A stretch of 64,000 nucleotides of DNA from Verrucomicrobia bacterium S94. Its GTDB lineage: Bacteria; Verrucomicrobiota; Kiritimatiellia; Kiritimatiellales; Pontiellaceae. The translations under genes were made by a program, and so were the position numbers. Location: positions 682,001 through 746,000 of the forward strand of contig CP036201.1 in the NCBI GenBank assembly GCA_004299845.1. Direction: 5' to 3'. Shown here piece after piece: positions 1 through 64,000 of the stretch. Every line of letters begins with the position of its first letter. The first letter of the stretch is position 1. The notes beneath the pieces are model-generated. The model was not told the DNA's origin. It saw only the letters and a program-made list of their open reading frames with translations, and made no database searches.

Positions 1-1641
1 CCGACCAATGCCACCATGTTGTTCGGTCATATTGAAAAAGACGAACATCTGATTGATCATCTTTCCAGACTGCGGAACCTTCAGGATAAAACCGGCGGTT
101 TTCAGGCCGTGATTCCGCTTCCGTTCCAGGCCAATGGAAAAGCACTGGGTATTAAACATACCGTCAGCGGCGACCGGCAGGTCCGCGTGGCGGCGCTGTC
201 GCGGATTTACTGCGACAACTTCCCGCATGTCCGCATGCTGGTAAACTATATGGACCGCAAACTTCTTGGTGTATTGACACACAGCGGTGTTGACGACATC
301 GGAGGAACGAGTCTGGAAGAACGTATTGCCAAAGAAGGCGGTGCGCCGCAGAGTCAGAAATTCTTTACCGCGAAAGAAATGGAGGAATTTCTGCTGAATC
401 ATGGCCATACCCCGATTCTGACCAACAGTGTGTACGATGAACTGATTGCCGATGAAGGCACCATGAAACATACCGGGAATCGGGCCGACAAACCGGTTGA
501 AGCCGCCCCCGCGATTGCCAATCGTTGGAAACCGATTCTCGACCGTGTCGAGGCGGGAGAGCGGATTAATGCGGAAGAAGCGGCAATTATTTATGATGAA
601 GCACCGTTCCAGGAGCTGGGCCGTGTGGCGGCGAAACGCCGGCAGGATGCGGTGCCGGGCAATATTGCCACTTATGTTTTTGATAAAAATCTGAACACGA
701 CCAATGTCTGTGTGGTGGATTGCAAATTCTGTGCGTTTTATACCAAGCAGGAAAAACCCGATGCCTATGTGAAATCGCCGGAGCAGATTGTGGAGCAGGT
801 GAAAGAGGCCGCCGAGGCGGGTGCCACTCAGATCCTGATTCAGGGCGGTCTGCATCCGGAACTTAAACTGGAATATTATGAACAATGTCTGCGCGGCATC
901 CGAGACAATGTCGATATCTGGATTCACTCGCTTTCGCCGACTGAAATTGAGTTTATGGCGGCGATGGAGCATATTTCGATCAAAGAGTGCCTGCAGCGTC
1001 TGAAAGATGCCGGGCTGCAGTCGTTGCCGGGTGGCGGGGCGGAAATTCTGAACGACGATATCCGTAAACGTATCAGTCCGAAAAAGACGCGCTCCCAGGC
1101 CTGGCTGGATCTGATGGAGGATGCGCATTCGATTGGTCTGAAAACCACGGCCACGATGGTGTACGGTTTCGGTGAGACTACGGAGCAGCGGATTGAGCAT
1201 TTTATGAAAATTCGCGACCTTCAGGATAAAACCGGTGGTTTTACGGCTTTTATTCCGTGGAGTTTTTCTGCGGATCATACGGATCTTGATTGTCCGCGTC
1301 CTCAGAACGGAGTTGATTACCTTCGCCTGATTGCGATGGCACGGATTATTCTGGATAATGTGCCGCATCTGCAGGCGGGCTGGGTGACGGAAGGCCCGGA
1401 TGTTTCGCAGCTGGCGCTTCAGTACGGAGCCGATGATTACGGCGGTGTGCTGATGACAGAAGAAGTGGTCAGTGCCACCGGTGTTGATTATAAGGTCGAC
1501 GAGGATCTTGTTCTGTTCCTGATCCGTGAGGCGGGCTATGTTCCGGCGCAGCGAACCACGCAGTATGAAATGATCAAAATCTACGACGAGGCCTCTGCAG
1601 AACCGACTGAAGCAGAAATGGCTGTCGCCTACGTGGAGTAA
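1..1641 (+). CDS. mqnC: MqnE-MqnC fusion, futalosine-pathway menaquinone synthesis (5' end outside window)
   Basis: The reading frame is open through the left edge, so the N-terminus is missing. The first 150 or so visible residues match the C-terminal part of aminofutalosine synthase MqnE (NATMLFGHIE, LQDKTGGFQAVIPLPF). After a linker of about 20 residues comes a complete MqnC-like radical SAM protein (cyclic dehypoxanthine futalosine synthase). Its CxxxCxxC cluster has codons at 709, 721 and 730 (NVCVVDCKFCAF), followed by ILIQGGLHPEL and GFGETTEQRIEHF. MqnE and MqnC carry out non-consecutive radical steps in the futalosine route to menaquinone. The two enzymes are normally separate genes; here no stop or start separates them. 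Whether the MqnE half keeps its own FeS motif cannot be seen. Confidence 0.88.
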   Translation, partial: PTNATMLFGHIEKDEHLIDHLSRLRNLQDKTGGFQAVIPLPFQANGKALGIKHTVSGDRQVRVAALSRIYCDNFPHVRMLVNYMDRKLLGVLTHSGVDDIGGTSLEERIAKEGGAPQSQKFFTAKEMEEFLLNHGHTPILTNSVYDELIADEGTMKHTGNRADKPVEAAPAIANRWKPILDRVEAGERINAEEAAIIYDEAPFQELGRVAAKRRQDAVPGNIATYVFDKNLNTTNVCVVDCKFCAFYTKQEKPDAYVKSPEQIVEQVKEAAEAGATQILIQGGLHPELKLEYYEQCLRGIRDNVDIWIHSLSPTEIEFMAAMEHISIKECLQRLKDAGLQSLPGGGAEILNDDIRKRISPKKTRSQAWLDLMEDAHSIGLKTTATMVYGFGETTEQRIEHFMKIRDLQDKTGGFTAFIPWSFSADHTDLDCPRPQNGVDYLRLIAMARIILDNVPHLQAGWVTEGPDVSQLALQYGADDYGGVLMTEEVVSATGVDYKVDEDLVLFLIREAGYVPAQRTTQYEMIKIYDEASAEPTEAEMAVAYVE

Positions 1642-1647
1642 AAAGAG

Positions 1648-2013
1648 GTGGCAAAGAATGTGCTCGGCGGGGAGCTGATTCCCTGCAGTGTGGATCCGCT
1701 TACGGGATTTTTCCGCAATGGAAAATGCGATACCCGGGCGGAGGATCAGGGAATGCATACCATCTGTGTTCAGATGACCGATGAATTTCTGGCTTTTTCT
1801 AAATCGGTTGGAAATGATCTGTCAACGCCGATGCCGGAATATGGGTTTCAGGGATGCCGTGAAGGGGATTTCTGGTGCCTCTGTCTTTCCCGCTGGATTC
1901 AGGCGTATGACGCCGGTTATGCCCCGCAAATCCGTCTGGAATCCACTCATGCCTCGGTGCTTGAGTTTCTGGAGCTTGATATCCTCGAAAAGTTTGCTGT
2001 AAAACCGGTTTAA
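1648..2013 (+). CDS. DUF2237 family protein
   Basis: A 121-residue protein with the DUF2237 pattern: NVLGGELIPCS, DPLTGFFRNGKC, CVQMTDEFLAFS, GNDLSTP and GDFWCLCLSRW. The family's biochemical role is not established; conserved cysteines suggest a redox or metal role, which is inference. It begins 6 nt after the fused mqn gene, so the two are probably co-transcribed. The start is uncertain. GTG at 1648 gives the usual family N-terminus but overlaps the AAGAGG ribosome-binding motif (1643-1648). The in-frame GTG at 1660 has better spacing. Confidence 0.8.
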   Translation: MAKNVLGGELIPCSVDPLTGFFRNGKCDTRAEDQGMHTICVQMTDEFLAFSKSVGNDLSTPMPEYGFQGCREGDFWCLCLSRWIQAYDAGYAPQIRLESTHASVLEFLELDILEKFAVKPV

Positions 2014-2146
2014 TACGGTTTACGTATTCCGGCCGACAATCGGCTGCCCGGATGCTGACGGCAGTGGTGTAGTGTTTTTCCAGCTCCTGTGTTAGTTGGC
2101 CGACTTGTTGCTTGTATGGCGGCACGGGAAATCGGGTTAATACACA

Positions 2147-3589
2147 ATGATATCATTTTCAACGGCCATTTTTTTTGATGCGTTTCTACATCTGGAGATC
2201 TACGTTTTAGCCGCTCTGGTGTTGTACTATGTATTGCGCAAACAGGCCGACGGGCTGTTCAGAATTAAATATATGAAAGTCGTATATGTGATTCTGATGG
2301 TTTTTATTGCCCATACTTCTCTCGGAAAATTTTCCTGGTCGCCGTGGCCGTTGACGCTTGTTCTGCTGCTGGCTCTTTCTGTAGCGCTCATTCTGGCTTT
2401 TTTTGAAGTGCAGCCCCGCGAGGCTGCTGTTGCTTCCGGAATTCTGGTGATCATCTGTATGGTTGGTGTAACTTCGGTTTCCACTGTTTATTCGCTTATT
2501 TTTCCAAAGTCGCCCACGTTTTCACAATACATCGGACTGGATTCGCTGTTTAAGGAAATCACGGTCAGAAACAGAAGTGTTGCTGATTTTGATCCGGAGC
2601 AGGAAACGGTGGTTTCTGAAGCATTGCTGGTTCAGCACAATGTATTCGAGTTGCTTGACGTCAGTGTTGAAGATTTAAATGCCATGCTCCGGACCCGTCA
2701 GGAAAAAACAGCTGCGAGTCGGGTTCTGAGGGAGCGGATGGCTGTGGCGATGGCCCGCTCCGGATTTGCAGTGCGGCGTGATCTGTTGAAGGCAATTCTC
2801 TCCGCCGATCCGCAGCAAACCATACTGATGGCTTCATTTTTTGCCGGAGTTCAGCAGGAGCCGGGCGGGGCGGATCTGATGCAGCATGTGCCTGAGCTCT
2901 TGCAGCAAAGTATTGAAAATGTGGATGGTTTTCCGCTGACGGATGATCAGCAACGCCGGTTGCTCGACTATATTGAATGTATTCACACCGAAGGGATTTC
3001 ATCCACCATTCGGCATGCCAGGACGGATGATGGTTTGAGATCGGGGGATGCCGGTTTTTACGGGTCTGTTCTTGCTGCGCTGGTACAGGCGGAATTTGAT
3101 ATTCCGATGGATCGTCTGATTACCGATTCTCTGGCCCGGGCGATGTTGAGTCCCTCGTCGTTAAAGGGGATGGCTTCCAGCCATTGGAAACGGCTCGGAA
3201 AAGATCCTCAACTGGAATGGGAGCTGGCCCTTTCGGAGGCCGAGCCGGAAGCTGATAAAACACATAATGAACCAGCAGAAGTCGTGGTGGAGGAAAACCT
3301 GTATATTCGGGTAACCACTTCGATGGGGGTGGTGATGATTCCGGATGACATCGACAGTTGCGATGCCTGGATTGCCGCCGCCAATCAGCTGAAAATTCGT
3401 GGGTTTGTTTCGCTCGATGACGAAGTTGTAATTCTTAGCACAACGGGAGAAATCGTCCGCAAAGGACAGCAGTGGTATATTGAATTTCAGGATTTCACCT
3501 ATACCTTCGATATCACCCGGATTGAGCGGAACCGGGTTTATATGACCGCCGGTGAGCGAATTGAGAACAGCGTGGCAGTTTTTAACTGA
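2147..3589 (+). CDS. Hypothetical membrane protein with large soluble C-terminal part
   Basis: A 480-residue protein I do not recognise. Residues 1-125 hold about four hydrophobic segments (LEIYVLAALVLYYVL, VVYVILMVFIAH, LTLVLLLALSVALILAFF, SGILVIICMVGVTSV). The remaining 350 residues are soluble, rich in Glu, Arg and Leu in the middle, and end in a beta-rich section (about 385-480). This suggests a membrane-anchored cytoplasmic or periplasmic protein. It converges with the cobW-like gene and overlaps its 3' end by 8 nt. No catalytic motif is evident. Confidence 0.7.
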   Translation: MISFSTAIFFDAFLHLEIYVLAALVLYYVLRKQADGLFRIKYMKVVYVILMVFIAHTSLGKFSWSPWPLTLVLLLALSVALILAFFEVQPREAAVASGILVIICMVGVTSVSTVYSLIFPKSPTFSQYIGLDSLFKEITVRNRSVADFDPEQETVVSEALLVQHNVFELLDVSVEDLNAMLRTRQEKTAASRVLRERMAVAMARSGFAVRRDLLKAILSADPQQTILMASFFAGVQQEPGGADLMQHVPELLQQSIENVDGFPLTDDQQRRLLDYIECIHTEGISSTIRHARTDDGLRSGDAGFYGSVLAALVQAEFDIPMDRLITDSLARAMLSPSSLKGMASSHWKRLGKDPQLEWELALSEAEPEADKTHNEPAEVVVEENLYIRVTTSMGVVMIPDDIDSCDAWIAAANQLKIRGFVSLDDEVVILSTTGEIVRKGQQWYIEFQDFTYTFDITRIERNRVYMTAGERIENSVAVFN

Positions 3590-4469
3590 TTGCTCGCGCA
3601 AGCTCTTCTATTTTTTCCGCAGCGGCGCCTTCGCAGATCCAGGCCAGGCCATAGGTTTTCTGCGGTTGGGCCGGACGGATGGAAAACTCCGCTTTGGAAT
3701 AGTCAAAGTAGACCGGGCCATCCGGAGACCGGAGATACCCTTTCACACGATAGACCGCATCTTCGTTTTCCAGAATCAAGGTTTTGAATGGTTCTGGATC
3801 AGTTGCCGAGGGTAGATCCAGAACGAACGCTGCATAACGCGGATCGCGGCATTTGGCATATTCTCCATGCAGTTCCGCGTGCGAACCTCCGGTTCCGAAA
3901 ATTGAAAAATCGGCTACGGCGCGTTCGCATCGGCACAGCTGGACCCCGGGGTTGATATTGAGCACCTCGGCTTCGGTTTTGATCAGCTGTTCTTCATCAA
4001 AAAGGTCGCATTTGTTGAGCAGTATCAGGTCGGCGGCCTCCACCTGATGAATAATATTCGGCAGTGTATGGATCAGCCGGAGAAAACTGCGCGGTTCCAC
4101 AATGCTGATGATGGAGCTTAGCTCAAAATATGCATCAAGACCGGTTTCTTTGAGCATATCGGCAATGACCCGGGGATCCGCCATGCCGCTGGCTTCAATA
4201 ACGACGCCTTCGGCATCGCTATGCTTTTTATAGATATTCGTCAGCTGTCCGATGAACTCGGTAACCAGACATTTGCAGAATATACTGCCTCCGGGAATAG
4301 AGACCACGTCGGGATTTTCGGCTGAAACAATAGCTCCGTCCACATCAAGAGCGGAGAATTCGTTGACCAGATAAACCCATGGGCGTTCTTTGTTCTGTTC
4401 GACAATCCGCTTAAGCAGGGTTGTTTTTCCGGTGCCGAGAAATCCGGTGATCAGGCAGATGGGAATCAT
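3582..4469 (-). CDS. CobW/HypB-type P-loop GTPase
   Basis: A 295-residue COG0523-type GTPase. Visible motifs are Walker A GFLGTGKTT near the N-terminus, the family metal-binding region as GGSIFCKCL (a CxC variant of the usual CxCC), EASGMADP and the base-recognition motif NKCD. Family members insert metals or help cobalamin enzymes. As the last gene of the minus-strand corrinoid cluster (75 nt after the UroD-family gene), this one could service zinc or cobalt in the methyltransferases; that is inference. I start at the ATG at 4469, which has GGAG 8 nt upstream. An in-frame ATG exists at 4514 but adds residues before the P-loop that the family lacks. Confidence 0.85.
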   Translation of the reverse strand: MIPICLITGFLGTGKTTLLKRIVEQNKERPWVYLVNEFSALDVDGAIVSAENPDVVSIPGGSIFCKCLVTEFIGQLTNIYKKHSDAEGVVIEASGMADPRVIADMLKETGLDAYFELSSIISIVEPRSFLRLIHTLPNIIHQVEAADLILLNKCDLFDEEQLIKTEAEVLNINPGVQLCRCERAVADFSIFGTGGSHAELHGEYAKCRDPRYAAFVLDLPSATDPEPFKTLILENEDAVYRVKGYLRSPDGPVYFDYSKAEFSIRPAQPQKTYGLAWICEGAAAEKIEELARAIS

Positions 4470-4543
4470 GGCATTAACTCCGTTGGAAAGATTCAGCATC
4501 GAACCCCGGAACAAACCGGTTCGCGGTCCGATGCCGGGCGGGG

Positions 4544-5905
4544 CTATTCAGCCGCTTCTTCAATGGCATTCACCAGTGTGGTGATGTCGGGAATAATCGA
4601 AGCAAATTTCGGTTCACCGTTAATGCAGATGGTCGGCAGGTTTTTAACACCCAGTTTGACCATCATACCAATGCCTTCGCGCACCTTGATTTTATGTTCG
4701 TTGATGCAGCACTTTACCGAGGTTTTTTCGGCGGCTTTATTGACGGCTTCCATCATGTACTGACACGGTGCACAGGAGGTGGAATCCAGTGTAATGACAT
4801 CAAGAATAACACCGTCGGTCGTCTGATAGTCGGGAAGTTGTATGTCGTCAAAGGAATCGGCTTCTTTGGCCTGCAGTGTCTTTGCGGTTTCGCGTGCATA
4901 TTCGTCGTGAACCATATCCGCAACCGCCTGGAGATTTTTAACCGGAACGGCGTAAGGCAGGTCGCACCCCGGAGCCAGGATGAATCCCTTGTTTCCGCTT
5001 TTTTCCATGATGTCCAGGACTTCCAGTTTTGCATCTTCTTCGTCTCCCAGCAGGAGGACGGAGGTCAGCTTAATGTTTCCGCCGAATGATTTCCCCTGGG
5101 CTTCACAGAGTTCACGCAGGTGGGCCATATCGATCTGTTCATCCACCGAAATGTTGTCGGCCGTGGTTTGGGTCATAACTTCAAGGTTGCGGGTCACATC
5201 GCCGCAGACAAAGATGGAGGATATGCCGCCGTGCTCACGGATGTGGTCGTACACCGCATTCATAGCCGGAGTTACGAACTGCTCAAAATGGTCCGGAGAA
5301 ATCTGACTGGTCATCGGATCCACCACCGCAATCACGTCGGCTCCGTGATTAAGATAGATGTCTGCTGATTTTTTGCAGACTTCCGCGCAGTAACTGATCA
5401 CCTTGATCACTTCATCCTCTTCGTCGTACATATCGAGGAAAATGTCATTGCCGAGCAGATGGAGGGCCAGAGTGAACGGGCCGCAGATCAGACCGTAGAG
5501 GGCCGTGTCGTCACCGATATCTTTTTTCAGGGTTTTCAGTGCTTCCACAACAATCGGGAAGCGGCCTTTGGTTTCATCGATTTCAGGCAGATCGGCAATG
5601 GTTTTACCCATAGCCAGCGGATGGCTGGTGACTGCCGGCGGAACCTCGTCGGCCCAGTGGAGGTCACAGCCGAGAATTTCCGCTTCAATCTGCAGATCGA
5701 ACATCACCGGAAGTCCGTCCGGCTTATAAAGCGATTTTGCTTTCTTGAGTCCTTCAACCAGCAGATCGGCCGAGGTGAGATATTCGGTTGCCGATTTGCC
5801 GATAAGGAAGCCGCCGTGGCAGCCGACAAACGGCAGCCATGCCGGACGGGGAGTTTCTTTGCCAGCAATTGCGTCTAATAGAATCTGTTTACCTGTCATC
5901 GCCAT
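4544..5905 (-). CDS. UroD-family corrinoid methyltransferase fused to thioredoxin-like domain
   Basis: A 453-residue protein. Residues 1-345 belong to the uroporphyrinogen decarboxylase/MtaA/CmuA superfamily. Its neighbours (corrinoid protein, RACE protein, pterin methyltransferase) point to a cobalamin methyltransferase rather than heme synthesis. Residues 370-453 form a small thioredoxin-like domain with CAPC at 378-381 and the cis-proline region LGVKNLPTICINGEP. UroD-type methyltransferases bind Zn through His/Cys ligands; candidates here are the GGFLIGK-region Cys/His, CGDVT and APGCDLP. The methyl donor is not identifiable. The fused CxxC domain could reduce the zinc or corrinoid site or a substrate disulfide, which is inference. 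It sits 100 nt downstream of the DUF1638 gene. Confidence 0.85.
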   Translation of the reverse strand: MAMTGKQILLDAIAGKETPRPAWLPFVGCHGGFLIGKSATEYLTSADLLVEGLKKAKSLYKPDGLPVMFDLQIEAEILGCDLHWADEVPPAVTSHPLAMGKTIADLPEIDETKGRFPIVVEALKTLKKDIGDDTALYGLICGPFTLALHLLGNDIFLDMYDEEDEVIKVISYCAEVCKKSADIYLNHGADVIAVVDPMTSQISPDHFEQFVTPAMNAVYDHIREHGGISSIFVCGDVTRNLEVMTQTTADNISVDEQIDMAHLRELCEAQGKSFGGNIKLTSVLLLGDEEDAKLEVLDIMEKSGNKGFILAPGCDLPYAVPVKNLQAVADMVHDEYARETAKTLQAKEADSFDDIQLPDYQTTDGVILDVITLDSTSCAPCQYMMEAVNKAAEKTSVKCCINEHKIKVREGIGMMVKLGVKNLPTICINGEPKFASIIPDITTLVNAIEEAAE

Positions 5906-6004
5906 ACTCCTTGTTTAAATGGATGGAACAAGCATAGGGGGAATTTAAATTCCGTATAGGTCTTTACGGATATTGAATACGACAATCTTGCTGATGGAGT
6001 CTGA

Positions 6005-6751
6005 TTAGGTGTCCGGGGCGGCGCGGACGATTGTCTCATTATGGGTTGCAACGATCCGGGAGCCTGGAGAAAGAACAAGAAAATCTTCGGAATCCCATTC
6101 GCCCAGCAGCATGCGTTGAAGGAGGTCAAGGTTTCCGGGCACTTTTTCAAAACGCCAGCCCTTGGAGGCCGCTTCTTCTCTGGCGGTTTGTTCAAAGCTG
6201 TCGTCGGGTTCCACTCCCATTTCAATAAATGTGATTTGGGAATAGTTTTTTTTAGTATCGCACAGCTCCTCCCAGAGAAACTGTGCATTGTCTTCTCCGT
6301 ATTTTTCGACCAGCTGGTCGTAGGTCAGGTCCATGCCGAGCTGGGTCGGGATTGCGATATCTTTCAGGTCGTCAGCAACATAGTCGCGTTCAATCCAGCC
6401 AGTGGTTTTGAAATAGGTGCCGGGGTTTTCATTAAAATATTTCTGATAGCGCTGCCGGCTTCCGAGAAACAGCGTGATGCAGTCATGCGCCCGCGGCAGT
6501 ACGACGGGAATCGTACGGGCTTTGAGGCCGTTGAGGCCGTTATTGCAGAGGCCGTACCCCATAATGACCGCGTCGTAATCCTCCTGCGATGCCTGGTCTA
6601 CAATGGTCTGAATCCGCTTTAGCATTTCCTCGGCGGGAATATCGTGCAGTCCTTTCTGCAGAAACTGCACATCAATATCGTGCGGGGTATTCTGCAGCAG
6701 GAATTCCATTTCCCGGAAAAAAATTTCGCAGCTGATCAGTTTAAACTTCAT
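6005..6751 (-). CDS. DUF1638 family protein
   Basis: A 248-residue protein with the DUF1638 pattern: an N-terminal LISCEIFFREM, DAVIMGYGLCNNGLNGLKA, PRAHDCITLFLGS and a later FIEMGVEP. Genes of this family are commonly found beside corrinoid methyltransferase genes, which fits this setting, but the reaction is unknown. The gene lies between the RACE-type activator (80 nt upstream) and the UroD-thioredoxin gene (100 nt downstream) on the same strand. The conserved Cys and His residues (SCE, LCNNG, RAHDC) suggest metal binding; that is inference. Confidence 0.85.
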   Translation of the reverse strand: MKFKLISCEIFFREMEFLLQNTPHDIDVQFLQKGLHDIPAEEMLKRIQTIVDQASQEDYDAVIMGYGLCNNGLNGLKARTIPVVLPRAHDCITLFLGSRQRYQKYFNENPGTYFKTTGWIERDYVADDLKDIAIPTQLGMDLTYDQLVEKYGEDNAQFLWEELCDTKKNYSQITFIEMGVEPDDSFEQTAREEAASKGWRFEKVPGNLDLLQRMLLGEWDSEDFLVLSPGSRIVATHNETIVRAAPDT

Positions 6752-6831
6752 AGCGGTTTGTCATTCGTCTGGCGGTAAAGAGCCTCAACAGGTGCACAGA
6801 AACGAATGTATTCCGGTTTCTGCACGGTTGA

Positions 6832-8502
6832 TTATACCTGACTTTCGATAGTTGGAAAGTCATCGGTTTCCAGATTGGGAATGGCCAGAGCTTCCTGATA
6901 GTGGTTTACAAAATGGTCGGTTTTGTTGAGGGTAATGACAGTGGGACGATCGATGATGTCGAAGCATTCCGTTGTTACGTTCCTGTCCAAAACGGCAAGA
7001 GTTGCGCCGGCCAGAGAACCGTTTCCGATGATGTCATATTTTGATCTGTCAATATCCGGAAGCAGTCCGATACAGATCGCATTTTCCAGGTTGATATATT
7101 TGGCGAATCCCCCGGCCAGGATAATGCGGTCCACATCGTGTACGGTTTTGCCCAGTTCGACCAGCAGCGACTTGAGTCCGCCATAGATTGCTGCTTTGGC
7201 CTTCAGAATTTCAGCAATATCCCCTTCGGTTATCGTGATGGATTTCCCGGTGGCGGAAAACGGCGGAGAAACCAGGGTGCATGCATGCATCCCGGCTGTT
7301 TTTTCATAGCGATGCTGCTGCTTCAGCATTCCGATGTCAAAACGACCGACCCTATTGATAAGACCGCAGCGGAACCCTTCTGCAATAAAGTCAATGATTG
7401 CGGAGCCGCAGAGTCCTATGGGCTTCGTTTCGCCGATCACGGTGAGTTTAAAATCCAGCTTATCATCAAATTCAATGGTGTCGATGGCACGATTGGCAGC
7501 CCGGGCGCCATGCAGCAGCCCGGCGCCTTCAAATGCCGGACCCGCCGCCGTGGCACAGGCGGTCATTTTGCCGTTCATATAAGCCACCATTTCACCATTG
7601 GTTCCGATGTCGATCAGCAGGGTCAGATCATCGCTTTCCCCGTTTTCGGAGGGGGTCATCATGGTGCGGTGGCGGAAAATATACAGGTCGGATGTAATGT
7701 CGCCGCCGACATATCCTGAAATCGCCGGAATGTCCTCCACCAATGCTTCAGGATGCATATCGATGTCCAGTGCTCCGGCGGTGCTTCTGAAAAAACGGCT
7801 TACAGGTTCGAAAGGAAGTACGCCGATGCTTTCCGGGGATACTCCGAAGAAAATATGCATCATTACCGTATTTCCCGAAAGTACGAGATGATGCAGATCG
7901 GATGTTTCCGTGCCGGTTCTGTCACAGAGCCGGTGGATCAGAGGATTCAGGGTATGTTCAATCACCAGATGCTGGAGTTTTTCCAGTTCGCCGGGTTTTG
8001 AGCAGAGCGAAATACGCGAAACCACATCATCGGCCTTGAGAATCTGCTGGTTGTACTGCGATTCGAGGGCTGCTGTTTTTCCGGATTCGAGATCGATCAG
8101 AGCGGCGGAGACGGTTGTTGTGCCGACATCAACGGCCAGTCCGAACCCCTGCTTAAACCGGGGCGCGAGGGGGTGGGGCGGCAATTCCATGTCATCCGCA
8201 ATACGGGCGCCATCGAATGAAATCACAGCCGTGTCGGGCAGAAAAATTTCGGCATCAGAATCCAGCACATAGGTCATGCACGAAAGGGCTTCACGGCACT
8301 GACCGGCAGTGACGGTGATTTCTGCGTCGAAGATGCGGTAGCGGCCTTCGCCCAGCAGTACTGAGCAACTGGAGCAGGAGCCCTGTCCGCCGCATCTGGC
8401 TTCAATCGACCAGCCCGCCTGGCGGGCGAGCTCCATGACCGTTGCTTCCGGCTGATTTTTAACCTCTACTGTGCGGCCTTCAAAGGTGATGCGTACTGCC
8501 AT
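6832..8502 (-). CDS. 2Fe-2S/ASKHA reductive activator of corrinoid proteins (RACE type)
   Basis: A 556-residue protein with an N-terminal plant-type 2Fe-2S ferredoxin domain (ligands C37, C43, C46 and C75) and an ASKHA ATPase core from about residue 120. The core shows GLAVDVGTTTVSAAL, LLIDIGTNGEMV, AAGPAFEGAG and ILAGGFAKYI. This is the DUF4445/RamA-like family, which uses ATP to return inactive Co(II)-corrinoid to Co(I). Its natural partner is the corrinoid protein encoded directly upstream (8591-9217), although a strong hairpin terminator separates the two. This suggests that the RACE gene is expressed by read-through or its own promoter and is needed in smaller amounts. Confidence 0.92.
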   Translation of the reverse strand: MAVRITFEGRTVEVKNQPEATVMELARQAGWSIEARCGGQGSCSSCSVLLGEGRYRIFDAEITVTAGQCREALSCMTYVLDSDAEIFLPDTAVISFDGARIADDMELPPHPLAPRFKQGFGLAVDVGTTTVSAALIDLESGKTAALESQYNQQILKADDVVSRISLCSKPGELEKLQHLVIEHTLNPLIHRLCDRTGTETSDLHHLVLSGNTVMMHIFFGVSPESIGVLPFEPVSRFFRSTAGALDIDMHPEALVEDIPAISGYVGGDITSDLYIFRHRTMMTPSENGESDDLTLLIDIGTNGEMVAYMNGKMTACATAAGPAFEGAGLLHGARAANRAIDTIEFDDKLDFKLTVIGETKPIGLCGSAIIDFIAEGFRCGLINRVGRFDIGMLKQQHRYEKTAGMHACTLVSPPFSATGKSITITEGDIAEILKAKAAIYGGLKSLLVELGKTVHDVDRIILAGGFAKYINLENAICIGLLPDIDRSKYDIIGNGSLAGATLAVLDRNVTTECFDIIDRPTVITLNKTDHFVNHYQEALAIPNLETDDFPTIESQV

Positions 8503-8537
8503 AAAATATCCTGATCCGGATGCAGCTGTACTGCCCT

Positions 8538-8568
8538 AAAAAAGCCGTCGCGAGGCGACGGCTTTTTT
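8538..8568. terminator. Bidirectional intrinsic terminator after corrinoid-protein gene
   Basis: GCCGTCGC and GCGACGGC pair around a 3-nt GAG loop, with six A before and six T after. It works in both directions but only minus-strand genes flank it: it ends the corrinoid-protein transcript ahead of the RACE gene. Confidence 0.9.
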
Positions 8569-8590
8569 CAGCATACCAGCATGATGGTAA

Positions 8591-9217
8591 TTAGGCGGCA
8601 ATGCCGAGGACTTCCTTGGCGGTCAGCACGCAGGTGTTGGCATCATCGGAATAGCCATCGGCACCGATTTCATCGGCATAATCCTGAGTCACCGGAGCGC
8701 CGCCGATCAGAATTTTGGCTCCGCAGCCTTCAAGACCGGCAACCACTTCCTTCATATAAGGCATGGTGGTGGTAAGCAGAGCGCTGAGCAGGACCAGCTG
8801 GGCACCGTTATCGACGGCTTCTTTGTATTTATCAACATCGCAGTCAACCCCGAGATCCATTACTTCGAAACCTGCACCCTTGAGCATCATGGCGCAGAGG
8901 TTTTTACCGATGTCGTGGAGATCACCCTTAACGGTTCCGATTGCAACTTTTCCGATCGGCTCATGGCCGGCGGCCTCCAGCAGCGGTTCGAGCAGATCGA
9001 GTCCGGCCTGCATGGCCCGGGCGGCAATCAGCATTTCCGGAACATAGGCTTCATTCCGGGAAAAACGATCTCCGATCTCCGCCATGGCCGGAACCATGGA
9101 TTCCATCAGGATCTCTTCCACATCGGTTTTACGTTCAATTTCAGTCTGAACAAGTGCAGCGACATCTTTCCGTTTTCCCTTCAGCACCGCCTCAAAAAGT
9201 TCTTCATTCCTAGCCAT
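8591..9217 (-). CDS. Methyltransferase corrinoid protein (MtbC/MtmC/MtaC type)
   Basis: A 208-residue cobalamin-binding protein. Residues 1-85 form the helical cap domain (RFSRNEAYVPEML) and residues 88-208 the Rossmann-like B12 domain. The lower-ligand motif DxHxxG is at D99-H101-G104 (KGDLHDIGKN), with GGAPVTQDYADEIGADGYSDDA near the end. It shuttles the methyl group between a substrate-specific methyltransferase and a methyl-THF-forming one. It has its own leader (9218-9328) and its own terminator, so it is a monocistronic and probably abundant transcript. Confidence 0.93.
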   Translation of the reverse strand: MARNEELFEAVLKGKRKDVAALVQTEIERKTDVEEILMESMVPAMAEIGDRFSRNEAYVPEMLIAARAMQAGLDLLEPLLEAAGHEPIGKVAIGTVKGDLHDIGKNLCAMMLKGAGFEVMDLGVDCDVDKYKEAVDNGAQLVLLSALLTTTMPYMKEVVAGLEGCGAKILIGGAPVTQDYADEIGADGYSDDANTCVLTAKEVLGIAA

Positions 9218-9309
9218 AGTATCCTTCCCTCGGATTCATTGTTTACATCATTTCGATATTCCCGTTTTACGCTTATCGGACTGGCGGTAATAGAAGATTT
9301 ACGGTGTTA

Positions 9310-9327
9310 AATGGTTCAATATTGCTG
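9310..9327 (-). promoter_or_regulatory. Candidate C1-regulon operator upstream of corrinoid-protein gene
   Basis: AATGGTTCAATATTGCTG, 93-110 nt before the corrinoid-protein start. It is nearly the same as 14578-14595 upstream of the MetF fusion, and its GTTCAATATT core recurs at 15640-15649 between folD and the PocR/AraC regulator. The role is inferred from position and recurrence. Confidence 0.4.
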
Positions 9328-9328
9328 A

Positions 9329-9363
9329 AAAAAACCGCTCCCGATGGTCGGAAGCGGTTTTTC
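9329..9363. terminator. Intrinsic terminator after formate-THF ligase
   Basis: AAAACCGCT pairs with AGCGGTTTT around an inner CCGA/TCGG stem, with A and T tracts on both sides. It ends the metF-fusion/focA/fhs transcript on the minus strand. Confidence 0.85.
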
Positions 9364-9418
9364 GTGTAAATTATCCCCCATGAAGTAGAGGTTTTTGGGG
9401 TTTCCCGTTCTGTAAAAA

Positions 9419-11182
9419 CTAAAACAATCCTGTCACTTTTCCGGTATCCGTATCTACATCAATCTTCCGGAAACCCGGATTGCTTCCGGTGCCGGGCATC
9501 AGTTTGATATCGCCGGCGACCGGGACTATGAAACCGGCTCCTTTATAGGTCAGCACATCACGGATGGGTAAACGCCAGCCGGTTGGAGCTCCTTTAAGGT
9601 CAGGGTCGTGCGACAAACTTAAATGGGTTTTCACCATGCAGATGGCCATTCCGACGCTTTCCGGATCGTTCTGCATGGTTTCGATTTTCCGGTTCGCGGT
9701 TTCGGACCAGTCCACACCGTCGGCACCGTAGAGTTCGGTGGCGATTTTATGCACGCGGTTTTTCAGCGGCATGTCCAGATCATAGAGGAATTCAAACCGG
9801 TTTTCCTCTTCACAGGCTTCCACCACCGCCGCAGCCAGTTCAACCGCACCTTCGCCGCCATGTTCCCAGTGTTTGGAAACCGCACAGCGGGCTCCGGCTT
9901 CCTCGGCGATACGTCGTACCAGATTATGCTCCGCTTCGGTGTCCGTGTAAAATCCGTTGATGCAGACCACGGGACTTGCACCGCTTTTTTTAACGATGTT
10001 GATATGGGCCTTGAGATTTTCACAGCCTTGTTCAAGCAGGGTAAGTTCTTCGTGGGTGTACGCCGGATCAAGCGGTTGTCCGGGTTTCACCTGTGGTCCG
10101 CCGCCATGCATTTTGAGAGCGCGGACCGTGGCCACAATCACAACGGCATCCGGCTTCAGGCCGGAGCAGCGGCATTTCAGATTCCAGAATTTTTCGAACC
10201 CGATATCAGCTGCAAAACCGCTTTCCGTAACGAGGTATTCCCCCATTCGGATTCCAAGCATGTCAGCAATCACTGAATTCTGGCCGATGGCAATATTGGC
10301 AAAAGGTCCGGCATGAACGAGGACCGGATTGCCTTCAATGGTCTGGATCAGATTCGGGTTCAGTGCCTCCAGCATAATGGCGCACATGGCACCATCCACT
10401 TCGAGATCGGCCGTTGTGATCTCTTTTCCGGACCGGCTGTAGGCCACCACCATTCTGGAAATGCGTTCGCGCATATCCTTCAGACTGTTGGAAACAGCCA
10501 GAATGGCCATCAGTTCGCTGGAGACGGAAATAGCAAAACCGGACTCCATTTCAAGGCCGTCCATTTTTCCGCCTTTACCGATGGTGATATTGCGAAGCGA
10601 CTGGGCACAGAAATCCATCACCCATTTGAGCTGCACGCGCTCGGGATCGATGTCGAGCCGTTCGATGCCGATCTGCGCGAGGCGTTCGTCGTCGTAATTG
10701 TTTTCATGCTGCATACGGGCGGTAAGCGCCACCATACAGAGATTGTGAGCGTTGGTGATGGCGTCGATATCGCCGGTAAGTCCGAGGGTGAACGGGGCGA
10801 GCGGAATGCATTGTGCCAGCCCGCCTCCGGCGGCGGAACCTTTGATATTGAAGGTGGGGCCTCCGCTGGGCTGCCGTATGGCACCGACCGGTTTTTTCCC
10901 GATTCTTCCAAGACCTTCCACCAGGCCCATGGTTGTAGTGGTTTTCCCTTCGCCAAGCGGGGTGGGGGTGATCGCGGTGACGTCGACATATTTTCCGGGT
11001 TTGGTATGTCTGACGCGGTTCCACGTTTTGTTGTAGTCGATTTTGGCGACATTGCGTCCCATCGGAATCAGTTCGCCGTCCTGCAGGCCGAGTTTTTCAG
11101 CAATCTCCTGGATCGGTTTCATTTGTTTTTCGGCGGCTTCGGCAATCTGCCAGTCGGCCATCTGTGTCGGGTCGAGTTTCAT
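9419..11182 (-). CDS. fhs: Formate--tetrahydrofolate ligase
   Basis: A 587-residue formyl-THF synthetase with the ATP loop [49 protein letters not shown] and the C-terminal [16 protein letters not shown]. It interconverts formate + ATP + THF and formyl-THF. With MetF, FolD and a formate channel next to it, it can run in the ATP-forming direction during methyl-group oxidation. The start is ATG 11182, preceded by a clear AGGAG 6 nt away; the upstream in-frame ATG (11206) lacks such a site. It follows focA by 35 nt. Confidence 0.97.
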
Positions 11183-11217
11183 TATCTTCTCCTCTAAACG
11201 TTCCAAAGATTGGAAAA

Positions 11218-12054
11218 TCAGTCTTCCTGTTTGCGCAGATAAAGAATCCAGTAGATTGTACCTACAAAAACGGCGCCGCCGACCATATTGCCCACTGTTA
11301 CCGGCAGCAGATTGTTCAGCAGAAAGCGTTGCATGGTTAGGTTCGAAAGGTCAGTGCCGTGCAGTTGTACCGCAATATCAGGATTGGATTTCAGGAGCAG
11401 ACCGGCAGGAATCAGATACATGTTTGCAATGCTGTGCTCAAATCCCATCGCCACAAAGGCGGTAATCGGAAAAATGATGGCGAGGATTTTATCGGTTACG
11501 GAACGGGAGCTGTAGCAGAGCCAGATGGCGAGGCAGACCAGAATATTGCAGAGCATGCCGCTGACAAACGCGGCGGTCATTGTATGACTGACTTTATAAT
11601 TCGCAATCGCCACCGCCTTGGCGCCGATCACTCCGCCGTTATCCGTCCAGTGTCCACTGAGGTGAAAAAGCAGCAGCATGGCCAGAGAGCCCGCCAGATT
11701 TCCCAGGAATACAAAGACCCACCCTTTGAGCATTCGTGAAATTTTCACTTTTTTCGACAGGCAGCCCATCACCACCAGCGTGTCACCCGTAAACAGGTCA
11801 GCGCCGGCCACAATCACCAGAATCAGCCCCAGTGAAAAGGCCAGGCCGCCGATCAGTTTGGTGAGCCCGAATCCCATGGTTGATCCGGTGATGACCGTGG
11901 TGTAAAACGCGCCGCCCAGTGCGATGAAGGAGCCGGCCTGCACGGCCAGAAAAAAAGCGCTGATAATATCGCGGTTGGCTTTGCGCAGGGCGGAAGCCTC
12001 GGCCCGTCTGGCCATTGCCGCAGGAATATATGCATCGTATCGTTCGTCATTCAT
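11218..12054 (-). CDS. FocA/FNT-family formate channel
   Basis: A 278-residue formate/nitrite transporter family member with six or so hydrophobic segments, including [42 protein letters not shown] and [16 protein letters not shown] (the family's N-x-L-V-C-x-A-x-W signature). [13 protein letters not shown] supplies the central pore histidine region. It is embedded between the MetF-methyltransferase fusion (26 nt upstream) and fhs (35 nt downstream), which strongly suggests formate as its substrate and export, or uptake, coupled to Fhs. Confidence 0.92.
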
Positions 12055-12080
12055 TAAAATGTAACCCTTTGAAACCTGAA

Positions 12081-14504
12081 TTAAGTCCGCAGACTGTCAC
12101 AGAATTCGCCCATCAGTTCAATCGCATCGTTTGTTTTCTCCAAAGAGCCGTCCATGGCCGCATAGGCGGATACCAGCTTGACCAGTTTCGGATCGGCGGG
12201 TCTGGTGCCGAAGCGGTGTCGGGCATTTACAATTCCGGCATCCAGACCGTAACGCATGGCCACTTCGACATAGGCGCGCATGATGCCGATTTTCCGGCCC
12301 GGAAGATCGCGGCAGCTGTTGCTGATTCCCATGGAAAAATGAACCCCTTTCATTTCCGGAAGCGCTTTGAGGGCTTTGATGGTTTCGAACGCGCGGTAGG
12401 TGTAGCCCGGAGTGCCGGGCATCATCGGCATGTCGATAGCCAGCGGAAAAGCGGTGGTATCAAAAATAACGGCATCATTTTCGAAGCCGTATTCCATGGC
12501 TTTGGTATGAATCTGTCTGGCCAGAGCCACGAGATCTTCCACTGTGTCGTTTCCGGCACCGGAACCCTTTTCGTTCGTCAGCATACCGATAAAGACGAAA
12601 TCATACTCTTTCCTGAGCGACATCAGCTTGTCCGCCGTATGGACTTTGATGGAATTGACCAGTGGTTTTTTTACGGGACAGTCTGTGCGATACCATTCCT
12701 TCAGGCCGGCAATTAAGACCTGATCGTCTGAGCTGTCGATACAGACCGGAACCGTGCCGCCCCAGCGACGCACAAGCCGGACATATTCCTTCATAATCCG
12801 GACGGCCAACTGCGGGTCGGATTCACCGAAGGCGTCGACATTGACCGCAATATAGTCCGCTCCGTCAGCCGCCTGACTTTCGATCAGAGCCCGGATATAT
12901 TCCAGTTGCGGACTGTCCGCGGAATAAGCCGTTTCGCCCAGGCGGTGCAGATCCCGCATAACCGCGCCGTGTTTGGGAATGGAGGCATGGATGTCTTCGC
13001 CGATGGTGATGATTGCATTTTTCATGGTGTGGTCCTTTCCGAACAGGTAGTTGAGAATTGATGAGGTGTGCTGCAGTGCCGGATTACGCGGGCGGTTGAT
13101 GGTCTGCCGAAGTCTGGTCAGGCCGCCGCTCCGGGCTTTGGCCGCTTTATAAATCTGTTCACCCCGGCAGATCACTCCTTCGGCATTTCCGCAGGTCCCG
13201 TCGGGTTTGGCATCGCCGCACGGGGCATTGGCCAGTCCCTTGGCACATCCGCCCATGGTGCAGTAGCCGAAATTTTCAACCAGATAGCAGTCACCGCATG
13301 CTGTGCATTCGAATAGGGAGTGCTTGATTGCGCGCTCCACGGCGAACAGGGACTTACGGGCGGTCCCGTTTTCTTTACTGCCGTCCATGATTTTTTTCAG
13401 GGTCCGGAATCCTTTGCATTCGGGATCAAGCAGATGGTTGTGCGCTCGGTCGAACCAGCGGTCGTGGCGGGTTGGTTTGTTCGGGCTGAGTGCTATGCGA
13501 CGGTCCTGGTCGTCATAGAGATAAAAGGGATTTTCCGGCGGCCAGCACAGATTTTCGCAGTCCTCGCTCCACGTATCGCCGATTTCAGCGGCCCGGTTGA
13601 GCAAACGGCAGAAAAGCTCATATTCGTGTACGCCGCCGATATCAACGCCGTCGTAACCGAGCGAGCGATACATGGCAATCTGTCGGGCGCAGCGTTCAAC
13701 CTGTTCTTCGAACCGTTCGGTCTTGAGTCTGGCCAGAAGGGCGTCGCTGACAAAACAGCCCGGCAGTCGGCCGGCATTCATCAGGTGCGGTGCAGAGTTG
13801 GTTGTCGTGAGAAAATAGGCGTTTCCCAGAATGGGAAGGGTTAGTCCGGTCTCTTTTCTATAGAGCATCAGTTCCCGGGCTTTTCTCCAATCCCAGCCAA
13901 CCTGCGTTATAAAAAAGCGCGCCCCCGAAGCGGCTTTCTTTTCCATCTTAAAATACTGCTGCATCTGGGAGGCTTCGGTGTATTTATAGGGCGATACGGC
14001 CGCTCCCGGAAAGAGCAGGTTCAGCCCGGCGAGCCGGCCCGGTGTGGCGGAGAGCAGCAGGGCCCGGTTGTTTTCAGAAATAAGCTGCAGCAGGCCGACG
14101 GCCTCCCGGTCAAATACACCCTTGGCCGAAGTCGGTTTGTCTCCGGTAAGAGCCAGCACACTCTGCACGCCGCGTTGCCGGTAGCCGGTCAGCAGAGAGT
14201 TCAACGCCGCCTGGTTATGATCTTTGCAACTGATATGCGGAATAAAATCCGGATGATTCGGCAGATCGGTAGTTGAGAGCAGCGTCAGAATATCAGAGGG
14301 GTCGAGGTTGGAAACGCCGCCTGGATTCTGGGGGAGGGTAATGGCGGCAAAATCAAAATCAGGCGGAATACTCCGATTTCCGGAAGCGGCATAGTCGCTC
14401 AGGAATCTACGGATAGGTTCGACTGTGTATCCGCGTCCCGGCATCAGTTCGGCCAGTACCGTGAAGGTATCCGAATCGTTTAGTCTTTCTTTTAACGGTC
14501 TCAT
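12081..14504 (-). CDS. MetF / MTHFR C-terminal domain / pterin-binding methyltransferase fusion
   Basis: An 807-residue protein with three parts. Residues 1-300 are a methylene-THF reductase barrel (TVLAELMPGRGYTVEP, LALTGDKPTSAKGVFD). Residues about 400-465 are the Cys-rich MTHFR C-terminal domain seen in acetogen MetV (CTACGDC, GGCAKGLANAPCGD, GTCGN). Residues 494-807 are a dihydropteroate-synthase-fold methyltransferase of the AcsE/MtrH type (ADYIAVNVDAFGES, VPVCIDSS, KPLVNSIKV). It would pass methyl groups between the corrinoid protein and THF and oxidise methyl-THF. The start at 14504 has AAAGGA 5 nt upstream. Met494 (ATG at 13025) also has AAAGGA 7 nt upstream, so the third part may also be made separately. 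Confidence 0.88.
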   Translation of the reverse strand: MRPLKERLNDSDTFTVLAELMPGRGYTVEPIRRFLSDYAASGNRSIPPDFDFAAITLPQNPGGVSNLDPSDILTLLSTTDLPNHPDFIPHISCKDHNQAALNSLLTGYRQRGVQSVLALTGDKPTSAKGVFDREAVGLLQLISENNRALLLSATPGRLAGLNLLFPGAAVSPYKYTEASQMQQYFKMEKKAASGARFFITQVGWDWRKARELMLYRKETGLTLPILGNAYFLTTTNSAPHLMNAGRLPGCFVSDALLARLKTERFEEQVERCARQIAMYRSLGYDGVDIGGVHEYELFCRLLNRAAEIGDTWSEDCENLCWPPENPFYLYDDQDRRIALSPNKPTRHDRWFDRAHNHLLDPECKGFRTLKKIMDGSKENGTARKSLFAVERAIKHSLFECTACGDCYLVENFGYCTMGGCAKGLANAPCGDAKPDGTCGNAEGVICRGEQIYKAAKARSGGLTRLRQTINRPRNPALQHTSSILNYLFGKDHTMKNAIITIGEDIHASIPKHGAVMRDLHRLGETAYSADSPQLEYIRALIESQAADGADYIAVNVDAFGESDPQLAVRIMKEYVRLVRRWGGTVPVCIDSSDDQVLIAGLKEWYRTDCPVKKPLVNSIKVHTADKLMSLRKEYDFVFIGMLTNEKGSGAGNDTVEDLVALARQIHTKAMEYGFENDAVIFDTTAFPLAIDMPMMPGTPGYTYRAFETIKALKALPEMKGVHFSMGISNSCRDLPGRKIGIMRAYVEVAMRYGLDAGIVNARHRFGTRPADPKLVKLVSAYAAMDGSLEKTNDAIELMGEFCDSLRT
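13020..13040 (-). promoter_or_regulatory. Internal ribosome-binding site and start inside the MetF fusion
   Basis: AAAGGA, 7 nt, then ATG at 13025-13023, in frame exactly at the boundary between the linker after the MTHFR C-terminal domain and the AcsE/MtrH-like domain. It could yield a free 314-residue methyltransferase. Confidence 0.5.
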
Positions 14505-14577
14505 GAAAATCCTTTGTCCGAACGTTAAAGAGGTTTCCATAAAACGGATGCGTATGAATAGAAAGATAGTTGATTGA

Positions 14578-14595
14578 AATGGTCATATATTGCTG
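14578..14595 (-). promoter_or_regulatory. Candidate C1-regulon operator upstream of metF fusion
   Basis: AATGGTCATATATTGCTG, 74-91 nt before the start at 14504. It shares 13 of 18 bases, including both ends, with 9310-9327 upstream of the corrinoid-protein gene. Assignment to the PocR/AraC protein at 15729 is inference. Confidence 0.4.
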
Positions 14596-14608
14596 TATTT
14601 AAATAAAT

Positions 14609-14648
14609 AAACCGGAAAATCCGTTGTTTTTACGGATTTACCGGTTTT
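14609..14648. terminator. Intrinsic terminator after folD
   Basis: AAACCGG and AAATCCGT pair with ACGGATTT and CCGGTTT (one mismatch), and a T-rich run follows on the minus strand. It isolates folD from the metF fusion. Confidence 0.85.
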
Positions 14649-14670
14649 CGAATAGGTTGATCCTGCTGAG

Positions 14671-15573
14671 TCAGCCTTCCAGCGGGGAGCGCAGAAAATG
14701 GGCGTGGTAATGCTGTTTCTGGCGCTGAGCGGCGGTTACTGTGTTTTTCATGAGAATGGACAGGGTTACCGGACCGACGCCGCCGGGGACCGGTGTAATC
14801 CATCCGGCGGTTTCCTGACACGAGGCGTAATCGCAGTCGCCAACCACTTTGGATTTTCCGTTTTCATCTTCAATCACATTAATGCCGATATCGATGACCA
14901 CGGCTCCGGGTTTGATCATATCGCCGGTCAGCAGGCCGGCTTTGCCGACGGCCACGAAGACAACGTCCGCCCGGCGGGAATGGACTGCAACTTCGCGGGT
15001 CATGTGATGGCATACCGTGACCGTTGCACCTTCGGCCATCAGCAGAAAGGCAATCGGTTTGCCGACGATTTCGGAGTGACCGATCACGCAGGCTTCCAGA
15101 CCTTCGAGTTTCATTCCCGTGCTTTTCAGAATTTCAACCGAAGCCTTGGCGGTACATGGAGCCAGCTCCAGTTCGCCGTAAACAATATTTCCGATGGATT
15201 TCGGATGCATGCCTTCCACGTCTTTGAGCGGATGGATCGTTTCCTGCAGTGCTTTAATGGGCAGGTGTTCGGGGACCGGGCGCTGGAGAATAATGCCGGT
15301 GACGGTCGGATCGACATTCAGGTTGGTGATCGCGGCGGTCAGTTCGTCGACGGAAATATTGCGGGGATAGTGGCGTTCTTCGAATGCAATGCCCACTTTG
15401 TCGGCATTGCGCTTCTGGTTGCGTACGTAAAGATCTACGGCGTTGTCATCGCCCACTTTAATGGATACCAGTTTGGGGTTCCAGTTCTGCTGTTTAAGGG
15501 TAACAACATCCAGAGCAATTTGTTCGAGTAGTTTATCCGCCACCTCGCGGCCGGCAATATCATTGTGATTCAT
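14671..15573 (-). CDS. folD: Bifunctional methylene-THF dehydrogenase / methenyl-THF cyclohydrolase
   Basis: A 300-residue FolD. It shows the catalytic Tyr-Lys region as DNAVDLYVRNQKRNADKVGI, the signature GIILQRPVPEHL, the dinucleotide site VIGHSEIVGKPIAFLLM and the C-terminal TPVPGGVGPVT. It links methylene-THF to formyl-THF between MetF and Fhs. The start at 15573 has GGAGG 6 nt upstream; a longer frame (to 15645) has no such support. It is monocistronic, ends at a strong terminator and is divergent from the PocR/AraC regulator. Confidence 0.97.
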   Translation of the reverse strand: MNHNDIAGREVADKLLEQIALDVVTLKQQNWNPKLVSIKVGDDNAVDLYVRNQKRNADKVGIAFEERHYPRNISVDELTAAITNLNVDPTVTGIILQRPVPEHLPIKALQETIHPLKDVEGMHPKSIGNIVYGELELAPCTAKASVEILKSTGMKLEGLEACVIGHSEIVGKPIAFLLMAEGATVTVCHHMTREVAVHSRRADVVFVAVGKAGLLTGDMIKPGAVVIDIGINVIEDENGKSKVVGDCDYASCQETAGWITPVPGGVGPVTLSILMKNTVTAAQRQKQHYHAHFLRSPLEG

Positions 15574-15636
15574 CAGGTTCCTCCGTTGCTTTTTAAATAG
15601 GTTACCCCGAACCGGTCTTCGAGACAAAAAAGCGGA

Positions 15637-15655
15637 TTTGTTCAATATTAAACTG
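15637..15655. promoter_or_regulatory. Candidate operator in the folD/PocR-AraC divergent promoter
   Basis: Contains GTTCAATATT, the core shared with the sites at 9310 and 14578. It lies about 65-80 nt before folD and about 75-90 nt before the regulator, so it could serve either gene. Confidence 0.35.
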
Positions 15656-15728
15656 TTGTGTTCTTGTCGCTTCGCGCGCTTATAATCTTTTTTTCCAATC
15701 GTTTGAAATACTATTTATAGGCGGTGAT

Positions 15729-16940
15729 ATGTCGATCTTGTCAAAGAGGATGTTTAATTCGGTGGCGAAAGATTATCGGCGGCATAGCGGACTCCAATTG
15801 TGCCTGTCTGATTGCGATGGCCGGATTGTGATGCCGGACGAAACCAGTCCGGTGGAAAATCTGCCGTCGATGTGTCATCTGCGTTTGCATAATCTCAACG
15901 AAGCAGTGCGCTGGGGTGAATCACACGTTTTTTTTGTTGCACCGGGTATCATGAGCTGGCTGGTTCCGCTGGTTGACGGAGTCGAGGTGAAGGGCGGGCT
16001 TTGCGGCGGCTGTATTCTGCTGGAGGACGATCCGCTAAGTATCAATACTGCGGTCAACTATTTTGTGGGCGAAGGGGCTCGACGTAAGGATGCGGAGATT
16101 TTTGTCCGGGGACTGGAGGTTTTCGATCAGGAGCGTGTGCCGCAGGTGATGCATGCCCTGCAGGAGTCGTTTTACCAATACAGCGGGTGGAAACCGCTGA
16201 AGCTGATCCGGAATCGTGATCAGATGATCCAGCAGCGGCAGATTGCCGAAGAGATTCATCAGCGCAAGGTCGACCAGAACCGGGCCTACCCTTACGACGA
16301 CGAGCGTATTCTGCTTTCTCTCATTCGTGTGGGCGATCGCGCCGGTGCACGGAAAATGTTTAATAAAATGCTCGCGGCCATGTTTCTTTATTCTCCGAAA
16401 CCGGTCGTTGTTCGAGCGCGCGCCATTGAAATGATGGGCTATCTGGTCCGCACGGCGGTGGAGGACAGCCCGCTTGCGGAGCCGTTACTGGAACGGCACA
16501 TGAAATGGATTGAGGAAATTGTGGATACGCAGGATTTTGATGATCTCTGCAATGTACTGCGCGAAGCGCTCGATGATTTTATGAACAGTATTTTTCTGCA
16601 GGGCGTGAGTCCCGTAAGTCCGGCGGTTGGTAAAGCCCTGGACTATATAGCCGCCAATTATACCGAACCGATTTCGCTGGAGGATATCGCCGCCGCCGCC
16701 GGGCTCAGCACCTTCCGGATTGCTCATCTGCTCAAAGAGGCTACCGGTAAAACCGCGTTGCAGAATATTCATTATCTGCGTGTGCAGGAAGCGCGGCGTC
16801 TGCTTGAAGAAACCGACCTGAGCTGCACGGATATCGCCTACGAAACGGGATTCGGAGATCAGTCCTATTTCATTAAACAGTTTAAAAAATGGATGGGAAT
16901 AACACCGGCGAAATACCGGAAATCCAGCCGCGTTCGGTGA
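15729..16940 (+). CDS. PocR-domain AraC-family transcriptional regulator (C1 island)
   Basis: A 403-residue regulator. Residues about 5-150 resemble the PocR ligand-binding domain, with Cys pairs (CLSDCDG, GGLCGGCIL) and APGIMSWLVPLVDG. The middle is helical. Residues 300-400 hold the double helix-turn-helix of AraC proteins (ISLEDIAAAAGLSTFRIAHLLKEATG, SCTDIAYETGFGDQSYFIKQFKKWMG). It is divergent from folD, and candidate operators recur in front of several C1 genes, so it probably senses a C1 substrate or methylated compound. The ligand is unknown. Confidence 0.88.
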   Translation: MSILSKRMFNSVAKDYRRHSGLQLCLSDCDGRIVMPDETSPVENLPSMCHLRLHNLNEAVRWGESHVFFVAPGIMSWLVPLVDGVEVKGGLCGGCILLEDDPLSINTAVNYFVGEGARRKDAEIFVRGLEVFDQERVPQVMHALQESFYQYSGWKPLKLIRNRDQMIQQRQIAEEIHQRKVDQNRAYPYDDERILLSLIRVGDRAGARKMFNKMLAAMFLYSPKPVVVRARAIEMMGYLVRTAVEDSPLAEPLLERHMKWIEEIVDTQDFDDLCNVLREALDDFMNSIFLQGVSPVSPAVGKALDYIAANYTEPISLEDIAAAAGLSTFRIAHLLKEATGKTALQNIHYLRVQEARRLLEETDLSCTDIAYETGFGDQSYFIKQFKKWMGITPAKYRKSSRVR

Positions 16941-16990
16941 TGCCGGCTGCCGTCCGAGGCGGCGCTTGAGCGCCGGACTTCTCCTGTGAA

Positions 16991-17764
16991 CTATTCGTGT
17001 TTTATGCGGATCCGGTAATGCCGGTTTTCAATTTCTTCAGTCATGGTTTCTGACCATTGAATCAACTCTGAACTTCCGGTAATTTCTTCGATAACCGTCC
17101 AGTTGTTGGATGCAAGGCTGGATGTTTTCTCAATGAGATACGTGGCAAATTCCGATATATTGGTCCCTTCAAGTGCGGCGATATGATTGGTGGCGGTGAA
17201 CGATGTAATCTCAGGCTGCAGCATATCAACCCGCAGTTTGAAATAGTCGCCGCTGTTGAAATTTCCGCCCTGATTCAGCTGACTGTTTTCCACCGGGCCC
17301 CACCAGTAAAAGCCCGCACCGGAAGCGGTTCCCCGGGTTATCGTCGGGGCCAGTTCCGCACTGTCGAGTAGCTGTTCGTCCCAGCCGTCGCCTTCGGCAG
17401 AGAAACCGATATAGATATCTTTCGGTACACTCAGGCGCATGGGGAAGTGATACGCGCGAAAGTCCGTCGGACTGGATGAAGGGGTGTTGCTGAAGGTGGT
17501 TGTATAAATCGCATCACTGACCACATTGTCAAAAATCCACAGCCGGCAGTTCTGGTTGGTGCCTTTTATGGATAAAAACAGAGTGACGTTCGTGATGATG
17601 CCGCCATGGTGAAAATGGACATCATCCGCGAAAATATTGATGTCCCATGCCCCGCCGTATTCCGCTTCGGAGTCGGTTGTCTCATAGACGGGGATACTTC
17701 CGGCGGTCAGTGCGGTTGCAGCGGCAATCAAAAAACCGGCCATTGTTTGTATAGAAAGATCCAT
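16991..17764 (-). CDS. Secreted hypothetical protein
   Basis: A 257-residue protein with a signal peptide (LSIQTMAGFLIAAATALTAG) and a beta-rich body containing many Trp, Asn and Thr residues, typical of extracellular domains of this phylum. I do not recognise the family. The start ATG at 17764 has AAGGAG 7 nt upstream. It is monocistronic and converges with the AraC gene; a GC-rich hairpin at about 16952-16979 lies between them. Confidence 0.75.
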   Translation of the reverse strand: MDLSIQTMAGFLIAAATALTAGSIPVYETTDSEAEYGGAWDINIFADDVHFHHGGIITNVTLFLSIKGTNQNCRLWIFDNVVSDAIYTTTFSNTPSSSPTDFRAYHFPMRLSVPKDIYIGFSAEGDGWDEQLLDSAELAPTITRGTASGAGFYWWGPVENSQLNQGGNFNSGDYFKLRVDMLQPEITSFTATNHIAALEGTNISEFATYLIEKTSSLASNNWTVIEEITGSSELIQWSETMTEEIENRHYRIRIKHE

Positions 17765-17987
17765 CTTTTTTCTCCTTGGCAACATCCAACAGTAACAGGA
17801 TGTCGATTCGCGGAACAGGATGTCAAATAATTGAAGATAAATAAAGAAATAAATAAAATGTATATCTTTTTATGCTGAGTCTGAACAGCATATTTTGCGG
17901 CTGAGGCGTTGATGCATGTGCCCGTTCGAATGTTATCCGAAGATGTTCCGGGGCTCTGGGGAAGATCAGCCGTTTACGGAATTTATG

Positions 17988-19028
17988 TTACCGTGAAAGA
18001 TCGGGGCGGGGGCCGGATTCAATCGGCATAATTTCCGGGGAGGGGACGTGCGGAAAAGCTTTCCGGCATTCTTCCACGACGCGGTTGACTGAAATTTTTG
18101 GAAAGCTGTCGAAACCGGTGGGATCGATGACCCAGTCGAGATGGCGGTAGGGAATGGTGGAAATTTTTTCAGAGGTCTTCCGCTTGAACAGCATCAGGAT
18201 GCGGGTGTCGAGGGCCAGACCGAGGTGCAGCATGCCGGTATCACCGCCGAGAACGAGGGATGAACATTTAATGAGACCGGCGGTTATAAGCAGGGGTTCC
18301 CCGGCGATTACGGTATGACCGCGTTCTCTGGCGGGTTCCAGGTCGATTCTGTCTTTAGCGCTTCCGCAGAAGAAAACCTGGATGTCGTGTGCTTTGAAAA
18401 ACCGGGCGACAGAGAGGTATTTCAGTAACGGCCAGTTTTTGAATGCACGGCTGGTAAACGGCTGGATCATCAGGGTGGGTTTATCCGGATCGAGACCCTG
18501 TTTACGGAAAAGGGCGGCGGCCTGTTCGGTATAGTATTCCGGGAGATGAAAGGTGTTGTCGGGTTCGTTGATCTGCAGACCGCACTGGCGGAGCATGGAG
18601 AGGTACCAGTCGATAACATGCATGGAGGAGATGTCGCGGTCGAGGCCGCGGGTATAGGCCGTTTTACGCATTATACGGTAGACTGAGCCCCAGCGCTTCC
18701 GCGCGCCGGTGAACCAGGTGATCCATGCGGTTTCGCCGTAGCCCTGCAGGTCAATTACGTGGGTAAAACGCCCGGGACGGATTTGGTTGAGAAGGGAAAG
18801 CACGGTCGGGAGGGTTTTCCAGGGTTTTTTCATTGCGCTGCGGTCGATGGTGATAATTTCATCGACCGCACGGAAGCCGGTGATCAGCGGAGCCATGGAT
18901 TTGCAGACCAGAAAGCTGATGTGTGCTTCCGGATAATTCTGCCGCACCGCATTGACGGCCGGCAGCGTGTGCAGTATGTCACCGATGGACTTCAGGCGGA
19001 TAATCAGAATGCGCTCGTTTTTTTTCAC
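17988..19028 (-). CDS. Glycosyltransferase family 9 (heptosyltransferase-like)
   Basis: A 346-residue GT9 protein with N-terminal ILIIRLKSIGDILHTLPAV, HVIDLQGYGETAWITWFTGAR, PTLMIQPFTSRAFKNWP and the nucleotide-sugar site VLGGDTGMLHLGLAL. The family transfers heptose or related sugars to the lipopolysaccharide core on the cytoplasmic face of the inner membrane, consistent with a Gram-negative envelope. It begins at GTG (19028) with GAGGAG 6 nt upstream. The acceptor cannot be predicted. Confidence 0.9.
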   Translation of the reverse strand: MKKNERILIIRLKSIGDILHTLPAVNAVRQNYPEAHISFLVCKSMAPLITGFRAVDEIITIDRSAMKKPWKTLPTVLSLLNQIRPGRFTHVIDLQGYGETAWITWFTGARKRWGSVYRIMRKTAYTRGLDRDISSMHVIDWYLSMLRQCGLQINEPDNTFHLPEYYTEQAAALFRKQGLDPDKPTLMIQPFTSRAFKNWPLLKYLSVARFFKAHDIQVFFCGSAKDRIDLEPARERGHTVIAGEPLLITAGLIKCSSLVLGGDTGMLHLGLALDTRILMLFKRKTSEKISTIPYRHLDWVIDPTGFDSFPKISVNRVVEECRKAFPHVPSPEIMPIESGPRPDLSR

Positions 19029-19146
19029 AACATTCTCCTCTTTGAATGGATGGAATTGTGAGGGAACGAGCGGGTGAACAACAGTTAACTTCCGTTAACC
19101 TTCTGTGCCGATGTTTAAGGTTCTGTTCGGAGGCAATGAGCGGGGA

Positions 19147-19985
19147 TTATTTTTTCGCCGGTTTCAGCCAGCCCAGTGATACAAAAAAATTATCCATTTC
19201 AGTGAGGGTTTCTTTGTATTTATTGTTTTCTTTGTCTGGATTAAAAAAGCTGTGGGGCATGTCTTTATAGAGGACGAGCTCCGAGCGGTCGCCGTTTTTT
19301 TTCATGATCTCCTGAAAGCGGCGTGCGGTTGCAACGGGGATCAGTTTATCGCGGGTTCCGAGAAATACGATGGTCGGGGGCATGCCCGGTTTCAGTTTAT
19401 GCAGGGGGAGAATTCCTCCCAGTATTCGGCAACGCGGTCATAGCCGTAACCGTTTTCGGAATTATCATAAACCGGATTGAACAGCGCCAGTGCATTGGGA
19501 ATACAGCTTACGGATGAATCTTCCCCGGGTTCATCGAACCAGAAAAGGGTTGCTGTGGCTGCGGCCAGATGTCCGCCGGCAGAACCGCCGCCCGCTGCAA
19601 TACGGCCGGGATCAATCCCCAGATTCTGCGCCTGCCGGCGCACCCAGCGCATCGCTGATTTGGCATCCATCACACAGGCGCGTGGATCAGTGCTGTGAAT
19701 TTCCTTGATACGGTATTCGGCACAGGCGGCCACCATACCGCGGTCGGCAAAGTGCCGGGCCTGAGGATAGAACTGTGAAGGAGTGCCGCTATGCCAGCCG
19801 CCGCCGAAGAAAAAGATGATGGCCGGTCGCTTGTCATTTTTTTTCAGTCCGTCCGGATTAAAGAAGTGGAGGCGGAGTTCTCCCTGGGGTGTTTCTTTGA
19901 AGGGGACAATGCTGTTCGGTTTCGGCATTTCAGCCAGGGCTGAAAAGACTGTGCTTACAAGTAAAAGTGCAAGGGTCAGTTTCAT
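19147..19985 (-). pseudogene. Secreted alpha/beta-hydrolase (BD-FAE/esterase-lipase type), frameshifted
   Basis: Two adjacent frames make one esterase. The upstream part (19985-19392) has a signal peptide, the oxyanion region IIFFFGGGWHSG and the nucleophile elbow GGGSAGGH. The downstream part (19383-19147) supplies the catalytic Asp (FLGTRDKLIP) and His (KDMPHSFF). They are out of frame at a run of five G/C (19404-19408 on +). Six would restore SPLHKLKPGMPPTIVFLG. As read, the product loses two catalytic residues and is a pseudogene, unless the homopolymer is a sequencing error. Likely original activity: an acyl or acetyl esterase on polysaccharide. Confidence 0.85.
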
Positions 19986-20095
19986 GCCGGTACTGTGGAA
20001 GTTTAGGGAGCGGTCCGTCAATCATGGAACGATATACAGGTGCATTTTTTAAAATGAACCGGTAAAGTCGCCGGCTTTTGAAAGGAAAAAATACA

Positions 20096-21340
20096 ATGTT
20101 GCTAACATGGATTCAGGAAAAGTTGATTGCTTACGGTACACCCGCAGAGTCGGCCGATGAATTTGCATTGGCGGTTTCCGCCGTACTGATTTTTGCCGCA
20201 GCCTACGGCGTGTACTGGATTCTCAAAAATTATCTGCTCAAGGTGATCCACCGGGTCACGGAGAAGACCTCCAACAAATGGGACGACAAACTGATGGAGT
20301 CGCGCGTGTTCCACCGCCTGCTGCGTCTGATTCCGCTTACGCTTGTTGTTATCGGTCTGGAACGGGTTGCACCGGAAAGTTTTGTGCTGGTTAAGCGCGT
20401 AGTGTTTGCAGTCATTATTTTCATCGGGGCCCGCACGGTTGAGGCGTTTCTGAATGCCGTTTCAGATGTCTATCATTCCTGTATGGACGAATATCGAAAA
20501 CCCATACGTCCGCTGTTCCAGGCGCTGCAGCTGGTGACCTATTTTCTGGCCGTCATTTTCATGATTTCAGTACTGCTCAATAAGGAACCATGGGGACTCT
20601 TTACTTTGTTGGGCGGTATGACCGCCGTCACCATGCTCGTTTTCAAGGATTCCATTCTCGGTTTTGTGGCCGGCATCCAGCTTGGTGCAAACGATATGGT
20701 GCGCGAGGGCGACTGGATTGAAATGCCCAAATACGGGGCCGACGGCGATGTGATTGAAGTGTCAGTGAATACGGTAAAAGTCCGCAACTGGGACAAGACC
20801 ATTACCACCATTCCAACGTATGCGCTCATTTCCGATTCGTTCAAAAACTGGCGGGGTATGAGCGAATCCGGCGGTCGACGGATCAAGCGTTCCATCTTTA
20901 TTGATATGAATACCGTCCGGTTTGCCGATGAAGCCATGCTTGAAAAATTCAAGGCCATGGAACTGCTTAAAGAGTATATTACGAAAACGCAGGAAGAGAT
21001 TAATACGGCGAATGCAGAGCGTAATATTGATCTTTCTGCAACGGTGGTTAATGGGCGGCGCCAGACCAACCTCGGGATCTTCCGCGCCTACCTGGTGAAC
21101 TATCTGCACAGTAATCCGAAGATCCACAAGGGCATGACTTTTCTGGTGCGCCATCTTCAGCCGACGCCGCAGGGGCTGCCGATTGAAATCTATGTGTTCA
21201 GTGCTGACAAAAACTGGGTGGCCTATGAAGGTATTCAGGCGGATATTTTTGATCACATACTCGCCGCCATTCCGGAATTCGGTCTGCGTGTTTTCCAGCA
21301 GCCTTCCGGTAATGACATCGCCGCCCTGAAAATCGGGTAG
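20096..21340 (+). CDS. MscS-family mechanosensitive channel (YbdG-like)
   Basis: A 414-residue protein with several N-terminal membrane helices, then the pore-lining helix and beta domain of MscS: GLFTLLGGMTAVTMLVFKDS, GFVAGIQLGANDMVREGDWIEMPKYGADGDVIEVS and TVKVRNWDKTITTIPTYALIS. The long C-terminal cytoplasmic part resembles E. coli YbdG. It would release solutes during hypo-osmotic shock. ATG 20096 has AAAGGA 9 nt upstream; a TTG at 20078 is in frame but unsupported. The stop lies just before the REP repeats. Confidence 0.92.
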   Translation: MLLTWIQEKLIAYGTPAESADEFALAVSAVLIFAAAYGVYWILKNYLLKVIHRVTEKTSNKWDDKLMESRVFHRLLRLIPLTLVVIGLERVAPESFVLVKRVVFAVIIFIGARTVEAFLNAVSDVYHSCMDEYRKPIRPLFQALQLVTYFLAVIFMISVLLNKEPWGLFTLLGGMTAVTMLVFKDSILGFVAGIQLGANDMVREGDWIEMPKYGADGDVIEVSVNTVKVRNWDKTITTIPTYALISDSFKNWRGMSESGGRRIKRSIFIDMNTVRFADEAMLEKFKAMELLKEYITKTQEEINTANAERNIDLSATVVNGRRQTNLGIFRAYLVNYLHSNPKIHKGMTFLVRHLQPTPQGLPIEIYVFSADKNWVAYEGIQADIFDHILAAIPEFGLRVFQQPSGNDIAALKIG

Positions 21341-21386
21341 GCCGCGCGGTTTGGGCATAGCGCGACCGCGTGCCGCATAGTCCTGG

Positions 21387-21409
21387 TAGAGCGCGACCGC
21401 CGGGCGCGC
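21387..21409 (+). repeat. REP half-site
   Basis: A single arm of the REP element (GCGCGACCGCCGGGCGCGC) directly upstream of the full copy at 21421, with a further decayed version at about 21358-21375. Confidence 0.7.
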
Positions 21410-21420
21410 GTAGTTTTGGT

Positions 21421-21581
21421 AGGGCGCGACCGCCGGGCGCGCTTATGCACGCAGGGCAGGTATCTTGGGTGCCCAGGCCCGCCCGGCGGTCGGTCCCTAC
21501 CTCGCGGGGAACGGTCTTACTCAAACCTTGTTTTATAATGCACTGTTTGGTTGTCCCGTTTCACGTTCAGATCCCGAAAAA
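21421..21581 (+). repeat. Long REP/BIME copy A with truncated RAYT 5' end
   Basis: Two inverted arms (GACCGCCGGGCG near 21429 and CGCCCGGCGGTC near 21482) enclose a spacer of about 40 nt. Homology to copy B (21639-21799) continues past the arms into GTTCAGATCCCG, which corresponds to the first codons of the RAYT gene. Copy A therefore looks like a duplication that includes a stub of the transposase gene. Confidence 0.85.
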
Positions 21582-21638
21582 ATTGCAAGGGGTAGAGCGC
21601 ACGGTTGGGATAGGCGAGCGTCTAGCGTGCGGTTTGGG

Positions 21639-21799
21639 TAGGGCGCGACCGCCGGGCGCGCTTATGTACGCAGAGCAGGTATCTTGGGTGCCCAGGCCCG
21701 CCCGGCGGTCGGTCCCTACCTCGCGGGGAATGGTCCTACTCAAACCTTGTTTTATAATACACCGTTTGGTTATTTCATATCATGTTCAGATCCCGCAAA
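21639..21799 (+). repeat. Long REP/BIME copy B, immediately upstream of RAYT
   Basis: Nearly identical to copy A over 160 nt. Its inverted arms end about 60 nt before the RAYT start, and the similarity runs into the gene's first codons. Confidence 0.85.
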
Positions 21800-22234
21800 A
21801 AGCTGCCCCACGAGATCCCGGCATGGGTAAAGGATGGTTCAGCATTTTTCATTACGATCTGCACGGAACCGAAAGGGAAGAATCAGCTCTGCAATGCGGA
21901 GGTCTTTGACCTGCTGTGTTCGTCATTAAAGTTCAGAATGGACCGTGGTGAATTATGGGTTTATCTGCTGGTGCTTATGCCCGATCATCTGCATACCATC
22001 ATGAGCTTTTCCTGCCAGACCGGCATGCAGAAACCGTTAGCCAATTGGAAGCGTTATACCTGCATAAAAAGGGGCATAAAATGGCAACGTGATTTTTTTG
22101 ACCATCGGTTACGTAACGATGAATCGTACATGGAGAAGGCCAGCTATATCCGCATGAATCCCGTCCGGGCAGGATTATGTGAAAAGCCCGAAGACTGGCC
22201 CTATATCTGGGAAAACCGGAATTACAAAGGGTAG
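21782..22234 (+). CDS. REP-associated tyrosine transposase (RAYT)
   Basis: A 150-residue single-domain Y1/HUH transposase related to IS200/IS605 TnpA. The metal-binding motif is H69-L-H71 (LMPDHLHTI). The likely catalytic Tyr is Y122, in the RAYT signature KASYIRMNPVRAGL, followed by EDWPYI. It is flanked on both sides by REP palindromes, the standard arrangement for these domesticated enzymes, which bind and cleave REP hairpins as single strands. All key residues are present, so it may be active. It has no accessory tnpB. Confidence 0.92.
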   Translation: MFRSRKKLPHEIPAWVKDGSAFFITICTEPKGKNQLCNAEVFDLLCSSLKFRMDRGELWVYLLVLMPDHLHTIMSFSCQTGMQKPLANWKRYTCIKRGIKWQRDFFDHRLRNDESYMEKASYIRMNPVRAGLCEKPEDWPYIWENRNYKG

Positions 22235-22249
22235 GGCGTGTGGTTTAGG

Positions 22250-22270
22250 TAGGGCGCGACCGCCGGGCGT
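22250..22270 (+). repeat. REP half-site downstream of RAYT
   Basis: A single arm, GGGCGCGACCGCCGGGCG, between the RAYT stop and full copy C. Confidence 0.7.
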
Positions 22271-22282
22271 GTGTGGTTTAGG

Positions 22283-22378
22283 TAGGGCGCGACCGCCGGG
22301 CGCGCTTATGCACGAAAAGCAGGTATCTCGGGTGCCCAGGCCCGCCCGGCGGTCGGTCCCTGCCTCGCGGGGAACGGG
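22283..22378 (+). repeat. REP/BIME copy C
   Basis: Same inverted arms and spacer as copies A and B over about 95 nt, without the RAYT 5' extension. With copies A and B it brackets the transposase. Confidence 0.85.
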
Positions 22379-22400
22379 GCTGCCTTATCGGAATCGGGGA

Positions 22401-23234
22401 CTATCTTTTTTTCATCATCAGCAGGGTAAAGCTGACGGTTACGGTCAGGGATTCCAGTTGCATGACGGCGGTTTTTGCGGCATCGGATGAACGCCAGAAA
22501 ATGGGGGTCATCTGAATACAGTCGGCGATCTGTTCGCAGTTGAGTATGGCTTCCGAACGCACTTCGATCCGGTCCGTTTCTTCAAAAAGAGGGGCGCATT
22601 TTTCCGCTGCGGCATTGGCCTTTTCTTTGAAATCGCCCGATGAAAACTGCAGTTGCCGGCGCAGTTCAATCAGATGATTGGGGCCGGGAACACCGATTAT
22701 CAGTATACCGTTGGAGCTGAGGATGCGATGGAATTCCCGGTTATTTCGCGGGGCCAGAATGCTGAGAATCATGTCCATTGAATCCGTCGCAAGCGGAATG
22801 TCACGCATGCCGTTGGCCACAAGCCACGCCGCATTTTTCCAGCGCCGGGAAGCAACCTGTATCGCTTTTTTTGAAATATCGATGCCGCAGAAAAACCCGC
22901 TGTGTTTTTCACTCAGCGTTCCGAGCAGGTGTCCCTCGCCGCAACCGCAGTCCAGGACGGCAATGTCTTTTTTTTCGGGCATGGGTTGTTCAGTAACCGT
23001 CCGGATCAGGGCGTCAAACGCACCGGAATCGAAAAAACGACGGCGGGCCATCACCATTTCCGGATCATCTCCAGGCTGTTTCGCTTTTCGCTGATGGCTG
23101 AGCAGCAGGTTGACGTATCCTTCGCGGGCGATGTTGAACGGGTGACCGTTTCTGCAGGCGATCATGCTGCCTTGCGGCATCAGTGGTTCACTGCAGACGG
23201 GGCAGCAGACGGGGGATGGGGTCGGAAGTTTCAT
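22401..23234 (-). CDS. 23S rRNA guanine-N1 methyltransferase, RlmA family
   Basis: A 277-residue SAM-dependent methyltransferase with the RlmA N-terminal zinc finger (C11, C14, C27, H31) followed by GHPFNIAREGYVNLLL and the SAM site VLDCGCGEGHLLG. ILAPRNNREFHRIL and IGVPGPNHLIELR are also typical. RlmA enzymes methylate G745 or G748 of 23S rRNA. The ATG overlaps the stop of the upstream rapA-like gene by 4 nt (ATGA), so translation is coupled. Confidence 0.88.
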   Translation of the reverse strand: MKLPTPSPVCCPVCSEPLMPQGSMIACRNGHPFNIAREGYVNLLLSHQRKAKQPGDDPEMVMARRRFFDSGAFDALIRTVTEQPMPEKKDIAVLDCGCGEGHLLGTLSEKHSGFFCGIDISKKAIQVASRRWKNAAWLVANGMRDIPLATDSMDMILSILAPRNNREFHRILSSNGILIIGVPGPNHLIELRRQLQFSSGDFKEKANAAAEKCAPLFEETDRIEVRSEAILNCEQIADCIQMTPIFWRSSDAAKTAVMQLESLTVTVSFTLLMMKKR

Positions 23235-25852
23235 GTGGCTGTAATGATCCGTATGGCGTCGAGTCGGAGTCGGGCGTTGGCAAGTGTTTTATCGAGTCTG
23301 GTGATGGATTTTCGGGCATGGCTCAGTTCTTCATCGCGAATACTGCTGTTCACTTTCTGCAGATATTCCAGCCGCTGGAACTCTGCGCCCAGTGTTTTGA
23401 GCATCATCCGGCGGGCTTCGCTCCGCACGGTTTCCGCCTGTTTCTCCGCCAGTTCTTTTGTGACATTAATCATGTTGGGAATCATCTGTGTACGCACCCC
23501 TTCGTGTTCCAGCAGTTTCCACGGTTCCCCGTCTTTCAGGTGCGGTGCCGTGGTGTCCTGAATCGCCGATCCGGAATGATCGACCGAGATGCTGATGGGG
23601 GTGGGCGGAAGAAACCGGTCTGCATTCAGACCGGGCGGGGCGATGGTTTCGAGGAGGTAAACTGCCTGCAGTTTAAGCGGGGTGTCCTGAGCAGGATCAA
23701 CGGCAATGGCGCAGCTTCCGCGTTCAGAGCCGCTGATCATTTCCCCGGCTCCCGTCACCATCGGGTGATCCCAGCTCATCAGAATGGCATCCGGGCGGAT
23801 CAACGCTTCATTTCGGCTGAAGGTGATGCGCAGACCTTCCGGAGGAAGAGGAAACCATTCATCAAACATCTGATCCGGTCGGATATGGTACGTCTGTTCA
23901 TCCAGTGCTTCGGAACGGATACCGTACTGATCGAACAGTTTCAGCAGATAGCGCTGCAGCCGGTCCGATTTTTCGCAGGCGCGGATTTCTTCGGCGATGG
24001 CGCTCCCGGCTTCCGGACGGAATGAAGAGAGTTCCAGCAGCCGGTCGCGACCGGAAGCCATCTGTTTCCGGACCGCTTTATATTCGCGCCGGGTTTCCGT
24101 AATCAGGGTATCATCTACCTGCTGCAGGCGTTCCCGGAAACGGGTGAACATTTCATAGCCGCCGATCACCGGCTCGGCAAAGGCGTTGAGCCCTTCGTGC
24201 AGCCAGCGAACCATCTGCTCCTCTTTGGAGCCGGTTACATACGGAACATGAATATGTACATCGCCACGCTGGCCGATTCGGTCGAGGCGGCCGATACGCT
24301 GCTCCAGCAGTTCGGGATCGTCCGGCAGGTCAATGAGTACAAGATGCGAGGCCATCTGGAAATTCCGGCCTTCGCCGCCCATTTCTGAAACCACCATCAC
24401 CCGGGCCCCTTCAGGTTCGGCAAACCAGGCGGCCTGACGGTCGCACTGCACCAGCGGCATCTGTTCATGAAAATAGGCGATATCAACGCCTGAGCGGGAT
24501 TTGATCGCATCTACAAGATGAATCACTTTTTCGGAGGTTTTACTGATCACCAGCAGTTTTTCTGCGGGATGCTCATGGATAAACTGAACGAGCCAGGTAA
24601 CGGCAGGTTCAGATGACGTCCGGTTCTCCAATGGGATCAGATGGGGAATACGCTTTGGAAAACCGGTCATATTCCGACGCGTATTCCGGAAAATAACCCG
24701 GCCGGCACCGTGGCGATCGAGCGCATCCGCCAGTTCCTGATCGTTCATTGAATCCAGTTCGGCTTCGATCTTCCGGGCGGCTTCCGTGTAATGTGCGTGT
24801 TCGGTTTTGAATTGTTCGATGTCCGGATAGCGCTGAGGGTCCAGCAGATGCAGGCGCGCAAAATGACTTTCAAGTCCCATCTGTTCCGGGCTGGCGGTCA
24901 GCAGCAGCAGGCGTGGAATGGACCGGGCGAACTGTTCGACCATATTATATTCAATACTGCTTTCGTCCGGCGACCAGTGCAGATGGTGAGCTTCGTCGAC
25001 AATCATTAAATCCCACCTGCAGCCCATTGCCTGCATGGCCCGTTGCGGATTTCCGGCGAGAAAATCAATGGACGTCAGTACCAGCTGGTCATCAAAAAAC
25101 GGGTTGTTTTCGGGATCGCCGGATTCAATGGCCACGCACCGTTCTTCATCAAAAATGCTGAAAGAGAGGTTAAAGCGGCGGAGCAGTTCGACGAACCATT
25201 GGTGCACCAGTGCATGGGGAACGAGAATCAGAACGCGTTGCACGATATTGCATGCGATTAAGCGGTGAAGAATCAGGCAGGCTTCAATGGTTTTACCCAG
25301 GCCGACTTCATCGGCCAGCAGTACGCGCGGCAGCGGGCGTTCACTGACTTCCCGGGCAATGTACAGCTGGTGCGGCAGGAGATCGATGCGTCCGCCGAGC
25401 AGACCGCGAACCGGCAGACTGGACCAGGTATGGCGCATGCGCAGCGTTTCCAGCCTCAAATCAAATAATTCGTTTTCATCCACATGACCATTGAGCAACC
25501 GGTTTTCCGGCCGGTCGAATCCCGACGTGTCGGAGAGTTCGGTTTCCGGCAGCCGGAATCCATCGTCTGCGCAGTAGGTCACCAATCCATGGGGCTCCTC
25601 TTCAACGGCGGCAATGACGAACGTTTTGCCGTTGTTGGATTTTACTTCATCGCCTTCGGCAAAGCGCACGCGATTCAGCGGCGCATTCGAAGCGGCATAG
25701 TTCCGCATTTCGCCGGCTGCATGGAAAAATACCTGTACTGTCCGGGCATTTGACTCAATCACAATACCGAGTCCCAGTTCGGGTTCGGTTTCGCTGATCC
25801 AACGTTGTCCTGGGAAAAAGTTCTGCATGGCGGCGGAGAGTAGGGGAATCAT
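23231..25852 (-). CDS. rapA: RapA-like SNF2/SWI2 ATPase (RNA polymerase recycling)
   Basis: An 873-residue SNF2-family ATPase with RapA architecture: N-terminal Tudor-like region (FFPGQRWISETEPELGLGIV), Walker A LLADEVGLGKTIEA, DEAH box VDEAHHLHW, helicase C region (MGGEGRNFQMASHLVLIDLPDDPELLEQRIGRLDRIGQ) and a long C-terminal part. RapA rescues stalled RNA polymerase. Length is close to the E. coli protein (968). The start may be 25852 or the ATG at 25828 (MQNFFPGQRW); neither has a clear ribosome-binding site. It is translationally coupled to the rlmA-like gene. Confidence 0.9.
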   Translation of the reverse strand: MIPLLSAAMQNFFPGQRWISETEPELGLGIVIESNARTVQVFFHAAGEMRNYAASNAPLNRVRFAEGDEVKSNNGKTFVIAAVEEEPHGLVTYCADDGFRLPETELSDTSGFDRPENRLLNGHVDENELFDLRLETLRMRHTWSSLPVRGLLGGRIDLLPHQLYIAREVSERPLPRVLLADEVGLGKTIEACLILHRLIACNIVQRVLILVPHALVHQWFVELLRRFNLSFSIFDEERCVAIESGDPENNPFFDDQLVLTSIDFLAGNPQRAMQAMGCRWDLMIVDEAHHLHWSPDESSIEYNMVEQFARSIPRLLLLTASPEQMGLESHFARLHLLDPQRYPDIEQFKTEHAHYTEAARKIEAELDSMNDQELADALDRHGAGRVIFRNTRRNMTGFPKRIPHLIPLENRTSSEPAVTWLVQFIHEHPAEKLLVISKTSEKVIHLVDAIKSRSGVDIAYFHEQMPLVQCDRQAAWFAEPEGARVMVVSEMGGEGRNFQMASHLVLIDLPDDPELLEQRIGRLDRIGQRGDVHIHVPYVTGSKEEQMVRWLHEGLNAFAEPVIGGYEMFTRFRERLQQVDDTLITETRREYKAVRKQMASGRDRLLELSSFRPEAGSAIAEEIRACEKSDRLQRYLLKLFDQYGIRSEALDEQTYHIRPDQMFDEWFPLPPEGLRITFSRNEALIRPDAILMSWDHPMVTGAGEMISGSERGSCAIAVDPAQDTPLKLQAVYLLETIAPPGLNADRFLPPTPISISVDHSGSAIQDTTAPHLKDGEPWKLLEHEGVRTQMIPNMINVTKELAEKQAETVRSEARRMMLKTLGAEFQRLEYLQKVNSSIRDEELSHARKSITRLDKTLANARLRLDAIRIITAT

Positions 25853-25948
25853 TCCGGCAGGGAAATATTTTTGAACAGATTAAATCCTGCCTCTTCCGGC
25901 AATCCGCGTTATTGTGGGTGTGTTTAATCCGATGATCGGGGATCTATT

Positions 25949-26431
25949 ATGTCTAATGAAGAGTTGCAGAACAGTCCGCTGCACGGTTTGTCGACCGAGG
26001 CCATGCTGACGGAGCTGGTTGAATTTTATGGGTGGCGTACACTGGATGCCGCGATTGAGCTGAAATGTTTCCGAATTCAGCCGACGATTGCGAGTGCTCT
26101 GGCCTTCCTGAAAAAGGCGGAATGGGCGCGGAACCGGGTGGAGGAATTTTATCTTCATGTCTACAAAGTCATGCCGAAAGGCAGTCCGGAACAGATGGCG
26201 CTGAAACCGCGTGAGCGCGGTTTTCCCCTTGGCATAAAACCCGGAAAACCGCGGCCGTTGAATCCGGAAGAAATCAGAACCCTGCAGGCCGAGCGCGGAG
26301 CACAGGCTCCGCCGGGAAAACGGGCCCCCAAACGGCCGCCGCGCAGTGCACCCTGGGTGGAGCCGGATGATGAAGAGCCGACCGAGAGCTCTTTTAAATC
26401 AAAGTTTTCCAATTCGCCCTTCAAAAAATAG
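25949..26431 (+). CDS. VF530-family DNA-binding protein with basic C-terminal tail
   Basis: A 160-residue protein. Residues 8-75 match the small VF530/DUF2132 domain (NSPLHGLSTEAMLTELVEFYGW, IELKCFRIQPTIASALAFLKKAEWARNRVEEFYL), whose structure suggests DNA binding. The next 85 residues are a Pro/Arg/Lys-rich, apparently disordered tail (PPGKRAPKRPPRSAP) ending in a Ser/Lys/Phe-rich stretch; most VF530 proteins lack it. Single gene, divergent from rapA. Confidence 0.85.
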   Translation: MSNEELQNSPLHGLSTEAMLTELVEFYGWRTLDAAIELKCFRIQPTIASALAFLKKAEWARNRVEEFYLHVYKVMPKGSPEQMALKPRERGFPLGIKPGKPRPLNPEEIRTLQAERGAQAPPGKRAPKRPPRSAPWVEPDDEEPTESSFKSKFSNSPFKK

Positions 26432-26788
26432 AAATAGTGCGCCGCTTCAAAAACGGACGATCTATCGATAGCATGGAACCCGCAACGGGACTGAAACGCC
26501 AGTCGCCCGGTGTTTGATTTTTTAACGTGTAATGTATTTTCTGCTGATCGTATCCGCCGGAGAGTTTCTTATATCAACGATACGAAATGATTTTCCGTTA
26601 TCTACTGGGCGTCCTGTCTTGGCCACATTAATTGACTGCAGAATTGATTTCGGACCGATGTCCCATGGGGCGTGCATGCGCAGAGCCCATTCCTCCGGAC
26701 GGGTGGGGGCAGCTGATGCCATTTGGCTGAACGGACCGATAGAACGTCTGTTTTTACGTTGACGAACAACCTCAGATGGCTGATTCGC
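26432..26788. other. Intergenic region without a convincing gene
   Basis: About 350 nt between the VF530 and NfeD-like genes. Short frames on both strands (66 and 76 codons) overlap each other and lack a ribosome-binding site. The minus frame reads on upstream without a stop (RRSIGPFSQMASAAP), which could be a remnant of a longer gene, but I cannot name it. Confidence 0.4.
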
Positions 26789-27127
26789 TCATTTTTGTTT
26801 TACGTAAATTCTATTTCCTTTAACTCGATCTACAATAATTTCTATTTCAGGCTCTATGAACTTATCAGATGAAATAACATGAACTCTTTTTCCGTCAAAC
26901 AAGGCTATGCCTGATGGTTTAAGTGGTGATTTTGTAATTCCGGTTTTATTTATAAATTCATTGGATTTTGATTCTGGAGTTTCAACCAGTTCTTTTAATC
27001 CATATTTTTTCCCAACTTTTAAACCGAAGGTTTCAAGAAGAGATATAAATGCCTCACCAAGAGGCGTGTAGTTGATTAACGCTATTGCAATGGCAACTAC
27101 GGCTATGATGACTCCAAATACTTCCAT
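26789..27127 (-). CDS. NfeD-like C-terminal domain protein with one membrane segment
   Basis: A 112-residue protein: one N-terminal transmembrane helix (VFGVIIAVVAIAIALINYTPLGEAF) and an OB-fold like that of NfeD (PSGIALFDGKRVHVISSDKFIEPEIEIIVDRVKGNRIYVKQ). NfeD proteins act with stomatins and ClpP-type proteases at the membrane, but no partner gene is nearby. The gene is markedly more AT-rich than its neighbours (AAA, ATT and TTT codons), suggesting recent acquisition. Confidence 0.75.
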   Translation of the reverse strand: MEVFGVIIAVVAIAIALINYTPLGEAFISLLETFGLKVGKKYGLKELVETPESKSNEFINKTGITKSPLKPSGIALFDGKRVHVISSDKFIEPEIEIIVDRVKGNRIYVKQK

Positions 27128-27600
27128 TTATTTATAGCGAACGGTGTGTTCTATAGGGGCTGAATTGCGGTGTGTTTATATCCAGCTGCATATGTAGCGT
27201 TGGTATATGTTCTGTATCAGCTCTTCTTGCTGATTTATGGATGAACGCTACAAATCTTTTCGGAATGAGTAAAGAATGATGTTGCGGTGCCGTGCGGGCG
27301 GTTTCCGGGCGGTGATCTTTGGTGGTGTGCATCTGCATTGACGTTCTGCACTGGGGATTCAATGCGCAAAAAAAAGTTATATTCTGTCCTATATCAGGGG
27401 CGTCCATCGTTGTTTTGTACTCATCTTTCACGCAGAAAAGTGTCCAAATTTAATTCTATGTAACGTGCACAAAAGCAGAATTTTATAAAATTTTTTGTCC
27501 AAATTTTTTTGAGGAATATTTCTGTCCAGAATCTGCGTCGGGCTTCCGTTTCGTTGGGCAAATAAGCAACGCAAAGGTTGAAGATCAAGGAGACCGACAC
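27128..27600. other. AT-rich intergenic region with short direct repeats
   Basis: No convincing gene in 470 nt. TGTCCAAATTT occurs at 27441 and 27496, and a related TGTCCAGAAT at 27523. The region holds the leader of the small membrane-protein gene at 27601, with AAGGAG at 27587. A 99-codon minus-strand frame looks non-coding (His/Thr/Arg-rich, no start signal). Confidence 0.4.
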
Positions 27601-27936
27601 ATGAAAACAAACATCATGAATGAACGCGAAAGTGATATGAGCATCGGCGATGCACTGGCGAAAGGAGCGCTTCTCTGGACTCCGGTTTATGCCATTACAG
27701 CCAGTGCGGTTGTCTGGGGTCTGACCGCGAATTCGCCGGAATCGGTTAATTATGCCGATACGCTGCTGAAATCTCTGCTGGTTTTTGCTCCGCTATGTAT
27801 CGCTGCGGAGGCTGTTCGGTGGATGCTGGTTCATAAACTGCCGCAGCTGCGACAGATCGGTTTTGAAAACCGGCAGATTGTGCGGCTTCCGCGTTTTGTT
27901 CCGCCGGGCGCTAAACTGCATCGTAAACACGCGTAA
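27601..27936 (+). CDS. Small hypothetical membrane protein
   Basis: A 111-residue protein with two hydrophobic stretches (LLWTPVYAITASAVVWGL and LLKSLLVFAPLCIAAEAVRWML) and a basic C-terminus (RQIVRLPRFVPPGAKLHRKH). AAGGAG lies 8 nt before the ATG. No family recognised; the two helices and positive tail suggest an inner-membrane protein. Confidence 0.7.
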   Translation: MKTNIMNERESDMSIGDALAKGALLWTPVYAITASAVVWGLTANSPESVNYADTLLKSLLVFAPLCIAAEAVRWMLVHKLPQLRQIGFENRQIVRLPRFVPPGAKLHRKHA

Positions 27937-28023
27937 CCCTTTGGCAGGCTTCCGCAGCATCCCCTCGTATTTCTATCCCCTCAGAAATATTTCGCTGCGG
28001 AAGTTCTGCTTTTTTTCAGTCAC

Positions 28024-28052
28024 AAAAAAGCCCGCCGGAATTCCGGTGGGCT
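28024..28052 (-). terminator. Intrinsic terminator after galE
   Basis: AGCCCGCCGGAA pairs with TTCCGGTGGGCT, followed on the minus strand by six T. Confidence 0.88.
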
Positions 28053-28075
28053 GCATTTTTCCAGAGACGGGAAGA

Positions 28076-29047
28076 TTAGTCTTCGTATCCGTTGGGATGG
28101 GCGCGGTGCCAGTCCCAGGCGCTTTGAACGATCTCTTTGAGGTCGGCGTGCTGCGGGTTCCAGCCGAGTACGGTACGTGCTTTGGTGGCATCGGCCACGA
28201 GAGCCGTGCAGTCGCCGGCGCGGCGCGGCTGAATTTCGGCCGGAATCGGATGGCCGGTGACTTCGCGGCAGACTTCGATGACTTCCTTGACGGTGTAGCC
28301 GTCGCCGTTGCCGAGGTTGAAGGCTCCGGAAATGCCCGGTTTCAGGGCGAGAATGTGGGCCTGAGCGAGGTCTTTGATGTGGATGTAGTCGCGCACGCAG
28401 GTGCCGTCGCGGGTTTCATAATCGTCGCCAAACATGAAGATTTTTTCCCGTTTGCCTTGGGCCACCTGCAGCACGAGCGGAATCAGATGACTTTCCGGGC
28501 TGTGTGCTTCGCCATATTCCGGTGTTGCGCCGCAGGCATTGAAATAGCGCAGGAATACACATTCGACGCCGTGGATTTCCTGGCCCCATTTAAACATGTG
28601 CTCGCAGAGCAGTTTGGAATCGCCATAAACGGATTCCGGTTTCTGCGGGAGCGTTTCATCCATCGGAATACGTTCGGGCGTTCCGTAGGTGGCGCAGGTG
28701 GAAGAGAAAATCAGTTTTTTACAACCGGCCTCGATCATGGAGTGAATGAGGTTGAGTGAACCGCTGACGTTGTTTTCATAAAACGGCATTGGATCCACCA
28801 TGGATTCGCCGACTTCGATGTAGGCAGCAAAATGAATAACCGCTTCCGGCCGTTCCGCCAGCAGGGCGGATTTGATTTCTTCTTTATTCCGCAGATCGCC
28901 CTTGAGGAATTTTGCACGCGGATCAACGGCCGCTCTATGGCCGCGTTCGAGGTTGTCGAAAACCACAACATCGTGCCCTTCATTGCAGAGCATCTGTGTG
29001 GTTACGCTTCCGATGTATCCGGCACCGCCGGCAACTAATACTTTCAT
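28076..29047 (-). CDS. galE: UDP-glucose 4-epimerase
   Basis: A 323-residue extended short-chain dehydrogenase with the NAD loop GGAGYIGS (7-14), the catalytic Tyr141/Lys145 (YGDSK), GDDYETRDGTCVRDYIHIKDLA and GVECVFLRYFNACGA. It converts UDP-galactose to UDP-glucose in the Leloir pathway. It lies downstream of galK, separated by a hairpin (29089-29112), so its level may be lower than that of galK. A role in using galactose from the galactan locus is inferred. Confidence 0.95.
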   Translation of the reverse strand: MKVLVAGGAGYIGSVTTQMLCNEGHDVVVFDNLERGHRAAVDPRAKFLKGDLRNKEEIKSALLAERPEAVIHFAAYIEVGESMVDPMPFYENNVSGSLNLIHSMIEAGCKKLIFSSTCATYGTPERIPMDETLPQKPESVYGDSKLLCEHMFKWGQEIHGVECVFLRYFNACGATPEYGEAHSPESHLIPLVLQVAQGKREKIFMFGDDYETRDGTCVRDYIHIKDLAQAHILALKPGISGAFNLGNGDGYTVKEVIEVCREVTGHPIPAEIQPRRAGDCTALVADATKARTVLGWNPQHADLKEIVQSAWDWHRAHPNGYED

Positions 29048-29088
29048 GGCAGAATCCTTTCGTGATGAATGAACCGTAATGCGTGATT

Positions 29089-29112
29089 AAAGCCGGAAAT
29101 GAATCCGGCTTT
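29089..29112 (-). terminator. Hairpin between galK and galE
   Basis: AAAGCCGGA pairs with TCCGGCTTT around a 6-nt loop in the 79-nt gap. The U tract is weak on the minus strand, so partial termination with read-through into galE is plausible. Confidence 0.6.
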
Positions 29113-29126
29113 ATCGTCGCATTTTA

Positions 29127-30302
29127 TTATTTGATAATCTGGGCGCCCTGCGAAGGAACAATTTTTTCGATGGTCGGTTCGATGCCTTCGGCCTTGCAGG
29201 TTTCAATAATCTGTTCGCTGATGCGGTCCGCATCGGCCGCTTTCACCAGCGCGCAGACGCTGCCGCCCCAGCCGCCGCCGGAAAGGCGTGCGCCGAGTGC
29301 CCCGGCTTCTTTGGCCGCTGCAACAACGGTGTCGAGTTCCGGAATGGAGTTTTCAAATGCGGTGCGGGAGGTTTCGTGGGAGTCGAACAGATATTGACCG
29401 AAGGCTTCGATGTTGCCGTCGGCCAGCAGTTTTACTCCATCTTCCACGCGATGGATTTCCCAGACGACATGAGTGGCGCGCTGCGCCGCCTCGGGATCGA
29501 TTTTACCTTTATTGGCTTCAAAATCTTCGAGGGTGATGTCGCGCAGGGCTTTTACTTCGTAACTGACCAGTTTGTTCAGTTCGGCAGCGGCTTTTTCGCA
29601 GCTTTCGCGGCGGGCGTTATATGGGGAATCTTTCAGCTTGTGTTTGATGTGCGGGTTGACCATCAGGAACATCACATCATCCGGCAGTTTGACGGGATAG
29701 GTTTCCAGACTGCGGAAATCGGAGTGGATCAGTCCGTGGTGTTCGCCGAAAATGCTGGAGAACTGGTCGAGCAGGCCGCAGTTGCAACCGGCAAAGACAT
29801 TTTCACATTTCTGGGCCAGCTGGCCGATTTCCTTTTTGCTGATATCCTGGCCAATCTCTTTACCGGCATACTGCAGGGCGGCATAGGTGGTGGCCACTTC
29901 CAGCGCGGCGGAAGAGGAGAGTCCGGCCCCCATCGGGATCGAGCCGAGGAAGGTGCAGTTGATACCATCCACAAGAATACCGTGTTCGGTGGCGAGGTAG
30001 TAAAAATTGCCTTTTACGTAGTTGGCCCAGTAGCTGTCGATCCGTTCATCGCAGGTGGCGGAAAATTCGTAGGATTCGCGGACGTCGCCGGCGGTGACGT
30101 GAATGCCGGGTTTGTCAGACTTGGAAATGCAGAAACAGTGGCCGAAGTTGATGGCGCATGAGAAGGTGGTTCCGTCATTATAGTCGGTGTGATTGCCCAG
30201 TACCTCAATACGCCCCGGGGCATAGGATACGGTGGTCGGCTCAACGCCGTAAATTTCTTTGTGGATGGCTTGAGCTTCGGCTACTACATTTTCATCATAC
30301 AT
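29127..30302 (-). CDS. galK: Galactokinase (GHMP family), variant signature
   Basis: A 391-residue GHMP kinase matching GalK: PGRIEVLGNHTDYNDG, the phosphate loop PMGAGLSSSAALEVA, catalytic Asp in CGLLDQFSS and the C-terminal ARLSGGGWGGSVCALV. The usual GEHTDYN reads GNHTDYN, replacing a sugar-contacting Glu by Asn. The enzyme may thus accept a modified galactose; that is inference. It phosphorylates galactose at C1. Divergent from a PocR/AraC regulator. Confidence 0.9.
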   Translation of the reverse strand: MYDENVVAEAQAIHKEIYGVEPTTVSYAPGRIEVLGNHTDYNDGTTFSCAINFGHCFCISKSDKPGIHVTAGDVRESYEFSATCDERIDSYWANYVKGNFYYLATEHGILVDGINCTFLGSIPMGAGLSSSAALEVATTYAALQYAGKEIGQDISKKEIGQLAQKCENVFAGCNCGLLDQFSSIFGEHHGLIHSDFRSLETYPVKLPDDVMFLMVNPHIKHKLKDSPYNARRESCEKAAAELNKLVSYEVKALRDITLEDFEANKGKIDPEAAQRATHVVWEIHRVEDGVKLLADGNIEAFGQYLFDSHETSRTAFENSIPELDTVVAAAKEAGALGARLSGGGWGGSVCALVKAADADRISEQIIETCKAEGIEPTIEKIVPSQGAQIIK

Positions 30303-30388
30303 GGGGTGTCCTCCTGACAGATCTGGTTATGAGCATTCCAATGTATGGAATCCGGCAAGACAAATCCATGGGATAACCTTGCAAAGAC

Positions 30389-31291
30389 ATGGACAAAAAA
30401 AGCGAAATGTGCTTTTTTTGTCACATGCTTGAGTCTATGCACCATACCATCAACCAGAAGGTTTCAGAAATTTTCGACCTTTATACGGAGCTGCATGATA
30501 TCCGCATTACGCTGTTCAGCCCGGACGGAAACCTTATTTATCCTGATGCGGTGAACCGTCCGAACTGCGATCATTGCCGGCTTCTGCGCGAAGATCTCGG
30601 GCTGGAAATGAAATGCAGGGCACTGGACCATAAAATGATGCGTGTGGCCTTTGAACGGCAGGATATGATTACCTATACCTGTCATGCCGGTATGCGTGAG
30701 GTGACGGCCCCGATTCTGGTGAATAACGAACTGGCCGGTTATGTCATGCTCGGCCAGTTCCGCAGTGAATCGGCCCCGGAGGAATCGCCGTATTCCAGGG
30801 ATTGGAAAAAGGTGAAAGGCGATGATGTACTTCAGCAGGCCTATGAGCAGACCGCTGTTTTCCCGGAAGGTAAAATTGAAACCCTGATCCGTCTTTTTCA
30901 TCATCTGCTCGATTTCATCATTGGCGATCAGATGATTCAGCATAAGGATTATGACCTGATCGCCCCGGTCATTGAGCGGATCCGGGAACACCCGGAGCAG
31001 GAACTGCAGCTGGATGAAGCCTCGCGGCTGGTCGGGCGCAGTGCCTCCACGGTTTCGCGTGTTTTTAAAAAAGTGACCGGTCTCAGTTTTAAGCAGTATC
31101 AGGTCAATTACCGTCTCGAACGTGCCGCCGCGCTGCTCAAATCCAAACCCAATTCGCCGGTGGCCGAAATCGCTCTGTCTGTCGGTTACGACGATGCACT
31201 CTATTTTTCCCGTGTTTTCCGCAAGCATTTCAGTTGCTCGCCTTCCGAATTCCGGCTCCGGGAAACGTCGCCGCCGATCCATGCTGCTTAA
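30389..31291 (+). CDS. PocR-domain AraC-family regulator (gal genes)
   Basis: A 300-residue regulator. Residues about 15-170 are a clear PocR sensory domain with its Cys ligands (CDHCRLL, MKCRALDHKMM, YTCHAGMREVTAPILVNNELAGYVMLGQF). Residues 195-290 are the AraC DNA-binding domain (LQLDEASRLVGRSASTVSRVFKKVTG, SPVAEIALSVGYDDALYFSRVFRKHF). The 86-nt divergent gap from galK makes galK-galE the probable target. The ligand may be a galactoside or galactose, by context only. Confidence 0.92.
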   Translation: MDKKSEMCFFCHMLESMHHTINQKVSEIFDLYTELHDIRITLFSPDGNLIYPDAVNRPNCDHCRLLREDLGLEMKCRALDHKMMRVAFERQDMITYTCHAGMREVTAPILVNNELAGYVMLGQFRSESAPEESPYSRDWKKVKGDDVLQQAYEQTAVFPEGKIETLIRLFHHLLDFIIGDQMIQHKDYDLIAPVIERIREHPEQELQLDEASRLVGRSASTVSRVFKKVTGLSFKQYQVNYRLERAAALLKSKPNSPVAEIALSVGYDDALYFSRVFRKHFSCSPSEFRLRETSPPIHAA

Positions 31292-31373
31292 TCCTCATTT
31301 CCGGCATTCGTTTGTGCGGGTTTCGTCCGATTGCGTACTTTTATGGGAATTGTAAAAAATGCATTCTGACCGG

Positions 31374-31402
31374 TTGACAGCGGCAGAGCGCATCCGTATA
31401 TT
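31374..31402 (+). promoter_or_regulatory. Sigma-70 promoter of tRNA-Val
   Basis: TTGACA at 31374-31379, a 17-nt spacer and TATATT at 31397-31402. This places the transcription start about 8-10 nt before the tRNA. Confidence 0.85.
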
Positions 31403-31417
31403 CCCTGCCTTTCTTAA

Positions 31418-31494
31418 GGGTGATTAGCTCAGTTGGTTAGAGCGCATGCTTGACATGCATGAGGTCACTGGTTCGAATCCAGTATTACCCACCA
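31418..31494 (+). tRNA. tRNA-Val (anticodon GAC)
   Basis: Complete cloverleaf: acceptor GGGTGAT/ATTACCC, D arm GCTC/GAGC, anticodon stem CATGC/GCATG with loop TTGACAT (anticodon GAC), T arm ACTGG-TTCGAAT-CCAGT, and encoded CCA. It has its own promoter and terminator. No integrated element follows it. Confidence 0.95.
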
Positions 31495-31498
31495 TATT

Positions 31499-31529
31499 TA
31501 AGCACTCCGGATTTCCGGGGTGCTTTTTT
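31499..31529 (+). terminator. Intrinsic terminator after tRNA-Val
   Basis: AAGCACTCCGG pairs with CCGGGGTGCTT (one mismatch), followed by a T run. Confidence 0.9.
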
Positions 31530-31578
31530 GGTGAAGAAGCACCGAATGTCGGTACAAAACTGAACGGACCCCCCGATT

Positions 31579-32463
31579 TTGAAGACGATCATTGGAACAC
31601 ATAGTGGAAATTTTCATGCCGACGATGTTTTTGCCGTTGCGGCTTTGACGCTGCTGTATCCGGAGTATGAGATTAAGCGTTCGCGTGATCCGGAAGCCTG
31701 GGCGGAATGTGATATTCTTGTGGATGTCGGGGGGCGGTATGATCATGAGGCGAAGATCTATGATCACCATTTTAAAAACGGTCCGACGTATGAGGATGGT
31801 TTGAAAATGTCGTCGGTGGGTTTGGTATGGAAGCACTATGGTGAGGAGATCTGCGGGAATCCGGAAGTTTCCGGGCAGGTGTGCCGGCAGTTGATCCGCC
31901 AGTTTGATGCGATTGATAACGGGATAAAGCTGTCTGAGCCGCTGGATGAATTTGCGGATGTGCGGGAGCTGAGCTTGACGACATCGATCTCAATGATGAA
32001 TCCTTCCAATCCCTTTAAGGCTGATGAAGTCTTTGCGGGTGAGGTGGATCGTGCGCGACTGCTGATTAAGGCGGCCATTACCCGGGCAAAGCATTGGCTG
32101 AACAGTCGTGAGGGGCTGGAGAAGGCGCTACAGGAGGCTTTGGCTGAAAAGCGGGCCTATATCCTTGTTCCGGAGGACTGCAAATGGCAGGAGCATCTGT
32201 TTAACAGTCCGGGGAATGAGTCCATTCTTTATGCCGTTTTTACCAAGGGCAGAAAGTGTTTTGCGCAGGCTGTTCCGTCGGCGTTGGGGGAATATTCCAA
32301 CCGCAAGGATTTTCCTGAGGCCTGGGCCGGTCTGATGGATGATGCCTTTAATGAAGCAGCGGGGATTGCCGATGGAATCTTCTGCCATCAGGGGGCATTT
32401 CTTCTTGCGACGGGTTCCTTTGAATCGACGCTCAAACTGGTTGAATATGCAATCCGGGCGTGA
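31579..32463 (+). CDS. MYG1/UPF0160 family protein
   Basis: A 294-residue MYG1 family member with N-terminal GTHSGNFHADDVFAVAAL, LVDVGGRYDHEAKIYDHHF and WAGLMDDAFNEAAGI, which carry the Asp/His metal ligands of the DHH-like phosphoesterase fold. Eukaryotic MYG1 is a 3'-5' RNA exonuclease; the bacterial role is not settled. The start appears to be TTG at 31579, directly before the conserved motif, with no clear ribosome-binding site. Single gene. Confidence 0.85.
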   Translation: MKTIIGTHSGNFHADDVFAVAALTLLYPEYEIKRSRDPEAWAECDILVDVGGRYDHEAKIYDHHFKNGPTYEDGLKMSSVGLVWKHYGEEICGNPEVSGQVCRQLIRQFDAIDNGIKLSEPLDEFADVRELSLTTSISMMNPSNPFKADEVFAGEVDRARLLIKAAITRAKHWLNSREGLEKALQEALAEKRAYILVPEDCKWQEHLFNSPGNESILYAVFTKGRKCFAQAVPSALGEYSNRKDFPEAWAGLMDDAFNEAAGIADGIFCHQGAFLLATGSFESTLKLVEYAIRA

Positions 32464-32537
32464 TCAGGTGAGGAATGTTTTCTGGAAGCAGGCAGTAATG
32501 GACGAATATTTCCATCATTACCGTTTCCGGCCTTCAT

Positions 32538-33134
32538 CTACATGAACAGGCGCCGGGCAAAAAATACGCCGCATCCGGAGATTCCGATCAGGACCAGCGA
32601 AGCGGGTTCCGGAATATTGGTTACTGAAATTTCGGTAAATTCAAATCCGCTGTTCGCTACTTCGTGGGGCAGGTTGACGCGAATCCGCATAGCCCAGCTG
32701 GCTACATCACTTTCGGAGAGTGGAGACGGATTGATAAGATCTGCCAAAACCACCGTCTGTGGTGAGGTATCCTGTGTGTCGTCAATCCACAGCAACTCGC
32801 CGACATAATCGCCCAGGGTATCATAAAGAACGATGCTCACATTATAATATCCAGCGGCTACCGATGCATACGGAGTAATGCCGGCACCCGTATAGTTAGA
32901 GATATTCATGCTTCCTCCGGAAGCTCCCCCCAGCTGCCAGTCCATGCCGGTATCCACTAAATCCGTACTTGTATTCAGTAGGGTTACGATACCGCTTCCG
33001 CCATTGTCTGACACAGAGGCGTTACCAAAGGTATAGGAAATATTATTCGTATTATCCAGGGTGTCCACAATCACGCCTGCCTGCAGCGTTCCGGCCGTCA
33101 CAAGCCCCGCCAGCATAAAAATTATTTTTTTCAT
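32538..33134 (-). CDS. PEP-CTERM secreted protein
   Basis: A 198-residue protein with a signal peptide (MKKIIFMLAGLVTAGTLQAG), a beta-rich Asn/Ser/Thr-rich body and a C-terminal sorting tail: PEPASLVLIG, a hydrophobic helix, then basic ARRLFM. Such tails are processed by an exosortase, which is not encoded in this window. The function of the body is not recognised; small Kiritimatiellota/Verrucomicrobia proteins of this sort are numerous. Confidence 0.88.
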   Translation of the reverse strand: MKKIIFMLAGLVTAGTLQAGVIVDTLDNTNNISYTFGNASVSDNGGSGIVTLLNTSTDLVDTGMDWQLGGASGGSMNISNYTGAGITPYASVAAGYYNVSIVLYDTLGDYVGELLWIDDTQDTSPQTVVLADLINPSPLSESDVASWAMRIRVNLPHEVANSGFEFTEISVTNIPEPASLVLIGISGCGVFFARRLFM

Positions 33135-33325
33135 ATCTGTTTTCTCCAGTTTTGTTCAGGTGTGCTGTTTTTCAGGCGGTTATCTGCACTGACTCAGGGA
33201 TTCGCCAGTAAATCAGTTGCATTGTAAACCTTGCTCTCCATGAGCTTTGGGGTACTGTGAAGCACGATAAATGCATGCATTTTTAATGCCGTTGTCGGAT
33301 TTGTTATAATAACAGAGGAAAAGAA

Positions 33326-34324
33326 ATGATCTGTTTTCGAACGTTTGCTCCGCGTGCAGGCGTTACTGTCCGCCCGCTCAGATACCTGACGGCAGTGCTT
33401 TTCTTTGGGTTGTTCATCGGCGGTACTCTGCATGCAGTCGCACAGGTGAGAATTACCGGATTCAATGGCAACGGTTTTCTCAGCTGGACGAATAGTTTAA
33501 GTAATACTGTCGGGACGGTTCAGTGGTCGCCCAGTCTGATCGATGCGGACTGGAGTTCGGATTGGAGGGCACTGCATCAGATTTCAATCACGAACGAAAC
33601 GATGTCGGTTTCGGTGCCGATGTTCTACCGGGTGGTGGTGTCCACGAACCGCCATTCCGGAATAAATCTTGCCGGTTGGACGACTGCGCTCGGGGACGGT
33701 ATTTATGCACCGGACGGTATATCTGCGGTAACGACCAATGATATTGAGACCAGGCATTTTACCGAGTACAGCGAACTGGAGGCCAACGGCTATCAGCGCC
33801 GAATCATGGCCCACAACATTCTGCTCAAGCGTATCTATGATGATGACGCAACGAATTTTGTTCATGATTGCGGATATGCTTTCCGGTTGCCGTATCTTCC
33901 GGCAACCACCAACCCGGTGCTCAATGCGCAGACGCTGGAAGGCGGTCTCTTCATCTGGGACGGGGAAGAACAGCTCGACTATGGCGGCGCATTTCAATGG
34001 GTTCTGAACCCCTGGGACGATGCATTCGGCGATGTGCAGGTGTGGACCGGATTCGGGAGCAACGAATGGGTTAAGGTAGGTTTTCTGGAACCGGACACCG
34101 AGTGGCATGAGGTCCGGATGCAGATTGATTTCCAGACACAGAGGGTCAGCCTCTCGATTGACTGTAATCTGTTTCCTTTTGTTTTCACGGCCACGCCCAA
34201 AGTGGGGTGGGATCCGGAAAGTGCGGCGCGTCTGCAGGTGGAAATTGTGAGCACTTATCCCGGAGCCACCGGCTATGTGCACAAGGCGCACGTTAAGGAT
34301 TGGTTCTGGTACTGGAATCCATAA
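33326..34324 (+). CDS. Secreted hypothetical protein
   Basis: A 332-residue protein with an extended signal sequence (LRYLTAVLFFGLFIGGTLHAVAQ). A short repeat-like beta section follows (VQWSPSLIDADWSSDWRAL, resembling the SPSLxxxxW stretches common in secreted proteins of this phylum), then a larger beta-rich domain with many aromatic residues (about 110-332), perhaps a jelly roll. No catalytic signature recognised. AGAGGA precedes the ATG. Confidence 0.7.
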   Translation: MICFRTFAPRAGVTVRPLRYLTAVLFFGLFIGGTLHAVAQVRITGFNGNGFLSWTNSLSNTVGTVQWSPSLIDADWSSDWRALHQISITNETMSVSVPMFYRVVVSTNRHSGINLAGWTTALGDGIYAPDGISAVTTNDIETRHFTEYSELEANGYQRRIMAHNILLKRIYDDDATNFVHDCGYAFRLPYLPATTNPVLNAQTLEGGLFIWDGEEQLDYGGAFQWVLNPWDDAFGDVQVWTGFGSNEWVKVGFLEPDTEWHEVRMQIDFQTQRVSLSIDCNLFPFVFTATPKVGWDPESAARLQVEIVSTYPGATGYVHKAHVKDWFWYWNP

Positions 34325-34357
34325 TAAACGGCCCGGAAGGCCCGGTCATTTTCTCCT

Positions 34358-35953
34358 ATGCATATTCGCTCGATCATTCTAACCGTTATTTTCCTCTGTA
34401 CCTGGATTATTGCAGGACTCCATGCGCAGTGGGCCGCCCTGTGGCCGAGCGGAGTGGCTCTGCTGGCGGTGTTTCTGTTGAACCGGACGATTACCGGCTT
34501 GCTGCTGGGAGTCGTTGCGGGATTGATTCTGCTGGCAGACGGGAATCCGGCTGCTGCATTGTTTTCGTTTTTTGCGGACCATCTGAAACCCGTACTTTCC
34601 AGTTCGTGGAATCTGAGCGTACTGGTGTTCACGCTGCTGCTGGGTGGATTTGCGGCGCTGATTGAAAAAGGCGGCGGACTGCAGTCGCTGACAGAACAGC
34701 GGCTGACTTCCGGAAAACAGTCGGACCGGTGTGTGCAGTGGAGTGCTTATTTTCTGGGTCTGATCTGTTTCTTTGATGGGCTGGCGAACAGTATGCTGGT
34801 GGGCAAGTCGATCAGTCCCATGGCGAAGCGGGCCGGTGTTTCAAAGCAGCGCCTGGCGTATATCGTCGATTCGACCAGCTCCGCGGTGGCGTGCGTGGCC
34901 GTAATTTCGACCTGGATCGCCTATCAGCTGGCAATGATTAAAGAAGGGCTGGAGCAGGCCGGAATTGAAGCCCGTCCGTTTGGGCTTTTCCTGAAATCGA
35001 TCCCGTTTAATTTTTACTGCTGGTTTACGCTGATTCTTCTGGCGGTGGTGATTTCCCGCAACTGGAATATCGGAAGAAATAATAATGCGTCCCCCAAAGT
35101 GCGGGAGCTCTTAAGACAGGACGGTCCTGATTTTCGGGGCTCGGATGCTTCTTCCTGGCGGAATGCTGTCCTTCCTTTGGGGTTCCTGATTACCGGGCTG
35201 CTGGCCGGCCTTTATATTGACGGGGTTGAGGGTGGTTTATGGCCGCTGACTCTGGAGAAAGTCTCGGCGGCATATGGGAATGCCAATGCAGCATTGGTAC
35301 TGGTGATGGTGAGTGCGGCGGCCGGTGGAGTTGCGTTTGTGATGAATGCAAAACCGATCAGAGCCGGCGGAAGAAATCCGGTGAAGGTTTTTGGAGAAGG
35401 AATCGGGCATTTGCTGAAGCCGGTGCTGATTCTGATTGCAGCGTGGCTGCTGAGCAGTGTGCTCAAAGCCCTGAATGCTCACGAAGTATTAACGGCCATA
35501 CTGAAGGGAAATGTCCCTCCGACGGTTTTCCCGGTGTTGGTTTTCAGCACAGGTGCTTTAATCTCGTTCACCACAGGAACGTCGTGGGGTACAATGGGCA
35601 TTCTGATGCCGCTGGTGCTGCCGTCGGCCATCGGACTGGCCGATGGTGAAATTACCCCGGAGATCTATGTGGCCATTGCGGCCGTTTTCAGCGGTGCGGT
35701 TTTCGGGGATCATTGCTCACCGTTCAGTGATACCACGATTGTTTCATCCATTTCCTGCGGGATTGAACCGATGGAACATGTGAAAACCCAGCTGCCTTAT
35801 GCGCTGATCGCTTCGTTCGTGGCGATTGCGATCGGCTTTCTTCCGGCGGGTTTCGGTTTGAATCCCTATGTATCATTGGGCATCGGTGCGCTGCTATTGT
35901 TTGCTCTGCCATCGGTTTTCAACAGGGCCGGCCGGAGGTCGGCGGCACGCTGA
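34358..35953 (+). CDS. NhaC-family Na+/H+ antiporter
   Basis: A 531-residue membrane protein of about 12 helices with the NhaC-type signature GTSWGTMGILMPLVLP and GAVFGDHCSPFSDTTIVSSISCGIEPMEHVKTQLPYAL. This carrier type exchanges Na+ for protons, or malate/lactate in relatives. It fits a saline habitat and may support uptake coupled to a sodium gradient. It starts 33 nt after the previous gene and is followed by an MFS gene 38 nt on. Confidence 0.88.
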   Translation: MHIRSIILTVIFLCTWIIAGLHAQWAALWPSGVALLAVFLLNRTITGLLLGVVAGLILLADGNPAAALFSFFADHLKPVLSSSWNLSVLVFTLLLGGFAALIEKGGGLQSLTEQRLTSGKQSDRCVQWSAYFLGLICFFDGLANSMLVGKSISPMAKRAGVSKQRLAYIVDSTSSAVACVAVISTWIAYQLAMIKEGLEQAGIEARPFGLFLKSIPFNFYCWFTLILLAVVISRNWNIGRNNNASPKVRELLRQDGPDFRGSDASSWRNAVLPLGFLITGLLAGLYIDGVEGGLWPLTLEKVSAAYGNANAALVLVMVSAAAGGVAFVMNAKPIRAGGRNPVKVFGEGIGHLLKPVLILIAAWLLSSVLKALNAHEVLTAILKGNVPPTVFPVLVFSTGALISFTTGTSWGTMGILMPLVLPSAIGLADGEITPEIYVAIAAVFSGAVFGDHCSPFSDTTIVSSISCGIEPMEHVKTQLPYALIASFVAIAIGFLPAGFGLNPYVSLGIGALLLFALPSVFNRAGRRSAAR

Positions 35954-35991
35954 TATATCGCGCTCTTCCGGGCGCCTTGAATGGATGAAAA

Positions 35992-37314
35992 ATGGCTGAA
36001 GATCTCCAATGCATCGCAAAAAATAATGTCCGGCGGTTTATTGCATTCCGACTGCTGTTTAATGCTCGATTTTATTATCCGGTTTTTGCAGTGATCTTTC
36101 TCGATTTCGGTCTGACACTGGATCAGTTTGCGATATTGAATGCCATCTGGGCGGTGACGATTATTCTGGCGGAGGTTCCGTCGGGTGCACTTTCGGATCT
36201 GATCGGTCGGAAAAAGCTGCTGATACTGACTTCCGCCCTGATGGTGGCCGAGATGACGGTGTGGGCTTTTGCGCCGAAAGATCATTCAGTCCTGCTGTTC
36301 TGGGTGCTGGCACTGAACCGTATTATCAGCGGTTTGGGGGAGGCCGCCGCCAGTGGATCGGACGAAGCCCTGGTTTATGACAGTCTCGAAGAGGCGGGGA
36401 TGGAGAATCAATGGTCGCATGTACTGGAGTCCGTAATCCGGTGGCGGTCGGCAGCGTTCATGTTTGCGATGATACTCGGCGGGCTGGTTTATGATCCAGT
36501 GATCCTTTCCGGGGTGACCGGACTGGAAATCAGTAAAGCACTGACGATGCGGCTTCCGTTGTATCTTACCTTGTTTACTTCTATTCTCTGCCTGATCAAT
36601 TCCCTGGGATTCTGCGAGTCGAAACGGCCGCATGAAACATCTTCAATATCGGTTGGCGAAGCCTTCCGTCAGACGCTGGCGGCCGGAAAATGGATTATGC
36701 GGACACCGTTTGCTCTGGTGGTTATTCTGGCCGGTGCTTTTCTGGACAGTCTCATTCGAATGTTCATTACGCTGAATTCGGAATATTACCGATTGATTCA
36801 TTATCCTGAATTTGCGCTGGGTCTGATCGGGGCCGGTATGGCACTGCTTAATTTTGTGATTGCACCGATGGCACGAAAGCTGGTGGACCGCCAGTCGCCG
36901 GGAAGGGTATTCAGTGCGGCCAGTGCATTCGGGTTGGCCGGTTTTCTGGGGGTGTCCTTTTTTATTCCATATGCCGGCCTTTTGTTCAGTGTATTGCTGT
37001 TGAGCGGATTTTCGATTGCGACCTTCGCAATGTCGGTTTATCTCAACCGGTTAGCGGATCATTCCATTCGGGCGACGGTACTCAGTTTTAAAGGCATGGC
37101 ATTGAATCTGGGGTATGGTTTTATCGGCGTCGTTTATGCCCGGTTGCTGAACTATCTCGAATCAGCAAAGTCGCTGGAACCGGGGTCTGATGAGCTGTTT
37201 AAGGCCGGCACACAGTATTTTTCGCCCTATTTCCTGATCGGCAGTCTGGCGGTGGTGCTCTTTGTCCGGTTCCGGTATCCGAAAATCAGTGCATTCCGGA
37301 GACCGGCAGACTAG
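35992..37314 (+). CDS. MFS transporter
   Basis: A 440-residue protein with about 12 membrane helices and the loop motif between helices 2 and 3 (GALSDLIGRKKLLILTS). It resembles drug/sugar efflux MFS members with LNRIISGLGEAAASGSDEALVYDSL. The substrate cannot be told. Its position between the NhaC-like gene and a sugar isomerase-like gene hints at sugar or sugar-derivative transport, but an exporter is equally possible. Confidence 0.88.
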   Translation: MAEDLQCIAKNNVRRFIAFRLLFNARFYYPVFAVIFLDFGLTLDQFAILNAIWAVTIILAEVPSGALSDLIGRKKLLILTSALMVAEMTVWAFAPKDHSVLLFWVLALNRIISGLGEAAASGSDEALVYDSLEEAGMENQWSHVLESVIRWRSAAFMFAMILGGLVYDPVILSGVTGLEISKALTMRLPLYLTLFTSILCLINSLGFCESKRPHETSSISVGEAFRQTLAAGKWIMRTPFALVVILAGAFLDSLIRMFITLNSEYYRLIHYPEFALGLIGAGMALLNFVIAPMARKLVDRQSPGRVFSAASAFGLAGFLGVSFFIPYAGLLFSVLLLSGFSIATFAMSVYLNRLADHSIRATVLSFKGMALNLGYGFIGVVYARLLNYLESAKSLEPGSDELFKAGTQYFSPYFLIGSLAVVLFVRFRYPKISAFRRPAD

Positions 37315-37436
37315 GGGACTGAAGGAGATGCGGTTTGACCGGTGAAACATTCTAAATCTGAAATTTGATCATCTTATCGGGGTTTTAATTGGGTGTATGA
37401 TTGGTATAACTGCACTCGTTAACAGGAGTTTGAATA

Positions 37437-38249
37437 ATGAAAATCAGTTATTTCTGTCCGATCTGGGGCAGTGATGAAATGCCGTTTGAGCAGTTTTGTG
37501 ACAAGGTGCTGGAAGCCGGATTTGACGGCATTGAGCTTTCATATGATATGGGGGACGAAAAACAGCGCGAGCAGCGGGTTGAAGCCATGAAAAGCCGTGG
37601 GATTCCGCATGTCGGACAGCATTGGCAGACGATCAATCCCGATGTGGATGAGCATATTGAGGAGTATAAAAAACAGCTGGAATGGATCATCGGGACCGAG
37701 CCGCTTTATATCAATTCACAGACCGGGCGCGACTGGTTCAGCTTTGAAGACAACCGGCGGATCCTCGCAGCGGCCAAAGCTCTCAGTGCATCTTCCGGTG
37801 TTAAAATCATCCATGAAACGCATCGCGGTAAATTTTCCTATGCCGCCGCCGTTACCCGCCGTTTTCTGGAGGCCGATCCGGAGTTGCGGATCAATTTCGA
37901 TGCGTCGCACTGGTGCTGTGTTTCAGAATCACTGCTGGAGGATCAGCAGGACAGTGTTGAACTGGCGATCAGCCGTGCGGATCATATTCACGCCCGTATC
38001 GGATTTCAGGAAGGACCGCAGGTATCCGATCCGCGTGCCCCGGAATTTTCCGATGCGCTGCATGCACATCTTGTGTGGTGGGATCAGATTGTGGAACGTA
38101 AAAAAGCCGCCAACGAGGATCTCATCATCTGTTCGGAATTCGGTCCGTGGCCCTATATTCCGTCGGTGCCGTACACGCTGCAGCCGCTGTGTGATCAATG
38201 GGAAACCAATGTTCATATGATGAATCTGCTGCGGGAACGCTACGACTGA
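37437..38249 (+). CDS. Sugar phosphate isomerase/epimerase-like TIM barrel protein
   Basis: A 270-residue AP endonuclease-2/xylose isomerase-like barrel. The N-terminus is ISYFCPIWGSDEMPFEQFCDKVLEAGFDGIELSYD. Metal-ligand candidates follow along the barrel: GQHWQT, HETHRG, NFDASHWC, HIHARIG and SEFGP. Family members isomerise or epimerise sugars and inositols. AGGAG lies 9 nt before the ATG. A role in processing an unusual sugar from the galactan locus is inference. Confidence 0.88.
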   Translation: MKISYFCPIWGSDEMPFEQFCDKVLEAGFDGIELSYDMGDEKQREQRVEAMKSRGIPHVGQHWQTINPDVDEHIEEYKKQLEWIIGTEPLYINSQTGRDWFSFEDNRRILAAAKALSASSGVKIIHETHRGKFSYAAAVTRRFLEADPELRINFDASHWCCVSESLLEDQQDSVELAISRADHIHARIGFQEGPQVSDPRAPEFSDALHAHLVWWDQIVERKKAANEDLIICSEFGPWPYIPSVPYTLQPLCDQWETNVHMMNLLRERYD

Positions 38250-38265
38250 AGCGTTCAATACCGCA

Positions 38266-38406
38266 ATGGAATTTCCGGAGGATGCACGGCTCCCGGAGCG
38301 GCATCCTCTGAATTGGAAAAGAAAAACCGCCGCCGGGGCCGTTTTGATTACGACCATCGGTGCGGCGGTGATCGGACTCCTGGTTTTTTGTTCCGTATAT
38401 TATTGA
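38266..38406 (+). CDS. Tiny single-pass membrane protein (46 residues)
   Basis: An open frame of 46 codons: a charged N-terminus (EFPEDARLPERHPLNWKRK), then one hydrophobic helix (AGAVLITTIGAAVIGLLVF) ending at the C-terminus. It starts 17 nt after the sugar isomerase-like gene, and its last 7 nt overlap the 3' end of the convergent lambda-carrageenase-like gene. The positive-inside pattern is that of a real membrane protein, but there is no clear ribosome-binding site and a hairpin (38278-38308) lies within it. Confidence 0.4.
   Translation: MEFPEDARLPERHPLNWKRKTAAGAVLITTIGAAVIGLLVFCSVYY
38278..38308. other. GC-rich hairpin without T tract
   Basis: GAGGATGC pairs with GCATCCTC and encloses a second GCTCC/GGAGC helix. 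It lies between convergent genes and could slow or end transcription from either side. Confidence 0.5.
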
Positions 38407-41207
38407 ACGAACGGCTGCTTCAGTTCCACATCGATGAAACGAAACATACCGGTAGGAATATGCACGTTTACGGTTCCGGAATCAGAGCACTCGAACGTTT
38501 CGCCACTGAGCAGATCGGTCATTGTTAAGACATCCACTCCCTGGAATTTTACGACGGCGGTTTTGGCCGAAGGGTTGATGTAGCCGCTGTCGAGAAGGGT
38601 GAGACGAATATGATTCGGCGCAGACTGCGCGGTCACCCAGGAAACACCGCCCCGGACAGTGACCGGAAGATTGCGGGCGGCTTCCTGAATATCAGCTTCG
38701 ATGGTTTTATAATATTCATCGGCTTTGAAGACCTGGGTCCCGTCGGCAGAATAATAATTGCGGCCGTCAGTAATGTATTCTTTCAGAATGTTTTTATACA
38801 TCGGGTGCATGTGATCCGTCAGTTTGCCGCGCGGTGCATTGGAATCGGCGAATACACCGGACTGGGGCGGGGTGATCATAACCACGCCGTTTTCAAAGGG
38901 CGGAAGAAAGTTGAGGCGGCGATCGCGGACACCGGCGGCGTAGCGGGAATAATCCCATTCCACAACGGGCGCGCCCGGCCATGAACCGTTCAGACGCTGG
39001 AAAACCATCGGGTTGGCCTCTTCGTCGGCCTGATCGAAAAAAGTCATCCATTTGACATTGTTTCCGTAATTGATGAAGCGTTCATCGGGATCCTTCATGC
39101 TGAGGTGCACCGGGTTCAGGCTGATGAGTTCATCGCGCTGCGGTACGTAGAGCGCTCCTTTGGCAATCAGTTCCCAGAGTATCGACATATAGTCCTGATC
39201 GACCGCGAAGTTGTTGATGTAGGTTGCGCCGCAGGAAATGTTGTAGATCATCTGCCGCAGGAAATGGTTCGGCAGCATCTGGTGGGAATGCTGGCGTGTG
39301 CGGTCGAAGCTGGTATTGTCACGTGCGCAACGTGCGCCCCACTGGTCGACGGATCCGGCCGACCAGATTCCGAGACGGGAGGCCACACTCTGCTCCATGG
39401 TTTTATCAGTGGTTTCTTCAAGCGCCGGAATAAAGACATCGGCATATTCACCGGAGATGAGTCCCGCCCAGAAAGGCAGGTAGACAATACCGTTCCAGAA
39501 GGCGTGTTTGGTGCGCACAAATATTTTTGCTGCACCGGTTTTTTGCGCATAAGCCGCCATGGGGTAGAAATGATTTTCCATAACCCAGGCAAAGGCGGCA
39601 TCGTGCTGTTCAAGTTCCGGATAAATCGTGACGACTTTTTTTTCGTGTTTTTCTGCGTAGTCGAAAACATTTTTCTGCGTTTGCAGACTGGTCTGAAAGG
39701 GATCATTTCCGTGTCCGCCCCAATAGGCAATGCCGGGGACGCCGTCGAAACAGTCGATCAGCTCTTTGGTCATTTCCTTTTCGCTGAAGACATATTTTTT
39801 CCGCCGGTCCCGTTTTTTCTGATAGTCCGGATGGAAGCCGGAGCGGTCCACATTTTCAACACGCGGGAGATGTTTTCCGCCGAGAAAAACCGGACTTGAA
39901 TATCCCGCTTTTTCAATGATTTCAATATACGGGCCGCCGCTGCCCTTGCGGCTTTCTGTCATGAACGTGACCACAGGACGGTCTGTTTCCCAGTCCGGTT
40001 TTTTGAAAGATTTCAGCTGTTGGCGTGCCTGTGCGGTTTTTTCAATCATTTCGCGGATATTCCCGGGCGGCATCAGGTTTTCGTACGCGGTTTTCCAGTC
40101 GCTGGAATCGAGGTTGATGATATGGACGCAGCTTCCTCCGCTCTGAGCACTGGCGAGTATGATCAGATTTTTATCCGACGGTTTCCACATATCGTTATAG
40201 GCAAAGCGGTTTACAAGCACTTCCGTTTTTTCCGGATCAGCCTTGAGGTCGGTCGGCAGCAGAAGAACACGCGAGCCGAAGAGAACAAACAGTTTGTTTT
40301 CCTTTCCGTCTTTGATCTGCTCGGGCTGTGCAACGCGGTAACCGAATCCATCGATCTGGCGGCGGAGCCGGGCAATCCGGAAGGTGGTGTTTTCCGCAGT
40401 GTCGATGTCGAAGCTGCTGACGTGTGCATCCTGAATCATCGAGGTGGCGCCATAAATAATCTCATCATCACCGTCACCATTGAGATCGGCAATTTTAAGG
40501 TCGCCCACTCCGCCGGCCGATTTTTTGATGCGATTGAACGGTTTTTCTTCCAGCGGTTCAAAACAATAGAAATGGCCTCCCGCACTGTTGCTCCAGATGA
40601 CACCGTGTACGATGAGCACTTCGGAACCGTCTTTGCGTTTCATCGGGCGGATAAAGTTGGTGACGTGTTTGAAATCCTCCGGTCGGGATTTGTAGGATTT
40701 ACCCCAGGGTTTTTCTTTTGAATAAACCCTGGAATCAATGGTTTTAATCAGTTCGCCCTCTGCCGTGAGATAGTAGAGGTTCATATCATATCCGCCACAG
40801 ACGACATACGGAGTGTTGTCTTTGTGGATGACTGTAACGGCATTCATCGGTGCATCGGAAGGTTTGAACGACCACATTAATTGACCATTGGAATCCAGAC
40901 AGTAGATTGAGCCGTCGGCATTGGCCGTGAGGATTTCATCGGACCGGTCGCCGGTGATGTCGGCACACCAGACATCGCGGTTCATAAAACCGGAGAGTTT
41001 GTTTTTCCATCCAATGGTCCCTTTCGGAGAGATGGCCAGAACGGTGCCGTCGTAATCGCTGGCGACAATATAGGTTGTTCCGTTTTTCTGTGCCGTCCGA
41101 ACTTTTGAAACGGTATGACCGGTTTCAATGCTGGTGATTGCCGAGGCAAGCGCGGCACCCGTTGTAATCACCAGTACTGCTGTTAAAACGCATTTCTTGC
41201 TGATCAT
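38400..41207 (-). CDS. Secreted beta-propeller glycoside hydrolase, lambda-carrageenase (GH150) candidate
   Basis: A 935-residue protein with a signal peptide (ISKKCVLTAVLVITTGAALASA). Residues about 25-380 form a predicted beta-propeller with FG-GAP-like turns (DITGDRSDEILTANADG, ADLNGDGDDEIIYG). A second module of about 500 residues contains GIAYWGGHGNDPF, DNTSFDRTRQHSH, LPNHFLRQMIYN and GALYVPQRDELISLNPVHLS. The length and the propeller-plus-second-module layout are those reported for Pseudoalteromonas lambda-carrageenase, and the surrounding galactan genes agree. Family assignment is from memory of that layout, not alignment. A paralog lies directly upstream on the same strand. Confidence 0.6.
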   Translation of the reverse strand: MISKKCVLTAVLVITTGAALASAITSIETGHTVSKVRTAQKNGTTYIVASDYDGTVLAISPKGTIGWKNKLSGFMNRDVWCADITGDRSDEILTANADGSIYCLDSNGQLMWSFKPSDAPMNAVTVIHKDNTPYVVCGGYDMNLYYLTAEGELIKTIDSRVYSKEKPWGKSYKSRPEDFKHVTNFIRPMKRKDGSEVLIVHGVIWSNSAGGHFYCFEPLEEKPFNRIKKSAGGVGDLKIADLNGDGDDEIIYGATSMIQDAHVSSFDIDTAENTTFRIARLRRQIDGFGYRVAQPEQIKDGKENKLFVLFGSRVLLLPTDLKADPEKTEVLVNRFAYNDMWKPSDKNLIILASAQSGGSCVHIINLDSSDWKTAYENLMPPGNIREMIEKTAQARQQLKSFKKPDWETDRPVVTFMTESRKGSGGPYIEIIEKAGYSSPVFLGGKHLPRVENVDRSGFHPDYQKKRDRRKKYVFSEKEMTKELIDCFDGVPGIAYWGGHGNDPFQTSLQTQKNVFDYAEKHEKKVVTIYPELEQHDAAFAWVMENHFYPMAAYAQKTGAAKIFVRTKHAFWNGIVYLPFWAGLISGEYADVFIPALEETTDKTMEQSVASRLGIWSAGSVDQWGARCARDNTSFDRTRQHSHQMLPNHFLRQMIYNISCGATYINNFAVDQDYMSILWELIAKGALYVPQRDELISLNPVHLSMKDPDERFINYGNNVKWMTFFDQADEEANPMVFQRLNGSWPGAPVVEWDYSRYAAGVRDRRLNFLPPFENGVVMITPPQSGVFADSNAPRGKLTDHMHPMYKNILKEYITDGRNYYSADGTQVFKADEYYKTIEADIQEAARNLPVTVRGGVSWVTAQSAPNHIRLTLLDSGYINPSAKTAVVKFQGVDVLTMTDLLSGETFECSDSGTVNVHIPTGMFRFIDVELKQPFVQ

Positions 41208-41286
41208 CAGATAATCCCCGTTGTTTGCGCAAGAGACGCAATATAACAGAGGCTTTGGACGCAATGGGTATACGCTTCTGCGTTTA

Positions 41287-41305
41287 GTTTATATGCAATT
41301 TTGCC
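41287..41305 (-). promoter_or_regulatory. Candidate galactan-regulon operator (site 1)
   Basis: GGCAAAATTGCATATAAAC on the minus strand, 80-98 nt before the start of the 38400-41207 gene. Close to site 4 at 55843. Confidence 0.4.
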
Positions 41306-41343
41306 ACAAGAAAGGCGCAACTCATTGTTGCGCCTTTCTTGTG
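41305..41343. terminator. Intrinsic terminator after PEP-CTERM gene
   Basis: A perfect 17-bp stem: CACAAGAAAGGCGCAAC with its complement, loop TCATT. It contains internal A/T tracts (GAAAGG, CCTTTC) and separates the PEP-CTERM gene from the downstream enzyme gene on the minus strand. Confidence 0.85.
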
Positions 41344-41360
41344 AAAATTGGCTTGGTTAT

Positions 41361-42176
41361 TTACATCATGAATCTGCGGCGGACAAACAGGAGACCGATT
41401 CCGACAGCTGAAACCATTCCCATTGTGGCCGGTTCCGGAACGGCTATGACTTCAAAGGAGGTTATAACGCGATCCGTGAGACCATGGACCGATTCGGCAC
41501 GCGATGAGCTGAATCCGCCATACAGGCTGGTTGCAGTAAAGAGATCTTCGGATGTTGTGATTCCGGTATCGGATATGCTTCCGATAACGCTGTCGGTGGT
41601 CTCATTATAAAGAGAGACCGTGTAGGACCAGTCATTTGAACTGGCCCCCGCAACCAGGTTGAGGGAAAACGTAATGGAATCACTGGTCGTGTCGCCGATG
41701 TCATCCAGACCAAACAGGGTGTCGGAAAATGTCGCGCTGCCCAAGTCGACGTCGAGGTCACTCTTAATCCCGAGTTTGTAGTTGTCGGTACCCAATCGGT
41801 TCAGATAAGCACGTATTGCGCTACTGCCATTTAGAGTATCGTTGATGATTAGGCTGAACGCATCATTGTTGCCAGTCGGGGCATTTTCAGTCCACGAAAT
41901 GGTCTGAGATACCGTGAAATCGTTATTGCCTGAATCGGCCCTCAGGTTTTCGCGGAATATCCCGTATTTCCATTGATCCGTTCCCGTGGCTAATATGACT
42001 GATCCGCCATCGGTTGGGTCGACTGTATTTCCGTTGGCATTCCAGGTGCTGCCACCGGCGGCTCCCTGCTCGTCCAATGCGCCGGCTGTATAGCCGGCTT
42101 CGTCAAAGCTCACTAGAGTTGCCTGTGCGTTGAAGACCGCGGCAATCACCGTGAGTCCAAGTATCCGGTTTTTCAT
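41361..42176 (-). CDS. PEP-CTERM secreted protein
   Basis: A 271-residue protein. It has a signal peptide (ILGLTVIAAVFNAQA), one beta-sandwich-like domain and a sorting tail (VPEPATMGMVSAVGIGLLF then RRRFMM). The start at 42176 has AAAGGAG 6 nt upstream. Its domain (SDSITFSLNLVAGASSNDWSYT, GSISDTGI, LYGGFSS) is related to the N-terminal domain of the 46502-48946 protein, which lacks the PEP tail. It lies between the two lambda-carrageenase-like genes, so a role in carbohydrate binding or cell-surface display is plausible. Confidence 0.88.
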   Translation of the reverse strand: MKNRILGLTVIAAVFNAQATLVSFDEAGYTAGALDEQGAAGGSTWNANGNTVDPTDGGSVILATGTDQWKYGIFRENLRADSGNNDFTVSQTISWTENAPTGNNDAFSLIINDTLNGSSAIRAYLNRLGTDNYKLGIKSDLDVDLGSATFSDTLFGLDDIGDTTSDSITFSLNLVAGASSNDWSYTVSLYNETTDSVIGSISDTGITTSEDLFTATSLYGGFSSSRAESVHGLTDRVITSFEVIAVPEPATMGMVSAVGIGLLFVRRRFMM

Positions 42177-42313
42177 ATTATGCTCCTTTTTTGCTTTCTG
42201 CATCATTACATGTAGCTTGAATACGAGTCATGCTGATGAAAACCGGATGATTGCGAAATATACATAACGGCCAATGATATATGAAATATTGTCAGCACCT
42301 CTTTTTGAGGGGA

Positions 42314-45300
42314 TTATGGTTGGGTGATTTGAAGCCGGAAAAAGAGATTTTCTTTTGCTGAGCCGTCGAGAGTTTTTTCGGCAAGATCATAGGCGGGATT
42401 GGTGGTGGCTGAACTCGAATAGGAAGACCAGTTGGAGAGCCAAGGTCCGGAAACAAGGTTGGTGGTCCATTCCTGAATGTAGCTGACCCCGGGGTTGGTA
42501 TGGACGAGCTGAGGATGTGCAAAGCCCATGGTGTTGTCGGGATAAAAATTTATCCAGGGTTTCGGCGGGGTGGAGCCGGGATCGTTCGGATCGCCGCCGA
42601 GGGCATATTCCATCTGATCAGACACGCCGTCGCTGTCGGTATCCGACCACGAATTTCCGGGCAAACCGTTGGTGCTGGAAAATTCGCCCCAGCCGTTATC
42701 GGGGAAAAAAGGTTCGTTCAGTTCAATGTCGATGAAACGCCAGAGGCCCAGTGGTACATCGATGGTGGCGGAGTTATCGGAAACGGGAAAAGCGGTTCCG
42801 TCCATGATGTCACTTACCGCAACAGGGGAAACCGTGTTGAACGTAACCGTTGCCTGTCGGTCTTTGGGGTTGAGGTAACCGCTGTCCACCAGCGTAAGGC
42901 GCAGGTGGGTGGGGGCGGTTTGGGCGACAACCCAGGCGACGTTTCCGGACACGGTTACAGGTAGTTTTGCGGCACTGTTCGTGATGGCATTGGCGACAGT
43001 GATGTAGAAGGTATCTGCTGCGTAGGTTGCGGCTCCGTCGCTGGAAATATAGTGCCGTCCGTTGCTGATGAATTCCTGCATGATGTTTTTATACATGGGG
43101 TGCAGGTGATCGGTCATTTTTCCGCGTGCGGCGTTGGTGTTTGCAAACATGCCGTCCTGTACCGGCGTTACCAGTACGATTCCGTTCGGATAGGGCGGAA
43201 TAAAGTTCTGGCGCCGGTCTATTACGCCGGCGGCATAGCGTGAGAAATCCCATTCCGTGTTCGGTGCGGCGGGCCAGGTTCCGTTCATACGACTGAAAAC
43301 AAACGGATTATTCTCTTCAAAGGATTGATCGTAGAAAGTGGTCCATTTGTTATTTTCACCGTCTTCAAGGTAGTGTTCATCGGGGTCATGCATGCTCAGA
43401 TGTACCGGAGAGAAGCTGACAATCTCTTCCCGTTTCGGAATGTAAAGAGCGCCTTTGGCGATGAGTTCCCAGGCGAGGCTCAGGTAGTCGGCATCCACGT
43501 ACGTAATGTTGAGCATGGTTGCTCCGCCGGCCAGGTTGTAAACCATATTCCGCAGGAAGTGGTTCGGCAGGCGCTGATAGGAGTGCTGGCGCTGGCGGTC
43601 GAAGCTCGGGTTGTCGCGGGAGCAGCGCATGCCCCAGGTATCGAGTGCGCCGCTGGCCCACAGTCCCATACGTCCGGCAACACTCAGCTCACAGGTTTTG
43701 TCCGAGGTCTCTTCCAGTAGTGAGGTGAAGGCTTCGGCAAATTCGCCGTTGCGCATACGTTCCCAGGCGGGAAGATATACAGCACCCTGCCAGAAGATGT
43801 TTTTATTGCGGATAAAGATATGGGCGTTGTTGGTCCGGGCATATTCCGCAAGCGGATAGAAACGGTCTTCCATCACCATTTCAAACGCGTCGGACGAACC
43901 ATTCATTTCCGGCCAGATCAGGCAGGTTTTTTCGCCGTTCTGCAGATCAATGATGCCTTTAAGGGTGTCCAGACTGTAATAATAGGGATCGTTGCCATGA
44001 CCGCCCCACATGGCGATTCCTTCGCCGCCGTCATCTTCAGTCGCCACCTGACCGAGAATCCAGGATTCGGTTTTGGTATAACTCCGGCGGCCGTCGCGTT
44101 TATCGCGATATTCCGGATTTGAGGCCAGCACGGTATCGCGGTCCCAGTCGTCGGGATCCTGCGCATAGCTGTCCCAGTAATAGTTCATAAACACCGGTGT
44201 GTCGGAATAGCTCATGATATCCTGAGCCACCGGGTGGGACGGGTTTGCGGCCGTCAGAACGACCTCCACCGGGTCACGTTCCCATGCCGGTTTGGTAAAG
44301 GTTTCCAGCAACGTTTTTATCTGATCCGTGTTGGCAATGATGGAGGCGATTTTTCCGGGGGGTTCGAGTGCTTCAAAATCGGAATGCCAATCGGGATGCT
44401 GGGGGTCGATAATATGAATGCAGCTCCCGCCACTTTGCGCCGAGGCAAGCAGGATTTTGCCGGAAGAAGAATCCTGCCAGAGATCATTGAAGGCATAGGA
44501 GCACTGATAGTTTACGGCCGAGCTGACCAGATTGCTGTCGCCACTCGGAGCTGCATCCAGCAGTGTCGCTCCGCACAGAACAAAAATTTTATTTTCGTTT
44601 CCGTCCGGATAGTAGACCGCCTGGGTCACCCGGTAACCGGTATCCTGCTTATTGCCTGTAAGAATCCAGCTCCGTTCTTCGAGAGTTGCCGGATTAAAAT
44701 GAACAATCTGGTCATCGTTCAGTCCTGACGATCCCATCAGCACTTCGAAATTTCCATCACCGTCCTCATCGACAATCTGCATATCGCCCAGCACTTTCGG
44801 CCCACCGATATCGTGGGTGAGGTAGGGGAGATCGGCCAGCGGTTCAAAGAAGTAAAGTTCGCCATTTACCTGCATGGCATTACAGGAACCGTGCACCACC
44901 AGTTTTTCACTGCCGTCGTTTTGGGGCAGTGGACGGAGAAAAGTGGCGTTATGCAGATTATCGGGCGGCGCGTTGTCGCCCCAGGGGTTGGAAATGGAAT
45001 AGGTTTCGGAATAGATCGATTTAACCGGTGTGCCGGCGGCATCGAGATAGCGGATATATTTATCGTAAGCACCGCAGACCACATAAGGGGTTCCATTGGA
45101 ATGGACCGTGCATACCGTGTACATCGGGGGAAGGTGCCCGCTGTTGTTCGGGGTATAGTTCCAGAGGTTGGAACCGGTCGCGCTGTTTACGCAATAAACA
45201 AGACCGTCGGCACTGGCCGCCAGAATTTCATCGGATCCGTCACCGGTGAGATCATCGCACCAGAGATCGTGATTCATGTAACCCGAGAGATGGTTGGTCC

Positions 45301-46177
45301 AGAGCGCCGTACCGTCCCAGGTCATACCGATCAGGGCTCCTTCATAAGTGCTTCCGATAATCAGCGTGTTGGTGCCGTCCGTTGCCGTGCGGACTTTCTG
45401 AATGGTCCATCCGGTGTCGATACTGGTCAGTGGTTGCGGGGTATCAGGATTATTTCCGGCGGAGAGCACTGCCTGGTCTACGATTCCGCCGCTGCCGTCT
45501 TCGGTGGCCAGCCGGATTCCGATGTAATCATATTCACTGATATCATCAAGGCCACTACCGAAGCCTGACAGCGGGAGGTCGCTGGAAAAGGTCTGCATCA
45601 GAGCGGCTGTCCCTGTAAAAGTTCCATGAGACTGGTTGACTTCGGAGGTGCTGTAATTGCCGGTAAGAAAATCGGTATGGCCGGCGGTTCCGTTAAGTGT
45701 GCCGATTTTCCTGGAGGCGTAATTGAGCCCGACAAAAAATTTTCCGCTTTCCGGGGTGTCTGTTTTTTTCCAGCCGATGATCTGATAGGTCAGGTTAAGC
45801 TGGGTTCCCGAAGCACCGGCAGGCGGCATCCAGTTGACCGAAAACTGAATGACATTTCCTGTGGCCGATCCGACGGAAATCACCTGGGTGAGTCCACCCT
45901 CTGAGCGGGTTGTAGTATTTGAAGCATTCCCGTTGCTGAGGTCCCAGCTGCCTTTATGGTCCCAGCCGGCATCCAGTTCTTCAAATGCGGTCTCATTGTT
46001 TCCGGTATTTGCTTCGGTGCCGTTGACAAAAGATCCGTCGATCATAAAATTGCCATGCGCGGTTTCAATCATTACGGCAAGCAGCAGGCCGGCGAAAATC
46101 CGGATGCCGGATATCGCCTGACGGTTTACGGCGCGCCGGGTGCACAATGGTTCTTTCCCCCTTTTAATACTGTTCAT
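42314..46177 (-). CDS. Large secreted beta-propeller glycoside hydrolase, lambda-carrageenase-like paralog
   Basis: A 1287-residue paralog of the 38400-41207 protein with extra parts at both ends. After a signal sequence (IRIFAGLLLAVMIETAHG) comes an added beta domain of about 190 residues. Then follow the propeller (DDLTGDGSDEILAASADG, DEDGDGNFEVLMGSSG) and the shared module (MWGGHGNDPYYYS, DNPSFDRQRQHSY, LPNHFLRNMVYN, GALYIPKREEIVSFSPVHLS). The C-terminus is a Ca-binding-like DTDSDGVSDQMEYALGGDP turn plus a terminal beta domain ending LFFRLQ. The start at 46177 has AGGAG 5 nt upstream. The added domains suggest surface anchoring or substrate binding. Confidence 0.6.
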   Translation of the reverse strand: MNSIKRGKEPLCTRRAVNRQAISGIRIFAGLLLAVMIETAHGNFMIDGSFVNGTEANTGNNETAFEELDAGWDHKGSWDLSNGNASNTTTRSEGGLTQVISVGSATGNVIQFSVNWMPPAGASGTQLNLTYQIIGWKKTDTPESGKFFVGLNYASRKIGTLNGTAGHTDFLTGNYSTSEVNQSHGTFTGTAALMQTFSSDLPLSGFGSGLDDISEYDYIGIRLATEDGSGGIVDQAVLSAGNNPDTPQPLTSIDTGWTIQKVRTATDGTNTLIIGSTYEGALIGMTWDGTALWTNHLSGYMNHDLWCDDLTGDGSDEILAASADGLVYCVNSATGSNLWNYTPNNSGHLPPMYTVCTVHSNGTPYVVCGAYDKYIRYLDAAGTPVKSIYSETYSISNPWGDNAPPDNLHNATFLRPLPQNDGSEKLVVHGSCNAMQVNGELYFFEPLADLPYLTHDIGGPKVLGDMQIVDEDGDGNFEVLMGSSGLNDDQIVHFNPATLEERSWILTGNKQDTGYRVTQAVYYPDGNENKIFVLCGATLLDAAPSGDSNLVSSAVNYQCSYAFNDLWQDSSSGKILLASAQSGGSCIHIIDPQHPDWHSDFEALEPPGKIASIIANTDQIKTLLETFTKPAWERDPVEVVLTAANPSHPVAQDIMSYSDTPVFMNYYWDSYAQDPDDWDRDTVLASNPEYRDKRDGRRSYTKTESWILGQVATEDDGGEGIAMWGGHGNDPYYYSLDTLKGIIDLQNGEKTCLIWPEMNGSSDAFEMVMEDRFYPLAEYARTNNAHIFIRNKNIFWQGAVYLPAWERMRNGEFAEAFTSLLEETSDKTCELSVAGRMGLWASGALDTWGMRCSRDNPSFDRQRQHSYQRLPNHFLRNMVYNLAGGATMLNITYVDADYLSLAWELIAKGALYIPKREEIVSFSPVHLSMHDPDEHYLEDGENNKWTTFYDQSFEENNPFVFSRMNGTWPAAPNTEWDFSRYAAGVIDRRQNFIPPYPNGIVLVTPVQDGMFANTNAARGKMTDHLHPMYKNIMQEFISNGRHYISSDGAATYAADTFYITVANAITNSAAKLPVTVSGNVAWVVAQTAPTHLRLTLVDSGYLNPKDRQATVTFNTVSPVAVSDIMDGTAFPVSDNSATIDVPLGLWRFIDIELNEPFFPDNGWGEFSSTNGLPGNSWSDTDSDGVSDQMEYALGGDPNDPGSTPPKPWINFYPDNTMGFAHPQLVHTNPGVSYIQEWTTNLVSGPWLSNWSSYSSSATTNPAYDLAEKTLDGSAKENLFFRLQITQP

Positions 46178-46501
46178 CCTGACTCCTCTGATATCCAAAG
46201 CATGATATTTATAACCTGCCTAAAATAACGAAGGTTCAAAGGGTGGAACTATAGGTAATAACGCATTGTTTATGCGTATAAACGCCAATTCCGGAAGGGC
46301 GAAAAAAAGACGGATATTTCCGGTTCAGACGGATTTTTCGGCGTATGGCAAAATTTCGCATCTTTATTACAACATCGTATATAGCTCAGGTTCTGAAAAA
46401 CCGTTTCTCTCTCGCTGTTGAATGAGCCGCTGTGGGCGGCGCGCTTCTTCCGCAGGATGATCAGAAGCGAAATGGATAACCTCCAGAGGAGATAAAACAG
46501 G
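46178..46501. promoter_or_regulatory. Divergent promoter region with two candidate operators
   Basis: 324 nt between two divergent galactan genes. It holds GGCGTTTATACGCATAAAC (minus, 46268-46286, including the inverted repeat ACGCAT/ATGCGT) and the core TTTCGCATCTTTATTAC inside 46347-46370 (plus). Both resemble the sites upstream of other genes in the locus. Confidence 0.4.
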
Positions 46502-48946
46502 ATGAAGATGAATAAACAATATGTTGCTTTAGGTCTGGGCCTGATGCAGGCGGTAGCGTTGCAGGCTGCCACGGTTGATTTTACCGCGGTCGAGGGGTAT
46601 GTGACCGGGTTGCTGAATGATAACAGCAACTGGAGTGCGGACCAGTGGACGGTTGATGCCGCTTCCGGAACCTGCACGGAAGACGGTTATAAAAGTGCAA
46701 TATATGTAACGGAATCCGCGGCATTTTCCGAAGGCCTGGGCTATAAAGTATCCGCTGTCTTTACTTTTGAGGATCTTTTTGATCCGTCGAGTAAGCAAAG
46801 AAAGCCGTTATTTAATACCGGGTTTTCGGCGACCAACGATGTGTTCAGTCTGAGCGATCAGCTGGTGCTGTCATTTGATCGTGAAAATATGAATTATTCA
46901 ATCGACCTGCAGTCTGACTGGGGCTCTAACGGTGGCGATAATGTAGTAGGAACCGGCGGAAGTGCCAGTGATACGTTTTCTGCTTCTGACGTCGGCATCA
47001 CACGGGGAGTTGATGAAGGGAGTTCGAATCTGGTGAGTGACCGGATTCAGCTGACCTTCATGTTGACTGCCGGCGAAACCACGAATGACTGGATTGGTAC
47101 GGCTGTGGTAACCAATCTTGATACCGGTGCTGAAATCGGGAGTTTCACGGCGACCGGGCTGAGTTTTGATGCCTCCGAGCTGTATGGTTCATTCGGAACA
47201 GGACAGTCGGATAGTAATGCCGGTGTCAGCAATCGTACGGTATATTCTTTCTCCTTTGATACCTTTACTGCTCCGGAGCCGGTAGAGCCGCCTCCGACCA
47301 TTGTTCAGTGGGGTGTTTCCGGCGGAGACTCGGATATTGTGACCAACGACACCTCCAATGCTGGTCCTTATCCGACCACCTACGCGGCAGGAGCCGTTCA
47401 CAGCCCGACCAATGAGGCCTACTATACCAACAGCACAGACCGTACTCCGGATTACAATCTTGCGGTATCTGAACCGTGGGGGACCGTTACGGTGAAAAAC
47501 GGTGGTGACTATGTTCAGCTGGGTAAAAATGCAGCCTTCTTTGAAGGCATGATTGTCTGGGAAAACTTTCTGACCAATAATACGCTGGTAAAAACGCTGG
47601 CTGCTGAGGTTCAGGGCTCCGGTGGTGGATTCATTGTGGAAAGTAATTCGACTTTCCGGTTTATTATCCAGAAGGGAACCGGTGAATGGTATGCCAGTAC
47701 TCCGACGTTGCTGAATACCGAATACACCTCAGGAGCGGATGTGGATGCCGCATCGCTGGACTGGTATGCATTTACTCCGGTTACTGCCGGGTCGGCCACC
47801 GTCGGCACAACGGTGGAAGATATCGATATGACCGATGTTAAGGCTGTCGGTATTTACGGTCTTATGGGCGGCCTTACCAATACGGCGTTCCAGGCGTTCA
47901 ATGTACGTTACTTCAAAGCAACGGCTGTACCGGGCCCGACTTCAACGACGTTGCTGCAGTGGGGTGCTCCGGGTGGTGAACAGGATATTGTTACAGCAAC
48001 CGTGAATTTCAGCGAACCTTCTCCGATAACGTATGTTGAAGGGGAAACCAACAGTCCGGCGGTTGGTCCTGACTATTACCCGAACAGCACGGATCGCTCG
48101 CCGCTGTTTAATTATGCCTGCGGAGCGGCTTATGGTAACGCAAGCATCTGGGAGGATGTCGCTGGTGATGCGATCTATTTCGGTAAAAATCAGCCGGAGT
48201 ATGAGGCTATGGTGACCTGGGGTGAGTTCCTGGAAGAGCCGACGCTTGTCAAAAATCTGGAAATCGAGATCGGCTATCTGAACAGTGCGACAAATGGAAC
48301 AGTACGTTTTCTGGTGAAGAGTGCATCAAGCGGTAACTGGTATGCCAGTGAAGCCATGGAAGTGACGGGAAGCTATGCTACGCTCAACCGTTCGCTGGAG
48401 AGTCTGTCCTGGTTCAGCTTCACTCCGCTTAACGGAGGTGTCGGTGCGGTAGGGTCGGTGGCATCGATCGATAACACCGATATCGCTTCTGTCGGTTTTT
48501 ATGCCGTTCTTCAGGGTAACGGCGGGTTCCAGGCGGTACAGGTTCGATCCTTTAAAGCTGTCGGAGTGACCGGTTCGTTGCCGACGGCCTATGATACCTG
48601 GGCTGCTGCTGCAGGAGTAACCGGCGGTGCGACTGATGATGACGACGGTGACGGACTCAATAACTACGGGGAATATGTATTCGGCGGGAATCCCGTATTA
48701 CCATCCGGTGCGGCGGATCAGGGAACCCAGCCGGTATTTGATACGGAAACCGGTATTTACACAGTATCGCTTATTGGTGACAGTTCGGTTGAGGCCTATG
48801 TTCTGACCTCCACGGATCTGGTGATCGGCAATTGGACCACCAATGAAACCATCACAGTCACGGTGGATGATGGAGTGCTCGGGGAATACACCAGCACCGT
48901 CGGAACCGATCAGGATAAGAAGTTTATTAAACTCGAAGTAAAATAA
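46502..48946 (+). CDS. Modular secreted protein with two QWG modules
   Basis: An 814-residue protein with no catalytic signature. The signal peptide is YVALGLGLMQAVALQA. Residues about 20-258 form a beta domain related to the PEP-CTERM protein at 41361. Two tandem modules of about 210 residues follow: 263-475, opening TIVQWGVSGGDSDIVTN, and 482-690, opening TLLQWGAPGGEQDIVTA; both share NSTDR-P, WYAS and -FKA. Residues 715-814 are a DDDDGDGLNNYGEYVFGGNP turn and terminal beta domain. Probably carbohydrate-binding or surface-structural. Divergent from the large enzyme gene. Confidence 0.72.
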   Translation: MKMNKQYVALGLGLMQAVALQAATVDFTAVEGYVTGLLNDNSNWSADQWTVDAASGTCTEDGYKSAIYVTESAAFSEGLGYKVSAVFTFEDLFDPSSKQRKPLFNTGFSATNDVFSLSDQLVLSFDRENMNYSIDLQSDWGSNGGDNVVGTGGSASDTFSASDVGITRGVDEGSSNLVSDRIQLTFMLTAGETTNDWIGTAVVTNLDTGAEIGSFTATGLSFDASELYGSFGTGQSDSNAGVSNRTVYSFSFDTFTAPEPVEPPPTIVQWGVSGGDSDIVTNDTSNAGPYPTTYAAGAVHSPTNEAYYTNSTDRTPDYNLAVSEPWGTVTVKNGGDYVQLGKNAAFFEGMIVWENFLTNNTLVKTLAAEVQGSGGGFIVESNSTFRFIIQKGTGEWYASTPTLLNTEYTSGADVDAASLDWYAFTPVTAGSATVGTTVEDIDMTDVKAVGIYGLMGGLTNTAFQAFNVRYFKATAVPGPTSTTLLQWGAPGGEQDIVTATVNFSEPSPITYVEGETNSPAVGPDYYPNSTDRSPLFNYACGAAYGNASIWEDVAGDAIYFGKNQPEYEAMVTWGEFLEEPTLVKNLEIEIGYLNSATNGTVRFLVKSASSGNWYASEAMEVTGSYATLNRSLESLSWFSFTPLNGGVGAVGSVASIDNTDIASVGFYAVLQGNGGFQAVQVRSFKAVGVTGSLPTAYDTWAAAAGVTGGATDDDDGDGLNNYGEYVFGGNPVLPSGAADQGTQPVFDTETGIYTVSLIGDSSVEAYVLTSTDLVIGNWTTNETITVTVDDGVLGEYTSTVGTDQDKKFIKLEVK

Positions 48947-48965
48947 GCATCCGCTGTTCTGGTAG

Positions 48966-48993
48966 AAAGGGCGTCCTTCAGGGCGCCTTTTTT
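48966..48993 (+). terminator. Intrinsic terminator after 46502-48946 gene
   Basis: AAAGGGCGTCC pairs with GGGCGCCTTT (one bulge), followed by a T run. Confidence 0.8.
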
Positions 48994-49066
48994 ATGGCGG
49001 AATGACGAATGTCTTTTACGGTAAACAGTATAGTGTTAGAGTTCTCAAAGCCGTATATTAAAGGGT

Positions 49067-50653
49067 ATGAATGGAACTGATAAGGGTATGACTGTGGAGA
49101 TCGAACAGGGCTCTTCCGCCGGTCTGTGTCCGGTTTATGATCCGGAATGCGGAGAGGGAAAATATATTCTGACTCCACCGCCTCCGGTGCGGCCGGTCAT
49201 TAACGGTCCATCTGTTGTCGGTATCCGACCGGGCTCACCGATGCTGTACAAAATTCCGGTCACCGGAATCCGGCCCATGAGCATTTCTGTTCGGAATTTG
49301 CCGGAGGGGTTGAGTCTGAATGCCGAATCGGGTTGTATCAGCGGAACCATTGTGAGTCCGGAATCTGCCGACTATGTTCTTCATCTGGTTGCCGAAAATG
49401 AAGCGGGTCGTGCTGAAAAAATGTTTACGGTTAAAGTCGGAAAGGAAATCTGCCTGACTCCGCCGCTGGGCTGGAATTCCTGGAACTGCTGGCGGACGGA
49501 GGTTACACAACAGCATGTGCTGGATTCCGCCCGGGCGATGGTGGATAGGGGGCTTATTGAATATGGCTGGAGTTACATCAATATCGATGATGCCTGGCAG
49601 GGCCGGCGCGGGGGAAAATATAACGCTATTCAGCCCGATCCGGACCGGTTTCCGGATATGGGGAAACTGTGTAATGATATTCATGGACTGGGGCTCAAGG
49701 TCGGTATTTATTCCTCCCCCTGGATTACGACGTATGCCGGGCACATCGGGTGTTCCAGTGACAGTTCCGCCGGCGACTGGACGTGTAATTTCGGTCAGAA
49801 CGATATTGCCGCAAGAAAATCCTGTTTCCGCGTGGGCAAATACCGGTTTGAAGAAGAAGATGCCCGTCAGTGGGCGGAATGGGGGATTGACTATCTGAAA
49901 TATGATTGGAATCCCAACGACCGCGTCAGCACACGGCGTATGGCGGAGGCTTTGAGAAGGTGTGGCCGCGATATTGTGTATTCGCTTTCAAATTCAGCCC
50001 CGATTGAAAATGCAGATCTGTTCGAAGAAGAAGTGAACTGCTGGCGAACTGCCGGTGATCTGAAAGATGTCTGGGATCAGGAGTGTTTTCACCTGAATCT
50101 CTGCGAGCAATGGACCGCTCATCGGAACTGGCTCGAAAACGGGACCCGTGGAGGCCCGGGCCATTTTCCCGATGCCGATATGCTGGTGGTGGGCGATTTG
50201 ACGACGGCCGATGGATATCAGGGTTGTCCGGTTCCGTCGCGGTTGACGGTTGAAGAGCAGTACACGCATATTTCGCTCTGGTCGCTCTGGTCGTGTCCGC
50301 TGCTGATCGGGTGTCCGATTGAGATGATGGATGATTTTACACTGGGTCTGTTGACGAATTCGGAAGTGCTGGCTATCAATCAGGATGAGCGGGCGGTTGC
50401 CGGATATTCCATTGATCTCAATGAGGAGATTGAAGTGATTGTGAAAAAGCTGGCTGATGGCGGCAGAGCCATTGGGCTGTTTAATAAGAGCGAAATAAAA
50501 CAGGTGATTTCCATAGACTGGGAGACCGTGGGGCTGAAGGGGGCGCAACAGCTTCGGGATGTGTGGCGGCAAAAGGATATCGGCACATTCAGAGACCATT
50601 TTTCAGCGGTTGTGCGTCCACATGGAGTTGTGCTGATTCGTAGTATGAATTGA
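49067..50653 (+). CDS. GH27 alpha-galactosidase with N-terminal Ig-like domain
   Basis: A 528-residue protein. Residues 35-130 form an Ig-like (He_PIG) domain (PVINGPSVVGIRPG, LPEGLSLNAESGCISGT). The GH27 barrel begins at PPLGWNSWNCWRTEVT. The likely nucleophile is D280 (LKYDWN) and the acid/base D331 (CWRTAGD). It also shows INIDDAWQ, GLKVGIYSSP, PGHFPDADML and a C-terminal Greek-key domain. It would remove alpha-linked galactose from galactan fragments. No signal peptide is seen, so it may act in the cytoplasm or leave by another route. A sulfatase gene follows within 20-50 nt. Confidence 0.92.
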   Translation: MNGTDKGMTVEIEQGSSAGLCPVYDPECGEGKYILTPPPPVRPVINGPSVVGIRPGSPMLYKIPVTGIRPMSISVRNLPEGLSLNAESGCISGTIVSPESADYVLHLVAENEAGRAEKMFTVKVGKEICLTPPLGWNSWNCWRTEVTQQHVLDSARAMVDRGLIEYGWSYINIDDAWQGRRGGKYNAIQPDPDRFPDMGKLCNDIHGLGLKVGIYSSPWITTYAGHIGCSSDSSAGDWTCNFGQNDIAARKSCFRVGKYRFEEEDARQWAEWGIDYLKYDWNPNDRVSTRRMAEALRRCGRDIVYSLSNSAPIENADLFEEEVNCWRTAGDLKDVWDQECFHLNLCEQWTAHRNWLENGTRGGPGHFPDADMLVVGDLTTADGYQGCPVPSRLTVEEQYTHISLWSLWSCPLLIGCPIEMMDDFTLGLLTNSEVLAINQDERAVAGYSIDLNEEIEVIVKKLADGGRAIGLFNKSEIKQVISIDWETVGLKGAQQLRDVWRQKDIGTFRDHFSAVVRPHGVVLIRSMN

Positions 50654-50696
50654 ATCCTTTATTTTAATGAAACCTGACAGGGTGTATCTGGAGAAT

Positions 50697-52256
50697 ATGA
50701 TGAAAAAAACAATGCTTTTTATGGGGTTGCTCGGCGCAGGGGCTGTATTTGCGGGAGCCGCTAGACAGCCGACGGATCTGTCGCGACCGAATGTGGTTAT
50801 TATTTATGGCGACGACGTGGGGTTTGCTGACGTGGGGGTGAACGGAGCGAAAATGATTCCGACGCCGAATATTGATAGGTTGGCTTCGGAAGGGATCAAT
50901 TTCACAGACGGCCACAGTTCGGCTGCCACCTGCACCCCTTCACGCTTTTCCCTTCTGACCGGCATTCATGCATTCCGCTACAATGCGCGGGTGCTTCCGC
51001 CTGATGCTCCGCTGCTGATTCCGCTCGATAAACTGACGCTGCCGCAGCTGTTCAAGCGGGCAGGCTATCAGACCGCTGTCATCGGGAAATGGCATCTGGG
51101 TATCGGCACGCCCGGAAAAAAGGTGAACTGGAATGGTGACGTAAAACCGGGGCCGATTGAAATCGGGTTTGATTATTCCTTCCTCCTGCCTTCCACCAAC
51201 GACCGCGTACCCTGTGTTTTCCTGAAAAACCATCGTGTGCTGAATCTCGATCCGTCTGATCCGCTCTATGTCGGGAAAACGCTTGCCGATGTTCAGGTGC
51301 CGGGGTCGACTCAGTATCCAGATGGAAAAACCAATCGGGAAGCGATGACCTATTATCAGAGCACCCACGGTCACGACAACAGCGTGATTAACGGTATCGG
51401 CCGCATCGGCTATCAGTCCGGCGGTAAAGCTGCGCTCTGGAACGACGAAACCATTTCCGATGTCTTCGTGGGTGAGATGAAGTCGTATATTGCCGATCAT
51501 AAAGACACACCGTTTTTCCTCTACTTCTGCTCTCAGGATGTTCATGTGCCGCGCGCGCCGAATCCGCGCTTCAAAGGTAAAACCGAACTGGGTTACCGCG
51601 GTGATGCCATGGTGCAGTTCGACTGGACCGTCGGCCAGATTCTTGAAACGCTCGAAGAGCATGGCCTGACCGAAAATACCATTGTCATTTTTTCGTCGGA
51701 CAACGGCCCCGTTTATGATGATGGTTATGACGACGGCACGACGCTGAAAACCTCTATCGGTGAAAACGACCGGGGTCACGATGCCTCCGGAAAGTGGAGC
51801 GGCGGAAAATATCAGATCTATGAAGGCGGAACCCGTGTGCCGCTTATCATCAAATGGCCGTCTGTAATCCGTCCCGGCACCTCCGATGCCACGGTCAATC
51901 AGATCGATTTCATGGCTTCTTTTGCTGCCCTTCTCGATGTAGAGCTGGCCGAGGATGAGGGGATTGACAGCCGAAACACGCTGGATGCATTCATGGGCAG
52001 AGATCCGAACGGGCTCGAGTATATGATTGAAGAGGCAACCGGTCTTGCTCTGCGCAACGGTGACTGGAAATACATCGAACCGCAGAAGGTGAAGTATCCG
52101 CAGGGCCTTCCGCCATTTGAAGCTACCCTGTTCAATCTCAAAGACGATCCGGCTGAAACTGAAAATCTCGCGGACCAGTATCCTGAAAAGGTTGAGGAGA
52201 TGTCCCGTCTGCTCGAAAAAATGAAGCGGAACAACGGCATCCGCTCGATCCTGTAA
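50697..52256 (+). CDS. S1-family sulfatase (formylglycine type)
   Basis: A 519-residue sulfatase with a signal peptide (KKTMLFMGLLGAGAVFAG). It has the metal-binding DD in NVVIIYGDDVGFADVG, the maturation motif C-T-P-S-R (Cys79, SSAATCTPSRFSLLTG), the conserved GKWHLG and the second metal site SSDNGP. The Cys is converted to formylglycine by a maturase not seen here. It would remove sulfate esters from galactan oligosaccharides, releasing them for the neighbouring galactosidases. ATG at 50697 or 50700 follows GGAG; the upstream ATG at 50667 spoils the signal peptide. Operon with the GH27 gene. Confidence 0.95.
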   Translation: MMKKTMLFMGLLGAGAVFAGAARQPTDLSRPNVVIIYGDDVGFADVGVNGAKMIPTPNIDRLASEGINFTDGHSSAATCTPSRFSLLTGIHAFRYNARVLPPDAPLLIPLDKLTLPQLFKRAGYQTAVIGKWHLGIGTPGKKVNWNGDVKPGPIEIGFDYSFLLPSTNDRVPCVFLKNHRVLNLDPSDPLYVGKTLADVQVPGSTQYPDGKTNREAMTYYQSTHGHDNSVINGIGRIGYQSGGKAALWNDETISDVFVGEMKSYIADHKDTPFFLYFCSQDVHVPRAPNPRFKGKTELGYRGDAMVQFDWTVGQILETLEEHGLTENTIVIFSSDNGPVYDDGYDDGTTLKTSIGENDRGHDASGKWSGGKYQIYEGGTRVPLIIKWPSVIRPGTSDATVNQIDFMASFAALLDVELAEDEGIDSRNTLDAFMGRDPNGLEYMIEEATGLALRNGDWKYIEPQKVKYPQGLPPFEATLFNLKDDPAETENLADQYPEKVEEMSRLLEKMKRNNGIRSIL

Positions 52257-52319
52257 TACAAGACGGAAATTTCCCGGTCATTCCGTCTCTGTTGTCCCGG
52301 CTGTCGAAATCGGTTTTGT

Positions 52320-52343
52320 GGCAAAAAGCCGTATGTTTTAAAC
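52320..52343 (+). promoter_or_regulatory. Candidate galactan-regulon operator (site 3)
   Basis: GGCAAAAAGCCGTATGTTTT, about 100 nt before the GH42-like gene. Same opening and CGTATnTTT core as the other sites in the locus. Confidence 0.4.
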
Positions 52344-52385
52344 GATATCGTCTGTAGTGGTTCCGGGATAAACCATGAATAGTTG

Positions 52386-52413
52386 AAACTGCACATTAGG
52401 TTATGTGCAGTTT
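52386..52413 (+). terminator. Leader hairpin upstream of the GH42-like gene
   Basis: AAACTGCACAT pairs perfectly with ATGTGCAGTTT around TAGGTT. It may terminate the sulfatase transcript. It could also act as an attenuator, since the candidate operator is upstream of it. Confidence 0.55.
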
Positions 52414-52439
52414 CTTTGCGTAATAAGAGAGGGATGACG

Positions 52440-55400
52440 ATGATGAGTTCCATTTATTGGAAGTTTGCTGCGATTATCGGTCTGGTGTTGTGTGCAGGCT
52501 ATGTTCGGGCAGATCTTGAAAGCAATGCGCGGGCGAAGATGGCGGCACTTTCGAACCTGGTGACGCAGGCGGAGGGGCAGGGGATCGATACGCTGCAGGA
52601 GCGGACGACGCTGCGCACGGCCGAGATTTTTCTGTTTTATGCGGATTGGGACGAAGCCAATACGAACCTCAATGCCCGGATTTTTGAACTGGGTGGTAAC
52701 TTCAGCGACGATCCGGAAACCTGGGCGGCTTATATGCCGGAGTTTGAGCGGCAGGACGTGATCACTATGCTGGACTCGTGTACTTCGAATCTGACACGGC
52801 TGATCAGTGGTGAGATTTCGCGTGAGCCTGCTCCGCAGGTCGACTGGGCATCGGTGACGCATGACGGGGATCAGCTGACGTTTAACGGCCGCCCGGTTTT
52901 TTTGGCGGATTATACCTGGAAACCGGGGGATGCGTGGCTGACGGAGTATCACGGTGAGCAGGACGGGTTTTATTTTGACCCGAACAAAATTTCGAATGCT
53001 TCAGGGGTCATTAATCAGTGGACGATGAATGATCTGACGAATAAGCCCTCCGGCACACTGGGCTTTATTTTTCTGGGGAATAAAGCGGCACCGGACTGGG
53101 CGGAAGAGGAATACGGTCCGGGGTTCCAGATGCGGGAAGATACCTATACGGGATATGATATTGATAATCCCGGTGCGCGCGAAATGCTGAGTTTTCTGTT
53201 CGATGCCTGTGTGCCGTATATGAGCGGGAAAAATTTTTCCGAACTCGGTTATATGCTTTGCAATGAACCGCATTTTTACACCACCAAGGAAAAGGATTCG
53301 ATGGATCCGGATGACTGGGGCTGGGCGCGCGGGCCGGTTTCGGAATATACCATGGATAAATTCAGGGTATGGCTGCAGGATCGGCATGCAACAATCGGAG
53401 ATCTGAATGCGCTGTGGGGTACGGCATTTGCTGATTTTGATGCGGTGGATCTGGATATTCCGATTTATGAAGGACTGCAGGGTACGCCGCAGTGGTATGA
53501 CTGGGTGCGGTTTAATCAATGGCGTGTAACAGAGTGGTATAAATGGGTCAAAAGTGCAATCCGTGCCAATGATCCGGGGGCGAAGGTGCATCTGAAAATC
53601 ATGCCGAATCTGTGGAGCGAAAACAGTCGCGGGCACGGCATTGATATGGAGGCGCTGACGGAACTGAGTGAGATTATCGGAAACGATGCGGGGGCGGATC
53701 ATACCAACTGGTGGGGCAAAGCGCTCTGGTGGGAGGATACCTATGCATTCGACTGGCGGGAAATGTGTATGTCGTACGATTTTTATAAGTCGGTCAGTCC
53801 GGATAAAATCACCTTTAATTCCGAGGCCCATTATCTTTCAACCGGCAGTTCGCGGAATCTTTTTCTGGATCCGGCCTATGCACGGGCGACCTGCTGGCTG
53901 GCGCATCTGCACGGTCTGAATGCCAGCCAGATCTGGTTCTGGGCGCGGCAGAGTGATGGGTCGCCGAGGAACGGCGTAAATGTCGGTACCGGATGGTGGG
54001 GGTCGAACAATTTCCAGCCGCGTGTGGTGAACGAAGTGGCGCTGACCATGCTGGACCTGAATACGTTTTCAGAAGAGGTGATGGCCATGCAGCGCCAGCG
54101 TAAACCGATTCGTATTTTTTATTCAGAGACATCGGCCATCAATAAAGCGGAGCACATGGATGATGTTTTTGAGCTTTATAAGGAGCTTTATTTCGAGGGG
54201 ATTCCGATAGGGTTTGTGACGGAAAATATTCTGAACAATCAGAGCCACAGTCTCTGGGATGTGGTGCTGGTGCATAAGAGCGAATTTGTGACGACCAATG
54301 AAGTGGAGGCACTGCAGGCCTATCTGGATGCCGGCGGTACGGTGGTGATGGATTCGGAAAGTCTGCAGAAAGATGAATACGGACGGGCTGTTTCCGGTTT
54401 GATTGAGTCTGCCGGCACACTGACCAATGTAACGACGCTGGCGGAGATGAAGCAGCTGGCGTTAAGCGTTGTCGAGTTGCCGGATGTGCAGATTGCAGAG
54501 ACAAACGGAATCGGGGCAAAAGGCTGTGCGTGGAAATGTGTGACGAATGAGGCGGGGAATGCGGTGGTTTCGGTGGTGAATGCAGGAAAGTCCACGGCGT
54601 CGCTGTCGGTCTCTTTAGCGGGAGCATCGGATGTGATCTGCACGAATCTGCTGACCGGAGAAGCGTTCTCTTCTTCCTTTTCTCTGGAACCGTTTGAGAT
54701 GCGTTTTTTTGAAGTGGTGCCAGTCGATGTTACTCCGCGTCTTTTAACGGTTGTGCAGTGGGGCGAACCCGGAGGGGATGACTCTATTGTGACCAATACT
54801 CAGAACTTTGTTCCTTATCCGTCTTTCAGTACCTATACCTATGGCAGTACAGCATCGCCGCTTCCGGGACCGGATTATTATCCGGATAGCAACGGTCGCA
54901 CTCCGGTGTTTAATCACGCATCGAAGAATACGTATAATGTTAAGCAGGTTACTGATGGCGGCGCGGAGGGCGATTATATTACCACGGCAAAAAATGATCC
55001 GGCCTATACCGCAATGGTGGTGTGGGAGAATTATCTCACCAATGCCTATATGCTGGATCGTCTTGAAATTGAAACGCGGGTGAATAATTCAGCCGATACG
55101 GCCTCGCAGTTCCGCTGGCTGGTACGGAAAATGAATGGGCAATGGTATGCCAGTGAAGCAGTGGATACGACAGATTCGTTTACACTTTACACGGCGGAAG
55201 ATCCCGGGAACCTGAACTGGTATGATTTTACACCGCATGTAGGCAGTGTGGCGACGGTCGGGAGCAGTGCTTCAATTACCATGGAGGATATTAATGCCGT
55301 CGGCTACTTTGCGACCTTTCAGCAACCTTCCAATAACGTATCTTATCGTGCCAGTGAAACCCGTTATTTCAAAGCCGAGGCTTACAATGCTCTTCCTCAG

Positions 55401-55784
55401 AACGGGTGGGATGATTTCGTTATAAAATATGATCTGAGCGGTGATCCGGATGCCGATGCTGATGCCAACGGCGTCAGTGATTTTATGGAGTATGCCCTGG
55501 GCGGGAATCCAACCAATCCGGCCGATCAGGGCATTACGCCGAATGTTGAATATCAGCTGGATGATACCGTTCATTATTATCATGTGGCCCTGACCAATCC
55601 GAATTCCGGCGTGGTGTATGATGTGGAGTGGGCCACCAACCTGGTGGTCGGCGGGTGGACGAACTGCTTTGATTCAATGACGAACCGTCCTTCGGGATAT
55701 GACGGAATGGGTGAGGTTGAGTATGAGCTGAACGGCTCGGGAAAAGATCAGTTGTTTTTCCGTCTTCAGGTTCAGGAATCCTGA
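52440..55784 (+). CDS. Secreted GH42-like clan-A galactosidase with QWG module
   Basis: A 1114-residue secreted enzyme with signal peptide YWKFAAIIGLVLCAG. Clan-A beta-galactosidase-like barrel: acid/base E276 (MLCNEPHF), nucleophile E462 (FNSEAHY) and GH42-type features (GLNASQIWFWAR). A GH42-like flavodoxin-fold domain follows (PIRIFYSETSAINKAEHMD, YLDAGGTVVMDSES), then a small beta domain, one QWG module (769-985, TVVQWGEPGGDDSIVTN) and the C-terminal DANGVSDFMEYALGGNP module ending LFFRLQ. Related families include GH42 and the carrageenan-active GH167; I cannot separate them by eye. AGAGGG sits before ATGs at 52440 and 52443. Confidence 0.78.
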   Translation: MMSSIYWKFAAIIGLVLCAGYVRADLESNARAKMAALSNLVTQAEGQGIDTLQERTTLRTAEIFLFYADWDEANTNLNARIFELGGNFSDDPETWAAYMPEFERQDVITMLDSCTSNLTRLISGEISREPAPQVDWASVTHDGDQLTFNGRPVFLADYTWKPGDAWLTEYHGEQDGFYFDPNKISNASGVINQWTMNDLTNKPSGTLGFIFLGNKAAPDWAEEEYGPGFQMREDTYTGYDIDNPGAREMLSFLFDACVPYMSGKNFSELGYMLCNEPHFYTTKEKDSMDPDDWGWARGPVSEYTMDKFRVWLQDRHATIGDLNALWGTAFADFDAVDLDIPIYEGLQGTPQWYDWVRFNQWRVTEWYKWVKSAIRANDPGAKVHLKIMPNLWSENSRGHGIDMEALTELSEIIGNDAGADHTNWWGKALWWEDTYAFDWREMCMSYDFYKSVSPDKITFNSEAHYLSTGSSRNLFLDPAYARATCWLAHLHGLNASQIWFWARQSDGSPRNGVNVGTGWWGSNNFQPRVVNEVALTMLDLNTFSEEVMAMQRQRKPIRIFYSETSAINKAEHMDDVFELYKELYFEGIPIGFVTENILNNQSHSLWDVVLVHKSEFVTTNEVEALQAYLDAGGTVVMDSESLQKDEYGRAVSGLIESAGTLTNVTTLAEMKQLALSVVELPDVQIAETNGIGAKGCAWKCVTNEAGNAVVSVVNAGKSTASLSVSLAGASDVICTNLLTGEAFSSSFSLEPFEMRFFEVVPVDVTPRLLTVVQWGEPGGDDSIVTNTQNFVPYPSFSTYTYGSTASPLPGPDYYPDSNGRTPVFNHASKNTYNVKQVTDGGAEGDYITTAKNDPAYTAMVVWENYLTNAYMLDRLEIETRVNNSADTASQFRWLVRKMNGQWYASEAVDTTDSFTLYTAEDPGNLNWYDFTPHVGSVATVGSSASITMEDINAVGYFATFQQPSNNVSYRASETRYFKAEAYNALPQNGWDDFVIKYDLSGDPDADADANGVSDFMEYALGGNPTNPADQGITPNVEYQLDDTVHYYHVALTNPNSGVVYDVEWATNLVVGGWTNCFDSMTNRPSGYDGMGEVEYELNGSGKDQLFFRLQVQES

Positions 55785-55842
55785 TTGTTTATCCTGTTTA
55801 GATGGGGGCTCATGGCGGCCTCTGTCGGCTATATATACCGCT

Positions 55843-55867
55843 GGCGAAATTGCATATCTTTTTTGCG
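55843..55867 (+). promoter_or_regulatory. Candidate galactan-regulon operator (site 4)
   Basis: Begins GGCGAAATTGCATATCTTTT, about 150 nt before the 56017 gene. It shares AAATTGCATAT with site 1. Confidence 0.4.
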
Positions 55868-56016
55868 GGAAGGCATATAGAAAATCGCGGGGTATCTGGT
55901 TACCTATAATCATCAGGCAAAGGCGTTGTAACGCCCGGTTCTGATGAGAGGCGATTCATGTTCATTGGCAAAGGTGAATCGCAGGATGAATCAGTACAAC
56001 AAAAGGGAGAAGTGCA

Positions 56017-59000
56017 ATGAAGAGGAATGCCTTGTTTTCCGCGCTGTTCATTGGTGCGGGTCTGGTCTCCGGATCATGGGGACAGAGTATCATTAATGAC
56101 GATTTTTCGTCGTATGCGGATGGTGATCTTGCCGGTCAGGGAGACTGGCTTGAAGTGGTTGCTTCCGGAGCGGGAGCGGAGGCTTTTTCGATTTCAAACA
56201 ACATGGCGATATCTAAAGCTGAAGGAAGTTCCGGTCTTGATTTTTATGTCCGTCTGGATAACACCCCTGCCGGGAATGCGGTGGATGATGAGTGGGACGG
56301 CAGCATGAACTGCACGCTCAACTGGACCGGAACAAGCTGGCGGCACGGGGCATATTTCAAAATCGGCACTTCAACGACGGTGACCAACGGACTCCGGAAT
56401 GCCAGTGCGGATGATGTTCCGCTGATTATCGAAACCGGATGGCCGGATGAGCTTTATATCGGTACAGCCGACGCAAGCGGGGCATTTGTCGAATGTTTGA
56501 CCGTAACGGCAGGTGATCTGGGTATGACCATTGGCAGCGAGCTTGATTCGGATCCGCTGACGATTACATGGAATGTGCGAAAAACGCGGGACAGCGGATT
56601 TTATAAAATTACGGCATCTTTGATGAATACGCTGACCGGATCAAATTATCCCGGTTCGACGGTCTCCATCGAAAAGCCCGGAGCGTACGCTGCCACCACC
56701 CCGTATTACATGATGGGACTGCCCAAAGGGTTCAGTTGGTGGGATGAGGATGTACAGTACTGGAAGGGAATTCACATTGATTCGCTCAGTCTGACGAAAT
56801 CATCCGGTAATGCTCCGGTGTTGATTCCGACAGAGGTATCTGCTTTCGGGAAAGACAATGCGGTGCTGCTGTCCTGGGATCCGGTGGTTGAAGCGGATTC
56901 ATATGATATTCTGAGATCCGATACGGAAGTCGGTGGATACACTGTGGTGGCCGGAGGCAGCGGGATTACGACCAACGGTTTTACGGACACTACCGCGATC
57001 AATGGTAATACATATTGGTATAAAGTGGTGTCAAAGGCTTCCGGGGCCGCCGATGTGGAATCGGAACCGGTTTCGGGTACACCGATCATGATTGTTTCTG
57101 GAACCTTCCTGGATACAAGCTTTGCGGCTTCCGATGTCCCGGCTTATGCCGATGGGGATCTGGCCGGTCAGAACGGATGGGCTCCACTCACGGCTTCGCT
57201 TCCCGGTGCTTTTAATATTGATTCGTCGGGTGATGGAATGGCTGAAACGGATGGCCTTACGGCTACCGGCGGGGTGCATCAGGTATACTATACGTCGCCG
57301 ACTTCCAATGAGGTTTCCGCAACCTGGAGCGGTACCGTGGTCTTCTCGCTATCAACTGATCCGGACGGAATCTACAAAACCAATATCACTGATGGGGTCA
57401 CCAACGTATATGAAGTTGCTTATCTGGGCAGCGGATATCAGACCTTCATGTTCGGTCTGACATCCAATCCGGATACCCTCCTTGATCCGACCGATGGCGA
57501 TAAAGAGGCCGGCAGTGACGATGATGTGCTGATCTCCGCCCGGGTGGGTGGAGATGATGGGCGTGTGGATATCAGTATCAATAACTTCAACTGGGCTGAA
57601 AACATTATGCTGGCGCTGAATCGCGAGCAACTGGGCTGGGACCCTGCCGGTATGGATATCAGTGCAACCAATGGTGCTGATTTTGTGACGGATACGATCA
57701 CGCTGGATTATGTGATCCGTAAGTCGGCGGATAATCTGGCTTACATGGGCACCTGCACAGCCACAGTGGCCGGTGTGACCTATGAAGGCAGCTGGCACAC
57801 GACGGCTGATGATAACGAGTGGGGTAAGCCGACGGTTGTCTGGGATGAGCCGCTGGTTTATTTCGGGATGAGCCGGGGTGCTCCCAGTGCGGAACAGCAG
57901 GTGAATGTATCGGTCGATGCAGTTTCCGTTACGCATACACCTTCAAGTGATCCGGTTATCCTGCCTCCATATGGTCTGGCCGGTACACTGGGGAATCTGG
58001 AGATTACTGTAGACTGGAAAAACTATGGTGAAGAGCTCAGTTATAACATATATCGGTCGGAAACCAACGGTGGTCCTTATATGCTGCTGGGTAATGTATC
58101 TTCCAATGAGACCTCTTATCTGGATTCCGGGTTAACCGATCTGCGATCCTATTTTTACAGGGTTTCTTCTGTTTATCCGGAGGGAGAAAGTGAACTCTCC
58201 AGTCCGATTGTGGTCCGAGCATTGGGTCGGACACTTCATCTTGAGTGGGGTGGTGATGTCACGATGTCGTCGGGTAATAACTGGGCAACCGGATTAAGTG
58301 CTCCTACAGTTGCCGGAAATTTGAACTACTGGCAGGGCGAAGGGGTTGAACCTTATTCCGTTATCGGAAGTTCCGATTCCTGGTATGCCAATCCGCCGCA
58401 TCCGGACCTGAAAGGAGTTGTTCAGGCCCCGACTAACAGCACATATGATGCAAACCGGCCGAATGTTGAATTTCGCTGGAATACCGGGGCCCGCTTCCGT
58501 TTTGCTGAAGGTGCTTCGGCCCTGTTCTGGGTTGATTGTCCTGCACTGGACAATACGGTGAATGAAGTTACCGGCGAGTGGGACAAATACCAGTGGTATT
58601 GCTTCCCGGCCATCCGTAACGGATCAACCTGGTATGTGGCCGAAAGTTCGCTGAATGCTGACCGCAGTCTGGATCTGGGGGATGAGCGCTGGACGACCAT
58701 TACGCTGGCTTCCTCTTCGGATACCAACCTGATGGTTCGGGAGGGGACCTATGCAACCGGTGATGAAATCGGTTTTGATGATATCAACGCCTTCGGCTTT
58801 TTTGCTGAAAATGCTGCCGCAGACAATGATGCCTGGGTTAGTTATATGCGTCTTCTTTACGGAAGTTCTCCTTCTGCATTCCAGGTGTGGTGCGATGAGC
58901 AGGGTATCTATAATGAAGATGCTGCAGAAGGTGTGGATCTGGATGGCGACGGTGCGGATAATCTGTACGAATGGGGTATGGGTGGTAATCCGCTGGATGG

Positions 59001-59280
59001 TACGGATGTCGGCATTACTGAGCGCAGAATACAGATCGATGGCGGAAACTTCGTCTACATCTATCCGCGTTTGAAAGGGGTGCGTCCCGATTATAAAATC
59101 ATGGCGGCTGACAATCTGGTTATCGGCGGTTTTGATGAAACACTGGTGGAAGGTGTGGACTATACCGAAGTTTCTGCCGGTGGTGACTGGGCCTCCTGGG
59201 CTACGGAGTTTGAGGCGGTCACCAACGCCATTCCCACTTCAGGCAGTCCCGTTCGGTTCTTCAAGACTGCCGTGGAATAA
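56017..59280 (+). CDS. Large modular secreted protein with Fn3-like repeats
   Basis: A 1087-residue protein with no catalytic motif. The signal peptide is LFSALFIGAGLVSGSWGQ. Two related beta domains both open with YADGDLAGQ (about 25-265 and 370-650). Each is followed by a fibronectin-III-like domain (LLSWDPVVEADSYDILRSDTEVGGY; ITVDWKNYGEELSYNIYRSETNGGPY). Then come a diverged QWG-type module (738-955, LHLEWGGDVTMSSGN) and the C-terminal DLDGDGADNLYEWGMGGNP module. It probably binds substrate or cell-surface glycan. It is followed by a strong terminator. Confidence 0.72.
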   Translation: MKRNALFSALFIGAGLVSGSWGQSIINDDFSSYADGDLAGQGDWLEVVASGAGAEAFSISNNMAISKAEGSSGLDFYVRLDNTPAGNAVDDEWDGSMNCTLNWTGTSWRHGAYFKIGTSTTVTNGLRNASADDVPLIIETGWPDELYIGTADASGAFVECLTVTAGDLGMTIGSELDSDPLTITWNVRKTRDSGFYKITASLMNTLTGSNYPGSTVSIEKPGAYAATTPYYMMGLPKGFSWWDEDVQYWKGIHIDSLSLTKSSGNAPVLIPTEVSAFGKDNAVLLSWDPVVEADSYDILRSDTEVGGYTVVAGGSGITTNGFTDTTAINGNTYWYKVVSKASGAADVESEPVSGTPIMIVSGTFLDTSFAASDVPAYADGDLAGQNGWAPLTASLPGAFNIDSSGDGMAETDGLTATGGVHQVYYTSPTSNEVSATWSGTVVFSLSTDPDGIYKTNITDGVTNVYEVAYLGSGYQTFMFGLTSNPDTLLDPTDGDKEAGSDDDVLISARVGGDDGRVDISINNFNWAENIMLALNREQLGWDPAGMDISATNGADFVTDTITLDYVIRKSADNLAYMGTCTATVAGVTYEGSWHTTADDNEWGKPTVVWDEPLVYFGMSRGAPSAEQQVNVSVDAVSVTHTPSSDPVILPPYGLAGTLGNLEITVDWKNYGEELSYNIYRSETNGGPYMLLGNVSSNETSYLDSGLTDLRSYFYRVSSVYPEGESELSSPIVVRALGRTLHLEWGGDVTMSSGNNWATGLSAPTVAGNLNYWQGEGVEPYSVIGSSDSWYANPPHPDLKGVVQAPTNSTYDANRPNVEFRWNTGARFRFAEGASALFWVDCPALDNTVNEVTGEWDKYQWYCFPAIRNGSTWYVAESSLNADRSLDLGDERWTTITLASSSDTNLMVREGTYATGDEIGFDDINAFGFFAENAAADNDAWVSYMRLLYGSSPSAFQVWCDEQGIYNEDAAEGVDLDGDGADNLYEWGMGGNPLDGTDVGITERRIQIDGGNFVYIYPRLKGVRPDYKIMAADNLVIGGFDETLVEGVDYTEVSAGGDWASWATEFEAVTNAIPTSGSPVRFFKTAVE

Positions 59281-59321
59281 AGCAGGATAAAAACCGCCGT
59301 CCGGTGCCGGGCGTAACGCAG

Positions 59322-59354
59322 AACACCTGCCGTTTTCCGGCGGGTGTTTTTTTT
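59322..59354 (+). terminator. Intrinsic terminator after 56017-59280 gene
   Basis: AACACC-GCCG pairs with CGGC-GGTGTT around a TTTT-containing loop, then eight T. Confidence 0.9.
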
Positions 59355-59381
59355 GGGGCTGAATGTTCGGGCATCTGTAAG

Positions 59382-60527
59382 TCAGGCCCGCATACGTTTG
59401 CGATATGCACTGGGGCTGCAGCCGGTAACCTGTTTGAAAACCTGAGTCAGATAATTATAGGTTGTATAGCCGCATTCTTCGGCAATGATTTGTAATGGTT
59501 TATCAGTTTCAACAAGCAGCTTGCGGGCATGGTTAATGCGGACCTGCCGGATTTCATCAAACGGTGTCCGGCCGAAAGCCTTCTGGAAACGGCGTTCAAG
59601 TGTGCGGCGGCTCATGGGAATCACGTTGAGAATGTCATCCATTGTGATGGGCTCAAAAGCGTGCTCCCTCAGATAATTTATAAGGGGGATCAGTGCCGGG
59701 TCGTCGACCGCGAGGGTGTCGGTGGACAGATGTTCGCGAATACCCAGGGGAGGAATAAATGTGGTTTTGTGGGGAACGTCTTCACCGAGCATCATCCGGT
59801 GGAGCAGTTCCGCAGCTTTATAGCCGATCTGTTCTGTGGGAAGCAGGATTCCGGAAAGCGGCGGATTGCTGGCATGGCACATCAGTTCATCGTAATTTCC
59901 ACTCAGTACAGCAGCGTCATGTGGGACTTTAATGCCGGCTGTACGGCAGGCTTCGGTGATCTGACGACCGATGCCGTCGGCATAGGCGAGAATCCCGACG
60001 GGTTTGGGCAGCTCTTCCAGCCATTGAATTAGGTTTTCCTGGAGCCTGCTTTCATCACGTGAGCTGAAAAAGCAGGGACATTTAAAACCACGGGTGTGAA
60101 GGACACGTCGGTATTCCTCCGTATACCATGAAACATTGGCCAGATAGTCGGGGGCGGCGAACGCGAGGTTTTTAAATCCGCGCTCGATGAAAAATTCGGC
60201 GGCCATCACTGTGGAAACGGAATCATCCGTTCGGACATAAGGAAATGAGAAACCTTTGAGGTAGCTGTCTTCAACACTTACTGTCGGGATGTTCCGCTGC
60301 GTGAGTTCTTCGGCCAATGAGGGCGATATAATGCGGCCAATAACGCCGTGACCCTTCCAGTCTTCGGGAAGTCGTTTAATTTTCACAGGGGAGGTGGGAC
60401 GAATCCATACATCCCAGAAACCGGCCTCACTGGCATAGGAGAGAATTCCCTTAAGAATCTTCCGCCCCCAGTCGGTCGGCGTACCCATCATAATGGCAAT
60501 GCGCGGAGTTTCGTTTGGTTTCAGCAT
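59382..60527 (-). CDS. XylR-type AraC-family sugar-responsive regulator
   Basis: Residues 1-275 form a periplasmic-binding/LacI-like sensory domain (RIAIMMGTPTDWGRKILKGI, GHGVIGRIISPSLAEEL, AAVLSGNYDELMCHASNPPLSGI). The last 100 are an AraC DNA-binding domain (MDDILNVIPMSRRTLERRFQKAFG, LQIIAEECGYTTYNYLTQVFKQVTG). This matches E. coli XylR architecture. It is the only regulator within the galactan locus and the best candidate for binding the repeated GGCAAAATTTCGCAT-type sites. One such site (60530-60553) lies right before its own start. ATG 60527 is chosen; 60548 is possible. Confidence 0.9.
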   Translation of the reverse strand: MLKPNETPRIAIMMGTPTDWGRKILKGILSYASEAGFWDVWIRPTSPVKIKRLPEDWKGHGVIGRIISPSLAEELTQRNIPTVSVEDSYLKGFSFPYVRTDDSVSTVMAAEFFIERGFKNLAFAAPDYLANVSWYTEEYRRVLHTRGFKCPCFFSSRDESRLQENLIQWLEELPKPVGILAYADGIGRQITEACRTAGIKVPHDAAVLSGNYDELMCHASNPPLSGILLPTEQIGYKAAELLHRMMLGEDVPHKTTFIPPLGIREHLSTDTLAVDDPALIPLINYLREHAFEPITMDDILNVIPMSRRTLERRFQKAFGRTPFDEIRQVRINHARKLLVETDKPLQIIAEECGYTTYNYLTQVFKQVTGCSPSAYRKRMRA

Positions 60528-60529
60528 GC

Positions 60530-60553
60530 GGCAAAATATCGCATGCATATTCG
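60530..60553. promoter_or_regulatory. Candidate galactan-regulon operator (site 5)
   Basis: Begins GGCAAAATATCGCATGCATA. It abuts the regulator's start codon, as expected for autoregulation. Confidence 0.4.
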
Positions 60554-60660
60554 TGATTACGCAATTCTTTTTCAGTACGCACTACGGAGATGATGTGCGG
60601 TATCCGGCAGAAAATCAGGGGAATGGATGGCTCCGTCTCCTCCGGGGTTCAGGTGTGATT

Positions 60661-60687
60661 ATTTCGTATGTTTATTACGCAAATGAC
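60661..60687 (+). promoter_or_regulatory. Candidate galactan-regulon operator (site 6)
   Basis: Includes TTTCGTATGTTTATTACG, which matches the TTTCGCATCTTTATTAC core of 46347-46370 at 15 of 17 shared positions. About 95-120 nt before the SHD1 gene. Confidence 0.4.
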
Positions 60688-60779
60688 TATATTTCTCCTG
60701 CGCGATCCGGCGTAAAACCTAGATCATTATAGGGAGAGGAATATCGGTTTTTACAGGTTTCTGTCTGCGATAGAGGGGA

Positions 60780-62672
60780 TTGATGATGAAAAGAAAGATG
60801 CGTTCAAAAAAGATCAATAAAGGGGCTCCGAGCGGCTTTATTATCAGTATTGCCATTCATGCGGCGGCTTTTGCGCTCGCCGGTATGCTGGTGGTTTTCA
60901 ATGTGGTACAGAAAGAAGAGAAGAAGTTTGTTCCTCCCAAACCGGTGGACCGGCCGAAGATGAAGCTGAAAAAACCTAAGGTGAAGGTTAAAAAGTCGGT
61001 GAAACCGAAATCAACAACACGCATTGTTACCAAAGTTCAGCGTGCGGCGATGCCTGATATTCAACTTCCTGAAATGTCCGGTATGACTGAAGGGCTGGTA
61101 GGGGATATCGGCGGATTTGATCTGGGTTCGCTGGATGTGATGCCGACTGTTCTCGGTGATGATGTATCCGCCGGTAATGATCTTGTGGGCACGTTTTACA
61201 GTGTTATGCGTGACCGTGCCGGACGTCCGATTACGTACAGCGGCGATCAGTTGCGGGAGGTTATTCATAAATTCATGAAGAGCGGGTGGAAGACTTCGGT
61301 ACTTTCGCGATATTATCGTTCGCCCAAAAAACTGTATGCTTCCATGATTGTGATTCCTGAAGTGTTTTCCAGTGTAGCACCGAAGGCATTCGGTGAGAGT
61401 GACCGGGACAGTCAGTACTGGATGGTGCATTACAAAGGTCAGATTGTTTATCCTGAAGATATCACGTTCCGTTTTGTGGCTCAGGCCGACATGGTGGTGG
61501 CTGTGCGTTTAAACGGAGAGTTGGTGCTGGGGGCATACTGGCATGCACGGCAGGAAGAATGGATGGGCGATATCTGGCGTTCTACATCTGCTGATAACCG
61601 GAAATGGTGGATGGGGAACTGGACGGCTGTTGTAGGCGACTGGGTTACGTTAAAGGCCAATGAGCCCCAGGATATTGAAATTCTGATTTCGGATGCCGAT
61701 GGTCTTTGCTGTCTGATGCTGGCGATACAGGAAGAAGGGGTGGAATACGAGACCCGCCCGGGTGGCGGCCCGCGTCTGCCGGCATTTAAAACGGCTTATC
61801 CTTCGCTCGATTTGCAGGACGTTATCATGCGTGACATGGTGCCCGGCGAAATTTCGCTGACTAACGGTCCGGTATTTAACGATTTCAGCAGTAATTCAGG
61901 TGAACATAAAGTGGCCGGTTCACCCCGTGATAATAAAAGTGAAATTGCTGAAACGGAGGAATCAGTTCCCGAACCTGTTGTGCCGGAGGAGTCAAGTCGG
62001 CTAAGGGCATGGCATGTAGGGGCTGATATACTGGAGGCGGAATATGTTACCCGGATGGGTGATAAAGTGGTGCTGAAGGATGCGCGGGGAAAACAGCGGA
62101 AAGTGCTTTGGAAAAAACTTTCAGCCGAGGATCTTGAATATATTGAACTTTGCAATCCTCCGGATTTGCAGGTTTCGGTCACCAGTAAGGAGGAACCGGT
62201 ATTTGCGTATAGTGACGGGGTTAAAGTGGAAGTGGTCGGACATGATGCCGTTTATACCGGAAAAATCCGGCAGAAGAGTCCGAAGGCCTATCCACATGAG
62301 CTCACGGCGGAATTTTTCGCCATCGGTGTGCAGAACTATGCGGACACCTATCTGCTGCTGGATCGGCAGGAATCCACTTTTGTGCTGAATGAAGAGAATA
62401 AACGGGAGTTTGATTTTTCCGGAGATCCGGTTCATCTGCGCAAGATTGAGCCGCGTGAGTGGGAAACGGCGGACTTGACGGTTCGTGGCGAAAAGCATTA
62501 CGGCTACCTCATCGTGGTAAAGGATAAGCGGGGGGAAATTATTGCGAAGAAAGCGACGGCTCAGTGGATTGAAGATGCCTATGAAAAACTCAAGGTATTT
62601 CCGATCGGGCGCTATATGAATAAGCAGGGGGATCGCGTATTTCCGCAGGGTCCGCCGCGAGCGCGTTATTGA
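60780..62672 (+). CDS. Single-pass membrane protein with TonB-like N-terminus and SHD1-like domain
   Basis: A 630-residue protein. One N-terminal helix (GFIISIAIHAAAFALAGMLVVFNVV) is followed by a Pro/Lys-rich stretch (FVPPKPVDRPKMKLKKPK) as in TonB. Then come a beta-rich region (130-330, WMVHYKGQIVYPEDITFRFVAQADMVVAVRLNGELVL, reminiscent of a PA14-like sugar-binding fold), an SHD1-like domain near 410-455 (RAWHVGADILEAEYV, LSAEDLEYIE) and a C-terminal domain. The energy-coupling idea rests only on the N-terminus; exbB/exbD are not here. Role unknown. Confidence 0.7.
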   Translation: MMMKRKMRSKKINKGAPSGFIISIAIHAAAFALAGMLVVFNVVQKEEKKFVPPKPVDRPKMKLKKPKVKVKKSVKPKSTTRIVTKVQRAAMPDIQLPEMSGMTEGLVGDIGGFDLGSLDVMPTVLGDDVSAGNDLVGTFYSVMRDRAGRPITYSGDQLREVIHKFMKSGWKTSVLSRYYRSPKKLYASMIVIPEVFSSVAPKAFGESDRDSQYWMVHYKGQIVYPEDITFRFVAQADMVVAVRLNGELVLGAYWHARQEEWMGDIWRSTSADNRKWWMGNWTAVVGDWVTLKANEPQDIEILISDADGLCCLMLAIQEEGVEYETRPGGGPRLPAFKTAYPSLDLQDVIMRDMVPGEISLTNGPVFNDFSSNSGEHKVAGSPRDNKSEIAETEESVPEPVVPEESSRLRAWHVGADILEAEYVTRMGDKVVLKDARGKQRKVLWKKLSAEDLEYIELCNPPDLQVSVTSKEEPVFAYSDGVKVEVVGHDAVYTGKIRQKSPKAYPHELTAEFFAIGVQNYADTYLLLDRQESTFVLNEENKREFDFSGDPVHLRKIEPREWETADLTVRGEKHYGYLIVVKDKRGEIIAKKATAQWIEDAYEKLKVFPIGRYMNKQGDRVFPQGPPRARY

Positions 62673-62697
62673 TTTTAAATTCGTTTAAAACAGAATT

Positions 62698-62731
62698 AAA
62701 AGGCTCGTGCCAAGCGGTACGGGCCTTTTTT
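62698..62731 (+). terminator. Intrinsic terminator after SHD1 gene
   Basis: AAAAGGCTCGTGCC pairs with GGTACGGGCCTTTT (two mismatches), followed by T. Confidence 0.85.
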
Positions 62732-62839
62732 ATGGACTACACCATTTGACGGTTTTTCATATGATTTCGGCAAGATCCTCTGTAGTCAGTCCGAGATTGC
62801 GTCGTATACTGTTCCGCCGTTAATGAGAAAGGACGCGGT

Positions 62840-64000
62840 ATGAAGAGCGGGATAGCGAAAACGACAGCAGTATTTTTTTTATTGGCACCTTTGTGTGTTC
62901 AGGCACTGGAAGTAATTCGGTTTGAACCGAAAGCGGGCGACCGGATGCCCGATCTGCGTGCGGCTCTGGAAAAGGTACAGGACCGGGAGGTGAAACTGGT
63001 GTTTGCCAAAGGGGAATATTTCTTCCGGCCCGACTTTGCATTTCAGCGGTATTGCTATATCACCAATCATGATAACGGGTTGAAAAATATTGCTTTTCTG
63101 TTCGATGATTTCGATTCGGTTGAAATCGAGGGAAATGGTTCCGATTTTATTTTTCACGGGCAGATGTTTCCGTTCCGCTTTGAACATTGCGCCGGTGTTC
63201 GAGTGAAAGACGTCGTGATTGATTGGGATATCCCGTTTTGTTTTCAGGGTGAAGTGGTTGCCGTGAATGAAAAAGAAGGCTGGCGGGAAATCCGGCCGGC
63301 AACAGAGGGATTCCACTGGCGGATCAGAAATAATCATCTGATATTTCCGGATATCGACGGATTTTCATATAATTTGGTAGGATCGACCCTGGCTTTTGAC
63401 AAAGAAACCAAAGAGGTGTCGTATGGTGCGTGGGATTTTACGAGTCAACCCACCCGGGTTGAAAAACTGAAAAATGGTAATCTCCGCTTTTACGAAAAGC
63501 TGAAACATTGGCCGAAGGTGGGGCAGATCCTAAATTCCAAAGGGAGAGAAAACCGGTATGCGCCGGCTTTTCATGGCGTCTCCTCTTCAAACTTGCTGTT
63601 TGAGAATGTGGTGATTCATCATGCGCTGGGCATGGGTTTTCTGCTGGAACGTTGCGATACCGGAACGATTCGCGGTGGCGGGGTTTTTGTGCGCGAAGGC
63701 TCAGAACGCGTGGTTTCGATCATCGCTGATGGGACGCACTTTGCAAACTGCAAAGGGGATATTCTTGTGGAAGGAGCGCGTTTCAAAGGCATGCTTGATG
63801 ATTCCACTAACGTGCATGGAACCTATGTTGAAGTGGATAAGGTCCTTGATCAGCACAGCGTGCGCGTCAGACTGATGCATTATCAGCAGCTCGGTTTTGA
63901 ATTTGCCGGTGTAGGCGACGAGTGCTGGTTTATTCATCATCCCGATCCGTTCCGCGGTGAAGTGAATACGGTTTCCAGAGTCAAAGTGCTGAATGATCGG
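62840..64000 (+). CDS. GH110 alpha-1,3-galactosidase (3' end outside window)
   Basis: The frame runs off the right edge; 387 residues are visible. Signal peptide (KTTAVFFLLAPLCVQA), then a parallel beta-helix with GH110 hallmarks: GNGSDFIFHGQMFPFRFEHC, VIDWDIPFCFQGEV and DGTHFANCKGDILVEGARF leading to MLDDSTNVHGTYVEV. GH110 enzymes are inverting exo-alpha-galactosidases, and marine members cut alpha-1,3-galactose from carrageenan fragments. AAAGGA lies 9 nt before the ATG. It completes the set of alpha-galactosidases in the locus. Confidence 0.87.
   Translation, partial: MKSGIAKTTAVFFLLAPLCVQALEVIRFEPKAGDRMPDLRAALEKVQDREVKLVFAKGEYFFRPDFAFQRYCYITNHDNGLKNIAFLFDDFDSVEIEGNGSDFIFHGQMFPFRFEHCAGVRVKDVVIDWDIPFCFQGEVVAVNEKEGWREIRPATEGFHWRIRNNHLIFPDIDGFSYNLVGSTLAFDKETKEVSYGAWDFTSQPTRVEKLKNGNLRFYEKLKHWPKVGQILNSKGRENRYAPAFHGVSSSNLLFENVVIHHALGMGFLLERCDTGTIRGGGVFVREGSERVVSIIADGTHFANCKGDILVEGARFKGMLDDSTNVHGTYVEVDKVLDQHSVRVRLMHYQQLGFEFAGVGDECWFIHHPDPFRGEVNTVSRVKVLNDR

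Follow-up and report, generated by a model that had tools for sequence, protein, structure and literature searches.

The MetVF-type (type II) reductase of acetogens combines a methylene-tetrahydrofolate (THF) reductase (MTHFR) domain with a Cys-rich MetV-type domain, MetF and MetV being separate subunits. MetV was reported with two [4Fe-4S] clusters, and neither NADH nor NADPH was used by type II MetVF enzymes in vitro (PMC8760232). In cmu strains, which act on chloromethane, a methyl group passes to a corrinoid and from the corrinoid to THF (CmuB), after which MetF2, working oxidatively, and FolD lead to formate (PMC3621897). Type I mlp clusters comprise an MtaA-like methyltransferase, a corrinoid protein, and a Ram-type activase; by definition, a THF methyltransferase is absent from the 20 kb around them (PMC10418091). 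Two further points of comparison are AcsE, the corrinoid methyltransferase (MeTr) of the Wood–Ljungdahl pathway (2e7f, 1f6y, and 2yci), and the folate domain of MetH (3k13, 5von, and 4ccz), itself one module of a multi-domain chain.

The locus described here lies in the window, i.e., the whole 64,000-nucleotide stretch of the Verrucomicrobia bacterium S94 genome that was analyzed. In it, a methyl-transfer domain is joined as the third part to MetF- and MetV-type domains in a single polypeptide, and, unlike the acetogen MetVF type, this fusion has no RnfC2, Hdr, or other electron partner encoded alongside; no NAD(P)H-binding or electron-partner gene was found beside it in the window. The MeTr domain shares with AcsE the TIM barrel and the pterin-site residues, including the equivalent of N199, but it is only ~22–26% identical to AcsE by fold alignment, scores below the curated AcsE cut-offs, and belongs to a genome without acetyl-CoA synthase (ACS). 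Compared with MetH, the fusion lacks the homocysteine, cobalamin, and reactivation domains and is joined to an MTHFR instead. The surrounding operon would have a step order in common with the cmuA/cmuB/metF2/folD/purU genes. In the latter, however, separate proteins serve as MetF and as the THF methyltransferase, a formyl-H4F hydrolase (PurU) takes the place of the ATP-forming ligase in releasing formate, and CmuA carries its own corrinoid domain, unlike the window's operon with its separate MtgC-like protein. The type I mlp clusters share the set of MtaA-like methyltransferase, corrinoid protein, and activase, but the window's THF methyltransferase lies inside the operon and is fused to MTHFR. 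The parts are known already; the single chain is undescribed as far as our literature search goes, which found no published account of a MetF–MetV–MeTr fusion in the open-licence literature, a weak negative.

The fusion gene was correctly placed at 12081–14504 by the sequence-only reading, which left the strand unstated. The frame lies on the minus strand, where it is open from 14540 to 12081; a plus-strand frame over 12081–14504 was ruled out by stops that interrupt that strand. The first ATG in the ORF listing is at 14540 (819 codons), and the ATG at 14504 (807 codons) corresponds to residue M13 of that longer frame. Since M13 is nearly invariant in the alignment of relatives, whose frames mostly begin at its equivalent, the true start is probably ATG 14504, as first proposed. 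Only three Pfam domains were found on the chain, each above its cut-off: PF02219 (MTHFR; residues 99–288, 51.9 bits against 24), PF12225 (residues 397–470, 47 bits against 23), and PF00809 (Pterin_bind; residues 549–742, 50.3 bits against 25.5), which bears out the proposed triple fusion. Between the second and third lies a conserved linker (residues 485–506; 13023–13088, minus strand), in which R485, L489, S494, N497, F500, D503, and H504 are invariant in all 15 aligned fusions. A stop codon near 13026–13040 was looked for and none was found. Relatives read through the same junction (nine other fusions in the family and 79 of 80 scanned loci), which excludes a chance frame or an assembly error.

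The residues expected of each activity are retained. In the MTHFR (MetF-like) TIM-barrel domain (residues 14–320; 13581–14501, minus strand), assigned by Pfam and fold match, E31, D134, and Q213 are what we take to be the equivalents of E. coli MTHFR E28, D120, and Q183. Across 80 aligned fusions, E31 is invariant in the 75 rows that have a letter there (5 gaps), D134 in 79 of 79 (1 gap), and Q213 in all 80 without gaps. The eight cysteines of the PF12225/MetV-type domain (residues 397–470; 13131–13352, minus strand), at positions 412, 415, 418, 427, 432, 441, 450, and 458, are invariant in the same 80 fusions, and their number would fit two 4Fe-4S clusters. In the pterin-binding MeTr domain (residues 507–818; 12087–13022, minus strand), identified by Pfam and fold match, D602, N629, and D694 presumably correspond to D75, N96, and D160 of AcsE, an equivalence made by alignment; N741 aligns with AcsE N199, for which an N199A mutant structure exists (2ogy).

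An AF2 model built from 49 aligned fusions (pLDDT 87.3, pTM 0.87) gave a fold match of predicted residues 14–320 to 1v93 (Z 24.1). Predicted residues 507–818 best matched the MetH folate domain 3k13 (Z 28.8, 270 residues aligned), followed by the O-demethylase methyltransferase 4o1f (Z 27.6) and AcsE 2e7f (Z 27.1), and the C-terminal helices of the modeled MeTr domain, like those of the MetH folate domain, reach beyond the end of AcsE. The cut-offs of the curated AcsE NCBIfam models are far above the fusion's scores (NF040758, 56.3 against 370; NF005719, 83.8 against 259). Given these scores and a fold about equally near the MetH folate domain and the O-demethylase methyltransferase, "AcsE" is too narrow a label: of the original designation "AcsE/MtrH-like methyltransferase," the fold and residues of a pterin-binding corrinoid methyltransferase stood, while the AcsE label did not.

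The fusion belongs to a minus-strand series of genes with gaps of 11–201 bp, assigned by Pfam/NCBIfam unless stated otherwise. Upstream of it lies FolD, a methylene-THF dehydrogenase/cyclohydrolase (14671–15645), and 26 bp downstream a FocA-type formate channel (11218–12054). These are followed by formate–tetrahydrofolate ligase (FHS; 9419–11206; NCBIfam NF010032, 1,045 bits against a cut-off of 938), an MtgC-like corrinoid protein that is the likely methyl-group partner (8591–9217), a RACo-type reductive activator of corrinoid proteins (6832–8502), a DUF1638 protein (6005–6751; Pfam) that adjoins RACo in relatives too, a URO-D (MtaA/CmuA-like) methyltransferase that carries a thioredoxin-like domain at its C-terminus (4544–5905), and a CobW-family GTPase, a putative metallochaperone (3582–4514). 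The operon thus encodes both a cognate corrinoid protein and its reductive activase. A divergent PocR-AraC regulator (15729–16940, plus strand; Pfam) stands beside it. The joining of URO-D to a thioredoxin-like domain with a CxxC motif was also seen in G001, G002, G017, and G024. Elsewhere in the window, a REP-associated tyrosine transposase (21782–22234) sits amid repeated stretches in the translated frames (21198–22490).

We read 10 same-genus regions by greedy ORF picking, in which unmatched frames of <100 aa were ignored and antisense frames may replace unknown genes. The regulator was near in all 10, and FHS followed the fusion in 8. MtgC came next in 7 of the regions, 6 had RACo and DUF1638 as well, and 2 had URO-D-Trx and CobW, although some contigs end early. 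G001 has the MtgC–RACo–DUF1638–URO-D-Trx–CobW genes without the folate genes. In G002, a deletion has left only some 80 bp of the 3' end of the fusion gene (L207:13050–14350) with the rest of the operon intact, and the FolD, FocA, FHS, and MtgC of that operon are 92–95% identical. Because the corrinoid genes occur without the folate genes in the one and the operon without the fusion in the other, the operon falls into two modules, one for loading the corrinoid and one for oxidizing the folate, which the fusion bridges.

In the window's genome, two proteins bear an MTHFR domain. One is the fusion; the other, of 609 aa, begins with a part that resembles homocysteine methyltransferases and appears to be a PRK08645-like homocysteine methyltransferase/MTHFR, judging by its likeness to a G440 protein so named by NCBIfam. 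The pterin-binding proteins are a 286-aa DHPS-type and a 1,239-aa MetH-type protein, both named from length and score, and the fusion. A MetE-type protein is present, and no MeTr-type enzyme besides the fusion and MetH was found in this genome. ACS (PF03598) was absent from it (G000) and from 11 other same-genus genomes (12 of 12 tested). Acetogenesis or acetyl-CoA synthesis was therefore rejected for this genome, and the acetogen setting in which the chain had first been placed did not hold, the operon ending in formate enzymes. Methionine supply was likewise rejected as the fusion's task here, since MetH, MetE, and, in all likelihood, the PRK08645-like protein would cover methionine without it.

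The fusion is no local oddity. Full-length copies were found in 10 of the 29 genomes of the family, the window's own and nine others; in Pontiella sulfatireligans F21 (L166), a break at residue 351/352 divides the fusion between two frames that overlap, and in G026 a fragment is all that is left next to FocA and FHS. Among 387 genomes of the phylum, long three-domain matches also occurred in G363, G139, G040, G143, G237, and G296, and many others had only a two-domain MetF–MetV protein of ~520–580 aa, directly adjoined in some loci (e.g., L065, L080, L084, and L085) by a separate MeTr gene. A scan of 84,980 species, queried with the alignment of 15 fusions, gave 111 relatives, of which 80 were kept (some of their genomes are also in the family set); it was keyed on two short motifs, implying no absence outside the matched species. 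All three domains stood in one frame at 79 of these 80 loci, mostly from Planctomycetota (Phycisphaerae and Sedimentisphaerales) and Kiritimatiellales. The fusion is thus an old protein family, widespread in Kiritimatiellota and Planctomycetota. For genome searches, 50 Planctomycetota genomes were picked from the 69 loci first listed, mostly leaving out short contigs. A thiamine-phosphate-synthase-like gene lies directly upstream of the fusion in L113, L133, L146, and other Phycisphaerae, and also beside a stand-alone MeTr in L224; this ~350-aa gene had been suspected to encode a methyltransferase, which was rejected, as in L133 it is a thiamine-phosphate synthase with ThiD2 (Pfam TMP-TENI and ThiD2).

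In a MetF–MetV tree, all 28 fusions fell on one side of a 100/100 branch and 23 two-domain proteins on the other, which fits a single old fusion event; the trees took in 23 of the 80 clade A fusions, and long branches were flagged. In the MeTr tree, the stand-alone MeTr of G442, G451, and G452 clustered with clade A fusions (95/98), at a distance from the remaining separate MeTr and AcsE genes; these three therefore probably split off later.

We propose that the protein is a bifunctional enzyme that moves methyl groups between a corrinoid protein and methylene-THF and, in the window's operon, most likely works oxidatively, turning methyl groups into formate with a gain of ATP; we put the probability of this reading at about 0.62. 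The computed support comprises the domains, the conserved catalytic residues, the operon, the lack of ACS and of any MeTr besides MetH, the conservation, and the complementation pattern described below. The N-terminal MetF–MetV unit would interconvert methylene-THF and methyl-THF, electrons probably passing via flavin and iron–sulfur centers. The C-terminal MeTr domain would exchange the methyl group of methyl-THF with a corrinoid protein encoded separately, presumably the MtgC-like product in this operon. In the operon, the URO-D-type methyltransferase may load a substrate-derived methyl group onto MtgC, which RACo would keep active. The fusion would carry the group from methyl-MtgC to THF through its MeTr domain and then convert methyl-THF to methylene-THF through its MetF–MetV part; FolD would yield formyl-THF, FHS formate and ATP, and FocA would export the formate. 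The oxidative direction is most likely on the logic of the operon; flavin and cluster content, partner, substrate, electron acceptor, and any channelling are likewise inferred. A menaquinone-pathway gene at the window start makes a quinone electron sink at most conceivable. Two radical-SAM proteins of the futalosine menaquinone pathway, MqnE and MqnC, look fused in one frame in G002 (L207:342–2684, 781 aa, two matched stretches), and window positions 1–1641 (plus strand) hold the last part of a similar frame. Several observations sit uneasily with the proposal: G002 keeps the operon without the fusion, G026 has FocA and FHS beside a mere fragment of it, URO-D and CobW come after it in no more than 2 of the 10 regions from relatives, and one genome with a degraded MeTr (see below) yielded no other intact copy. 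Nor would a catabolic role be general, because many Planctomycetota fusions stand without MtgC, RACo, or URO-D neighbors.

Whether the MeTr domain transfers methyl groups at all bears on any such scheme, since it might be a folate-binding or structural appendage of what is simply an MTHFR, an explanation that we regard as highly improbable. It would be favored by the loss of N629 and N741 in 7 of the 80 fusions (L150, L154, L158, L162, L163, L164, and L165), with D694 changed to E in 4 of these, while the MTHFR residues stay, so that the fold can evidently persist without the MeTr catalytic residues. All four MeTr residues are nevertheless retained in 71 of the 80 aligned fusions (L153 and L155, on truncated contigs that end before N741, were set aside from the degraded count) and in all 5 clade B fusions, and no MeTr besides MetH was found in the window's genome. 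Moreover, for 6 of the 7 degraded fusions, the genome encodes a further MeTr that is intact. In the ACS-bearing genomes of L164 and L165, it is of the AcsE type, and its gene adjoins a CdhD/AcsD-type gene and lies upstream of the fusion at a distance of two genes. In the genomes of L162 and L163, it is a stand-alone protein of the fusion's own MeTr family, encoded elsewhere. L150 and L154 are second copies, the other fusion of the same genome being intact. For the seventh, L158, a search of the genome (G456) found no other intact MeTr. A stand-alone MeTr was present in 4 of 5 genomes with only degraded fusions, compared to 3 of 28 searched genomes with only intact ones (G434, G442, and G460; p = 0.004, uncorrected for kinship, with most of these genomes being incomplete MAGs and with G425 and G457, which have one intact and one degraded fusion each, counted only in the 6 of 7). 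Because intact copies accompany 6 of the 7 decayed domains and the MTHFR residues never vary, MeTr activity appears to be needed yet replaceable by another protein, with the MTHFR part kept.

If the domain is active, the direction of flow and the partner come into question. Within the family, a free-standing MtgC-like gene (E ≤ 1e-100) was found in 10 of the 11 genomes that carry the fusion but in only 3 of the 18 that lack it (Fisher p = 2.6e-4, uncorrected for kinship), with a weaker match (44%) in G012. Across phyla, 32 of 34 fusion genomes had a single MtgC-like match of at least 49% identity, one stop occurring in each of two of these rows; of the other two, G413 has the protein in two pieces and G449 has none. 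A 564-aa gene after MtgC in G434 was considered as an activase and rejected, as it carries sigma-70-type regions. This co-occurrence is also consistent with the suggestion, possible but on the unlikely side, that most Planctomycetota make methionine with a synthase of three proteins, in which the fusion provides the folate end beside the MtgC-like and PRK08645-like proteins, and that the window's operon puts this enzyme to catabolic use. Neither MetH nor MetE (Pfam) was found in 20 of the 35 fusion genomes tested for both, a PRK08645-like homocysteine methyltransferase is present in three of the genomes without them (one named as such by NCBIfam), and the MeTr fold follows the MetH folate domain over 270 residues; the three proteins together could cover all MetH functions except reactivation. 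Many of these genomes, however, are incomplete MAGs and may be auxotrophs, ACS-bearing genomes may rely on methionine synthases of another kind, an MTHFR domain is already part of the PRK08645-like protein, and the window's genome, with its MetH and MetE, falls outside the scheme.

The main rival to the oxidative reading is the reductive direction, in which FocA imports formate, FHS activates it, and it is reduced to methyl-THF, from which MeTr loads the corrinoid for biosynthetic or methylating use. Every step is reversible in principle; at L164, the fusion and FHS adjoin molybdopterin-oxidoreductase (FDH-type) and NuoF-type genes and the CdhD/AcsE pair, where a reductive Wood–Ljungdahl pathway is likely; and G363, G407, G425 (a finished Planctomycetota chromosome), and G446 have ACS, no separate AcsE-type gene having been found in these four. 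In such ACS-bearing relatives, the reductive direction is likelier. The ACS frames of G407 and G363 are 1,167–1,170 aa long (L213:6914–10423 and L215:7188–10688) compared to ~730 aa elsewhere, possibly ACS fused to another subunit. For the window's genome, by contrast, we consider a reductive flow unlikely, with ACS absent, MetH and MetE already serving methionine, no product-forming methyl acceptor evident, and a cost of one ATP per formate. A wider and rather tentative idea would make the fusion the shared folate-to-corrinoid gateway of a large PVC branch: it would make methyl-THF and hand the methyl group to the MtgC-like protein, feeding the three-protein methionine synthase in Planctomycetota without MetH/MetE, or ACS, and would run in reverse, from methyl to formate with ATP, in Kiritimatiellales, methyl-THF being passed between the active sites of one chain. 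The claim with which this work began, that methyl-THF formation and methyl transfer to or from corrinoid reside on one chain, is plausible from the catalytic residues kept in each domain, from G425, and from the window's own genome.

In a large and mostly uncultured bacterial group, the fusion thus unites two consecutive C1 steps in a single chain, among them the MTHFR step, whose energetics are debated. It offers a tractable single protein in which to ask whether methyl-THF passes between active sites and how a MetV-type reductase exchanges electrons, and the degraded-MeTr variants with their stand-alone copies are ready-made natural controls. Its distribution suggests unrecognized routes in these bacteria, from methyl groups to formate with a gain of ATP and to methionine without MetH or MetE.

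Follow-up and report, generated by a model that had tools for sequence, protein, structure and literature searches.

Nine 40-bp sites strung along a lambda-carrageenan locus of Verrucomicrobia bacterium S94 are, on sequence grounds, almost certainly docking sites of the XylR-like protein encoded among them. A 40-bp matrix places nine full sites between positions 41267 and 62786 of the window (the whole 64-kb stretch of DNA analysed), in the promoters of nine out of nine transcription units; all nine point at the downstream gene and lie 32-135 nt before the gene start as listed. We consider it likely that they are operators of the regulator encoded at 59382-60527, which would switch on the nine units by class II activation in response to a carrageenan sugar and repress its own gene. 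What computation shows directly is the sites themselves, with their repeat structure, orientation and position, how far they are conserved and that they co-occur with a clade of regulators. An earlier note, made by eye, had described similar sites before most genes; the sequences it quoted are all in place, and the motif proves to be longer and stronger than noted and to precede every unit.

The locus and its candidate operators

Going by its genes, the cluster is a lambda-carrageenan locus, bringing together two GH150 genes, a GH110, a GH167-like enzyme, a GH27 and a sulfatase; GH150, expected of such loci, is present in two copies, and GH110 and sulfatase are both present as genes. The name "galactan locus" used in the earlier note is broadly right, carrageenan being a sulfated galactan, but should read (lambda-)carrageenan. 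A tRNA is the only Rfam match in the window.

The first matrix, 40 bp long, was built from the five clearest sites in both species (this genome and the related genome G040); those five score 39-45 bits, and four sites outside the training set were found at 48995, 60654, 62747 and 42255 (28.8, 25.2, 20.5 and 16.7 bits). Three candidate operators lie on the minus strand, as do their candidate targets. The site at 41267-41306 (40.5 bits; 25.1 in leave-one-out, with 0 background positions higher) precedes a GH150 lambda-carrageenase gene (38400-41264; Pfam CGLA_M, 8e-188), is conserved in G040, is picked by the blind motif finder described below and is followed after 21 nt by a TATATT -10-like box. 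Between the two GH150 genes, a PEP-CTERM protein gene (41361-42206; TIGR02595 21 bits against a cut-off of 16, Pfam PEP-CTERM 20.4, just below 20.7) has its own candidate operator at 42255-42294, which is conserved in G040 (L067:7195), is picked by the blind finder and rises to 33.0 bits in a refined matrix that includes it. The second GH150 lambda-carrageenase gene, with N- and C-terminal extensions (42314-46198; CGLA_M, 3.4e-188), is preceded by a site at 46248-46287 (39.0 bits; leave-one-out 19.9, 0 background positions higher) that is also conserved in G040.

Divergent to this last site, on the plus strand that carries all six remaining sites, 46346-46385 (43.6 bits; leave-one-out 30.3, 0 background positions higher; conserved in G040 and picked by the blind finder) stands before a candidate target at 46502-48946. 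This gene encodes an 814-aa protein of repeated accessory modules common to GH150 and GH167-like C-termini, with no match in Pfam, NCBIfam or PDB. The protein looks secreted, and its internal repeats recur at the C-termini of the GH150 enzyme at 42314-46198 and the GH167-like enzyme at 52383-55784 as well as in the loci of relatives; they are possibly an undescribed carrageenan-binding module.

The site at 48995-49034, conserved in G040 and followed 19 nt downstream by a TATATT -10-like box, precedes a GH27-like alpha-galactosidase gene (49067-50653; Pfam Melibiase_2, 1.2e-33) that forms one candidate target unit (49067-52256) with a sulfatase gene (50667-52256; Pfam Sulfatase, 4.1e-55). The next candidate target, a GH167-like gene (52383-55784; PDB 9whd, "GH167 glycoside hydrolase", E 4.8e-230), has its site at 52319-52358 (39.3 bits; leave-one-out 29.0; picked by the blind finder), and the gene for a 1087-aa protein with fn3-like domains but no further assignment (56017-59280), also a candidate target, has one at 55842-55881 (45.1 bits; leave-one-out 33.2; conserved in G040). 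Upstream of a candidate target for a 630-aa membrane-anchored protein, assigned to SHD1 by domain search (60780-62672), the site at 60654-60693 is without the GGC box in its first half, and its positions 10-38 are near-identical in G040. The last site, at 62747-62786 (34.9 bits in the refined matrix), is conserved (L068:7808), has a TATACT -10-like box 18 nt downstream and precedes a GH110 exo-alpha-1,3-galactosidase gene, likewise a candidate target, that starts at 62840 and runs past the end of the window (64000) to genome position 746637 (Pfam GLAA-B barrels; PDB 9beh, GH110A, E 1.2e-203). The sites at 42255 and 60654 are imperfect. In the earlier note's list, position 46268 corresponds to 46248-46287, while 42255 and 62747 had been missed.

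Motif statistics

Besides the nine sites, the window reaches at most 7.5 bits; the genome background, a sample of about 400 kb, peaks at 14.6. Genome-wide matches come from a sequence-model search. When each core site is left out in turn, the sites in this genome still score 19.9-33.2 bits and no background position scores above them. A blind expectation-maximization (EM) motif finder, restricted to promoter gaps and with raised pseudocounts, recovers the site in 8 of 8 promoter gaps with a log-likelihood ratio of 170, against 86-105 for 20 identically treated control sets, each made up of eight of this genome's promoter gaps; with the G040 gaps added it recovers the site in 16 of 16. When all 32 gaps in the window were searched with weaker pseudocounts, the finder converged on a low-complexity, terminator-like pattern and not on the motif.

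The earlier note had proposed running a motif finder on intergenic regions and asking whether the motif is concentrated here. The blind search recovers it from the promoter gaps, and it is indeed concentrated here, 9 of 20 genome-wide matches falling within 21.5 kb of a single-contig genome of 4.11 Mb. Since the model behind this density was trained on the same nine sites, the fair tests are the leave-one-out scores and the blind search. In an alignment of the syntenic G040 locus, the sites stand out as conserved islands amid strongly diverged intergenic DNA, and the conserved stretch is far longer than the roughly 20 bases noticed by eye.

Motif anatomy and promoter geometry

The motif is a tandem direct repeat of about 40 bp with a 21-bp period, TGGCRAAATnnCRYATnTnTTTTRCGnnATnnCRTATAG; the consensus from 63 sites in seven genomes is TGGCgAAATtaCGTATaTtTTTTGCGcaATtGCaTATAGc. 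Autocorrelation of the matrix is 0.74 at a shift of 21 and at most 0.24 at every other shift tested, and the matrix holds no inverted symmetry. The half-sites thus follow each other in the same direction at a distance of two helical turns, which is what a dimer of the AraC family would be expected to bind. The same absence of inverted symmetry rules out a palindromic, LacI-like operator.

A -10-like hexamer, TAnnnT, lies 18-19 nt past the 40-mer in 41% of 77 sites, homologous promoters included, as opposed to 0.8% at flanking offsets. It is weak at 42255, 46346 and 60654, so that a clear -10 does not accompany all nine promoters. A 17-bp spacer would place the -35 element on the last bases of the downstream half-site, where there is no TTGACA. 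AraC-family activators set a half-site over the -35 element, with the -10 at 17-bp spacing, and the layout read from these promoters is of class II activator geometry, the distal half-site lying on the presumed -35. The TATAG at the end of the motif is excluded as the -10 element itself by the clear -10 signal 18-19 nt further on. A sigma-54 promoter is ruled out by direct reading of the sites, in which the GG/GC spacing varies and falls short by one base.

The regulator and the proposed mechanism

The candidate operator binder (59382-60527, minus strand) combines a LacI-like sensor with an AraC helix-turn-helix (HTH). As the earlier note proposed, it is a XylR/AraC-type regulator: Pfam detects PBP1_XylR (PF22177, 35.7 bits, cut-off 27), Peripla_BP_3 (PF13377, 91.3 bits) and HTH_18 (PF12833, 84 bits), and the protein aligns over its full length with E. 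coli XylR (PDB 4fe4/4fe7; E 3.5e-51). The N-terminal XylR domain, the periplasmic-binding-protein-like sensor and the C-terminal AraC-type double HTH of XylR-type regulators are all present, and the two direct repeats next to the -35 element that are expected of XylR are found at the level of sequence (the 21-bp repeat, with the -10 at offset 18-19). Its start at 60527 was set by alignment with the G040 regulator, which is 87% identical. A search of contigs with the regulator returned a single relative, SZUA-380. In that metagenome-assembled genome (MAG), the contig breaks off within a second regulator (L082:6782-7180 / L036:2-400; HTH 77% identical) that lies next to a GH167-like gene, so that the locus of this species may hold two regulators.

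The presence of sites follows that of the regulator. Significant sites occur in exactly seven genomes, whether the search covers the 28 congeners or all 43 genomes of the order, and the same seven carry a regulator at least 50% identical. All five regulator-bearing genomes outside the training set are positive, and all 21 congeners without such a regulator are negative. Under random placement, 7/7 against 0/21 has a probability of 1/1,184,040, and 5/5 against 0/21, without the two training genomes, of 1/65,780; these values were worked out by hand and, the species being related, are guides rather than exact tests. In the genome G008, a GH150-like gene is present while a close regulator and the sites are both absent, so the correlate of the sites is more likely the regulator than the enzyme's mere presence. 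A carrageenan-degrading lifestyle and genome size partly confound the co-occurrence.

From these observations we infer binding by this protein, activation, the inducer and auto-repression. A regulator dimer, with two AraC-type DNA-binding domains under LacI-like sugar sensors, would sit on two direct half-sites, (T/G)GCRnAATnnCRYATA, set 21 bp or two helical turns apart along the same face of the helix. Of the two, the downstream one would overlap the position of a poor -35 element, with the -10 box following 18-19 nt later, a placement that makes recruitment of RNA polymerase, as a class II activator, the most likely consequence of binding a carrageenan breakdown sugar. The nine transcription units of the locus would thereby be switched on jointly. 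At further loci for sugar degradation in this genome, close paralogues would recognize sites much like these, and a lone reversed half-site over the presumed -10 and start of the regulator gene would most likely mediate self-repression.

A half-site at the regulator's own start

The earlier note also placed a site at the start of the regulator gene. It is there, as a lone inverted half-site and not as a full site: scored as a full site, 60530 reaches only 4.3 bits. The half-site (60529-60546, plus strand, 9.8 bits), a candidate for auto-repression, lies in the opposite orientation to the regulator gene, abuts its ATG (60527) and ends one to two bases before it. Just upstream is a second half-site (60547-60564, minus strand, 15.6 bits). 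Of 14 regulators with at least 49% identity, 11 have the same reversed half-site directly against the ATG or shortly before it. None of the next 8 has it, and among 38 distant relatives it occurs in 2, each from an AT-rich MAG. The 11 close regulators that bear it all fall in one clade (support 100/100). This conserved start-codon half-site is the least expected part of the system.

In 8 of the 11, the half-site is preceded at a distance of 16-19 nt by a TTG, which makes a -35/-10 pair plausible, with its -10 inside the half-site and transcription starting at or near the ATG. Given the half-site and this promoter layout, the regulator probably represses its own gene by blocking the polymerase. 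More tentatively, and with somewhat less than even confidence, we suggest that a single type of half-site serves this XylR clade in two arrangements, activating where it stands in tandem over the -35 and repressing where it stands singly and reversed, joined to the -10 and start codon of the regulator's own gene. On that proposal the regulator's own gene is probably leaderless, and a compact feedback circuit would have been kept through duplication of the regulator into several carrageenan and agar loci of Pontiella.

Sites and paralogues elsewhere in the genome

Weaker sites elsewhere stand mostly before genes of sugar degradation: two for GH2 enzymes, one each for a GH27 and a sulfatase, and the second GH110 gene. 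Others precede the genes of an SSF symporter and an FAD oxidoreductase and a number of genes without assignment. Some of these sites group near close paralogues of the regulator (1196749, HTH 64% identical; 3626564, 56%) or near a fragment of an HTH at 1514661 (58%). The more distant relatives at 1102351 (41%), 599435, 86205 and 1534180 have no sites within their 20-kb surroundings. The fragment (1514661-1514903; L154) is a short orphan frame holding an XylR-subclade HTH, 58% identical over that domain, near operator-like sites at 1507483 and 1513580, and its sequence suggests a regulator remnant or a broken gene.

The gene of the SSF sodium:solute symporter, which is remote from all carrageenan clusters, has a good site 344 nt ahead of it at 3785308 (L153:9309), and the symporter is a candidate for uptake within the regulon. 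Operator-like sites also stand before the genes of two related proteins of 444-475 aa (L084:4268-5602 and L172:7124-8551); neither has a Pfam family, the L084 protein has no PDB match, and they are candidates for an unassigned enzyme family of the regulon. A third GH150 gene, far from the locus (4009508-4010626; L022, L103, L155), has a frame of 494 aa as against 954-1294 aa for the other two and no operator nearby; it is possibly truncated or outside the regulon.

Alternative readings

That the sites are chance look-alikes, picked by eye in AT-rich intergenic DNA, has a negligible probability. In its favour, one eye-picked site was indeed wrong: the weak one that the earlier note put at 49044, before the GH27 gene, does not align to the motif, the real site there being 48995-49034. 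The leave-one-out scores, blind search, background scans and cross-species conservation all oppose chance, and we regard it as already refuted. It is also very improbable that an unrelated regulator or an alternative sigma factor reads the motif, with the XylR gene a mere neighbour. Our literature search found no regulatory study of this genus, which leaves some room for another reader. Against it, a 21-bp direct repeat is typical of AraC-family dimers, the presence and absence of sites track the regulator clade in 43 genomes, including the absence in G008, a half-site stands at the start of the regulator genes themselves, and direct reading of the spacing misfits sigma-54.

If a XylR-type protein is the reader, it might instead be a repressor that blocks the -35 and is freed by sugar in the fashion of LacI. 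The LacI-like sensor domain, the overlap of the site with the -35 position and the lone half-site so placed at the regulator's own start all lean that way. We nevertheless judge repression of the nine units improbable: these promoters have no consensus -35 where the site ends, a half-site over the -35 plus a -10 at 17-bp spacing is the layout of an AraC-family activator, and known XylR proteins activate, Vibrio XylRA being needed for growth on its substrate (PMC12125979). The main open rival to a picture of one regulator and one locus is that the sites belong to the whole XylR subclade, with several paralogues sharing one operator, more than one sugar signal and the local regulator as one reader; its standing comes from the sites beside the close paralogues and their absence at distant ones. 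Similar sites accompany 1196749, 3626564 and the fragment at 1514661, the consensus is almost identical across seven genomes, and four close regulators, or pieces of them, could share the sites within this genome. We still find a shared operator unlikely, though clearly less so than repression, as the density of sites is far higher here (9 in 21.5 kb) than elsewhere and the 41% paralogue at 1102351 is without sites within its 20 kb. Activation by the local regulator remains the reading that we prefer.

Significance and comparison with known systems

A literature search returned no paper on a carbohydrate regulon in Kiritimatiellota, so this is apparently the first mapped operator and regulon of a polysaccharide locus in the phylum; a XylR/AraC regulon is a familiar type of control, newly mapped in a little-studied group. 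Co-regulation would assign the unannotated genes at 46502, 56017 and 60780 to the use of lambda-carrageenan. The 40-bp motif can also serve to find further carrageenan and agar genes, the symporter and the FAD oxidoreductase being candidates already flagged, and should help where sulfatases and glycoside hydrolases abound in a genome and the clustering of genes is by itself a poor guide.

E. coli XylR activates the xylose operon from two direct repeats next to the -35 element. The present regulator resembles it in full-length homology, in joining a LacI/GalR-like sensor to an AraC DNA-binding domain and in the direct repeats by the -35; the half-site sequence differs, and the candidate targets are carrageenan genes instead of xylose genes. 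E. coli MelR represses its own gene through a single site over its transcription start. It shares with this system a single operator at the regulator's own start, although sequence and protein subfamily differ and the site here abuts the ATG.

For the locus itself, a close counterpart is the lambda-carrageenan cascade of Pseudoalteromonas distincta U2A, with two GH150 enzymes, a GH110 and sulfatases (PMC12549532). Both have two GH150 genes, a GH110 and sulfatase; the U2A cascade has a GH2 where this locus has a GH167-like enzyme and a GH27, and the word "regulator" is absent from that report. In Zobellia galactanivorans, CgrA (ZGAL_3159) is an AraC-family positive regulator of a carrageenan locus (PMC5698469), which likewise pairs an AraC-family protein with carrageenan genes. 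That bacterium belongs to the Bacteroidota and the pathway is for kappa- and iota-carrageenan; within the excerpt of the report, no operator is described, GH150 and GH110 are unmentioned and a XylR-type sensor is not established. XylRA of Vibrio sp. EA2, a gammaproteobacterium, serves a system for xylan and xylose, and the excerpt of its report notes no half-site at a start codon. XylRA is an activator whose AT-rich motif of two direct repeats precedes several operons of the beta-1,3-xylan locus, as shown by gel shift and mutation (PMC12125979). The likeness to the present system lies in pairing a XylR-type protein with direct repeats that recur ahead of a number of operons, all belonging to the same locus for a marine polysaccharide.
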